Shown in pieces: positions 1-40,031 of a stretch of 40,031 nucleotides of DNA. The stretch spans positions 1 through 40,031 of the forward strand of contig JAPUER010000071.1 in assembly GCA_027492485.1 (NCBI GenBank). Direction: 5' to 3'. The translations under genes were made by a program, and so were the position numbers. This DNA comes from Betaproteobacteria bacterium. GTDB taxonomy: Bacteria; Pseudomonadota; Gammaproteobacteria; Burkholderiales; Casimicrobiaceae. The first letter of the stretch is position 1. Every line of letters begins with the position of its first letter. The notes under the pieces were generated by a model. That model was not told the origin of the DNA and did no database searches. It was given only the letters and a program-made list of their open reading frames with translations.

Positions 1-120
1 TTCTATCGCGGCCGCCCTCCCATCCGGGGGCGCCCGTTTTTCTTTCTGCCCCCCGCCCGGGGGGGGGGGGGGGGGCCCGCCCCCCCCCCCCCCCCCCCCC
101 CGCTCCTGCAACCCACCACT
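1..120. other. G/C homopolymer tract at window edge
   Basis: No gene is visible here. The stretch holds a run of 17 G (59-75) followed almost at once by a run of 22 C (80-101), inside sequence made nearly only of C and G. A G-run followed by a C-run can fold into a hairpin, but such perfect homopolymers are unusual in a GC-rich coding genome and are typical of low-quality or mis-assembled sequence. Normal composition resumes just before the ribosome-binding site of the first gene. Confidence 0.7.
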
Positions 121-136
121 TTGAAGGAGAAACATC

Positions 137-685
137 ATGCTCGTACAACGCCTCCATCACGTCGCCTACCGCTGTCTCGATGCCAAACAGACGGTGGAGT
201 GGTACAAAAAACACCTCGACATGGACTTCGTGCTCGCCATCGCCGAGGACCAGGTGCCATCGACCGGCGCAGCGGATCCTTACATGCACATCTTTCTCGA
301 TATGGGTCAGGGCAATGTGCTGGCCTTCTTCGAACTGCCGAACAGCCCGGCGATGGGTCGCGATGAAAACACGCCGAAGTGGGTGCAGCATCTGGCCATG
401 AAGGTCGATTCGGTCGACACCCTGACCAAGACCAAGGCAAAGCTCGAAGCCGCCGGCATCGATGTGATCGGCCCAACTGACCACACCATCTTCAAGTCCA
501 TCTATTTCTTCGATCCCAACGGACACCGGCTCGAACTCGCAGCCGATACCGGCACCCCGAAGATGTCAAAGATGCTCGACGACGTGAAGTGGGAGATGCT
601 GGAAGAATGGACGAAAACCAAGCGCGCCCCGCAGCATGCACGCTGGATGCACGACGGCAGCATGGCCGGCGAGACCACGCAGTAA
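137..685 (+). CDS. VOC (glyoxalase/dioxygenase superfamily) protein
   Basis: 182 residues of the vicinal oxygen chelate fold. The opening segment LHHVAYRCLD (from residue 6) is the first beta strand with a His that usually binds metal; QHLAMKVDSVDTL in the middle and DPNGHRLELA near residue 130 give the second-half His and Glu typical of these metal sites. The start is supported by GAAGGAGA about 7 bases upstream of ATG 137. The family includes glyoxalase I, extradiol dioxygenases and methylmalonyl-CoA epimerase, so the substrate cannot be read from sequence. Fumarylacetoacetase follows after 45 bases on the same strand, so a role in ring-cleavage or aromatic acid catabolism is a reasonable inference. 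The C-terminal 40 residues are charged and lie outside the core fold. Confidence 0.82.
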   Translation: MLVQRLHHVAYRCLDAKQTVEWYKKHLDMDFVLAIAEDQVPSTGAADPYMHIFLDMGQGNVLAFFELPNSPAMGRDENTPKWVQHLAMKVDSVDTLTKTKAKLEAAGIDVIGPTDHTIFKSIYFFDPNGHRLELAADTGTPKMSKMLDDVKWEMLEEWTKTKRAPQHARWMHDGSMAGETTQ

Positions 686-730
686 CTCGCCGCCATCAAC
701 CAGTAGTTTTCGGCGCAGATAGCAACCGAC

Positions 731-2047
731 ATGACCCCTCTCAACGCCACTCACGATCCCGCCCGCATCAGTTGGCTTGCCAGTGCCAACGACAGCGTCA
801 CCGACTTCCCGATCCAGAATCTGCCGTTTGCCGTTTTCCGCCGTACCGGCAGCGGGGAAGCCTTCCGCGGCGGGGTGGCGATTGGCGATCGCATCGTCGA
901 TCTGGCGGCGGCCAGTGCCGCGGGTGTCTTTGCCGGCGCTGCGCAGGATGCGGCGGTTGCGGCCAGTGCCAGCACCCTGAATGCGTTCATGGCGGCGGGG
1001 CAGACCGCCTGGTCGGCACTGCGCGCCGCGCTGTCGGATGCGCTCAGTGCGGGTTCGCCGCGTGAGGGCGCGCTGCGCGCCTGCCTGGTGTCGCAAGCCG
1101 ATGTCGAATACACGGTGCCGGCGCATGTCGGCGACTACACCGATTTCTACACTTCGGTCTATCACGCCACCAATATCGGCAAGCAGTTTCGGCCGGACAA
1201 CCCGCTGCTGCCGAATTACAAGTGGGTGCCGATCGGCTACCACGGTCGCGCGTCGTCGCTGATAATCTCCGGTCAGTCGCTGCGCCGCCCGGTCGGCCAG
1301 AGCATGCCGCCCGGCGCCACCGAGCCTGCGTTCGGGCCGTGCAAGCGCCTCGACTACGAGCTCGAACTGGGCATCTACGTCGGCTCCGGCAATGCGCTCG
1401 GCGAGCGCATTGCGATCGCCGACGCCGAGTCGCATGTGTTCGGGCTGTGTCTGCTCAACGATTGGTCGGCACGAGACATCCAAGGCTGGGAGTACCAGCC
1501 GCTGGGGCCGTTCCTGTCCAAGAATTTCGGCAGCACGCTGTCACCATGGATCGTAACGCTGGAGGCGCTGGCACCCTATCGAACTGCGTGGACGCGTGCC
1601 GCCGACGATCCGCAGCCGCTGCCCTACCTCGACCATGCCGGGCTGCGCAGCGACGGCGCAATCGACATCCAGCTCGCCGTGACGCTGAGCACGGCAAAAA
1701 TGCGGGTGGAGAAGCTGGCACCGCAATCGTTGTGTCAGACGAGTTACCGTCACGCATACTGGACGATTGCCCAACTGGTCACCCATCACACGGTCGGCGG
1801 CTGCAATTTGCAGCCGGGCGATCTGCTCGGCACCGGTACGCTCTCTGGCCCGACCGCGAGCGAGGCGGGCGCCTTGGTCGAATTGACCGCTGGCGGCAAA
1901 CAGCCGGTCACGCTCGCCAGCGGCGAAACGCGCAGTTTTCTCGAAGACGGCGACAGCGTGACGCTGACCGCGCACTGTGCGGCGCCCGGTCGCCCGAGAA
2001 TCGGTTTCGGCACCTGCGAAGGCACCATTGCCGCCGCCGTACTTTGA
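731..2047 (+). CDS. fahA: fumarylacetoacetase (homogentisate/tyrosine degradation)
   Basis: 438 residues, the usual length for true fumarylacetoacetase rather than the shorter FAH-domain hydrolases. It hydrolyses 4-fumarylacetoacetate to fumarate and acetoacetate, the last step of tyrosine/homogentisate breakdown, in the cytoplasm. The N-terminal SH3-like domain is followed by the catalytic core, with DYTDFYTSVYHATNIG, GYHGRASS, the metal-ligand region DYELELG and LLNDWSARDIQGWEY all matching the family. ATG 731 has only a weak upstream Shine-Dalgarno but fits the family's N-terminus. It lies 45 bases after the VOC gene and 91 bases before a TRAP binding protein, all on the plus strand, so co-transcription is likely. 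Homogentisate dioxygenase and maleylacetoacetate isomerase are not in the window. Confidence 0.95.
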   Translation: MTPLNATHDPARISWLASANDSVTDFPIQNLPFAVFRRTGSGEAFRGGVAIGDRIVDLAAASAAGVFAGAAQDAAVAASASTLNAFMAAGQTAWSALRAALSDALSAGSPREGALRACLVSQADVEYTVPAHVGDYTDFYTSVYHATNIGKQFRPDNPLLPNYKWVPIGYHGRASSLIISGQSLRRPVGQSMPPGATEPAFGPCKRLDYELELGIYVGSGNALGERIAIADAESHVFGLCLLNDWSARDIQGWEYQPLGPFLSKNFGSTLSPWIVTLEALAPYRTAWTRAADDPQPLPYLDHAGLRSDGAIDIQLAVTLSTAKMRVEKLAPQSLCQTSYRHAYWTIAQLVTHHTVGGCNLQPGDLLGTGTLSGPTASEAGALVELTAGGKQPVTLASGETRSFLEDGDSVTLTAHCAAPGRPRIGFGTCEGTIAAAVL

Positions 2048-2138
2048 CAGCCCGGTTCGACCGCGGCGCAATGCCTACAATCGCCCGCAAGGCGCGTCGC
2101 TGATGGCGACGCAGCAGACATCAAAACAGGAGGACATC

Positions 2139-3185
2139 ATGAAAGCAACTCACCCCATGCAGCGTGCCGCACTCGCCCTGGCGAGCGCCCTGGCCATGTC
2201 ACTGCCCGCGCAGGCGCAGGAAGTGACGCTCAAGGTCGCCCACTTCTGGCCGCCCGGCGCAATGGCGCCGACCAAGGTCATTCAGCCCTGGTGCGACCGG
2301 ATCAACAAGGATTCGGGCGGCAAGCTGAAGTGCCAGATTTACCCGGCGATGCAGTTGGGCGGCACGCCCGCGCAGTTGTTCGACCAGGCGCGAGACGGTG
2401 TTGCCGACATCGTGTACACGCTTCCCGGCTATACCGCGGGCCGCTTCCCGCTGAGCGAAGTTTTCGAACTGCCGTTCATGAACGAGAACGCCGAGGCCTC
2501 GTCGCAGGCGGTGTGGGAATTCTTCCTCACCACGCCGGCGATGCAGAAGGAATTCGCCGGTGTGAAACCGCTGATGCTGCACACCCACGACGAAGGCTAT
2601 GTGCACACCAAAGAGAAACAGATCAAGGTGCTGGCCGATTTCAAGGGCCTCAAGATGCGGGCACCGACGCGGCAAACCAACAAGCTGCTGGCCAAGCTCG
2701 GCGCGGCACCGGTCGCGATGCCGTTGCCGGCCGTACCCGAGGCGATGTCGAAAGGGGTGATCGACGGTTACCTCCTGCCGTGGGAGGTGATCCCCAGCGT
2801 CAAATTGCAGGAACTGACCAAGTATCACACCGAGACCGACCCGAAGGAACGCGCGCTGTACAGCGCGGTGTTCCTGATGGCGATGAATCCGGCCAAGTAC
2901 GACAGCCTGCCTGCTGACTTGAAGAAGGTGATCGACAGCAATTCGGGCGCGGCCCTCGTCAAGCAGACGGGCAAAACCTGGGACGACTCCGCAGCCGCCG
3001 GCCGCAAGGTCGCCGAAGAGCGCAAGAACGTCTTCTACACAGTGCCCGCCAGCGAGCTTGCCAACTGGCGCGCTGCGTCGACTAGCCTTTACGACGAGTG
3101 GGTCGTCGAAGTCACCGCCAAGGGCAACGACGGCAAGGCGCTGCTCGCCAAGGCACAGGCACTGGTCAAGAAGTACGAGAAGTAG
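2139..3185 (+). CDS. TRAP transporter substrate-binding protein (DctP family)
   Basis: 348 residues. A signal peptide (MKATHPMQRAALAL, then ALAMSLPAQAQE) is predicted to be cut after AQA near residue 25, placing the protein in the periplasm. The mature sequence begins with the DctP-type strand VTLKVAHFWPPG and carries the DGVADIVYTLPGYTAGRFPLSE and DFKGLKMRAPTRQTNKLL regions of this family, including the Arg that usually salt-bridges a carboxylate ligand. A strong CAGGAGG (2127-2133) precedes ATG 2139, which decides this start over longer in-frame options. No DctQ or DctM membrane subunit is adjacent, so this is an orphan binding protein, or its permease is elsewhere. The fahA neighbour suggests an aromatic or organic acid ligand, but this is inference. 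Confidence 0.9.
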   Translation: MKATHPMQRAALALASALAMSLPAQAQEVTLKVAHFWPPGAMAPTKVIQPWCDRINKDSGGKLKCQIYPAMQLGGTPAQLFDQARDGVADIVYTLPGYTAGRFPLSEVFELPFMNENAEASSQAVWEFFLTTPAMQKEFAGVKPLMLHTHDEGYVHTKEKQIKVLADFKGLKMRAPTRQTNKLLAKLGAAPVAMPLPAVPEAMSKGVIDGYLLPWEVIPSVKLQELTKYHTETDPKERALYSAVFLMAMNPAKYDSLPADLKKVIDSNSGAALVKQTGKTWDDSAAAGRKVAEERKNVFYTVPASELANWRAASTSLYDEWVVEVTAKGNDGKALLAKAQALVKKYEK

Positions 3186-3212
3186 CAGCGCCAGCCTGCC
3201 TTCGGCGACTGC

Positions 3213-3235
3213 GGCAGTCCGTGTCACGGACTGCC
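3213..3235. terminator. hairpin after the TRAP binding-protein gene
   Basis: A perfect 11-bp inverted repeat, GGCAGTCCGTG-T-CACGGACTGCC, lies 28 bases after the stop of the binding-protein gene. Allowing for a sterically possible loop, about 9 pairs would form. There is no T-tract after it, so it would not be a classical intrinsic terminator; it could be a transcript 3'-end stabiliser. Confidence 0.35.
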
Positions 3236-3327
3236 CGGTCGCCACGGTCGCCATTTAGAGCCCGCAACCTTCGCGCGGCGACGGGCGCGCGATATTCTTC
3301 GCGCTCGATTTGTTTTTGCCGCCTCCG

Positions 3328-4302
3328 ATGAAAGCACTTTTCTGTCCGCAATTCGGCCCGATCGAAGACCTTGTGGTAACCGACGTGCCACCGCCGGCGC
3401 TGGCGCCGGGCAAGGTGCTGATCGACGTCAAGGCGGCGTCGCTCAATTTTCCAGATGCCCTGATGGTGCAGGGCCTGTATCAGATCAAGCCGCCGACACC
3501 GTTCGTACCCGGCGCCGAGTACGCGGGCGTGATCAGCGCCGTGGGTGACGGCGTAAGCCACGTCAAGGCAGGCGACCGCGTCATGGCCTTCACCGGCTGG
3601 GGCGGTTTTGCCGAGCAGGCCGTCGCCGACGCCATGCGGATCACGCCAATGCCACCGGCGATGAGCTTCGAGCAAGGTGCGTCGTTCGTGCTGACCTACG
3701 CCACCAGCCACCACGCGCTGAAGGACGTGGCGAAGTTGCAGGCGGGTGAGACGCTGCTGGTGCTTGGCGCCTCCGGCGGCGTCGGCACCAGTGCGATCCA
3801 GTTGGCGAAGATTACCGGCGCCACGGTGATCGCCGCGGCGTCGAGCGACGGCAAGCTGGCGTTGTGCAAGTCGCTGGGCGCCGATCACCTCGTCAACTAC
3901 AGCCACGACGACTGGCGCGAGCAGGTCAACGCCATCGTCGGCAAGAAGGGCGTGGATGTGGTGTATGACGCCGTCGGCGGGCCCTACGCCGAACCGGCAC
4001 TGCGCTCGCTGGGCTGGCGCGGGCGCTATCTGGTGGTCGGTTTTGCGGCGGGCGACATTCCGAAGATTCCGCTCAACCTCGCGCTCCTGAAAGAACGCCA
4101 GATTCTTGGCGTCTACTGGGGCGACAGCGTGGCGGCAAACCCGAAAGGCCATCTCGCCAACATGCGCGAACTGGGCGAATGGTTCGCCGCCGGCAAGATC
4201 GCACCGAGCATCACGGAGTCGATCGGCCTCGATGGCGCCAAGGATGCGCTCAAGCGCATGGCAACGCGGCAGGCGATGGGCAAGATCGTCGTCAAGCCAT
4301 AG
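3328..4302 (+). CDS. NADPH:quinone oxidoreductase (zinc-free MDR family)
   Basis: 324 residues of the medium-chain dehydrogenase/reductase superfamily, quinone-reductase branch. The N-terminal GroES-like domain (FVPGAEYAGVI, then GDRVMAF) is followed by a Rossmann domain with LGASGGVGTSAIQLAK for NAD(P)H. The cysteine ligands for catalytic or structural zinc found in alcohol dehydrogenases are absent, as expected for this branch. These enzymes reduce quinones or enoyl-type substrates, or act as putative acyl-CoA reductases. ATG 3328 (MKALFCPQFG) matches the usual N-terminus; a TTG 18 bases upstream is less likely. It is separated from the preceding gene by 142 bases containing a hairpin, and converges with the lipoprotein gene, with 22 bases between their stops. 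Confidence 0.88.
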   Translation: MKALFCPQFGPIEDLVVTDVPPPALAPGKVLIDVKAASLNFPDALMVQGLYQIKPPTPFVPGAEYAGVISAVGDGVSHVKAGDRVMAFTGWGGFAEQAVADAMRITPMPPAMSFEQGASFVLTYATSHHALKDVAKLQAGETLLVLGASGGVGTSAIQLAKITGATVIAAASSDGKLALCKSLGADHLVNYSHDDWREQVNAIVGKKGVDVVYDAVGGPYAEPALRSLGWRGRYLVVGFAAGDIPKIPLNLALLKERQILGVYWGDSVAANPKGHLANMRELGEWFAAGKIAPSITESIGLDGAKDALKRMATRQAMGKIVVKP

Positions 4303-4324
4303 CCACCCGGCCGCGCGCTGGTGC

Positions 4325-5722
4325 TCAGCGGCGCGCCTCGGCCGCGAGCACGTCGTCGATGACATCGGCCAGCAGCACCGGCCGCGGCTGATCGTCGATT
4401 TCGACCACCACCAGATAGCCGACGTCGCTGCCGCCCGCAACGAATGCCTTGACCAGCGCCAGCTGGTCGCTGTGCACCAGCGTGCCGTCGTCGCGCGACC
4501 AATACTCGGCCGCGACCAGGCAACCTGCCGACGGCGCCGTCGGATACCACGCATCGTTGCGATAGTAGGCCGTGTTGATGGCATTGCCATGGGCGAGGAT
4601 TTCATCGCGCCCGGCCTGCCCGGCGAGCAGGGCCTCGGTGAGCGGCGCCCAGTGTCGCCAGGTCGCCGGCAACAGCAAGAGATACGCCGCTTCGGTCCAC
4701 AGTCGCCGGTTATCGTCGTCGCTCAGTTTGGGCAAATCGTCGCGCGCACCCGGTTGGTCGAAGAGCGCGAGTGGCGCTTCCACCGGCAACATCGATTCGA
4801 TATAGGGTGTCGGGCCGATCCAGCGGTTGGTTGCGCTGCCGGTGCCCTTGACGACGAAGACACCCTGCGGCGTGTTGCCATTGGTGATGGTGCCGGGCAA
4901 ATTGGTTCGCGCCAGCGCGAACTGCGCGACGTTGAACAGGCCGCCATCGGCATTGCGAACGAAACGGCCGTCGGCGCCGCGAACCATGGCGAGGCCGGCG
5001 CGTGCACGGTCCTTGCGCTGGAAACTGTAGACGACGGGATAGCCGGGGCGCGGCGGCGCTGCCAGCAAATCGGCGAGCGGCGGCCTGGCGGCAAGCGGCC
5101 CCGGTTGCATGCGCAGCGCGAGCGCACGCAGGCGGGGCTCCTGCGCGGCATCCGGAAAGTTGCCGCGCATGGCATCGGAAATCAGCCGCCGCACCGCCGG
5201 CGTATCGCCGGCGCGCAGCAGCGTGTATGCCGCGATCGCGAATTCGCGCGGCGTGCGGATCTGCGCCAGCAGCGGCGCAATCAGCGGCGCGGCCTCGCGG
5301 GAGAACTGCGCGTGCGCCGCGCTTAGCACGTTGCGCTGCCAGGCCGCCGGTTGCGCGGCGGCGCGCGGCAAGGCGGCCAGTAGCCGCTCCCGCGCGGTAT
5401 CGAGATCGGTGTTGAAGTGCAGTGCCGCATTCAACGCCGCCGGCAGCTTCTCGTCGGCCTCGGCGCCCGGCGGCAGCGCGAAGGCCGCACGCATCGCGGC
5501 AACCTCAAGCTCGTACACGGCGCGCTCGCCCGCGACCGACGTCAACCCGTGCGACAGCGACGCCGGGCGCAGCGCAACCAGCTCGGGCACCGTTCGCCGG
5601 ACGGCGCCGGAAGCGTCGACGCTGCGCGGCGGCGTCGAGCATCCGGCCAGCAAAAAAGCGAGCAGCGCAACGGCCGGCAACGCCGGTGCAAGGCTAGACT
5701 TGAACATTGTGCGAATCATCAT
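4325..5722 (-). CDS. lipoprotein with L,D-transpeptidase-like C-terminal motif
   Basis: 465 residues. The N-terminus has a short positive region, a hydrophobic stretch and a lipobox (LLAGC, Cys at residue 28), so a lipidated envelope protein is expected. Residues 40-225 are Ala/Leu-rich and helical, with no family I recognise. The C-terminal part carries [12 protein letters not shown] (280-291), then [10 protein letters not shown] (378-387) and SAGCL (398-402). This order resembles the YkuD L,D-transpeptidase fold, where a conserved HG is followed some 15-20 residues later by S/TxGC with the catalytic Cys; here the candidate is Cys401. The usual Arg after GC is replaced by Val-Ala. A peptidoglycan cross-linking or attachment role is inference. 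Start codons at residue 1, 2 or 6 (5722, 5719, 5707) are all possible. The gene is divergent from the RidA gene with only 18 bases between starts. Confidence 0.6.
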
Positions 5723-5740
5723 TGCTGCCAGCAGGATTTC

Positions 5741-6707
<967 letters not shown>

Positions 6708-6713
6708 GGAACG

Positions 6714-7955
6714 CTACACCACGCCGCGGTCGCGTAGCGCCTGCGCTTCGGCAGCGGTCTTGCCGAGCACGTCGAGCAGGACGGACTCGGTGCTCGATCC
6801 TTTGACCGGTGGCGCGAGGCGATAGCTTACCGGCGTATCGCTCATGCGGATCGGGCTGGCCACCATCGCGATCGAGCCACCGCCCTGCTCCGGCGGACGC
6901 TGCATGTCGAGCCGCAGTTCGCGATGCTGCACCTGCGGATGCGCAAACACCTGATCGTAGGTATTGATCGGCGCATGCGGGATGCCGAGGCTGGCGAAGG
7001 TATCCAGCCAGTGCTGCGTCGGCTGTTGCGTGAGGATCGCTTCCATGTCGCGCACCAGTTGCGGGCGGTGGGCATTGCGGTCCTTCATTTCGAGATACTC
7101 GGGGCGGAAGGCCATGTCGGGCGCACCCATCGCTTCGCAGAGCTTGCGCCACTGCCCGTCGTTGCCGGCGCCGACGATCATGTAGCCGTCCGCCGTCCTG
7201 AACGACTGGTAGGGCGCCAGATTGACGTGCGCATTGCCGACGCGCCGCGGTTGCTTGCCGGTAATGAAGAAGGTGGCGATCTGGTTGGCGCCGAACTGCA
7301 CGATGGAATCGAGCAGCGCGATGTCGATGTGCTGGCCGCGCCCGGTGCGGTGCCGCGCTTCGACCGCCGCCAGAATGCCGATGGTGGCGTTGAGCCCGGA
7401 CAACACGTCGGTCACCGCAATCACCACCTTCACCGGGCCACCGCCGGGGCCGCCGTCTTCGGTGTCGGCATGGCCGTTGATCGCCATCAGTCCGCCTTCG
7501 GCCTGACACAGCAGGTCGTAGCCGGGCCGCTGTGCATACGGGCCATCCTGCCCGTAAGCGGTGATCGAGCAGTAGACGAGCTTCGGATTGATTTGCGCGA
7601 GCGCGGCGTAGTCGAGCCCGTAGCGCTTGAGGTCGCCGAGCTTGTAGTTCTCGACCAGAATGTCGCACTTCGCGGCGAGATCGCGCAGCAGCGCTTGCCC
7701 TTCCGGTTTCGAAATGTCGACCGTGATCGAGCGCTTGTTGCGGTTGCAGCTTGAGAAGTACGCCGAGTCGGCGGTCGGCTTGCCCTCGCCGTCGGTGAGC
7801 CACGACGGCCCCCAGGCGCGGGTGTCGTCGCCGGTGTCGGGCCGCTCGACCTTGATCACGTCGGCGCCGAGGTCGCCTAGCGTTTGCGTGCACCACGGCC
7901 CGGCGAGCACGCGGGTGAGATCGAGAACGCGAAGGTGGGAAAGCGGGCCAGACAT
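6714..7955 (-). CDS. class III (CaiB/BaiF family) CoA-transferase
   Basis: 413 residues of the formyl-CoA transferase/CaiB/BaiF family, which move CoA between carboxylic acids through an aspartyl-CoA thioester. The N-terminus LRVLDLTRVLAGPWCTQTLGDLGADVIKVE is the family signature, and GQHIDIALLD supplies the expected nucleophilic Asp at residue 216. NRNKRSITVD and VENYKLGDLKRYGLDY complete the pattern. The substrate pair is unknown. It converges with the dioxygenase gene with 6 bases between stops, and is divergent from the ferredoxin gene with a 37-base shared upstream region. That spacer leaves little room, so promoters for the two genes may overlap. Confidence 0.9.
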   Translation of the reverse strand: MSGPLSHLRVLDLTRVLAGPWCTQTLGDLGADVIKVERPDTGDDTRAWGPSWLTDGEGKPTADSAYFSSCNRNKRSITVDISKPEGQALLRDLAAKCDILVENYKLGDLKRYGLDYAALAQINPKLVYCSITAYGQDGPYAQRPGYDLLCQAEGGLMAINGHADTEDGGPGGGPVKVVIAVTDVLSGLNATIGILAAVEARHRTGRGQHIDIALLDSIVQFGANQIATFFITGKQPRRVGNAHVNLAPYQSFRTADGYMIVGAGNDGQWRKLCEAMGAPDMAFRPEYLEMKDRNAHRPQLVRDMEAILTQQPTQHWLDTFASLGIPHAPINTYDQVFAHPQVQHRELRLDMQRPPEQGGGSIAMVASPIRMSDTPVSYRLAPPVKGSSTESVLLDVLGKTAAEAQALRDRGVV

Positions 7956-7992
7956 AATTGATGAAAATGCTTTGACGGTTTGATCTGCAATT

Positions 7993-8301
7993 ATGAGTTA
8001 CTACCAGCACCACGTTTTCTTCTGCACCAACGAGCGCGACGACGGCCGCCCCTCCTGCGGCGAGCGCTGCGCCGGCGAACTGCGCGACTATGCGAAGAAA
8101 AAAGTGAAAGGCCTCGGCCTCGCCGGCAAGGGCCGCGTGCGGATCAACAACGCCGGCTGCCTCGACCGCTGCGACGAAGGCCCGACCATGGTGATTTACC
8201 CGGAAGAGGTCTGGTACCACTACGAAAACGAAGCCGACGTCGACGAGATCATCAGCGAGCACCTGCAAAACGGGCGCGTGGTGGAGCGGTTGCGGATTTA
8301 G
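7993..8301 (+). CDS. thioredoxin-like [2Fe-2S] ferredoxin
   Basis: 102 residues of the thioredoxin-fold [2Fe-2S] ferredoxin family (related to the Azotobacter Shethna protein I type and the NuoE C-terminal domain). The four likely cluster ligands are Cys11 (HVFFCTN), Cys22 (PSCGERC), Cys56 and Cys60 (NAGCLDRC). The C-terminal part GPTMVIYPEEVWYHYENEADVDEIISEHL is characteristic of this family in proteobacteria. It is cytoplasmic and probably carries electrons in an oxidoreductase reaction that cannot be named from context. It is read away from the CoA-transferase gene and ends 15 bases before a REP hairpin. Confidence 0.9.
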   Translation: MSYYQHHVFFCTNERDDGRPSCGERCAGELRDYAKKKVKGLGLAGKGRVRINNAGCLDRCDEGPTMVIYPEEVWYHYENEADVDEIISEHLQNGRVVERLRI

Positions 8302-8316
8302 CGCGGCTCACCCCTT

Positions 8317-8382
8317 GTAGGAGCGACTTGCCGCGACCTGCTGCCGGGTCACTGGGGATTGGTCGCGGCAAGCCGCTCCTAC
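8317..8382. repeat. REP-type hairpin, copy 1 (between convergent genes)
   Basis: Inverted repeat with 22-base arms at 8317-8338 (starting GTAGGAGCGACTTGCC) and 8361-8382, one mismatch, and a 22-base loop. It lies between two convergent genes and probably acts as a bidirectional terminator or transcript stabiliser. The right arm runs into the CysQ-like gene: its stop codon (8379-8381 on the minus strand) is made from the repeat. The same GTRGGAGCGG family recurs at 13023-13087 and 31065-31143. Confidence 0.85.
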
Positions 8383-9149
8383 AGTGACGTGGCTCTGGTG
8401 ATTTTCAGAATTGCCGCCGCACACTCCCGCCGGCAAATTACCAGCCCCCGATGCAACACCACGTCGCGCTGGTTGAACACGATCGGCTCACCGTGCAGGT
8501 CGCTCACGTGCAGCCCGTGCGCGAGCGCCACGCCGACCGGCGCGGCGGCGTCCCACTCGTTCATGCCGCCCTCGTGCACATAGGCGAGCGCCTCGCCGCG
8601 CACGACGGTGAGCGCCTTGGCGCCGGCCGAGCCGACTTGCCATAGCGTGGCGCCGAGCGCGTCGGCCACCGCCTGTGCGCAGCGCGGCGGCCGCGAGCGG
8701 CTAATCACGACGCGACGCGCACCGGCGTCGCCCGGCGATGTTTCGCCAGCACGTTCCGCCGAGTCGAATACCTCGTCGCGCGCCGGCTGCGACACCGCCG
8801 CCGCAATCACCCGGCCGGCCGTGACCAGCGCGACGTGTACGGCCCAGTCGTCGCGGCCTTCGCGGAATTCGCGGGTGCCGTCGAGCGGATCGACGATCCA
8901 GACGCGGCCGGCCTGCAACCGGCGCAGATCGTCGGCGGATTCTTCCGACAGCACGGCGTCGCCCGGTCGCGCGCTGGCCAGCGCCGCGAGCAACAGGGCA
9001 TTCGCCTGGGCGTCGCCGGCATCGCCCAGCGCACGCGGTTCGAGCGCGCAGGATTTGGCACGCAGATCGAGCAGCAAGACACCGGCGCGCACCGCCAGAT
9101 CGCGGGCCAGCGCGACGTCGCCGTCCGGTTCGACATTCGGGAGCTTCAT
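8379..9149 (-). CDS. cysQ: CysQ-like 3'(2'),5'-bisphosphate nucleotidase (inositol monophosphatase family)
   Basis: 256 residues of the Mg2+-dependent, lithium-sensitive phosphatase superfamily. The metal-binding motifs are present: LSEES (around residue 68), DPLDGTREF (around 88) and the C-terminal WDAAAPVGVALAHG (around 199). The wording DGTREFREG and the overall length favour the CysQ branch (hydrolysis of 3'-phosphoadenosine 5'-phosphate from sulfate assimilation) over inositol or fructose bisphosphatase. It is cytoplasmic or membrane-peripheral. The last codons and stop overlap the right arm of REP copy 1, so the C-terminal tail has been shaped by the repeat. Dyad element A starts 54 bases upstream of ATG 9149. 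Confidence 0.82.
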   Translation of the reverse strand: MKLPNVEPDGDVALARDLAVRAGVLLLDLRAKSCALEPRALGDAGDAQANALLLAALASARPGDAVLSEESADDLRRLQAGRVWIVDPLDGTREFREGRDDWAVHVALVTAGRVIAAAVSQPARDEVFDSAERAGETSPGDAGARRVVISRSRPPRCAQAVADALGATLWQVGSAGAKALTVVRGEALAYVHEGGMNEWDAAAPVGVALAHGLHVSDLHGEPIVFNQRDVVLHRGLVICRRECAAAILKITRATSL

Positions 9150-9202
9150 CGCGGTAGTGCACCCGGCGGGAAAGCATTCGCCGCCACACGTGGACGCATC
9201 AA

Positions 9203-9314
9203 CTTTTTGCTGAAACGCCTATTTATCAAGGGCTTGAACGCCGATTTTCCCGCAAGTCGACTTATATCGTTTTCAGCGCTTTTGTCCATATCCAATGCGC
9301 GTTCGACCAAAAAG
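9203..9314. repeat. 112-bp dyad-symmetric intergenic element, copy A
   Basis: The element starts CTTTTTGCTGAAACGCC and ends GCGTTCGACCAAAAAG when read on the plus strand (the final base run being ...CGACCAAAAAG). The palindrome AAGTCGACTT (9254-9263) is at the exact centre. By hand count about half of the arm positions are complementary, concentrated in the outer 16 and the innermost bases. It fills most of the 197-base gap between the CysQ-like gene and the LOG gene, and is less GC-rich than its flanks. Copies B, C and D follow the same plan. Confidence 0.75.
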
Positions 9315-9346
9315 CCAATAGCCCTATCCTCGCCGCGCCCTCGCAC

Positions 9347-10099
9347 TCAGAGCGTCAGAATCTGCTGCCGCTCGTGCACCGTCGGCGCGATGCCTTCGCG
9401 TTCGTAGACGTCGAAGATGGCGTCCACGATCTCCTGCGGTTCTTCGAGGATCTGCATCAGTTCGATGTCGCCCGGCGAGATCAGCTTGTCGCGCAGCAGC
9501 GTGGCGCGCATCCAGTCGTGCAGGCCGCTCCAGAACTCGCGACCGACCAGGATGATCGGCATCCGCCGCGCCTTGCCGGTCTGGATCAGCGTCAGCGCCT
9601 CGGTCAGCTCATCCAGTGTGCCAAAGCCGCCGGGCATGCAGACCAGCGCCGACGAGGTGCGCACGAAGGCGAGCTTGCGGTTGAAGAAATACTTGAACGA
9701 AATCCCCATGTCCTGCCACGGGTTGCCATGCTGCTCGTGCGGCAACTGGATGTTGAGCCCGATCGACAGGCTCTTGCCCTCGAAGGCGCCGACGTTGGCC
9801 GCCTCCATGATGCCCGGGCCGCCGCCGGAGATCACGCTGAAGCCGGAATCCGACAGCGCCCGCGCGATGTCGACCGTGCGCTGGTACCACGGGTTGTCGG
9901 GCTTGATGCGCGCCGAGCCGAAGATCGACACCGCCGGCTGCACCGGGCGCAGCTTCTCGGTGGCGTAGACGAACTCCGACATAATCTGCAAGGCACGCCA
10001 TGCCTCCTGCCCCGGCGTGAGATCGGTGGCGCCGACGGCGCTTTTCAGGTGCGCCACCTTTGCCTTCGTGCTTTCGCTATGGGTTGTTCGATCGGTCAT
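9347..10099 (-). CDS. LOG family protein (TIGR00730; cytokinin-riboside phosphoribohydrolase type)
   Basis: 250 residues with a Rossmann-like fold. VSIFGSARIKPDNPWY opens the fold, SGGGPGIMEAAN is the nucleotide-binding loop and PGGFGTLDELTEALTLIQTGK is the LOG signature PGGxGTxxE. Family members release nucleobases from nucleoside 5'-monophosphates; in bacteria this is AMP or cytokinin ribotide hydrolysis. It is cytoplasmic. The start MTDRTTHS at 10099 is preferred; its start codon overlaps that of polA, which is read the other way (CATG at 10097-10100). The promoter of each gene must therefore lie inside the other's coding sequence unless a downstream start is used. Confidence 0.9.
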   Translation of the reverse strand: MTDRTTHSESTKAKVAHLKSAVGATDLTPGQEAWRALQIMSEFVYATEKLRPVQPAVSIFGSARIKPDNPWYQRTVDIARALSDSGFSVISGGGPGIMEAANVGAFEGKSLSIGLNIQLPHEQHGNPWQDMGISFKYFFNRKLAFVRTSSALVCMPGGFGTLDELTEALTLIQTGKARRMPIILVGREFWSGLHDWMRATLLRDKLISPGDIELMQILEEPQEIVDAIFDVYEREGIAPTVHERQQILTL

Positions 10100-12914
10100 G
10101 GCTGCTGATTCCCGCAAAAAACTGGTTCTCGTCGACGGTTCATCATACCTGTACCGTGCCTACCACGCGCTACCGGACTTGCGCACCAAAGCGGGTGAGC
10201 CGACCGGCGCGATCCGCGGCGTGCTGTCGATGCTGCGCCTGCTGGTGGCGAACGAGAAACCGGATTATTTCGCCGTGGTGTTCGACGCGCCCGGCAAGAC
10301 TTTCCGCGACGACTGGTACCCCGAATACAAGGCCAACCGCTCGCCGATGCCGGACGACATGCGGCCGCAAATCCAGCCGCTGTACGACATCATCAAGGCA
10401 CACGGCTGGTCGCTGATCGTGGAAAAGGGCGTGGAGGCCGACGACGTGATCGGCACGCTGGCAGAGCAGGCTGAGGCGGCCGGCATCGACTGCGTGATCT
10501 CCACCGGCGACAAGGATCTGGCGCAGCTCGTCACGCCGCACATCACGCTGAAAAACACCATGTCGAACGAGACGCTCGACGAAGCCGGCGTGATGGCCAA
10601 ATTCGGCGTCAAGCCGACGCAGATTCTCGACTACCTGACGCTGATCGGCGATACCGTCGACAACGTACCCGGCGTGCCGAAAGTCGGCCCGAAGACGGCC
10701 GTGAAATGGCTGGCCGAATACGCCTCGCTCGACAACGTCGTCGCCAACGCCGACAAGATCACCGGCGTCGTCGGCGACAACCTGCGCAATGCGCTGGACT
10801 GGTTGCCGAAGGGCAAGCAATTGCTGACGGTGAAGTGCGATCTGGACTTGCCCTACGCGCCCGCAACGCTAGCGCCGGCGCCGGCCGACACGACCGCGCT
10901 GCTCGGCTATTTCGAGCGCTTCGAGTTCAAGGGCATGGCGAATGAGTTGCGCGCCGCCAACCCACCAGCAACCGCATCGCTATTCGAACTCTCCCCCGGA
11001 GGGGGAGGGCAGGGTGGGGGTACGACGCCCTCCTCTTCGCTTAATGACGCCGCAAGCGCCGCCAGCCCCCACCCTGGCCCTCCCCCTTCGGGGGAGGGGA
11101 TGAAACGGCCGCGTCGCTACAAGACCATCTTCACCGACGCCGAGCTCGACGACGTGATTGCCGCGATCAACGTGGCGCCGCTCGTCTGCTTCGACACCGA
11201 GACCACGTCGCTGGAGCCGATGCTGGCGAAAGTGGTTGGCCTGTCGTTCGCGTGGACGCCGTTCGCGGCGGTCTACATCCCGCTGGCGCACCGCTATCCC
11301 GGCGCACCGGAGCAATTGCCGCGCGACGCGACGCTCGCCAAGCTCAAGCCGTGGTTTGAGGACGCAAGCAAACCGAAACTCGCACAGAACGCCAAGTACG
11401 ACGAGCATGTGCTGCTCAATCACGGCATCCAGGTGCGCGGCATCGCGCACGATACGCTGCTCGAAGACTACGTGCTGGAAAGCCACAAGCCGCACGACAT
11501 GGATTCGATGGCGCTGCGCTTTCTCGACGAGAAGACGATCAAGTTCGAGGACGTCGCCGGCAAGGGCGCCAAACAGATCGGCTTCGACGAGGTCGATATC
11601 GCGCGCGCCACCGAATACAGCGCCGAAGATGCCGACGTCACGCTGCGCTTGCACGATGCGATCTGGCCGCAGGTCGCGCAGGACGACAAGCTGCGTTTCG
11701 TCTATGAAAAGCTCGAATTGCCAACGCGCGAAGTGCTGGTGCGCATCGAACGCAATGGCGTGCTGATCGACGCGGCACTGCTGCAGAAGCAGTCGCACGA
11801 ACTCGGCCTGCAGGCGAACGAACTCGAACAGAAAGCCTACGAACTCGCGGGCCAGCCGTTCAATCTCGGCTCGCCGAAGCAGCTCGGCGAAATCCTGTTC
11901 GGCAAACTCGGCTTGCCGGTCAAGCGCAAGACGGCGACCGGCCAGCCCTCGACCGACGAGGAAGTGCTGACCGAGCTCGCCGACGACTTCCCGCTGCCGA
12001 AAGTCATTCTCGAACACCGCTCGCTGTCGAAACTCAAGAGCACCTACACCGACAAGCTGCCCAGGATGGTGAACCCGAACACCGGGCGCGTGCACACCAA
12101 TTACGGGCAGGCCACGGCCATCACCGGCCGGCTGTCAAGCAACGACCCGAACCTGCAGAACATCCCCGTGCGCACGCCGCAGGGCCGCGAGATCCGCAAG
12201 GCCTTCATCGCAGCGCCGGGCAACGTGATCGTGTCGGCCGACTACTCGCAGATCGAGCTGCGCATCATGGCGCACATCTCGCAGGACGCCTCGCTGCTCG
12301 ATGCATTCGCCAAGGGGCTCGACATCCACAAGGCCACGGCCGCCGACATCTTTGGCGTGCCGATCGCCGACATCACCAGCGAGCAGCGCCGCTACACCAA
12401 GGCAGTGAACTTCGGTCTGATCTACGGCATGGGCGCCTTCGGTCTGGCCTCGCAATTGGGCATCGAGCGCAACGCAGCGCAGCAGTTCATCGACAAGTAT
12501 TTCGCGCGTTATCCGGGCGTGGCGGAGTACATGCAGCAGACGCGCGAATCGGCGCGCGCCAAAGGCTATGTCGAGACCGTGTTCGGCCGTCGCCTGACGC
12601 TGACCGACATCAACGGCGGCAACGGCCCGCGCCGCGCCGGCGCCGAGCGCGCCGCGATCAACGCGCCGATGCAGGGCACGGCAGCAGACCTGATCAAGCT
12701 CGCGATGATCGCAGTGGACGACTGGCTGCATCGCGAAAAGCTCGCAACCAAACTCATCATGCAGGTGCACGACGAACTGGTGCTCGAAGTGCCGGCGGGC
12801 GAGCTGGACACCGTCAAACGCATCCTGCCCGAGAAGATGACCGGCGTCGCCAGCCTGCGCGTACCGCTGGTCGCCGAAGTCGGGGTTGGGCCGAACTGGG
12901 ACGAGGCGCATTGA
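10098..12914 (+). CDS. polA: DNA polymerase I
   Basis: 938 residues. The 5'-3' nuclease domain is residues 1-about 290 (LVLVDGSSYLYRAYHALP; ISTGDKDLAQLV). The proofreading domain is about 340-530 and looks active: FDTETTSLEP (around 365), QNAKYDEHVLL and the YSAEDADVTLRL segment. The polymerase domain runs to the end with motif A SADYSQIELR (around 714), motif B RRYTKAVNFGLIYG and motif C QVHDELVLEV (around 889). ATG 10098 matches the N-terminus of other PolA proteins. It fills gaps in excision repair and removes Okazaki primers. Oddity: residues about 298-334, in the linker between the 5' nuclease and proofreading domains, are encoded by an in-frame palindromic repeat (10991-11099) and read as Gly/Pro/Ser-rich sequence. 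Confidence 0.98.
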   Translation: MAADSRKKLVLVDGSSYLYRAYHALPDLRTKAGEPTGAIRGVLSMLRLLVANEKPDYFAVVFDAPGKTFRDDWYPEYKANRSPMPDDMRPQIQPLYDIIKAHGWSLIVEKGVEADDVIGTLAEQAEAAGIDCVISTGDKDLAQLVTPHITLKNTMSNETLDEAGVMAKFGVKPTQILDYLTLIGDTVDNVPGVPKVGPKTAVKWLAEYASLDNVVANADKITGVVGDNLRNALDWLPKGKQLLTVKCDLDLPYAPATLAPAPADTTALLGYFERFEFKGMANELRAANPPATASLFELSPGGGGQGGGTTPSSSLNDAASAASPHPGPPPSGEGMKRPRRYKTIFTDAELDDVIAAINVAPLVCFDTETTSLEPMLAKVVGLSFAWTPFAAVYIPLAHRYPGAPEQLPRDATLAKLKPWFEDASKPKLAQNAKYDEHVLLNHGIQVRGIAHDTLLEDYVLESHKPHDMDSMALRFLDEKTIKFEDVAGKGAKQIGFDEVDIARATEYSAEDADVTLRLHDAIWPQVAQDDKLRFVYEKLELPTREVLVRIERNGVLIDAALLQKQSHELGLQANELEQKAYELAGQPFNLGSPKQLGEILFGKLGLPVKRKTATGQPSTDEEVLTELADDFPLPKVILEHRSLSKLKSTYTDKLPRMVNPNTGRVHTNYGQATAITGRLSSNDPNLQNIPVRTPQGREIRKAFIAAPGNVIVSADYSQIELRIMAHISQDASLLDAFAKGLDIHKATAADIFGVPIADITSEQRRYTKAVNFGLIYGMGAFGLASQLGIERNAAQQFIDKYFARYPGVAEYMQQTRESARAKGYVETVFGRRLTLTDINGGNGPRRAGAERAAINAPMQGTAADLIKLAMIAVDDWLHREKLATKLIMQVHDELVLEVPAGELDTVKRILPEKMTGVASLRVPLVAEVGVGPNWDEAH
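10991..11099 (+). repeat. in-frame palindromic element in polA (E1)
   Basis: Left arm 10991-11020 (CTCCCCCGGAGGGGGAGGGC then AGGGTGGGGG) and right arm 11066-11099 (CCCCCACCCTGGCCC then TCCCCCTTCGGGGGAGGGG) are inverted copies. Each arm also contains its own small hairpin, CTCCCCC/GGGGGAG. The spacer is 45 bases. It is translated in frame as SPGGGGQGGG, a Ser/Ala-rich spacer, then SPHPGPPPSGEG, with no stop codon, between two PolA domains. Confidence 0.88.
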
Positions 12915-12953
12915 TCGCCAATCCCGACTCGGTCGCGATGCCGACGTGCGTTT

Positions 12954-13147
12954 TTTTTGACGCAGATTACGCAGATTCCGCAGATTTACGCAGATTGATG
13001 ATATACCGGTCGACACGCTCCGGTAGGAGCGGCCTTGGCCGCGAATCCATCGCGACACGCCGCCTTCGCGGGCGAGCCCGCTCCCACAAATCGGGGGTGC
13101 CACTTGTCGGCGTAAATCTGCGGAATCTGCGTAATCTGCGTCAAAAA
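12954..13147. repeat. perfect 38-bp inverted repeat enclosing REP copy 2
   Basis: Arms at 12954-12991 and 13110-13147 are perfect reverse complements over 38 bases and are themselves made of near-tandem ACGCAGATT units. The 118-base interior contains a second hairpin, REP copy 2. It fills the polA-helicase gap and starts 39 bases after the polA stop, so a transcript would fold into one long nested stem that could end polA transcription. Confidence 0.9.
13023..13087. repeat. REP-type hairpin, copy 2
   Basis: Left arm begins GTAGGAGCGGCCTTGGCC at 13023. The right arm ends GGCGAGCCCGCTCCCAC at 13087. The two are imperfect complements, since the right arm carries the GGGCTCGCCC variant core. It belongs to the same family as copies 1 and 3 and sits inside the 38-bp inverted repeat. 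Confidence 0.8.
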
Positions 13148-13179
13148 GTCATCACGGCGATTTAGAAACACAGTTCAGC

Positions 13180-16100
13180 ATGACGACATCACCCGCGTCC
13201 CGTGCCAAGCGCACCGCGCTCGACCTGCAAGCAGCCCGCGTCGACCTGGAACGGGAGTTCGGCGAACAGGGTTTCCGTCGTGGCGTCGACTACGTGACGG
13301 GCAAGCGCATCCGCATCGATTCCGCGCAGATCGACGACGAGCGCGTCTGGCATCTGCTGGCGACCGTGCGCGGCACCCAGAAGGAACCGTACACGACGTC
13401 GGTCGAAATGGAGTTCTTCGAATACGGCATCGACATCTTCGCGGCCGAATGCAGTTGCCCGGTGCACCTCAACTGCAAGCACGCCGCCGGCCTGGCGTAT
13501 CTGTGGGCGACCATGCAGCCGCAGCGCAACGGCACACTGAGCGGACAGCCGGCGCCGGCCATCGGCGGCGACGTGCCCGCAGCAGTCCGCACGGGGGGCG
13601 CGCCGGCCGCGACAACGTCGGCCGCCACCGTGCTGCGCACAGGCGTCGACGCCGACCTGTCGGCATGGTTGCGCTCAAGCTACCAACAGGCAAATCCGGC
13701 GACCGACGACGCCGTTCGGTCGGCGCCGACCAAGGCGGCACCGGAATTCGTCGCCTACCTGCTGACCGCACGCGGCGAGCTGACCATCGCCAAGGCGCGG
13801 CGACTGAAAAGCGGTGACGCAAAGCTCAACGTGCAGGCGGCCTCGCTCGCCTGGGTAACGCATGACCACGCCAGGCCCGTCTATGTGTCGCCGGAGGACG
13901 AACCCATCCTGCGCCTGCTCGCGGCGACGGTTGGTCTGTATTCGGCACGTCCCGTACTGCCGCTGCGCGGCGCGACCGGCAGCCAACTGCTCGACATGGC
14001 ACTGACGACGCGCCGGCTGTGGCTGGCGCCGGACGGCTACACCGACAGCGTGGTGCGCGCCCGTGCGTTGAAGTCGCCCGACGCGCCGACGCTGGCGCAA
14101 CCGCTGTCGCGCGGCGAAGCCATCAACGCAACGCTGTCGTGGGACGAGATCGATACGCCACAAGGAGCGCGAATTTTTCTGCGTGCCCGAACAACGGAGG
14201 AGGATGCAGCTCAACCCGGTCTGCCGATCATCGCGCTCGACCCGCCGCTGGTGATTGACCCCGCGCACCAGCAGTTGCGTCCCCTAAGCACGGCGGTGTC
14301 CGCCGCGACACTGGCACGCTTGATCACCTTGCCACCATTGAAAGCCGACGACGTCACGGCCTGGGCATTCGTCGACGACGCGCTGCGCGAACTGCCCGAC
14401 TTCGCCGCGATTCCGCGCTGTCCCACGGTCGTTGCCGGTACAACCGCCGACGGCCCGAACCAGGTCGAACCGCCGCTACCGGTGCCGCAGGCGTTGCTGC
14501 GCTTCGCCCTGATCGAGTTCGATGTCTCGGTCGGCTGGGGCCGCAATTCGAGCCTGCAGGGCCGCGTGTTTCCGGCCGTGCAGTTGCTGTTCCGCTACCC
14601 GGATGGTCGCCTGGTGCCGTTCCAGCGCAATGGCCTCGACCACGCCATCGAGCAGGAACGCGTCGGCCGCAACGTGGTGAGCCAGCGGCTGCGCAATGTG
14701 CGCGTCGAGTCGCAGTGGGAGATGCGCATGCCGCGGCTGCTCTACACCGCCGAGCGCGTCGAGCCGTCGCTGGCGTATGCGCGTGACGTCAAGGCGCTGC
14801 GCGAATCGCTGTGGGGGCTGCCCGATCACGACTGGTCGACTCGCGGACCGGCGGTGCTGGCCGACGCCCAGATGGCGGGCTTCGACATCGAGATCGAGGC
14901 AGGTTTTCCGATCTCGATGACCGACATCCCCGAGCCGACACTGGAGCTCGCACCGGGCACCGAAGTCGGCTGGTATCGGTTGTCGCTCGGGGTCGACATC
15001 GACGGCAAGCGCGTCGACCTGGCGCCTGCGCTGGCGAAGCTGATCGGTGCCCAGAAAGAGCCGGAGCAATGGGTCGAAGCATTGCCGACGGTCGAGCATG
15101 TGCTGCTCTCGGTGCCGGTGCCCGATCGCGTCAAGGCCGCGCAGGTAGTTCGTCTGAGCGGCGAACGCATCGCGACCATACTGAAGCCGGTGTTCGACTG
15201 GTTTCATGGCGGCGGCGTCGAACAGATCAGCGAGCTGCAGGCGGCGCTGCTGCCCGATCTGCCCAATTTCACGGTGCGCTATTTCGGTCGCGATCATCCG
15301 CGCTGGCTCGCGATGCGCGACAAGTTGCGCGATGGCGCCGAGCTGACCCCCGTGCTGGCGGCGCCGGGTTTCGAGGCAACGCTGCGGCCCTATCAGAACC
15401 ACGGCCTGTCGTGGCTCGCGCACCTCTACGAACTCGGCATGGGCGGCGTGCTCGCCGACGACATGGGGCTAGGCAAAACGGTGCAAACGCTGGCACATCT
15501 GCATCGGCTGCACAAACTCCCTCCCCCAGCGGGGGAGGGCGGGGGTGGGGGCACTTTGCCATTGCAAACATCGTCGCCCAGCCGCAATCCCTCACCCCCT
15601 CCCTCCCCCGCTGGCAGAGGGAGTTGCCTGCCCAGCCTGATCGTCGCCCCCACCTCGGTGCTCAGCAACTGGCAGCGCGAGGCGGAGCGCTTTGCGCCGA
15701 CGCTGAAGATTCATCGTCATCACGGCAGCGAACGCGCATCGAGCGCCGCTTCGTTCGCCAATGCCGACGTGGTGCTGACCAGTTATCCGCTGCTGCAACG
15801 CGACGAAAAACTGCTGACCGGCATCGACTGGAATGTGGTCGTATTCGACGAGGCGCAGACGCTAAAGAACGCGAAAGCGAAGACCTACGTGTCGGCGCAA
15901 TCGCTCTCCGCGCAGCAGCGGCTGGCGTTGACCGGCACGCCAATGGAAAACCACCTCGGCGAACTGTGGGCGATCTTCAACGTACTGATCCCCGGCCTGC
16001 TCGGCGCGCTGGACAGCTTCAACAGCCTGTTCCGGCACCCGATCGAGCAGCGCGCCGACTTCGAGCGCATGCAGCGGCTGAAGTCGCGCATCCGTGCCTT

Positions 16101-16893
16101 CATCCTGCGCCGCGGTCGCGACCAGGTGCTCGGCGAACTGCCGCCGAAGACCGAGTACACGCGCTGGATCGAGCTTGAACCGGCACAGGGCGATCTCTAC
16201 GAATCGCTGCGCACGGCGGTGCATGAGGACATCCGCCGCGTGATCGAAAAGAAAGGCCTCAAGCAGAGCACGGTGCACATTCTCGACGCCTTGCTGAAGC
16301 TGCGGCAGGCCTGCTGCGACCCGCGTCTGGTCAAGCTGCCCGGCCATTCCGCGCGGGCCATGAAGGCCGGCTCCGCCAAACTCGAATGGCTCGCCACCCA
16401 CGTGCCGGAGTTGCTCGAAGAAGGCCGCAAGGTGCTGATCTTCTCGCAGTTCACCAGCATGCTCGATCTGATCGGGCAGCAGCTCAACGAGCAGCAAATC
16501 CCGTTCGTGCTGCTGACGGGTGACACGGTCGACCGCGACACGCCGATCGACAATTTCCAGTCGGGCAAGGTGCCGGTGTTCCTGCTGAGCCTGAAAGCCG
16601 GCGGCGTCGGCCTCAACCTCACCGCCGCCGACACCGTGATCCACTACGACCCGTGGTGGAACCCCGCGGTCGAGGCGCAGGCCACGGCCCGCGCGCACCG
16701 CATGGGGCAGGACAAGCCGGTGATCGTCACCAAGCTGGTCGCCAAGGGCACGCTGGAAGAACACATGCTCAGCATGCTCGCCCGCAAGCGCGACCTCGCC
16801 ACCGCATTGCTCGATGGCGGCGGCAACGCCCTGACCGGATTGACGCTGGCGGATGTGGATGAGTTGTTGTCGCCGCTGGCGAGTACGGCGTAA
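13180..16893 (+). CDS. SWIM-domain SNF2/DEAD-box helicase-like ATPase
   Basis: 1237 residues. A SWIM zinc finger near residues 89-104 (CSCPVHLNCKH) is followed by a long middle region typical of bacterial SNF2 proteins. The SNF2 ATPase core has motif I DDMGLGKT (around 760), motif Ia LIVAPTSVLSNW, motif II DEAQ (around 890), motif III LTGTPMENHLGELW, and in the second RecA lobe LSLKAGGVGLNLT and ATARAHRMGQ. It is expected to move along DNA or remodel nucleoprotein; the cellular role of these bacterial proteins is poorly defined. ATG 13180 lies 32 bases after the long inverted repeat. Oddity: a palindromic repeat (15517-15623) inserts about 36 Pro/Gly-rich residues between motifs I and Ia of the ATPase lobe. 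Confidence 0.93.
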   Translation: MTTSPASRAKRTALDLQAARVDLEREFGEQGFRRGVDYVTGKRIRIDSAQIDDERVWHLLATVRGTQKEPYTTSVEMEFFEYGIDIFAAECSCPVHLNCKHAAGLAYLWATMQPQRNGTLSGQPAPAIGGDVPAAVRTGGAPAATTSAATVLRTGVDADLSAWLRSSYQQANPATDDAVRSAPTKAAPEFVAYLLTARGELTIAKARRLKSGDAKLNVQAASLAWVTHDHARPVYVSPEDEPILRLLAATVGLYSARPVLPLRGATGSQLLDMALTTRRLWLAPDGYTDSVVRARALKSPDAPTLAQPLSRGEAINATLSWDEIDTPQGARIFLRARTTEEDAAQPGLPIIALDPPLVIDPAHQQLRPLSTAVSAATLARLITLPPLKADDVTAWAFVDDALRELPDFAAIPRCPTVVAGTTADGPNQVEPPLPVPQALLRFALIEFDVSVGWGRNSSLQGRVFPAVQLLFRYPDGRLVPFQRNGLDHAIEQERVGRNVVSQRLRNVRVESQWEMRMPRLLYTAERVEPSLAYARDVKALRESLWGLPDHDWSTRGPAVLADAQMAGFDIEIEAGFPISMTDIPEPTLELAPGTEVGWYRLSLGVDIDGKRVDLAPALAKLIGAQKEPEQWVEALPTVEHVLLSVPVPDRVKAAQVVRLSGERIATILKPVFDWFHGGGVEQISELQAALLPDLPNFTVRYFGRDHPRWLAMRDKLRDGAELTPVLAAPGFEATLRPYQNHGLSWLAHLYELGMGGVLADDMGLGKTVQTLAHLHRLHKLPPPAGEGGGGGTLPLQTSSPSRNPSPPPSPAGRGSCLPSLIVAPTSVLSNWQREAERFAPTLKIHRHHGSERASSAASFANADVVLTSYPLLQRDEKLLTGIDWNVVVFDEAQTLKNAKAKTYVSAQSLSAQQRLALTGTPMENHLGELWAIFNVLIPGLLGALDSFNSLFRHPIEQRADFERMQRLKSRIRAFILRRGRDQVLGELPPKTEYTRWIELEPAQGDLYESLRTAVHEDIRRVIEKKGLKQSTVHILDALLKLRQACCDPRLVKLPGHSARAMKAGSAKLEWLATHVPELLEEGRKVLIFSQFTSMLDLIGQQLNEQQIPFVLLTGDTVDRDTPIDNFQSGKVPVFLLSLKAGGVGLNLTAADTVIHYDPWWNPAVEAQATARAHRMGQDKPVIVTKLVAKGTLEEHMLSMLARKRDLATALLDGGGNALTGLTLADVDELLSPLASTA
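15517..15623 (+). repeat. in-frame palindromic element in the SNF2 gene (E2)
   Basis: Left arm 15517-15551 and right arm 15589-15623 are inverted copies with a few mismatches. Each contains a CCCTCCCCC-AGC-GGGGGAGGG type hairpin, slightly decayed on the right. The 107-base element is translated as residues about 780-815, starting LPPPAGEGGGGG and ending PSPPPSPAGRG. The left half is read in a different frame from the polA and soeA copies, yet no stop arises. Confidence 0.85.
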
Positions 16894-16993
16894 CCCCCGG
16901 ACGCGCTTCGCTTCTCCGGGCTACGGCTCCTCCGTCCCTACGCCGGCACCGGCGCGCTGCGGCTCAGTTTTCATAATTCGCGGCACCCTTCTA

Positions 16994-17067
16994 CCGTTCA
17001 CCCTGAGCGTAGCGAAGGGTTTGACCCGCTATAGCATCAGACCCTTCGCTACGCTCAGGGCGAACGG
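16994..17067. repeat. dispersed hairpin repeat after the SNF2 gene
   Basis: Arms of 27 bases at 16994-17020 (CCGTTCACCCTGAGCGTAGC...) and 17041-17067 are reverse complements with one mismatch and a 20-base loop. Sequences of the type CCCTGAGCGTAGCGAAGGG are a familiar dispersed hairpin in GC-rich proteobacteria. It sits between two convergent genes and could serve as a terminator for both. Confidence 0.8.
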
Positions 17068-17113
17068 AGGTTCTGTCGCGAATTTGGGAAAGCTCAATAG
17101 AGCCTGCCTTATG

Positions 17114-18091
17114 TCACGGTTTTAGTGGCTCTATAGCGTTCTTCGTTATGGTCAACACTTCTGTAAATAGACGCTCATTTTTATTACCTAGCAAATTTCG
17201 AATCGCCTCTTGCACGGTCTCACCTTCGCAAGCCCCGAAATTTGCACAAACGTGCGCGAATCGAAAACTGTTCGCGCCACACTCGTCGCCAAGCGAACAC
17301 ATCGCCAAGTGAGGACCGTAAAGAGCGGTGGCACCACGAAGTAACTCCGATTTTTCCGACAAATCAAGCTTGCCGAAATACTTGTCTACAACTCTTGCGT
17401 AAACGTCTATGCGCCCGCTGTGCAACAAAGCGAGCTGATCCGCATTGAGGGAAGTCAGATCGGTTGACTTGACGCCGTCCAGTGCGGTGACCAAATCGGT
17501 GACGTCAGCAACTTTCGCCGCGAGATCTGCTCGAAGCTGAGCGGCTGTTTCCCTAGACATTCCGGCACCCGCGAAATCGCATCTTGCTCTTGCGGATTCA
17601 ATTTCCCGAACTCGTTTCTCTACTGGCGAAGCGACAAATGTTTCGCTGCCCACGGGCTTGAATGCCTGAAAACTTCGAGCTATAGCGAGTGCAGTTATGC
17701 CGGGAGAGTCGTTGGCCACTTGACCGCAATAAATGATCAAGGCGTGAAATGCTGCGCCTGCCTCAAATGCATCATTGGATTTTGCTGCTTGCGCTACTCT
17801 CATAGCCAAAGCAGGCTCCCTCTGCATTGCCCTCCATCGCTCGTTGTAGTTCGCCGAGTTGGCTGAAATTGGCTGATCGGAAACCCGTGATCGGCGCAAC
17901 TCCGGCGAGACGCCTGCTGCTGTTGTTGTGCGGTCGACGCGACTGGACTGTGTTGTCGGGGTCGCGTCCTGTGACTGCAGCCAGCTTCTTACTTTGTCGT
18001 TGTCATAAGCGAGATACCAAACGCACACCGCCAAAAACACGGATGCGCCGAATATCACTGCGGCGTAGATTTTCTTCAAAGCACTACCCAA
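17114..18091 (-). CDS. membrane-anchored protein of unknown function
   Basis: 325 residues; I do not recognise the family. One membrane segment near the N-terminus (residues about 8-28, YAAVIFGASVFLAVCVWYLA) is followed by a Ser/Thr-rich linker and a mostly helical domain facing the periplasm. That domain contains scattered cysteines (IIYCGQ, ARCDF, AMCSLGDECG, HVCANFGACEG) that could form disulfides. Codon use is visibly less GC-rich than in neighbours, suggesting acquisition by transfer. The start is a TTG at 18091, overlapping the last 8 bases of the upstream secreted-protein gene, so translation is probably coupled and the two products may work together. Confidence 0.6.
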   Translation of the reverse strand: MGSALKKIYAAVIFGASVFLAVCVWYLAYDNDKVRSWLQSQDATPTTQSSRVDRTTTAAGVSPELRRSRVSDQPISANSANYNERWRAMQREPALAMRVAQAAKSNDAFEAGAAFHALIIYCGQVANDSPGITALAIARSFQAFKPVGSETFVASPVEKRVREIESARARCDFAGAGMSRETAAQLRADLAAKVADVTDLVTALDGVKSTDLTSLNADQLALLHSGRIDVYARVVDKYFGKLDLSEKSELLRGATALYGPHLAMCSLGDECGANSFRFAHVCANFGACEGETVQEAIRNLLGNKNERLFTEVLTITKNAIEPLKP

Positions 18092-18548
18092 TAGGACATT
18101 TTGGTGGTGGCGGGTTCATGGAGCCTGACGCCGCAGGTCCATTAAAAACCGACCTCATGGCGTAGCAGGCCACGCCTTGAAACGGAAATTTTTCCACACA
18201 TGTCTGAGTGGCTCGAATGAGCCATTGCTCTTGTGTTTCAGTCGATTTCATGCACACCAAGTCTTTGATGACGGCATACATTCCCTTGCCCAACTCTTCA
18301 TTTGTAGGGACGCGTCCGCTCATAGCGTACACATACCACTGATTCGCGTAGCCGACATAAAACCAGTCGTTGGACGGCTGCTGAGCCGTTATCACAACAG
18401 TTTGCAAAATTTGTGGGGCGTACCGTTGTTCGCAGTAACTGCCGGGGTCCCATTCTTCGAATTGCCCGCAGTTGTCTGCGAGAGTAACTCCTGTCGCGAA
18501 GACGCCGAAAAGCAATGTAATGACGTGACGTCGGAAATTGCTTGTCAT
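18084..18548 (-). CDS. small secreted cysteine-containing protein of unknown function
   Basis: 154 residues; no family recognised. The N-terminus has a signal peptide (RRHVITLLFGVFATGVTLA, cleavage likely before DNCGQF). The mature part is rich in aromatic residues (NDWFYVGYANQWYVYAM) and has six or more cysteines, ending with a Pro-rich tail (MNPPPPKCPIG). ATG 18548 is preceded by AGGGG on the minus strand. It is the first gene of a two-gene unit with the membrane-anchored protein. An AT-rich upstream region with a Fur-like box starts about 28 bases before the start codon. Composition differs from the rest of the window, which suggests horizontal transfer. Confidence 0.6.
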   Translation of the reverse strand: MTSNFRRHVITLLFGVFATGVTLADNCGQFEEWDPGSYCEQRYAPQILQTVVITAQQPSNDWFYVGYANQWYVYAMSGRVPTNEELGKGMYAVIKDLVCMKSTETQEQWLIRATQTCVEKFPFQGVACYAMRSVFNGPAASGSMNPPPPKCPIG

Positions 18549-18575
18549 TTTCGTTAACCCCTTTTATGTTATTAA

Positions 18576-18594
18576 CGATAATGAGAATAATTCG
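18576..18594 (-). promoter_or_regulatory. candidate Fur box
   Basis: On the minus strand the sequence CGAATTATTCTCATTATCG matches the classical Fur box half GATTATCATTATC closely; I count about 14 of 18 aligned positions by eye. It lies 28-46 bases upstream of the secreted-protein start, where a repressor would block a promoter. The prediction is from motif only. Confidence 0.35.
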
Positions 18595-18872
18595 TTTTTA
18601 CTTTAGCGTCAATATTTTTATTTATAAAGATAGTAGTGCAGTAGATCGGAAGACTTGCGGTCCCGACCAATGCGTTAGCCAATCAGCAACTGCAACCCGG
18701 TACCGCAGAAACGTCGCGATCATGTGTAACGAGCGCAGCGGCAGGCGGTCCAAGCGGCGCAGCATGAGCCCACTGGCGTGGTCGCGCGTCGCGCGTGCCA
18801 CGCGTCGGGCGATTTCTGCGACGCCCGCCTGACGCGAGCACCGGAGGGAAACAGCGAATCGCCTGGGGTCGC

Positions 18873-18913
18873 CTTTCTTTGGTCACTTTTTTTGGCGAAG
18901 CAAAGAAAGTGAC
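18873..18913. repeat. dispersed repeat with alternative stems
   Basis: CTTTCTTTG near 18873 pairs with CAAAGAAAG at about 18901-18909, and GTCACTTT near 18882 pairs with AAAGTGAC at about 18906-18913. The two pairings exclude each other in part. The sequence type is familiar from many GC-rich beta- and gammaproteobacteria. Confidence 0.55.
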
Positions 18914-18976
18914 TGGCCTCGCGCGGCCACAGAGCGCGCTGGTGGCAGACGCAACCTTCGCCGATAACGCAACTAT

Positions 18977-19014
18977 CACCCTCTCCCTAGCCCTCTCCCC
19001 TCAAGGGAGAGGGA
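18977..19014 (+). repeat. half copy of the GC-rich palindromic element (intergenic)
   Basis: CACCCTCTCCCTAG followed by CCCTCTCCC-CTCAA-GGGAGAGGG (9-bp perfect stem at 18991-19013). This is the right half of the element seen in polA and soeA, in a CTCTCCC variant, here outside any gene. Confidence 0.65.
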
Positions 19015-19022
19015 ACCAAAAG

Positions 19023-19053
19023 CGTTCATGGTTCGACAAGCTCACCACGAACG
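19023..19053. repeat. hairpin repeat just after the MFS gene
   Basis: CGTTCATGGT (19023-19032) and ACCACGAACG (19044-19053) form a 10-bp stem with one mismatch around TCGACAAGCTC. It is a member of the well-known GTTCGACAAGCTCA-type dispersed repeats and starts 4 bases after the MFS stop, so it may serve as its transcript end. Confidence 0.65.
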
Positions 19054-19057
19054 GGCG

Positions 19058-20278
19058 CTACGCCAATGCCGGCGTCCTGCTCTCCAGCGAGCGCTCGTCG
19101 ATCGGCAGATGCACGATGGCCGCGAACACGCCGAGCGCGATGGTCAGCATCCACACCGTGTTGTAGTTGCCGGTGACGTCGTAGATCTTGCCGCCGAGCC
19201 AGGCGCCGAGGAAGCTGCCGATCTGGTGCGAGAAAAACACGATGCCGCCGAGCATGCCGAGGTAGCGCACGCCGTAGACCTGCGCGATGATGGCGTTGGT
19301 CGGCGGTACGGTCGACAGCCACAGGAAGCCGATCGCAGCAGCGAACGCGTAGACCGTCCACTCCGACAGCGGCAGCGCGAGGAAGATCACGATCACCACC
19401 GAGCGCATGAAGTAGATGAAGGACAGCACGTAGCGCTTGGGCAGCTTGCCGGCGAGCACGCCGGCGAGGTAGGTGCCGAAGCAGTTGAACAGCCCGATCA
19501 GTGCCAGCGCGGTGACGCCGACGCGGGCGGCGACGCCCTTGTCGAGCAGATAGGGCGTGAGGTGGGCGCCGATGAAGACAACCTGAAAGCCGCAGACGAA
19601 ATAGCCGAGCGTGAGCAGCGTGTAGCTGCGGTCGCCGAATGCCGTGCGCAGCGCTTCGCCGGCACTGGCCTGCGCGGTGGCGGCCGGTTGCGGCAGCTTG
19701 CCCTCCTCGCCGAGCCGGGCGAAATACCAGCCGAGCGGCGCGATGGTCGCAGTGATCACGGCCAGGCCGATCAGCGATGCCGACCAGCCGTTCTGCGTGA
19801 TGAAGAACTGGCCGACCGGAATCATGAAGAACTGGCCGAACGAACCCGCCGCGGCGCTGATGCCAAACGCCCAGGCGCGGCGCTCCGGCGGCACCATCTT
19901 GCCGAGCACGCTGTAGGCGACCGAGTAGGTGGTGCAGGCCACCGCGACGCCCATCAGGATGCCGCCGGAAATCGCCAGCGTGAAACTGTTGCTCAGGAAT
20001 GCCGTCCAGCCAAGCCCGACCACGTAGAGCACGGCGCCGGCGATCAGCACGCGTCTGGCGCCGTAGCGGTCCGCGATATACCCGATGAACGGCTGCGAGA
20101 TGCCCCAGACCAGGTTTTGCAGCGCCACCGCGAACGAGAAAACCTCGCGCCCCCATTTCATGTCGGCCGAGACCGGCTGCAGAAACAGGCCGGAGAAGGC
20201 GTTTCGCGTGCCCATTGCGATGCCGAGGATGAGCGCCACGGCGAACAGCGCGCGGACGATGCGTTGGTTGGAAGTCAT
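19058..20278 (-). CDS. MFS transporter (monocarboxylate/oxalate-formate antiporter-like)
   Basis: 406 residues with twelve predicted membrane segments and the central cytoplasmic loop (ARLGEEGKLPQP, then an Ala-rich segment) typical of the major facilitator superfamily. GYIADRYGARRVLIAG between TM2 and TM3 is the family motif A (GxxxDRxGxRR). RNAFSGLFLQPVSADMKW near the N-terminus resembles the monocarboxylate/oxalate:formate antiporter branch, so an organic anion substrate is plausible. ATG 20278 is the natural start of the first membrane segment. Dyad element C lies 120 bases upstream; a 7-bp GCTAGCG hairpin (20317-20341) lies between them. Confidence 0.88.
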   Translation of the reverse strand: MTSNQRIVRALFAVALILGIAMGTRNAFSGLFLQPVSADMKWGREVFSFAVALQNLVWGISQPFIGYIADRYGARRVLIAGAVLYVVGLGWTAFLSNSFTLAISGGILMGVAVACTTYSVAYSVLGKMVPPERRAWAFGISAAAGSFGQFFMIPVGQFFITQNGWSASLIGLAVITATIAPLGWYFARLGEEGKLPQPAATAQASAGEALRTAFGDRSYTLLTLGYFVCGFQVVFIGAHLTPYLLDKGVAARVGVTALALIGLFNCFGTYLAGVLAGKLPKRYVLSFIYFMRSVVIVIFLALPLSEWTVYAFAAAIGFLWLSTVPPTNAIIAQVYGVRYLGMLGGIVFFSHQIGSFLGAWLGGKIYDVTGNYNTVWMLTIALGVFAAIVHLPIDERSLESRTPALA

Positions 20279-20397
20279 GCGCAGGGTGATACCGGAGACA
20301 GGAAGCAGCCCGCAATGCTAGCGAGGCGAAGCAGCGCTAGCGCGCAAACTTTTCAGGCGAGGCTGCAAGGCACGTCGGTCGAGCGCTTCCGCAACAA

Positions 20398-20510
20398 CTT
20401 TTGGCCGATAGCGTTATATACAAAGGGTAAATTGACGATTTTTCTATAAAGTCGACTGTCGAGAAAACCACGCGCTTGGCCCTTATGGAATGGGCGTTAT
20501 ACCCAAAAAG
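20398..20510. repeat. 113-bp dyad-symmetric intergenic element, copy C
   Basis: Starts CTTTTGGCCGATAGCG and ends GGGCGTTATACCCAAAAAG, with GTCGAC at 20451-20456, within half a base of the centre. The arms share CATTCC/TATA, AAGGG and TTTTTC blocks with copies A, B and D at the same distance from the ends. It lies 120 bases upstream of the MFS start codon. Confidence 0.75.
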
Positions 20511-20536
20511 TCATTGTCGGCCGGGCAACGGGGTCA

Positions 20537-20564
20537 GATAAAAAAGCGCGACGAATCGCGCTTT
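20537..20564 (-). terminator. intrinsic terminator of the response-regulator gene
   Basis: On the minus strand AAAGCGCGA-TTCG-TCGCGCTTT is a 9-bp stem with a 4-base loop, followed by a T-run, 32 bases after the response-regulator stop codon. Confidence 0.85.
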
Positions 20565-20595
20565 CTACGATCGCCAGCCTGCGGCTGCGATGGCG

Positions 20596-21228
20596 CTAGA
20601 CGTCGGGATTTACCAACTGATGCTGCACGGCGTAGCGCACCAGATCGACCACCGACTGCGCACCCAGCCGCTTTTGCACGGTGACCTTGTGGGTGCTGAC
20701 GGTCTTCACGCTCAGGTGCAGATCTTTGGCGATGTCGGTCACCGATTCGCCGCGCACCAGACGGATCAGGATGTCGTACTGCCGCAGCGACAACTGGGCA
20801 TGCGGCTCCTCGCCTGCGGCCGCCGTGCGCTTTTGCAGCGGACGCAACATGCACTGGTGAATGGCATCGAGGATTTCCGCCGGCCGCGAATCCTTGGCCA
20901 CGTAGCCCGCCGCACCGAGCGCCAGCGCACGAGCCCGATGCGAAACCGGATCGTAGGCGGTGAACACGATCACGCGCAGGTCAGGCGCCTCGTCGAGCAC
21001 CTGACGCAACAGCGAGAGTCCCGCGCGTCCGGGCATGGCGAGATCGAGCAGCAACACATCGACGCCGCCCTTGCGCACCAGCGCAACCGCGGACGGGCCG
21101 TCCTCGGCCTCGCCCACCAGCTGCACGCTGCGGTCGGAGGAGAGAATGCCCCGCACGCCAGCGCGGACAATCGGATGATCGTCCGCGATCGCCACGCGAA
21201 TTTGCTGACCGACGTTACTTGTACTCAT
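20596..21228 (-). CDS. NarL/FixJ-type response regulator
   Basis: 210 residues. The receiver domain (10-about 125) has the acidic pair in ADDHP, the phosphoacceptor Asp62 (LLLDLAMPG), Thr90 and Lys112 (YVAKDS). The LuxR-type helix-turn-helix (about 147-190, LSLRQYDILIRLVRGESVTDIAKDLHLSVKTVSTHKVTVQKRLG) binds DNA. The C-terminus is short. It is encoded on the same strand as, and 231 bases downstream of, the hybrid kinase, which is very likely its partner: a phosphorelay His-Asp-His-Asp would end at Asp62. It has its own terminator, and the 231-base gap probably holds a promoter. Confidence 0.93.
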   Translation of the reverse strand: MSTSNVGQQIRVAIADDHPIVRAGVRGILSSDRSVQLVGEAEDGPSAVALVRKGGVDVLLLDLAMPGRAGLSLLRQVLDEAPDLRVIVFTAYDPVSHRARALALGAAGYVAKDSRPAEILDAIHQCMLRPLQKRTAAAGEEPHAQLSLRQYDILIRLVRGESVTDIAKDLHLSVKTVSTHKVTVQKRLGAQSVVDLVRYAVQHQLVNPDV

Positions 21229-21459
21229 AACCGTTTATTTTCCCGTAATCGATGCCACAAAATGGCCGGGTGTGCTCCGACCAGGCACATTCAGAGCACT
21301 CCTATCACGTTGTCATGCGAGGCGGCGGGCGTCATTGATCGCGCGCAACATATTTGCCGATTCGGCGAGTCGTTCTTCCACCGTTATATACACCTATCTA
21401 CCATTGCCGTTGACGGCGAGTCCGGCGTCGATTGGCACCACGGCACGGCACCAACGGCG

Positions 21460-24400
21460 TCAGCGAGCGCCGGTCTTGCCGCCGTAGCGGCGCGTGCGCC
21501 AGGCGGTCAGCGCCAACCGCGTTGCCGACGCCACCGTATCCAGCGTCGCGATGCCGGAATCCGCCGGTGCATCGCAAACGTTGCGCGCCGCGCGGGCCAG
21601 CGCAGTTGCACCGACCGCGGACGCGGCACCGGCGAGCGCATGCGCAAGGGCGACAGTCGCGCGCGTGTCCGCCAACGACCAGCGCGCGTGCACGGCCGCG
21701 ACGTCATCCGGCAGACCCTGCAGGAAGCGGGCAATCAGGCGCTCCAGAAACGGCTCCGGCGCCCGCGATTCCAGATCTGCCAGCGAGTCCAGCGTTGCCT
21801 CATCGAGCAACGGCTCGCCGGTCGCGCCGTCGGCAGTGGTGGCCGGCGGTGCGGGTGGCGACCTGCTGTTCATCGCCTCCCGCAACGCCGCGTCGAGACT
21901 GAACACTGTGGCAGGTTTGGTCAAAAATCCGCGCATGCCGGCGGCGGCACACAAGGCACGATCGCCGTCGCTGACGCTGGCGGTCAATGCGACGATCGTC
22001 GGCGCCGGGCCGGGCAGCGATGCGGCATCGCTGTCGCCGTCATGTCCGGCGAATCGCTGCAGAATCCGGCGCGTCGCCTCGATGCCGCCGATTCGCGGCA
22101 GATTGAGATCCATCAGCACCACGTCGAAGCGGGTGCCTTCGCAGGCGGCGATGGCGCCTTCGCCGTCGCTCACGGCAGTGACCCGATGGCCAAGCTGCTC
22201 GAGCATGATGCCAAGCAACTCGCGATTGATATCGTTGTCCTCCACCACCATCACCGACAGTTGGCGCAGCCGGCGGGTGCCGTCCCTCGCATCGGGTTGC
22301 GGGCTGGTGGCGCCGGCAGTCGGCGGCAGCGGCGGGACCCCGCGGGGGCGGGCGGCGCGGGGGTGGGGGGGGGGGCGCGCCAGGGCCCCTACGGGAAAAA
22401 ACAAAAGGGGGCACCTGCCGGGCTCGCTTTTCATTTCAATGGTTCCGCCCAGCGCCTTCACCAGCAGCGAGCAAATAACCAAACCAAGACCGCTACCGAC
22501 GGCGCCCGATTGCCCGCTGCCGGTCGCGCCCTGCTGGAACGGCTGGAACAGGCGCTGCTGCGTGACGTGGTCGATACCCGGCCCGGTGTCCGCCACCGTA
22601 AAGCGCAACAGGTACGGCTCATCGCCGCGCGCGGGGGCGTCGGCGGTCACCGTGAGTCGCACTTCGCCGGCGGTGGTGAACTTCATCGAATTGCCGAACA
22701 GGTTGATCAGAATCTGCCGCAGCATGCCGCTGTCGGTATGAATCCGCGGCGGTACCCCCTCGGCAACGTCGATCACCAGCCGCACGTCCGGCCGCGAATA
22801 GGCGGACAGCACCACGCGCTCTGCCTCGTCGATGCAATCGCGCAACTCGAAGCTGCTGAGCACCGGCGTCACCACGCCCGCCTCCAACCGCGAGTACGAC
22901 AACACACCATCGATCAGCGTCAGCAACGACTTGCTCGCGGCGTCGATGGTTTCCACTTCGGCGGGGCGGACGCCGGCGTCGCGTCGCGTCGCCAGCAGTT
23001 GCGCGGCACCGACGACGGCCTGCAACGGCGTGCGCAGCTCATGGCTCAGGATGGCCAGAAAACGTGCTTTGTCCTCGGCCGCCTTGCGCGCCGCCTGCGA
23101 GGTATGGCGCAGTTCGCGTTCCAGCCGCTCGCGGCGCAGGATTTCCTCGGTCAGCGTCAGGTTCTGCTCGCCGAGCTGCGTGGTGCGGCGCTCGACGCGC
23201 TCCTCCAGCGTGGCGTTGAGCTGCGCAAACTGCTCGTTCTGGCTGCGGATGGTCAGCAACGATTGCCGCAGGCGCGCAACCATCTCGCCGAACGCCTGCG
23301 CCAGCACGCCGGTCTCGGCCAGCGAGGTCACCGGCATCGTTGCCGGCAAGCCATCGGCCGAGGCGTCGCGCGTGGCGGCCACCAGATGGTCGACGTCGCG
23401 CGTCACCCGCCGCAGCACCCACAGGCCCAGCATCAGCGCGGCGGCCAGCGCCGCAAGAATGACGAAGAACATGCTGAGCGCGTTGTTCACGATCGGCGCC
23501 GTAAAGTCGCTGCGTGGAATGGCGACGACGATGTCCCAGTCGATACCGTCGATGGCGGTGACGCGGCGCGACGCCACGTCGACCGATTCGCCGGTGGAGT
23601 CGATCAGCGCGATGGTGGGCGTGCCGGTTCCGCGTCGCCCCGCCACCCGCCACCATTGCGCCGCCGCGCGGATCAGGTCGGACTGGCTGTCGCGGGCGGC
23701 GACCCGCTTCTGCACGCCGTCCTCGTTGCGAAACGGCTGCTCCGCCGTCGACGACGCCACCAGCATGCCGTCGCGGTCGACGATGAACGCCACGCCGTTG
23801 GCACTGACCGCAACGCTTTTCATGAAGGCGCTCAATTCCGAGAGCTCCACATCGGCGGCCAACACGCCAAGCAGGGTTCCGCTCGGACTCACCACCGGCT
23901 GCGCGGCCGTGGTCACCAGCGCACCGGAGGCAAACGACACGTACACCGGCGTCCAGATCAGCCGCTGCGTGGCCTTCGCCTGTTGATACCAGACGCGGCT
24001 GCGGGCGTCGTAGACCCGCGCCTCTTTCTCCACCAGACGGGTACGGTCGCCCGGCGAGCGCGATGTGTAAATGGTGCGCGGCGCGCCGCCCGACTGCTGC
24101 AGGCGCACGGTGGCCGCAGCAAGGGCGCCCGGCCGCCCGCGGTCGACCCCGACGAAGCTGCCATTTTCGCGGCCGAAGTAGAGGTATCCGGTAGTGCGCG
24201 TATTGGCCGTCAGCTCGAACAGTTTGCGTTCAAGGCGCTCGTCGTCGATGAACATGTCGAGCGACGCATTGTGGTTGGCCTCGACATTCGGGAAAACGGA
24301 GCGCAGCGTGATCGCGGCCTCCTCCAGCTGGTGCACCGCCGCCTGGCCGACGCGGGCCGAGATGTCTTCCATGAGCTGCCGCGACAGCACATCGACCGCC

Positions 24401-24663
24401 TTGAGGCCGGTCACGAGCAGCGTCCCGGCAATCACCACGGCCGGCGCCAGGATCAACAGCACAAACGGCACCGTCAGCAGCGTTCTCAGGTGCAGCGCGC
24501 GGCGCACGCCACCCGGCGCCGGGCCGGCGCCGCCGCTATCGCCCGCCGCCGCCGATGCTGCTTCGACGAGATCGATCGCCCGTCTGCCCGTTGCCGGCGA
24601 CCCGACACCGGCAACATGATCTTTGTCGCTGGCAGCAGGCGTGGGCGGCGGACGGTCAGTCAT
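21460..24663 (-). CDS. hybrid sensor histidine kinase with Cache sensor, receiver and Hpt domains
   Basis: 1067 residues in the inner membrane. Order: cytoplasmic Pro/Ala-rich N-terminus; TM1 (about 61-86); periplasmic sensor about 90-390, whose WYQQAKATQRLIWTPVY and repeated VVSPSGTLLGVLAADVEL style suggests a double Cache domain; TM2 (about 394-417); HAMP and coiled coil (420-530); HisKA with His541 (SHELRTPLQ); HATPase with the NLFGNSMKF box, DTGPG and SGLGL; receiver with Asp852 (LMDLNLP) and Lys916; Hpt with His1008 (ALAHALAGAASAVGA). Cache domains usually bind small organic ligands. MTDRPPP at 24663 is the likely start, 14 residues inside the longest frame. Oddity: the end of the ATPase domain (750-775) is aberrant, see the separate entry. 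Confidence 0.9.
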   Translation of the reverse strand: MTDRPPPTPAASDKDHVAGVGSPATGRRAIDLVEAASAAAGDSGGAGPAPGGVRRALHLRTLLTVPFVLLILAPAVVIAGTLLVTGLKAVDVLSRQLMEDISARVGQAAVHQLEEAAITLRSVFPNVEANHNASLDMFIDDERLERKLFELTANTRTTGYLYFGRENGSFVGVDRGRPGALAAATVRLQQSGGAPRTIYTSRSPGDRTRLVEKEARVYDARSRVWYQQAKATQRLIWTPVYVSFASGALVTTAAQPVVSPSGTLLGVLAADVELSELSAFMKSVAVSANGVAFIVDRDGMLVASSTAEQPFRNEDGVQKRVAARDSQSDLIRAAAQWWRVAGRRGTGTPTIALIDSTGESVDVASRRVTAIDGIDWDIVVAIPRSDFTAPIVNNALSMFFVILAALAAALMLGLWVLRRVTRDVDHLVAATRDASADGLPATMPVTSLAETGVLAQAFGEMVARLRQSLLTIRSQNEQFAQLNATLEERVERRTTQLGEQNLTLTEEILRRERLERELRHTSQAARKAAEDKARFLAILSHELRTPLQAVVGAAQLLATRRDAGVRPAEVETIDAASKSLLTLIDGVLSYSRLEAGVVTPVLSSFELRDCIDEAERVVLSAYSRPDVRLVIDVAEGVPPRIHTDSGMLRQILINLFGNSMKFTTAGEVRLTVTADAPARGDEPYLLRFTVADTGPGIDHVTQQRLFQPFQQGATGSGQSGAVGSGLGLVICSLLVKALGGTIEMKSEPGRCPLLFFPVGALARPPPHPRAARPRGVPPLPPTAGATSPQPDARDGTRRLRQLSVMVVEDNDINRELLGIMLEQLGHRVTAVSDGEGAIAACEGTRFDVVLMDLNLPRIGGIEATRRILQRFAGHDGDSDAASLPGPAPTIVALTASVSDGDRALCAAAGMRGFLTKPATVFSLDAALREAMNSRSPPAPPATTADGATGEPLLDEATLDSLADLESRAPEPFLERLIARFLQGLPDDVAAVHARWSLADTRATVALAHALAGAASAVGATALARAARNVCDAPADSGIATLDTVASATRLALTAWRTRRYGGKTGAR
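22330..22420 (-). other. anomalous G-rich segment within the kinase gene
   Basis: This part of the kinase gene contains an unbroken run of more than ten G on the plus strand and flanking GGGGG runs. It translates to LLFFPVGALARPPPHPRAARPRG just where a kinase normally reads GRGTxFxFxLP. The frame is kept. It looks like miscalled or damaged sequence, or alternatively a badly decayed GC-rich palindromic element. Confidence 0.4.
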
Positions 24664-24728
24664 GGGGCGGGGCGGCGTGCTCTCCTGAGCGACTTTTACC
24701 ACCACCGCTGCGCTCGTTCCGCCGCAAC

Positions 24729-25856
24729 CTACTTCTCGAAGAAGTCCTTCAGCTTGTCGAAGAAACCCTTCTGCCGGGGGCTTTGCTTGGCGGCATTCTT
24801 CTCGCGAATTTCTTCGAAGTCACGCAGCAGTTCCTTCTGCCGCGAGGTCAGGTTGACCGGCGTTTCGATCTGCACGTGGCAATAAAGATCGCCGGTCACG
24901 CTGCCGCGCACCGGGCGGATGCCCTTGTTCTTGAGCCGGAACACCTGGCCGGACTGCGTCTCCGACGGAATCTTCAGCAGCGCCTTGCCGTCCAGCGTCG
25001 GGATTTCCAGCTCGCCGCCGAGCGCTGCGGTGGCAAACGAAATCGGCATCTCGCAATGCAAATCCGCCGCGTCGCGCTGGAACACCGCATGCGGCTTGAT
25101 CTGCACCACGACATAGAGGTCGCCCGCCGGCCCGCCATTGGTGCCCGCTTCGCCCTCGCCCGAGAGGCGGATGCGGTCGTCGGTATCGACGCCGGCCGGA
25201 ATCTTCACCTCCAGCGTCTTCGACTTCTTGGTCACCCCGGCGCCGTGACAGGTCTTGCAGGGGTGCTTGATGATCTTGCCGCTGCCGTGACACTGCGGGC
25301 AGGTCTGCTGCACCGAGAAAAATCCCTGCGACACCCGCACTACGCCGGCGCCCTTGCAGGTCGGGCAGGTTTCGGGATCATGGCCCTTTTCGGCGCCGGT
25401 GCCGTGGCAGACCTCGCAGGTCTCGGTGGTCGGGATGCGCAGTTTGGTGGTGGTGCCGCGCGCCGCGTCCTCCAGCGTGATTTCGAGGTTGTAGCGCAGG
25501 TCGGAGCCGCGGAACGGCGAATCGGCGCGCTGCTGGCGGCCGCGACCGCCGCCGAAGATTTCGCCGAAGATGTCGCCAAAGGCATCGCCGAAATTGCCGC
25601 CGGCAAAGCCGCCGGCACCGGCCGCCTGCGGGTCGACGCCGGCGTGACCATATTGATCGTAGGCGGCGCGCTTCCTGGCGTCGGAGAGGACTTCGTAGGC
25701 GGCTTTGGCTTCCTTGAAACTTTCCTCGGCCACCTTGTCGCCCGGGTTACGGTCGGGGTGGAGCTTCATCGCGAGCTTGCGATAGGCTTTCTTGATGTCG
25801 TCCTCGGACGCCGATTTCTCCACCCCGAGGACGCTGTAGAAGTCTTTTTTTGCCAT
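24729..25856 (-). CDS. dnaJ: chaperone DnaJ (Hsp40)
   Basis: 375 residues, the usual length. J domain 1-70 with HPD at 33-35, needed to stimulate DnaK ATPase; a Gly/Phe-rich region ([23 protein letters not shown]); four CxxCxGxG zinc repeats ([32 protein letters not shown]); then the substrate-binding C-terminal domains. [12 protein letters not shown] at 25856 is the conserved start; a longer frame 15 residues upstream has no family support. It acts in the cytoplasm with DnaK and GrpE. Unusually for betaproteobacteria, dnaK and grpE are not next to it. The kinase gene follows 65 bases downstream on the same strand. Confidence 0.98.
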
Positions 25857-25973
25857 TCTTGTTCTGCACACGCAGCGTCCGGCGGCGAGACACGCCGGCA
25901 CGATGCCAAAACCATTGAGTTAGCGGGGGATTTGGGCGCGGATTGGCTAATTTCAAGCAGCCGGCGCCAGCCG

Positions 25974-26441
25974 CTAACGATCGGAGTCAGCCGCGAATAA
26001 ATAGCTGACGGTATCGAATTCTGCCGGAAGCGCCTGCCAGCGCTCGCGCATGCGCCGCATCGCGTCCGCCGGCACCGCGTGCACGTTCACCCACTCGCCA
26101 ACGCACTCGACCACGCAGAACGGCTTGCCGGCGAGCCTTGCGGCGCCTACAGCGGCCGCCATTTCCCATAGCCGGACGTGGGTATTGGCCACCACCACCC
26201 GCTCGCCCGCCTGCAGTGCGGTCAGCGCATCGCGCACCACAATCGCATGGGCGTCGGCCAGCCGGGCGGGGTCGAAGTGGTAGGCGCCATCAACCATGAA
26301 ATGCTGGTCGGTCTCGAGATGGCGGAAGCCGTGCCCGGCGGCCAGCCGCTGCGCCAGCGTGCTCTTGCCGCTGCCGGGCAGGCCACGCAGCAGCACGCAG
26401 TCGAACGCGAGCAAGGGTGTCAGGGTAGCGAGGCGCTGCAA
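25974..26441 (-). CDS. small P-loop kinase (AAA_33/zeta-toxin-like fold)
   Basis: 155 residues. A Walker A motif GLPGSGKST (20-28) is followed by HLETDQHFMVDGAYHFDPARL, which resembles the second acidic motif of the polynucleotide kinase/NEDD4BP2-like ATP-binding family, and by VVVANTHVRLWEM, the Walker B-like strand with substrate contacts. It would phosphorylate a small substrate or RNA/DNA end; the substrate is unknown. The frame begins at a TTG (26439-26441), which touches the T-tract of the preceding terminator. A TTG at 26414 or the GTG just before LLRGLPG are alternative starts. No partner antitoxin is next to it, so a toxin role is not supported. Confidence 0.7.
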   Translation of the reverse strand: MQRLATLTPLLAFDCVLLRGLPGSGKSTLAQRLAAGHGFRHLETDQHFMVDGAYHFDPARLADAHAIVVRDALTALQAGERVVVANTHVRLWEMAAAVGAARLAGKPFCVVECVGEWVNVHAVPADAMRRMRERWQALPAEFDTVSYLFAADSDR

Positions 26442-26468
26442 ACGAAAACGGCTCCGGAAACGGAGCCG
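26441..26468 (-). terminator. intrinsic terminator of the DUF3034 gene
   Basis: On the minus strand CGGCTCCG-TTTC-CGGAGCCG is an 8-bp GC stem with a 4-base loop, followed by TTTTCGTTT, 30 bases after the stop of the DUF3034-type gene. Confidence 0.88.
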
Positions 26469-26497
26469 CTATTGTCGCTGGGGACCGATTGCCGGCG

Positions 26498-27436
26498 CTA
26501 GAAACCCACCTGCAGCGACAGGTAAGCGCCGGTCTGTCGGCGGCCGGCGGTCAGCGCGCCAACGATCTGGCCGAGATCGACGTAGGCGGCCGTCACCGAG
26601 ACGTTTTTGCTCGGGAACCAGGCGAGGAACACATCCCAGGCCGCGCCTTCGCTCAGGTTCAGCGCGGCGTTGGACAGGTTGCCGCGCTTGGTTCGCACCT
26701 CGACGCCGCCGACCAGATCGCGCCGGAACAGGTAGGCCAGCGAGCCTTCGAATTCCGGCCGGTAGCGCCTGCCGTCCGGCCCCTCGAAGCCGAGCAACCC
26801 GAACTGGTTGCCCCGGGTGAAGCGCACGGTGCCGTTGACCAGCAGGCTTTTGTCGAGATAGAGCTTGCTGGCGGCGACGTAGAAATCGGTGCCACGGTTT
26901 CTGATGTTCGACCCCAGCGCGCCGTTGAGGAAGGGGATCACCGTGTCGTCCTTGTTGTCCTTCACCTGCACGCCGACGGCGATCTGCGGCAACAGCCGGT
27001 CCTGATCGTAGACGGCGTCGCCGATCACGCGCAGCTTGGCGCCGAACACATCCTGCTTCAATTTGTAGTCGCGCAGCGCCGGGCTGATGGCGGTGAGCAC
27101 AGACTTCGTATTGAACTCCTGCCGCGCATACGAAAGCTCGACGCGGTCGTAGAGGCCGACGGCCACACCGCCGGTGGCGAGCGCGTAGTCGCGCGTCTTG
27201 ACCCCGGTGAGATGCGCATTGGCGCCGATCTGGTTCTCGGTGCCGTAGCCGGTGATCAGCGCCCAGGTGCCGAGGCCGCCGCCGCCGGCGCCCTCCACTG
27301 TCGACACGCCGCCGGTTGCGCGCAGCTTGCCGCTGATGTCCTGCGCATTGGCGGCTGCGCTGACGATCAGTGCAACGCCGGTCAGCAGCGCTGCCGCCAG
27401 CGCGTGTGTCCTGAAGGGGGTGGGTTTCTGCTGCAT
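26498..27436 (-). CDS. DUF3034-type outer-membrane beta-barrel protein
   Basis: 312 residues. A signal peptide (MQQKPTPFRTHALAAALL, then VSAAANAQ) is followed by a chain of alternating amphipathic strands and a C-terminal Phe (SLQVGF), as in outer-membrane barrels recognised by BamA. GKLRATGGVSTVEGAGGGGLGTWALITGYG at the mature N-terminus and GLYDRVELSYARQEF are what I associate with the DUF3034 family. The role is unknown; a porin-like or surface channel is likely. It has its own intrinsic terminator. Upstream lies dyad element B, 136 bases from the start codon and 138 bases from the divergent soeA start. Confidence 0.78.
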   Translation of the reverse strand: MQQKPTPFRTHALAAALLTGVALIVSAAANAQDISGKLRATGGVSTVEGAGGGGLGTWALITGYGTENQIGANAHLTGVKTRDYALATGGVAVGLYDRVELSYARQEFNTKSVLTAISPALRDYKLKQDVFGAKLRVIGDAVYDQDRLLPQIAVGVQVKDNKDDTVIPFLNGALGSNIRNRGTDFYVAASKLYLDKSLLVNGTVRFTRGNQFGLLGFEGPDGRRYRPEFEGSLAYLFRRDLVGGVEVRTKRGNLSNAALNLSEGAAWDVFLAWFPSKNVSVTAAYVDLGQIVGALTAGRRQTGAYLSLQVGF

Positions 27437-27819
27437 CGCTGTGTCGTTGTTGCGTTGGTGGGAGCGCGTCGATGGCCTTGCGTCTCGACGGGTTCTGCGC
27501 TGTACGCAGTATCTTTGGTGGCAGTTTTTTGCGGCAGTGCTGCGCGCACCGCCGGCGTCGTACCAATTCAGCTTTCTTGGTAAAACGGCATTACAAAAAG
27601 GTTTATGGCGTGTTTTTCGACAAGTCGACTTGTCGTTTTTTCAGCACATACTCCTTTCTGCATATTCGTTTCGACCGGAAAGTTGTATGACGGGCTGTCG
27701 CAGTTTTCATTCGGAGAAAAAACGCCGCGCCAAATGTAATTCGGAACTCAGGGTTTCGGGAATTCCGGCTTCTTACCAACTCATATGGATGACTTGGGCA
27801 CAATAGCGTCCATCGTGCG
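27437..27819. other. 383-base divergent regulatory region
   Basis: No gene is seen between the DUF3034-type gene and soeA, which are read away from each other. The AT-rich centre is dyad element B. On the soeA side the weakly promoter-like ACTTGGGCACAATAG (27792-27806) lies just before the GTG start cluster. I could not find a clear -35/-10 pair for either gene. Confidence 0.5.
27572..27682. repeat. 111-bp dyad-symmetric intergenic element, copy B
   Basis: Starts CTTTCTTGGTAAAACGGC and ends CGTTTCGACCGGAAAG, with GTCGAC at 27624-27629, half a base from the centre. The inner palindrome is extended: GACAAGTCGACTTGTC pairs perfectly over 16 bases. It sits midway between two divergent genes. Confidence 0.75.
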
Positions 27820-30800
27820 GTGGTGGCGTGTGGTTCGACCAGCACCGCCGCGCCACTGCCCTGTTTTGACTTTCGCCCGCCCGTTTTGCCTGCACCCCCT
27901 CCCCCCGCCGCGACGCCCGCCCCGCGCTCCCGCGTCCCGCGCACGCCGGCCGCCGAGCGGCCGATCCGCTTCGAGGATCGCAGCCGGCAACAGGTGCATC
28001 ACACCACCTGCTACATGTGCGCCTGCCGCTGCGGCATCAAGGTGACGACCGAGGAGCGCCCCGGGGAACCCGGCCAGCCCGGCAAGCCGCATGTCCGCTT
28101 CATTCAGGGCAACCCGAATCATCTGGTGAATCAGGGCGTGCTCTGCGCCAAGGGCAGCGCCGGCATCATGAAGCAATATTCGCGGGCGAAGCTGCAACAG
28201 CCGCTGATTCGCCGCCCCGGCAGCGAGCGCGGCGACGGCCTCTACGACCCGATCTCGTGGGACGACGCGCTCGACCTGCTGAGCAAGCGTCTTGCGCACA
28301 TCCGCGCCACCGATCCGAAGAAGCTCGCCTTCTTCACCGGCCGCGATCAGATGCAGGCGCTGACCGGCCTCTGGGCGCAGCAGTTCGGCACACCGAACTG
28401 GGCCGCGCACGGCGGTTTCTGTTCGGTCAACATGGCCGCCGCGGGGCTCTATTCCATCGGCTATTCGTTCTGGGAATTCGGCTCGCCGGACTGGGACCGC
28501 GCCAGGTATTTCGTGCTCTGGGGCGTGGCCGAGGATCATTCGTCGAACCCGATCAAGATCGGCCTCGACAAGCTGAAGACGCGCGGCGCCAAGTTCGTCA
28601 GCGTCAACCCGGTGCGCACCGGCTACAGCGCCATCGCGGATGAATGGGTGCCGATCCGCCCCGGCACCGACGGCCTGCTCGCGCTCGCCATCGTGCGCGA
28701 GTTGCTGCTCAACGACTGGATCGATCACGAGTATCTGGTGCGCTACACCAACGCGCCCTGGCTGGTGATCGACGCGCCCGGCACGTCGCAGGATGGGCTG
28801 TTTCTGCGCGACGACCAAGGCAAGCCGCTGGTCTGGGACCAGCACACGCAGTCGGCGCAGCGCATGGAGAAAGGCGTGGCGCCGACACTGGTGTGGAAAG
28901 GCGTTGCCCCCTCCCCCAGCGGGGGAGGGTCGGGGTGGGGGAAGGCGGCTACCTCGCACCCCCCCGAACCGGAACTCCGATCCCAATCCCAGCCCGCCGC
29001 TACCAGCCCCCACCCTGGCCCTCCCCCGCTGGGGGAGGGAATGAAGGTGCGAACGGTGTTTTCGCTGGTTGTCGATCGCTATACGACGGCGGAATACGCC
29101 GCCGACACTGTCGCCCCGCAATGCGGCGTCCCGGCCGGGCAAATCCGTCGCCTTGCGCGCGAGATGGCGCACGTCGCGTTCAACGAGACGATCGAGCTGG
29201 CCTGCCAGTGGACCGACATCTACGGCAACGTGCACGACAAGGTGGTGGGCCGGCCCGTTGCCTTCTACGCGATGCGCGGCATCAGTGCGCATGCCAACGG
29301 TTTCCAAACCTGCCGCGCGCTGCACCTGATCCAGATGCTGCTCGGCGCGTCGGACGGTCCCGGCAACTTCCGTTCGAAGGCGCCGTTCCCGCGTCCCATC
29401 CCGCCAGCGCAACTGCCCGAGAACGACCCCGGCATCATCAACGCGCCCGACACCGCGCTGTCGAAAACGCCGCTCGGCTTTCCGACGCGGCCCGAGGAGC
29501 TGGCGCTCGATGCGCACGGCAATCCGTTGCGGCTCGACAAAGCCTACTCGTGGGAGGCGCCGCTTGCGTCGCACGGCATGATGCACGCGGTGATCAAGAA
29601 CGCCGTCGAGGGCGACCCATACCCGATCGACACGCTGATCCTGTTCATGGCCAATATGGCGTGGAACAGCGCGATGAACACCGCCGGCACGCAGGCGATG
29701 TTGAAGGCAAAGGACGAGGCGGGTAATCACAAGATTCCCTTCCTCGTCGTCGCCGATGCGTTCGACAGCGAGACCACGCGCTTCGCGGACCTGGTGCTAC
29801 CGGACACCACCTATCTCGAGCGCTACGACGCCATCAGTTTTCTTGATCGCCCAATCAGCGAGCCCGACGCGGCAGCGGACTCGATCCGGCACCCGGTGCT
29901 GCCGCTCGACCGCGACGTGCGGCCGTGGCAGGACGTGCTGGTGGAGCTCGCCGGCCGGCTCAAGTTTCCGGCCTTCGTGAAGGCCGATGGCTCGCGCAAG
30001 TTCGCCGGCTACACCGATTTCATCGTCAACTACGAACGCGCGCCGGGCATCGGTTTTCTCGCCGGCTTTCGTGGTACCAATGGCGAAAAGTCCTTCCGCG
30101 GCGAGCCCAATCCCGGGCAGTGGAAAGCGTATATCGACGCCCAGAGTTTCTTCGCCCATCACTGGCCCGAGAATCAGCGCTGGATGCGCGCCGTCAATCG
30201 CGACTATCTGCAGGCGGCGGCCGATGCCGCTTTCATCCCGAAAGCCGAGCCGATCATCGCGCAGCTTTACTCGGAGCCGCTGCAAAAATTCCGGCTCGCC
30301 GGCGCCGGACTGTACGACGGCCCGCAGCCCACGCGCGCCATCGACAAGGCACGGCTCACACAAAATTTCGATCCGCTACCGGTCTGGCATTCCCCCTTCA
30401 CCATCGCCGCCGGCCTTGTCCCCTCCCCCAGCGGGGGAGGGTCAGGGAGGGGGAACGTGGCGATCGAACACACGTCGGCGGCTCACGCCAACAACCCCCA
30501 CCCCAACCCTCCCCCGCTGGGGGAGGGAGTCAGTGTCAACTCCCAGCTCAGCCCTCCCCGACTGGGCGAGGGGGTCAATGCTTTTCCGCTGCACGCCATC
30601 ACTCAGCGCCCGATGATGATGTATCACTCGTGGGATTCGCAGAACGCGTGGCTGCGGCAGATCGTCGGCCAGAACTACCTCTACGTGAACTCGGCGATGG
30701 CCGCTTCACTCGGCCTCGCCGATTTCGACTGGGTGTGGGTGGAATCGGCGCACGGCCGCATTCGCTGCCAGATGAAAACGATGGAAGGCGTCGAGGCGAA

Positions 30801-31053
30801 CACGGTATGGACGTGGAACGCCATTGGCAAGATGAGCGAAGCCTGGGGGCTGGAACGCGATGCCTCCGAGGCCACGGTGGGCTTTCTGCTCAATCACCTG
30901 ATCGCCGAGAGCGTGCGCGCTGCGAACGGCGAGCGGCTGTCGAACAGCGACCCGATCACCGGCCAGGCCGCATGGTACGACCTGCGCGTGCGCATCCGCA
31001 AGGCGGAGGAATCGGGCGTGTGGCCGAAGCTTGAATTTGGAGCACAGCGATGA
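27820..31053 (+). CDS. soeA: molybdopterin oxidoreductase, SoeA-like sulfite dehydrogenase catalytic subunit
   Basis: About 1077 residues from GTG 27820; the start is uncertain because the first 55 residues are Pro/Ala-rich and only GTG/TTG codons are available. No Tat signal is seen, so it is probably cytoplasmic. The N-terminal [4Fe-4S] motif is Cys64-x2-Cys67-x3-Cys71...Cys109. Cys201 in HGGFCSVNMAAAG aligns by context with the molybdenum-ligand Cys of NapA/PsrA-type enzymes; there is no selenocysteine codon. With the iron-sulfur subunit and a DmsC-like anchor downstream and a SulP transporter after that, cytoplasmic sulfite:quinone oxidoreductase (SoeABC) is the best call; thiosulfate/polysulfide reductase is the alternative. 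Two palindromic elements (28907-29040, 30421-30575) are translated in frame inside it. Confidence 0.68.
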   Translation: MVACGSTSTAAPLPCFDFRPPVLPAPPPPAATPAPRSRVPRTPAAERPIRFEDRSRQQVHHTTCYMCACRCGIKVTTEERPGEPGQPGKPHVRFIQGNPNHLVNQGVLCAKGSAGIMKQYSRAKLQQPLIRRPGSERGDGLYDPISWDDALDLLSKRLAHIRATDPKKLAFFTGRDQMQALTGLWAQQFGTPNWAAHGGFCSVNMAAAGLYSIGYSFWEFGSPDWDRARYFVLWGVAEDHSSNPIKIGLDKLKTRGAKFVSVNPVRTGYSAIADEWVPIRPGTDGLLALAIVRELLLNDWIDHEYLVRYTNAPWLVIDAPGTSQDGLFLRDDQGKPLVWDQHTQSAQRMEKGVAPTLVWKGVAPSPSGGGSGWGKAATSHPPEPELRSQSQPAATSPHPGPPPLGEGMKVRTVFSLVVDRYTTAEYAADTVAPQCGVPAGQIRRLAREMAHVAFNETIELACQWTDIYGNVHDKVVGRPVAFYAMRGISAHANGFQTCRALHLIQMLLGASDGPGNFRSKAPFPRPIPPAQLPENDPGIINAPDTALSKTPLGFPTRPEELALDAHGNPLRLDKAYSWEAPLASHGMMHAVIKNAVEGDPYPIDTLILFMANMAWNSAMNTAGTQAMLKAKDEAGNHKIPFLVVADAFDSETTRFADLVLPDTTYLERYDAISFLDRPISEPDAAADSIRHPVLPLDRDVRPWQDVLVELAGRLKFPAFVKADGSRKFAGYTDFIVNYERAPGIGFLAGFRGTNGEKSFRGEPNPGQWKAYIDAQSFFAHHWPENQRWMRAVNRDYLQAAADAAFIPKAEPIIAQLYSEPLQKFRLAGAGLYDGPQPTRAIDKARLTQNFDPLPVWHSPFTIAAGLVPSPSGGGSGRGNVAIEHTSAAHANNPHPNPPPLGEGVSVNSQLSPPRLGEGVNAFPLHAITQRPMMMYHSWDSQNAWLRQIVGQNYLYVNSAMAASLGLADFDWVWVESAHGRIRCQMKTMEGVEANTVWTWNAIGKMSEAWGLERDASEATVGFLLNHLIAESVRAANGERLSNSDPITGQAAWYDLRVRIRKAEESGVWPKLEFGAQR
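28907..29040 (+). repeat. in-frame palindromic element in soeA (E3)
   Basis: Left arm 28907-28941 with CCCTCCCCC-AGC-GGGGGAGGG then TCGGGGTGGGGG; right arm 29007-29040 with CCCCCACCCTGGCC then CTCCCCCGCTGGGGGAGGG. The arms are inverted copies with a 65-base spacer. It is translated as residues about 363-407, from APSPSGGGSGWG to SPHPGPPPLGEG, the same protein reading as the polA copy. Confidence 0.88.
30421..30575 (+). repeat. in-frame palindromic element in soeA with an extra hairpin (E4)
   Basis: Left arm 30421-30453 and right arm 30495-30527 are inverted copies of the CCCTCCCCC/GGGGGAGGG plan. A third, decayed hairpin (CCCTCCCCG-ACT-GGGCGAGGGGG) follows to 30575, as if a further half unit had been added. 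It is translated as residues about 868-919: PSPSGGGSGRG, NPHPNPPPLGEG, then a repeat-like SPPRLGEG. Confidence 0.85.
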
Positions 31054-31064
31054 CACCCTCGCCG

Positions 31065-31143
31065 GTGGGAGCGGCCTTGGCCGCGAAAAACGCGCCGGGG
31101 GAAAGCACGCGGACTGAGCATTCGCGGCCAAGGCCGCTCCCAC
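31065..31143. repeat. REP-type hairpin, copy 3 (inside the soe operon)
   Basis: Perfect 23-base inverted repeat at 31065-31087 (beginning GTGGGAGCGGCCTTGGCC) and 31121-31143, with a 33-base loop. It starts 11 bases after the soeA stop and ends 31 bases before soeB, so it falls between two genes that should be made in fixed ratio. It may act as an attenuator or protect the soeA message from 3' decay. Confidence 0.9.
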
Positions 31144-31174
31144 ACAAGCACTCGCAATACGGGAGGCACCTGCG

Positions 31175-31996
31175 ATGCGCCTAGGCCTCGCCATCGACCT
31201 CGACACCTGCGTCGGTTGCCACGCGTGCGCGGTCGCCTGCAAGGAATGGAACGGCGAATCGCTGATGGGCGGCGCGCCCGACTACGACGCCTGGGGCAAG
31301 GCGCCCAGCGGCACCTGGTACAACCGCATCCGCCACTACGAGATCGAAGGCGATCCGGCGTGGTCGCCGCATCGCTGCGGTACTCAGCATCCTTCCTCCT
31401 CAACCGAACCCCATCCCCACCCTAACCCTCCCCTTGAAAGGGAGGGAAACGCGGTGTCGGCACGGGAAGTGGATTGGCAGCCGCTATCGAAGACAGTGAA
31501 TGTTCCGATGAGCTGCATGCATTGCGAAGAGGCGCACTGCGTGACGGTGTGCCCGACCGGCGCCAGCTACAAGCGTGCCGAGGACGGCATCGTGCTGGTT
31601 GACCCGGAGCGCTGCATGGGCTGCAACTACTGCTCGTGGGCCTGCCCGTATGGCGCCCGCGAGCTGGATCAGGACAAAGGCGTGATGAAGAAATGCACGC
31701 TCTGCGTCGACCGCATCTACGACGAACGGCTGCCGGCCGCCGAGCGGCAACCGGCCTGCGTGCTCGCCTGCCCGGCCCATGCGCGGCACTTCGGCGACTA
31801 TGACGATCCGGCGTCGAATGTCTCGACACTCGCAGCAGCGCGCGGTCGCCAGGAGATGCTGCCGGCGCTTGGTTATCGTCCAACCAACGCCTACCTGTCG
31901 CCGCGCAAGCCGGCGGAAGTGGCGCCTACGCTGCCGGTGCGGCAGGGTTTGAGCGACCAGGCGCGGGCGTTCGTGAACCGCTTGATCAATCTGTGA
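31175..31996 (+). CDS. soeB: four-cluster ferredoxin subunit, SoeB-like
   Basis: 273 residues of the DmsB/PsrB/SoeB family, carrying electrons between the molybdenum subunit and the membrane anchor. First cluster motif Cys12-x2-Cys15-x2-Cys18-x3-Cys22; further cysteine groups at SCMHCEEAHCVTVCP (113-127), RCMGCNYCSWACP (146-158) and KKCTLCVDR (173-180) with PACVLACP (193-200), enough for four [4Fe-4S] clusters. GGGAGG (31161-31166) supports ATG 31175. Residues 79-92 (PHPHPNPPLEREGN) come from a half palindromic element in the loop between clusters. The stop overlaps the soeC start in GTGA (31993-31996), so the two are translationally coupled. Confidence 0.88.
   Translation: MRLGLAIDLDTCVGCHACAVACKEWNGESLMGGAPDYDAWGKAPSGTWYNRIRHYEIEGDPAWSPHRCGTQHPSSSTEPHPHPNPPLEREGNAVSAREVDWQPLSKTVNVPMSCMHCEEAHCVTVCPTGASYKRAEDGIVLVDPERCMGCNYCSWACPYGARELDQDKGVMKKCTLCVDRIYDERLPAAERQPACVLACPAHARHFGDYDDPASNVSTLAAARGRQEMLPALGYRPTNAYLSPRKPAEVAPTLPVRQGLSDQARAFVNRLINL
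31415..31447 (+). repeat. half palindromic element in soeB (E5)
   Basis: CCCCACCCTAACCCTCCCCTTGAAAGGGAGGG-type sequence (split here as CCCCACCCTAA and CCCTCCC-CTTGAAA-GGGAGGG) is the right half of the element in polA and soeA, in a shorter-stem variant. It is read in frame as HPNPPLEREG. No matching left half is visible upstream. Confidence 0.75.
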
Positions 31997-32907
31997 AACC
32001 CGCCTTCTCCGTCATCTTCTTCACCGTCTCGTCCGGCGCCGGGCTTGGCCTGCTGGTGTGGCTGCTAATTGCGTCGCTGATGGCCGATCACATCCGCATG
32101 GATGCGACAACGTTCTACAAGGGGGCGGCGATTGCCGCGCTGCTGATCACCGCCGGCCTCGTCTCGTCGACGCTGCATCTGGCCAACCGCAAAAACGCGG
32201 TTTATGCGCTGACGCGCGTGCGCACGTCGTGGCTCGCACGCGAGGGCCTGTTCGCGCTGCTGCTGTATCCGCTGGCAGCGCTGCATCTGTACGCGCTGCA
32301 CGCGGGGCTGCCACAGGTGACGCCGGTGACGCTCTGGCTGCTGGTGGCCGATGCGATCGTGATCCTCTTTTGCACCGGCATGATCTACGGTTGCCTGAAG
32401 ACCATCCCGCGCTGGAACGGCTGGATGACGCCCGTCAAATACGTGCTGTTCGGGCTCATGAGCGGCTCGGTGCTGCTGCCCGCCGTGCTGTCGCTGCGAC
32501 CGGCCGCAGTGGGGCCGGTCGGCAAGCCGATGATGGCGATTCTGCTGCTCGCGGTCAGCGCCGTGTTCTATGTCGCCTACCTGATGAAGCATCCGCGCAA
32601 AACGCACAGCATCAACGACGCGCTCGGCTTTCGCGAGGGCCACGTGCGCCTGCTCGATGCCGGGCATTCGCACGGCACCTTCCTGACCAACGAGTTTGGC
32701 TTCGTGCTGGCGCGCGAGCGTGCGCGCATGTTGCGCTGGACGGCGATCGTCTGCGGCTTTGTGCTGCCGCTCGTGCTCTGCTATTTCACGAAGGCTTTCT
32801 GGCTGGCCTCGGCCATCTGCCTGTTCGGTCTGCTGGTCGAGCGCTGGCTGTTCTTTGCCGAGGCCGAGCACGTGGTGCGGCTCTATCACGGGCAACAGCG
32901 TGTTTAG
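31993..32907 (+). CDS. soeC: DmsC-like membrane anchor, SoeC-like
   Basis: 304 residues with eight predicted membrane helices, of the DMSO reductase anchor (DmsC) family rather than the NrfD family; SoeC of purple sulfur bacteria is of the DmsC type, which supports the operon assignment. VFFxVSSGAGLGL-like first helix, TLHLANRKNAVYALTRVRTSWLAREGLF in the first loop (conserved His and the SWLSRE-like motif of the family) and YGCLKTIPRWNGWMTPVKYVLFG are typical. It would pass electrons to quinone. The start is GTG 31993, overlapping the soeB stop by 4 bases. The SulP gene follows after 15 bases. Confidence 0.85.
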   Translation: MKPAFSVIFFTVSSGAGLGLLVWLLIASLMADHIRMDATTFYKGAAIAALLITAGLVSSTLHLANRKNAVYALTRVRTSWLAREGLFALLLYPLAALHLYALHAGLPQVTPVTLWLLVADAIVILFCTGMIYGCLKTIPRWNGWMTPVKYVLFGLMSGSVLLPAVLSLRPAAVGPVGKPMMAILLLAVSAVFYVAYLMKHPRKTHSINDALGFREGHVRLLDAGHSHGTFLTNEFGFVLARERARMLRWTAIVCGFVLPLVLCYFTKAFWLASAICLFGLLVERWLFFAEAEHVVRLYHGQQRV

Positions 32908-32922
32908 CGCGCCACCTGCACC

Positions 32923-34194
32923 GTGACCCGCTGGCTGCCGTTCCTCGCGTGGTTGCCGCTGCTGCGCGACCGCGCGGTACTTCGCACCGACGTCCTCGCC
33001 GGCTTGACCGGCGCCATCGTGGTGCTGCCGCAGGGCGTCGCCTTCGCCACGCTCGCCGGCATGCCGCCCGAGTACGGCCTTTACTCGGCGATGCTGCCCT
33101 GTGTGATCGCTGCGCTGTTCGGCTCGTCGCGGGTGATGGTCACCGGGCCGGCCAACGCCATCTCGCTGACCGTGCTGGCGATCATGGCGCCGCTGGCGCA
33201 GCCCGAGTCGGCGCGCTACGTGCAACTGGTGATCACGCTCGCCTTCATGGTCGGCGTCTGGCAACTGCTGCTGGCGCTGGCGCGGGCGGGGCGGCTGATC
33301 GACTATGTGTCGCATACGGTGATCGTCGGCTTCACGGCGGGCGCGGCGGTGCTGATCGTCAATTCGCAGATTCGCAACTTTTTCGGCGTCGACATCACGC
33401 GCGGCGCCTCGGTCTGGCGAACGCTCGTCGAGTTTGCCGCCCAGCTCGGCGCCGTGCAGCCGGTGACGGTCGCCATCGGCGGCCTGACGCTGGCCGCGGC
33501 GCTGCTGTGGCGGCCGCTCAACCGCGTCGTGCCGGCGATGCTGATTGCGGTGGTCAGCGGCAGTCTGGTGGCGGCCTTTGCGCGCTGGATCGTGCCGGGC
33601 GTCGCCATCCGCACCGTCGACGCGCTGCCCGGTGCGATTCCGCCGCTGTCGCTGCCCGATCTCTCGCCGGCGACACTTGGCAGCCTGCTGGTGCCATCGG
33701 TGGCGATGACGCTGCTGGCGCTGGCCGAGGCGGTGTCGATCGCGCAGGCGCTCGCCAAACGACGCCACGAAAAGCTCGACGGCAATCAGGAGTTCCTCGG
33801 CCAGGGGCTCGCCAACGTGATCGGTTCGTTCTTCTCGTCGTATCCCGCCAGCGGCTCGTTCAACCGCTCCGGCGTCAACATGGCGGCCGGCGCCGTGACG
33901 CCGTTCTCGGCCATCTGCGCGGCGCTGTTTCTGGTGGCCATCCTGGTCTTTGTGGCGCCGCTCGCGCGCTACCTGCCGCTGGCGGCGGTGGCCGCGATCC
34001 TGTTTCTGGTGGCCTGGAATCTGGTCGATCGCCGCGAGATCCGCTATCTGTTATCCGACCGCTACGAGCGCGTCACCCTGGTGTCAACCTTTGTCGCTAC
34101 GCTGGCGATCCCGCTGGAGTGGGCGATCCTGCTCGGCGTGGCCGTGGCGAGCGTGATTCGGCGCTTGCGGGCCGGCCGGGCGCCCGCCGAATAA
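32923..34194 (+). CDS. SulP family anion transporter without STAS domain
   Basis: 423 residues of multi-pass membrane protein. LTGAIVVLPQGVAFATLAGMPPEYGLYSAMLPCVIAALFGSSRVMVTGPANAIS is the SulP signature and SSYPASGSFNRSGVNMAAGAVTP a further conserved block. Canonical SulP proteins are over 500 residues with a cytoplasmic STAS domain; this one stops right after the last membrane segment (AILLGVAVASVIRRLRAGRAP). The stop is in good sequence, so it may be a natural STAS-less form. GTG 32923 starts 15 bases after soeC, so it is likely the fourth gene of the soe operon. Sulfate or another oxyanion exchange is a reasonable inference, as sulfate is the product of sulfite oxidation. Confidence 0.85.
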   Translation: MTRWLPFLAWLPLLRDRAVLRTDVLAGLTGAIVVLPQGVAFATLAGMPPEYGLYSAMLPCVIAALFGSSRVMVTGPANAISLTVLAIMAPLAQPESARYVQLVITLAFMVGVWQLLLALARAGRLIDYVSHTVIVGFTAGAAVLIVNSQIRNFFGVDITRGASVWRTLVEFAAQLGAVQPVTVAIGGLTLAAALLWRPLNRVVPAMLIAVVSGSLVAAFARWIVPGVAIRTVDALPGAIPPLSLPDLSPATLGSLLVPSVAMTLLALAEAVSIAQALAKRRHEKLDGNQEFLGQGLANVIGSFFSSYPASGSFNRSGVNMAAGAVTPFSAICAALFLVAILVFVAPLARYLPLAAVAAILFLVAWNLVDRREIRYLLSDRYERVTLVSTFVATLAIPLEWAILLGVAVASVIRRLRAGRAPAE

Positions 34195-34204
34195 AATAGC
34201 GGAC
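34191..34204 (+). promoter_or_regulatory. candidate -10 region of the aldolase gene
   Basis: ATAAAATAGCGG contains a good -10-like hexamer TAAAAT (34192-34197) right after the SulP stop codon and about 40 bases before the aldolase start. No matching -35 at the usual distance was seen. Confidence 0.3.
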
Positions 34205-34238
34205 TACCGCTAACTACCGATTGCACCAAGGGACACAA

Positions 34239-35303
34239 ATGGCTCTCGTTTCCATGCGCGAACTGCTCGACCACGCCGCCGCCAACGGCTACGGCATTCC
34301 GGCGTTCAACGTCAACAATCTCGAGCAGGTGCAGGCGGTGATGGCGGCGGCGGACGAAGTCGGCGCCCCGGTGATCCTGCAGGCGAGCGCCGGCGCGCGC
34401 AAGTACGCCGGCGAGAGCTTCATCAAGCATCTGATCGCCGCGGCAACCGAGGCCTACCCGCACATTCCGCTGGTGATGCATCAGGATCACGGCACCAGCC
34501 CGAAGATTTGCCAGGGCGCAATCGGCCTTGGCTTCGGCTCGGTGATGATGGACGGCTCGCTGAAGGAAGACGGCAAGACGCCTGCCAATTTCGAGTACAA
34601 CGTCGACGTGACCAAGAAGGTGGTGGCGATGGCGCACCAGGTCGGCGTCACGGTCGAGGGTGAGCTCGGCTGCCTCGGCTCGCTGGAGACCGGCGAGGCG
34701 GGCGAGGAAGACGGCGTCGGTGCCGTCGGCAAGCTCGGCCACGACCAGTTGCTGACCGACCCGGAAGAAGCAGCGCAGTTCGTCAAGGCCACACAGTTGG
34801 ACGCGCTGGCCATCGCCATCGGCACCAGCCACGGCGCCTACAAGTTCTCGCGGCCGCCCACCGGCGACGTGCTGGCCATCAGCCGGGTCAAGGAAATCCA
34901 CAAGCGCATCCCGAACACGCATCTGGTCATGCACGGCTCGTCGAGCGTGCCGCAGGATCTGCTGGCGCTGATCAACCAGTTTGGCGGCAAGATGAAGGAG
35001 ACCTACGGCGTGCCGGTGGCGGAAATTCAGGAAGCGATCAAGCACGGTGTACGCAAGATCAACATCGACACCGACATCCGCCTCGCGATGACCGGCGCCG
35101 TGCGCAAGTTCCAGGCCGAGAACCCGGACAAGTTCGACATGCGCGAATGGATGAAGCCGGCGCGCGAAGCGGCGAAAGCCATCTGCAAACAGCGCTATCT
35201 CGAGTTCGGCTGCGAAGGCCAGGCCAGCAAGGTGAAGGGCGTTACGCTGGCCGACATGGCCGCGAAGTACGCGCACGGCGAACTCGCCCAGGTCGTCCAC
35301 TAG
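34239..35303 (+). CDS. fba: fructose-bisphosphate aldolase, class II
   Basis: 354 residues. It reversibly cleaves fructose 1,6-bisphosphate into dihydroxyacetone phosphate and glyceraldehyde 3-phosphate in glycolysis and gluconeogenesis (also the Calvin cycle in autotrophs). Zn-dependent class II signatures: MHQDHGTSP with catalytic Asp83 and zinc ligand His84, [21 protein letters not shown] with the Glu ligand, [10 protein letters not shown] with a further His, and [11 protein letters not shown] for phosphate binding. The length and the CbbA-like sequence fit the Proteobacteria/Calvin-cycle subtype. ATG 34239 with AAGGGA upstream is chosen over an ATG 18 bases earlier. It is cytoplasmic and stands alone here, without pyruvate kinase or phosphoglycerate kinase genes next to it. 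Confidence 0.97.
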
Positions 35304-35324
35304 CGGGGCAGGGGCGCAGATCGG

Positions 35325-35436
35325 CTTTTTGGCTAGAACGGCGGCGGATTGCGGCATGGCAACGAGAATCGGTAAAAGTCGACTTTTTGACATTCCACCC
35401 CTTTTGCCCCGTACCAATGGGCGCTTTCAGCTAAAG
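35325..35436. repeat. 112-bp dyad-symmetric intergenic element, copy D
   Basis: Starts CTTTTTGGCTAGAACGGC and ends GGGCGCTTTCAGCTAAAG, with GTCGAC at 35378-35383, exactly central. It begins 21 bases after the aldolase stop and ends 24 bases before the first possible start of the GGDEF/EAL gene. It contains TTGACA (35386-35391), the only consensus -35 hexamer seen within any of the four copies. Confidence 0.75.
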
Positions 35437-35459
35437 CTGCTGCCAACCGATCGTCATCG

Positions 35460-37622
35460 ATGTCGCGAGACGATTCTTGCGGCACCGCGATGCGCCCCGT
35501 AAACTCGGTTCATCGTTTGCGTCAGGAACGAACCTTGGTCGGCATCGACCGCGCTGCGGGCGATGCCGCCGACAACCAGATGAGCGCTCGCGACGAATCG
35601 CCCGTCGTCCTGCCCAGCACGGTGCTGGCGGCGCTGGCGCACGCACGGACCCCGCTCTGGGTATACGACATCGACCGCTGCCACTTGCTGTGGGCCAACC
35701 AGACCGGCCTGCGGCTATGGCGCGCCGAATCGCTGGACGAGCTTCGCGAGCGCGACCTGCGAGTCGACATGTCGGCCACCGTCGCGCAACGGTTGCGCCA
35801 GTATCAGACGGACTTCGAGCGCGGCACCGAAACCTTCTCCGAGGTGTGGACGCTTTATCCCAGTGGCGAGCCGGTCACGCTGCAAGTCACCTTCATGGGC
35901 CTGCGCCTCGCCGATGGCCGCATGGCGATGCTGTGCGAAGGGCTGCTGGCGGTGGACAACACGCCGGAGGCCATCCGCAGCGTGGAGGCGCTGCTGCATA
36001 CCTCGGTGATGATCTCGCTTTACGACGAAAGCGGCAACGCGATCTACCGCAACCCGGCGGCGCGGCGTTCCACCGACGCCGCGCGCGACGCCTTTGGCCA
36101 GCGCTTCGTCGACGGTGCCGACCGCGCCCGTATCGAGGCGGAGCTGGTGGCCAACGGCGAGGCCAGCCTGGTCACCAACGTGCGCACCGACCGCGGCGTC
36201 GTCGCCCATGAAGTGGTGGTCCGCCGCTGTCTCGACGCGGTCACCGGGCAGCCGGCGCTGCTGGTCAGCGAAACCGACGTCAGCAGCCTGCTGGAAGCCG
36301 AATCCAGAGCCCGCTTTCTGGCGCAGCACGATGTGCTGACCGGCTTGTCCAATCGCACGATGGTGCGGGTGGAGTTCGATCGTCTGCTGCGGATGGCGGC
36401 GCAATCGCCGGCCACTGCAGGGCTGCGTATCGGCATGCTCTACATCGACATGGACCGCTTCAAGCTGGTCAACGATTCACTCGGACACGCCATCGGCGAC
36501 GAGTTGCTAATCGCCATCGCCGAGCGCTTGCGCGGTGCGCTGGCCGGCGGCGAATTCATCGCCCGCGTCGGCGGCGACGAATTCCTGATTCTTGCCGCGC
36601 AGGCGAACGCCAGCCGCGCTTGGCTGCAGGACATCGTCAACCGCGCCTGTGCCGAGTTCCGCGACCCGGTGCAAGTCGGCAACGTGTTCTGGCGCGTCAC
36701 GCCGAGCATCGGCATCGCGGTCTACCCGGACGACGGCGGCGACGTGACCACCCTGATGCGGCGCGCCGATCTTGCCATGTACGAGGCCAAGCGACTGGGC
36801 GGCAACGACGCGGCGTGGTTCCACGTGTCACTGGAGCAACGCTTGCGGCAACGCCTCGATCTCGAACGCGAACTGCACGACGCGCTCGAGCAAGCTCAGT
36901 TCGAATTGCGCTACCAGCCGCGCGTCGCCGTGGCCGGCAACCGCATCGTCGGCGCCGAGGCACTGGTACGCTGGCGACATCCCCGCCGTGGCCTGCTGCC
37001 GCCGCGCGAGTTCATCCCGTTGTGCGAGGACACCGGACTGATCCGGCCGCTCGGCCTGTGGATTGCGGACGAGGCCATGCGGCAGCAGGCGCGCTGGCAG
37101 GCAAGCGGTCTCCTGCTGCCTGTCTCGATCAATATTTCGGCACAGCAGATGATGGCCAACGACTTTGCCGATGCTCTCGTCGGCTTGCTCGCCGAGCACC
37201 ATCGCGATCCGCAGCAGATCGAACTGGAAGTGACCGAGTCGATGCTGCTCGGCCCCGACACCGTGGCCAGCCATACGCTGGAACAACTGATCGAGTCCGG
37301 CTTCCGCATTGCCATCGACGACTTCGGCACCGGTTACTCCAACCTCGCCAACCTCGAGCGCTACCGTGTCGACACGCTGAAGATCGACCGCTCGTTCATC
37401 GTCACCCTCGACACCGCGAGCCCGATTACCGACCTGATCCTCGGCATGGCACGCATGCTGAACATGAACGTGGTCGCCGAAGGCGTCGACGACGCCCGCC
37501 AGCTCGACTGGCTGCGCGAGCACGGCTGCCAGGAGTATCAGGGCTATCTACACAGCGAACCGATGACCGCCGACGAACTTTGGCAACGGCTGGGTGGGAC
37601 GGTCAGCGACCGCGAGTCATAG
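35460..37622 (+). CDS. PAS-GGDEF-EAL cyclic-di-GMP protein
   Basis: 720 residues from ATG 35460; internal ATGs at 35490 or 35580 are equally possible because the first 40 residues look unstructured. Two PAS-like regions (about 55-150 and 165-285) precede the GGDEF domain, with intact GGDEF near residue 370 (RVGGDEFLIL), and the EAL domain, with EALVRW near 500, ITESM-like VTESM, DDFGTGYSNL and EGVDD. All key metal and catalytic residues of both domains appear present, so the protein could make and break cyclic-di-GMP, usually with one activity dominant. No membrane segment is seen, so it is a soluble sensor. Its stop overlaps by 6 bases the end of the convergent CoA-transferase gene. Confidence 0.93.
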   Translation: MSRDDSCGTAMRPVNSVHRLRQERTLVGIDRAAGDAADNQMSARDESPVVLPSTVLAALAHARTPLWVYDIDRCHLLWANQTGLRLWRAESLDELRERDLRVDMSATVAQRLRQYQTDFERGTETFSEVWTLYPSGEPVTLQVTFMGLRLADGRMAMLCEGLLAVDNTPEAIRSVEALLHTSVMISLYDESGNAIYRNPAARRSTDAARDAFGQRFVDGADRARIEAELVANGEASLVTNVRTDRGVVAHEVVVRRCLDAVTGQPALLVSETDVSSLLEAESRARFLAQHDVLTGLSNRTMVRVEFDRLLRMAAQSPATAGLRIGMLYIDMDRFKLVNDSLGHAIGDELLIAIAERLRGALAGGEFIARVGGDEFLILAAQANASRAWLQDIVNRACAEFRDPVQVGNVFWRVTPSIGIAVYPDDGGDVTTLMRRADLAMYEAKRLGGNDAAWFHVSLEQRLRQRLDLERELHDALEQAQFELRYQPRVAVAGNRIVGAEALVRWRHPRRGLLPPREFIPLCEDTGLIRPLGLWIADEAMRQQARWQASGLLLPVSINISAQQMMANDFADALVGLLAEHHRDPQQIELEVTESMLLGPDTVASHTLEQLIESGFRIAIDDFGTGYSNLANLERYRVDTLKIDRSFIVTLDTASPITDLILGMARMLNMNVVAEGVDDARQLDWLREHGCQEYQGYLHSEPMTADELWQRLGGTVSDRES

Positions 37623-38897
37623 CAGCGGACGCGCCGCCAATCGGGCGTCGATGGCGGGCCCGTCGATCACGCCAAGTTTGCGCAGCGTGGCAATCTGCGC
37701 CTCGGTTACGCCGACCTGACGCAGCGTCGCCAGCGTATCTTCGCCGAGCACCGGCGCGCGCCGCGTCACCGCGCCGGGCGTGGCCGACAGTTTGGGCACG
37801 ATGCCCGGCGTATCGACCGTCAAGCCATCGGCCGCCGTGACCGGCAGGATCATGCCGCGCGCCCGATAGTGTGGATCCTCGGCGATGTCCTTCACTGTGT
37901 AGATGCGCCCGCCGGGCACGTCCGCAGCGTCCAGCATCGCGAGCACCTCCGCCACCGGGCGCGACCGCGTGTACGCGGCAATCGAGGCGTCGAGCTCGGC
38001 CACGCGCCGGACCCGGCCGGGGTTGCCGGCGAGTTCGGGATCGTTGGCCAGATCGTCGCGTCCGATAGCCATCATCAAGCGCCGGAAAATCGAGTCGCCA
38101 TTGCCGGCCACCAGCACATAGCCGTCGACACAGGGATAGGCGTTGGTTGGCGCAATGCCCGGCAGCGCCGACCCGGCGGCCTCGCGCACCGCGCCAAACG
38201 CGCTGTACTCGGGCAGCAGACTCTCCATCACGTTGAACACGCCTTCGTAGAGCGCGACGTCAATCACCTGGCCGATGCCCTTCGGCTGTGCCGCGCTCCT
38301 TGTGTTGTTGCGATGGTTGAGCGCGAGCAGCACGCCGATGACGCCATGCAGGCTGGCCAGCGTGTCGCCGATACTGACACCCACGCGCACCGGCACGCGG
38401 CCGGGCTCGCCGGTGAGATGGCGCAACCCGCCCATCGCCTCGGCGACCACGCCAAAGCCTGGCTTGTCCTTGTACGGCCCGGTCTGCCCGTAGCCGGAAA
38501 CACGCAGCATGATGAGGCCCGGATTGGTCGTCGACAGCGCGTCGTAACCCATGCCCCACTTCTCCAGCGTGCCGGGCTTGAAGTTCTCGACCAGCACATC
38601 GGCCTCGTCGATCAGACGACGGACGATTGCACGCCCCTCCTCTCGCCGGAGATCCAGCGCGACGCTCTTCTTGTTGCGCGACTGCACCTGCCACCACACC
38701 GAGGTGCCGTTGTGGAGCAGACGCCACTTGCGCAGCGGATCGCCCCCCTCAGCGGTCGCCGTCGCCGGCGGCTCAATCTTGATCACATCGGCCCCGAAGT
38801 CCGCCAGCGTCTTCGCCGCGAACGGACCGGCGATCAACTGGCCGAGTTCGACGACCTTCAAATTTGCGAGCGCTTGCGTTGAGACAAGATTCGTCAT
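37617..38897 (-). CDS. class III (CaiB/BaiF family) CoA-transferase, Glu variant
   Basis: 426 residues with the family N-terminus LKVVELGQLIAGPFAAKTLADFGADVIKIEPP, QSRNKKSVALDLRREEG and VENFKPGTLEKWGMGYDAL. Where the family nucleophile Asp normally stands (ALLD in the gene at 6714-7955), this protein has Glu218 (IDVALYEGVFNVMES). A Glu here is, to my knowledge, common in one subgroup with this ALYE...MESLLPEY wording, so it is probably a true variant. Substrates are unknown. The start overlaps nothing; the divergent WYL regulator begins 57 bases away, suggesting that it controls this gene. Confidence 0.9.
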   Translation of the reverse strand: MTNLVSTQALANLKVVELGQLIAGPFAAKTLADFGADVIKIEPPATATAEGGDPLRKWRLLHNGTSVWWQVQSRNKKSVALDLRREEGRAIVRRLIDEADVLVENFKPGTLEKWGMGYDALSTTNPGLIMLRVSGYGQTGPYKDKPGFGVVAEAMGGLRHLTGEPGRVPVRVGVSIGDTLASLHGVIGVLLALNHRNNTRSAAQPKGIGQVIDVALYEGVFNVMESLLPEYSAFGAVREAAGSALPGIAPTNAYPCVDGYVLVAGNGDSIFRRLMMAIGRDDLANDPELAGNPGRVRRVAELDASIAAYTRSRPVAEVLAMLDAADVPGGRIYTVKDIAEDPHYRARGMILPVTAADGLTVDTPGIVPKLSATPGAVTRRAPVLGEDTLATLRQVGVTEAQIATLRKLGVIDGPAIDARLAARPLL

Positions 38898-38954
38898 TTA
38901 TTTGCCTGCGTGATTCTGGTTTACTGGGCAACTTGCGGTTTGGGATCGACACAC

Positions 38955-39938
38955 ATGCAGCAGTCGGCACGGGCGATACGTATTCTAAAAATGCTGGAGA
39001 GCGGAAGGACGATAGGCAGGCAAGAGTTCCTGGAGAAACTCGAAATATCACCCGCGACCCTCAAACGCGACCTTGAATATCTGCGCAGTCAACTCAATGC
39101 CCCGATCAGCTGGAGTGCGGAGAGTCGCGGCTATCGTCTTCTGGCAACCTCACCCTTGGGGAACCCAAGGCAGCCCATTCCAGGTTTGTGGCTGGACGCC
39201 CGGGAGCTGCTGGCGTTACTGACCATCGAGCAACTGCTCGAACAAATCGAACCCCGTGTGCTGGGTGACGCGCTGCATCCGATCCGCACCCGCGCGCGGC
39301 AGTTGCTCGATTTTTCTCAGTCATCGAATGATGCGGCGATGCAAGTGACCAGACGTATCCGCGTGCTACCGATGCACCGCCGCCCCGTCGACGGCGAGCA
39401 CTTCGAACGCGTGGTGGAGGCGCTCCTCTTGCGGCGACAGTTGGCAGTGGTCTCAATTCAGCGCGTGTCGGGCCAACTGACCGCCAGAACGCTCTCGCCG
39501 CAACGACTGGTCAGCTACCGGGACAACTGGTATCTCGATGCCTGGTGCCATTTCCGGATGGCGCTGAGAACGTTCGCGCTCGACAGTTTGAAAGAAATCA
39601 AAGTGTCGGATCAGAAGGCTATCGACATCGCGGACGCCAGGCTCGACGAGCATTTTGCGAGCGGCTATGGCATTTTCGGTGGCAGCGCAACCGCCGTCGC
39701 GACGCTGCGTTTTTCCGCCCAGGTTGCCGGCTGGGTCGGCCGCGAGCAGTGGCATCCGGAACAACGTTTGCAGACGGCGCCCGACGGCGGTGTCATCCTC
39801 GAAGTCCCCTATTCGAACCCCACCGAACTGATTCGTGACATCTTGCGGTGGGGTACGGACGTCGAGGTGATCAGCCCGCCGCCCCTACGCGAGCAGGTAG
39901 GAAAGCAGGCGCGAGCACTGGCGGAGCGATACGTTTGA
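38955..39938 (+). CDS. WYL-domain transcriptional regulator
   Basis: 327 residues. An N-terminal HTH (about 1-60, ARAIRILKMLESGRTIGRQEFLEKLEISPATLKRDLEYL) of the DeoR/HTH_11 type binds DNA, and the WYL domain around residues 145-225 contains the naming motif in RDNWYLDAWCHFRMALRTFALD; a C-terminal WCX extension follows. WYL domains bind nucleic acid or small ligands, and such regulators control metabolic genes or defence systems. ATG 38955 is chosen because homologous regulators start just before the HTH; the frame is open to 38910. It is divergent from the CoA-transferase gene and probably regulates it. No defence genes are seen nearby. Confidence 0.88.
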   Translation: MQQSARAIRILKMLESGRTIGRQEFLEKLEISPATLKRDLEYLRSQLNAPISWSAESRGYRLLATSPLGNPRQPIPGLWLDARELLALLTIEQLLEQIEPRVLGDALHPIRTRARQLLDFSQSSNDAAMQVTRRIRVLPMHRRPVDGEHFERVVEALLLRRQLAVVSIQRVSGQLTARTLSPQRLVSYRDNWYLDAWCHFRMALRTFALDSLKEIKVSDQKAIDIADARLDEHFASGYGIFGGSATAVATLRFSAQVAGWVGREQWHPEQRLQTAPDGGVILEVPYSNPTELIRDILRWGTDVEVISPPPLREQVGKQARALAERYV

Positions 39939-40031
39939 GCGATTTGATGGCGCCTTGGTCATGTGGTGAGCCACTGAAGCTCTAAGGCAACGCTGAACAA
40001 GTCCACGATCAGATGGTGAGAAGCGTTGTAG
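39939..40031. other. non-coding right edge
   Basis: No gene is seen in the last 93 bases. AAGGCAACGCTGAACAAGTCC (from 39984) resembles in style the terminal inverted repeats of IS5/IS1182-type insertion sequences (…CTGAACAAGTC…), which could begin here and continue outside the window. Confidence 0.3.

What the first reader, a model, noticed from the sequence alone, without database searches (positions are those of the whole stretch)
10991..31447. A palindromic repeat family inserted in frame in several genes
Five sites inside four genes (polA, SNF2 helicase, soeA twice, soeB) and one intergenic half copy share one plan: an inverted pair of arms, each made of a small CCCTCCCCC/GGGGGAGGG hairpin plus a GGGTGGGGG segment. 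All genic copies are free of stop codons and are read as SPSGGGSG...SPHPGPPPLGEG-type linkers, while known catalytic motifs remain intact. Rickettsia and Wolbachia palindromic elements behave like this; I know of no described equivalent in a GC-rich betaproteobacterium. It amounts to a mobile DNA repeat that makes protein sequence.
Basis: partly seen in the sequence, partly recalled or inferred. Interest (0 to 1): 0.92.

Follow-up and report, generated by a model that had tools for sequence, protein, structure and literature searches.

The report
Nuclease-linked DNA repeats inside essential genes
Short G-rich palindromic DNA repeats sit in frame inside working core genes of this uncultured bacterium, and the same kind of repeat flanks genes of an uncharacterised nuclease (DUF559) in many bacteria, which points to an unrecognised kind of mobile element that can also be studied in laboratory E. 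coli.

Summary
The repeats are real and in frame. At most sites relatives lack them or carry other palindromes; PolA's loop is long everywhere, so no clean gap there. The arm is the known TM intrastrand-triplex motif, and intragenic REPs are published, also in a betaproteobacterium (Thauera): the novelty claim as first made is too strong.

The new part is the partner. Arms of this family flank a DUF559 nuclease gene in the same genome. DUF559 domains have hairpins within 200 bp on both sides in 18 of 22 genus and 20 of 30 class loci, against 4 of 400 genus control windows; the third strand points to the gene in 68 of 79 arms. Whole DUF559 cassettes are read in frame inside dnaG, mnmG, lipB, hyuB, hsdS, hsdM and a bioF-like gene. 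The nuclease is under purifying selection (pN/pS 0.09-0.20); arm-encoded peptides are near neutral with low synonymous change: DNA, not peptide, seems constrained. In E. coli K-12 published TM number 9 lies 167 bp downstream of its DUF559 gene ycjD.

Most likely TM repeats are small mobile elements served by DUF559 nucleases. Movement itself is inferred.

The parts
10017..12914 (+). polA (DNA polymerase I), host gene, open through the insert
   Evidence: Pfam DNA_pol_A, 5_3_exonuc, DNA_pol_A_exo1; pN/pS 0.127 against G005
10989..11020 (+). left TM arm of the polA pair (hairpin + third strand GGGTGGGGG)
11066..11098 (-). right (inverted) TM arm of the polA pair
13180..16893 (+). SNF2-family helicase, host gene
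   Evidence: Pfam SNF2-rel_dom, Helicase_C; loop 43 residues here, 10-18 in 7 of 11 relatives, 22-58 in the other 4
15517..15551 (+). left TM arm of the SNF2 pair
15589..15625 (-). right, partly decayed inverted arm of the SNF2 pair
   Evidence: (I10)
18979..19013 (-). intergenic single TM arm, family 3 type (CCCTCTCCCTTGAGGGGAGAGGG)
27820..31053 (+). soeA-like molybdopterin oxidoreductase, host gene with two inserts
   Evidence: AlphaFold model: pLDDT under 50 at model residues 334-371 and 830-885, the two inserts
28907..28941 (+). left TM arm, soeA insert 1
29007..29039 (-). right TM arm, soeA insert 1
30421..30453 (+). left TM arm, soeA insert 2
30495..30529 (-). right TM arm, soeA insert 2
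30531..30578 (-). third, degenerate arm copy behind soeA insert 2
   Evidence: family D1, 65%
31175..31996 (+). soeB-like 4Fe-4S protein, host gene
   Evidence: Pfam Fer4_11 and others; loop 44 residues here, 15-20 in 9 of 10 relatives, another half copy in G002
31410..31446 (+). half copy of a family-2 element (third strand + hairpin) inside soeB
   Evidence: hairpin one base off that at the DUF559 gene G000:C79:124525-124836

Best explanation
The inserts are short non-autonomous copies of a mobile DNA element. Its ends are inverted intrastrand-triplex (TM) repeats, and its autonomous form carries a DUF559 nuclease gene between such ends. The nuclease most likely recognises or cuts the folded TM arms, perhaps when they are single-stranded in replication, and break repair copies arm pairs or whole cassettes to new places. 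Copies that land in frame in flexible loops survive because the G/C-rich arms rarely hold stop codons in any frame. The peptide they encode is tolerated, not selected. Shown here: the arms, their pairing and mirror structure, the flanking of DUF559 genes, in-frame residence in intact genes, selection on the nuclease, and low synonymous change in the arms. Inferred: that DUF559 drives the movement, and how.
For: Family-1 arms (the polA/SNF2/soeA type) at G000:C66:5325-5364, 5747-5784 and 5815-5855 flank an intact DUF559 gene at C66:5381-5701. The four DUF559 genes of this genome lie beside four different arm families; two recur in the window's genes and a third between its genes. A stem of 8 or more within 200 bp on both sides: genus 18 of 22, class 20 of 30, control 4 of 400. 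Pyrimidine/purine stems only: 15 of 22, 19 of 30, class control 0 of 509. Third strand better on the gene side in 31 of 36 genus and 37 of 43 class arms. Of 77 asymmetric stems the third strand fits the mirror better in 40, the direct copy in 7, tie 30. pN/pS: DUF559 domain 0.09-0.20, linkers 0.62-1.09 with dS 0.24-0.54 against 1.0 or more in host stretches. F, R, D-F, E-x-D and H are invariant in 65 DUF559 domains. In dnaG, G001 holds arm-arm-DUF559-arm where G015 holds only the arm pair. E. coli K-12: TM at 1351205-1351239, ycjD at 1351407-1351760. TM-type hairpins on both sides of DUF559 also in Sphingomonas, two Sinorhizobium and one Deinococcus record.
Against: No movement was observed, and no target-site duplication is seen (mean shared word 3.2 against 2.95 with shuffled partners, 15 pairs). 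Not every DUF559 gene has such arms: 1 of 22 genus and 6 of 30 class loci had no Y/R hairpin on either side; 5 and 3 arms pointed outwards, 3 tied. E. coli K-12 has 23 published TMs and I saw one DUF559 gene. DUF559 proteins can have another role: Caulobacter VsrA is linked to a cytosine methyltransferase and DNA damage (PMC12907096, passages). Low dS in the arms could also come from gene conversion among copies. The PolA site has no clean gap. The DUF559 structure model failed (mean pLDDT 47).
Confidence: 0.68

Rival explanations
1. REPINs of the usual kind: the repeats are moved by a Y1 (RAYT) transposase.
For: Inverted doublets with a spacer are the REPIN plan (PMC3116915, abstract); three Y1_Tnp matches exist in the own genome.
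Against: None of the three Y1_Tnp loci shows a CCCTCYCCC-type hairpin in its 1.9-3.4 kb. I saw no GTAG head at the arm ends (by eye). Matching arms lie at DUF559 genes instead.
Confidence: 0.08
2. The cassettes are homing endonucleases: DUF559 cuts the empty host gene at one site and is copied in; pairs are remnants.
For: Same loops filled in several species (mnmG G002 and G007; dnaG G000, G001 and G005; lipB G004, G006 and G011; hyuB G004 and G013). The three dnaG cassettes group together, as do the two of mnmG. Strong selection on the nuclease.
Against: The hyuB cassette of G004 groups with one in a HODM gene of G016 at a well supported fork, so a lineage is not tied to one host gene; the lipB cassettes are unresolved in that tree. 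Free-standing copies are common. The loops are also variable when empty.
Confidence: 0.2
3. Passive link: TM repeats arise or persist by replication errors, and DUF559 is a repair nuclease that happens to be kept beside them.
For: TM motifs are tied to instability without a known enzyme in E. coli (PMC4666352, section 20 part 1); DUF559/VsrA acts in DNA damage.
Against: Inverted pairs with inward third strands around the gene, arm families of the genome matching the local cassette and whole cassettes inside unrelated genes look like a mobile unit.
Confidence: 0.17
4. The inserts are skipped in translation (bypassing elements) or are assembly errors.
For: GC-rich hairpins in genes; most genomes here are draft bins.
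Against: The filled copies that I aligned keep the frame, which bypassing would not need; only open frames were picked for those alignments, so broken copies would have been missed there. The same loops are filled in several independent assemblies, including the single-contig genome G005.
Confidence: 0.03

Closest known systems
TM / PIT intrastrand-triplex repeats (TMECO; Holder et al. 2015, PMC4666352)
   Same: Same arm plan: pyrimidine stem, loop, purine stem, mostly 3 nt, mirror third strand; inverted pairs of two arms also occur in E. coli.
   Different: Treated there in non-coding DNA, with no enzyme and no in-frame genic copies in what I read (12 passages, section 15, section 20 part 1).
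REPIN / RAYT system (Bertels and Rainey 2011, PMC3116915, abstract)
   Same: Inverted doublets with spacer; several families per genome, each near its own enzyme gene.
   Different: The enzyme is a DUF559 Vsr-like nuclease, not a Y1 transposase; arms are triplex motifs.
Intragenic GTAG/CGTC REPs and Rickettsia palindromic elements (Di Nocera et al. 2013, PMC3733652, passages and section 15; review PMC10969869, passages)
   Same: In-frame palindromes in core genes, many in DNA synthesis and repair, uvrA and DNA polymerase I among them; different REPs at about the same recB site in two Xanthomonas.
   Different: Other repeat families; no nuclease-bearing cassette in frame in what I read.
Homing endonucleases and inteins (recalled)
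   Same: A nuclease domain read in frame inside core genes such as dnaG.
   Different: No intein or Hint family in the Pfam listing of 8 in-frame ORFs; the domain seems to stay as an insert.

Membership tests
TM intrastrand-triplex repeat | third strand that mirrors the purine stem about 3 nt after the hairpin | tested here: met
   Inside match 8/9 or better in 31 of 36 genus and 39 of 43 class arms, offset mostly 2-3, up to 30 allowed; mirror better than direct in 40 of 77 asymmetric stems, 7 opposite, 30 ties
TM intrastrand-triplex repeat | forms a triplex in vitro | not testable with these tools
   needs CD or NMR on this G-richer variant
REPIN / RAYT | inverted doublet with spacer | tested here: met
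REPIN / RAYT | cognate RAYT (Y1) gene flanked by the same repeats | tested here: not met
   three Y1_Tnp loci, none with such hairpins
Rickettsia palindromic element-like | in-frame residence in intact genes | tested here: met
   13 of 29 own-genome places, plus soeB
Rickettsia palindromic element-like | one conserved encoded peptide | tested here: not met
   all three frames used (by eye); linkers near neutral at protein level
DUF559 (PF04480) | Pfam match over the curated cut-off | tested here: met
   C66 protein E 2.5e-35, C79 protein E 7.4e-37; YcjD E 1.4e-49
DUF559 as active nuclease | conserved catalytic-type residues, cleavage | tested here: inconclusive
   D-F, E-x-D and H invariant in 65 domains; cleavage not testable; PDB 3hrl 'Endonuclease-Like Protein' E 1.7e-21
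intein / homing endonuclease | splicing (Hint) domain | tested here: not met
   no such family at E 1e-5 in 8 in-frame host ORFs
mobile element | target-site duplication | tested here: not met
   15 pairs

The most novel reading that the evidence does not exclude
TM triplex repeats and DUF559 nucleases form one mobile-element class, spread over Proteobacteria and at least one Deinococcus. In it a small PD-(D/E)XK-type nuclease takes the place of a transposase and reads a DNA triplex as its end signal. Its cassettes can live as in-frame, unspliced nuclease domains inside working core proteins such as primase DnaG.
Probability: 0.5. Interest if true: 0.93.

Novelty: new variant of a known kind. 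Interest (0 to 1): 0.85.

Why it matters
TM repeats have been known in hundreds of genomes without an enzyme or a settled function. The DUF559 link offers a candidate enzyme and makes the question testable in E. coli K-12, where TM number 9 lies beside ycjD. It would add a nuclease-based counterpart to RAYT/REPIN, suggest a biological reader of DNA triplexes, and show that core proteins such as DnaG, MnmG and LipB tolerate nuclease insertions. It also warns annotators that SPSGGG- and PPPLGEG-type stretches in proteins can be DNA-repeat footprints.

Tried and rejected
RAYT as mover: three Y1_Tnp loci, no matching hairpins. Target-site duplication: none. Selected peptide: rejected by frame use and pN/pS. 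Known RNA family in the window: none at gathering score. Anti-phage defence: only weak PADLOC DpdF matches (E about 1e-4) for two DUF559 proteins, none for YcjD. Broken genes: six partial ORFs beside elements showed no split gene; five had no Pfam match at all, so this is a weak test. The built-in control (pattern read backwards) is useless because the motif is a mirror repeat; its counts were not used. The SNF2 row is a regex failure and was dropped. The single-sequence DUF559 model failed.

Rows left out: of 25 DUF559 matches in genus genomes 22 were tested for flanks; L254, L258 and L260 (partial or weak, at contig ends) were not. Of the class matches only the 30 fetched loci, the best of their genomes, were tested. 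The Pfam control did not report E. coli although YcjD matches DUF559 at E 1.4e-49, so genome tallies are lower bounds; one search also holds weak matches in 1500-2000-aa ORFs that are probably other proteins. The tree used 65 of 70 distinct domains, those of 85 residues or more. In one search I entered 7 places for contig C66; by the grouping it is 6, recomputed.

Own-genome census, 29 places grouped by me: 13 in frame in a recognised gene, 4 near the N-terminus and uncertain (ureD, tauE, aspA-like, pbpC start), 12 with no gene recognised, of which 2 are the arms of the C66 cassette. Filled or empty calls in relatives were made by eye on printed alignments, helped by loop lengths.
Full report
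WHAT IS THERE. The window is contig C71 of a 4.12-Mb draft genome in 83 contigs. Inverted palindromic pairs lie in polA, SNF2 and twice in soeA; a half copy lies in soeB and another between genes at 18979-19013. All genic copies are open in frame.

INSERTIONS. In SoeA, 12 genomes of the genus align; by eye site 1 is filled in 7 (G004 only in part) and site 2 in 5, by different palindromes, and three family outgroups are empty. Site 1 of G002 looks like a CGTC-type REP, so unrelated repeats share the loop. The SNF2 loop has 43 residues here, 10-18 in 7 of 11 relatives, 22 and 26 in G015 and G001, 42 (alanine-rich) in G013 and 58 (another repeat) in G004. The SoeB loop has 44 here, 15-20 in 9 of 10 relatives, and another half copy in G002. 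MnmG is filled by eye in 6 of 15 genomes. PolA holds palindrome-type peptides by eye in 6 of 16, but its loop is 34-52 residues long in the others too, so there is no clean gap. Hosts are under purifying selection between G000 and G005: pN/pS 0.127 PolA, 0.216 SNF2, 0.186 SoeA, 0.149 SoeB, 0.136 MnmG, 0.192 DnaX. In the SoeA model the only long internal stretches with pLDDT under 50 are the two inserts.

GENOME CENSUS. Blast with one insert gave 89 matches, which I grouped into 29 places. Thirteen are read in frame inside recognised genes: dnaX, pbpC, uvrA twice, a DUF2126 gene, an S9 peptidase, mnmG, an acyl-CoA dehydrogenase, earP, polA, SNF2 and soeA twice. Four are near N-termini and uncertain; twelve have no recognised gene. 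All three element frames are used (by eye). Core lengths are 0, 1 or 2 modulo 3, with 3-6 of 6 frames open in genic and other copies (SNF2 row dropped).

THE ARM. It has the plan of the TM intrastrand-triplex motif: pyrimidine stem, loop, purine stem, usually three bases, then a third strand mirroring the purine stem (PMC4666352; passages, section 15 and section 20 part 1). Of 77 asymmetric stems at DUF559 genes the third strand fits the mirror better in 40 and the direct copy in 7, with 30 ties.

THE NUCLEASE. MnmG of G002 and G007 holds, at the loop filled by a pair in the window's genome, a whole DUF559 domain between such arms. Pfam searches found DUF559 in 13 of 17 genus genomes, the own included, and 4 of 19 others, and in 77 of 229 class genomes. 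Family-1 arms flank the DUF559 gene at G000:C66:5381-5701. Hairpins on both sides: 18 of 22 genus loci (22 of 25 matches tested), 20 of the 30 class loci fetched, 4 of 400 genus control windows. With pyrimidine/purine stems only: 15 of 22, 19 of 30, and 0 of 509 class control windows. The third strand is better on the gene side in 31 of 36 and 37 of 43 arms. Against: 1 of 22 and 6 of 30 loci had no such hairpin on either side (some have hairpins that this filter drops), and 5 and 3 arms pointed outwards, 3 tied.

CASSETTES IN FRAME. DUF559 is read in frame inside dnaG (G000, G005, G001), mnmG (G002, G007), lipB (G004, G011 and, cut by a contig end, G006), hyuB (G013, G004) and a HODM gene (G016). 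In other families it is inside hsdS, hsdM, a DNA methylase and a bioF-like aminotransferase (hsdS of L331 and L332, and the name bioF, by motif recall). In dnaG, G001 has arm-arm-DUF559-arm and G015 only the arm pair at the same place, a natural pair of long and short forms. In the tree of 65 domains the dnaG cassettes group together, and hyuB of G004 groups with the HODM cassette at a well supported fork; lipB is unresolved. The tree has few columns and 31 of 62 forks open.

SELECTION. In dnaG and mnmG cassettes pN/pS is 0.09-0.20 for DUF559 and 0.62-1.09 for arm-encoded linkers of 35-54 codons. Linker dS is 0.24-0.54 against 1.0 or more in host stretches, whose pN/pS is 0.06-0.46. My reading is constraint on DNA and little on peptide; conversion among copies could also lower dS.

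E. COLI. In K-12 MG1655 a TM lies at 1351205-1351239, as in the published table (1351239-1351204), and ycjD, a DUF559 gene, at 1351407-1351760. In strain C4 two TMs lie at and behind its 3' end. A 491-bp ycjD stretch has near matches in 3365 of 5426 E. coli genomes. Of ten plasmid-collection records fetched, TM-like hairpins lie on both sides of DUF559 in Sphingomonas, two Sinorhizobium and Deinococcus, and on one side in two Azospirillum and Shinella; the Picosynechococcus hairpins are of another type; the two E. coli records show a right arm by eye.

MECHANISM. Best reading: DUF559 acts on folded TM arms and repair spreads pairs and cassettes, with selection keeping those in frame in loops. 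Movement, cleavage and triplex reading are inferred. No target-site duplication was found.

LITERATURE. Intragenic REPs are known (PMC3733652, passages and section 15), as are REPINs (PMC3116915, abstract) and RPEs (PMC10969869, passages). Twelve held papers name DUF559 as a whole word (listing); I read passages of one, on Caulobacter VsrA (PMC12907096). The listings of searches, which are capped, showed none that ties DUF559 to palindromic repeats; the library lacks most subscription journals and all preprints.

Noticed in passing
window 12954-12994 and 13107-13147: 41-nt inverted repeat, 98% complementary, in the polA-SNF2 intergenic region; different from the TM arms.
   Followed up: no
window 13013-13045, 31055-31087 and 31123-31141: A second repeat of the GGGAGCGGCCTTGGCCGCG kind between polA and SNF2 and, as an inverted pair, between soeA and soeB.
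   Followed up: no
window 16994-17024 and 17037-17067: 31-nt inverted repeat with CCCTGAGCGTAGCGAAGGG behind the SNF2 gene.
   Followed up: no
L072 (G002 soeA, site 1): The soeA loop of G002 carries what looks like a CGTC-type REP in frame, so unrelated repeat families use the same loop.
   Followed up: partly
G000 contigs C71 and C66: Family-1-like copies look clustered: 4 places in C71 (0.28 expected) and 6 in C66 (1.13 expected; 5 if its cassette counts once); unexplained.
   Followed up: partly
L353 (Sphingomonas parapaucimobilis NZ_CP155749.1): A DUF559 gene with double palindromes on both sides lies directly upstream of dnaG, the gene that carries a cassette in frame in the window's genome.
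   Followed up: no
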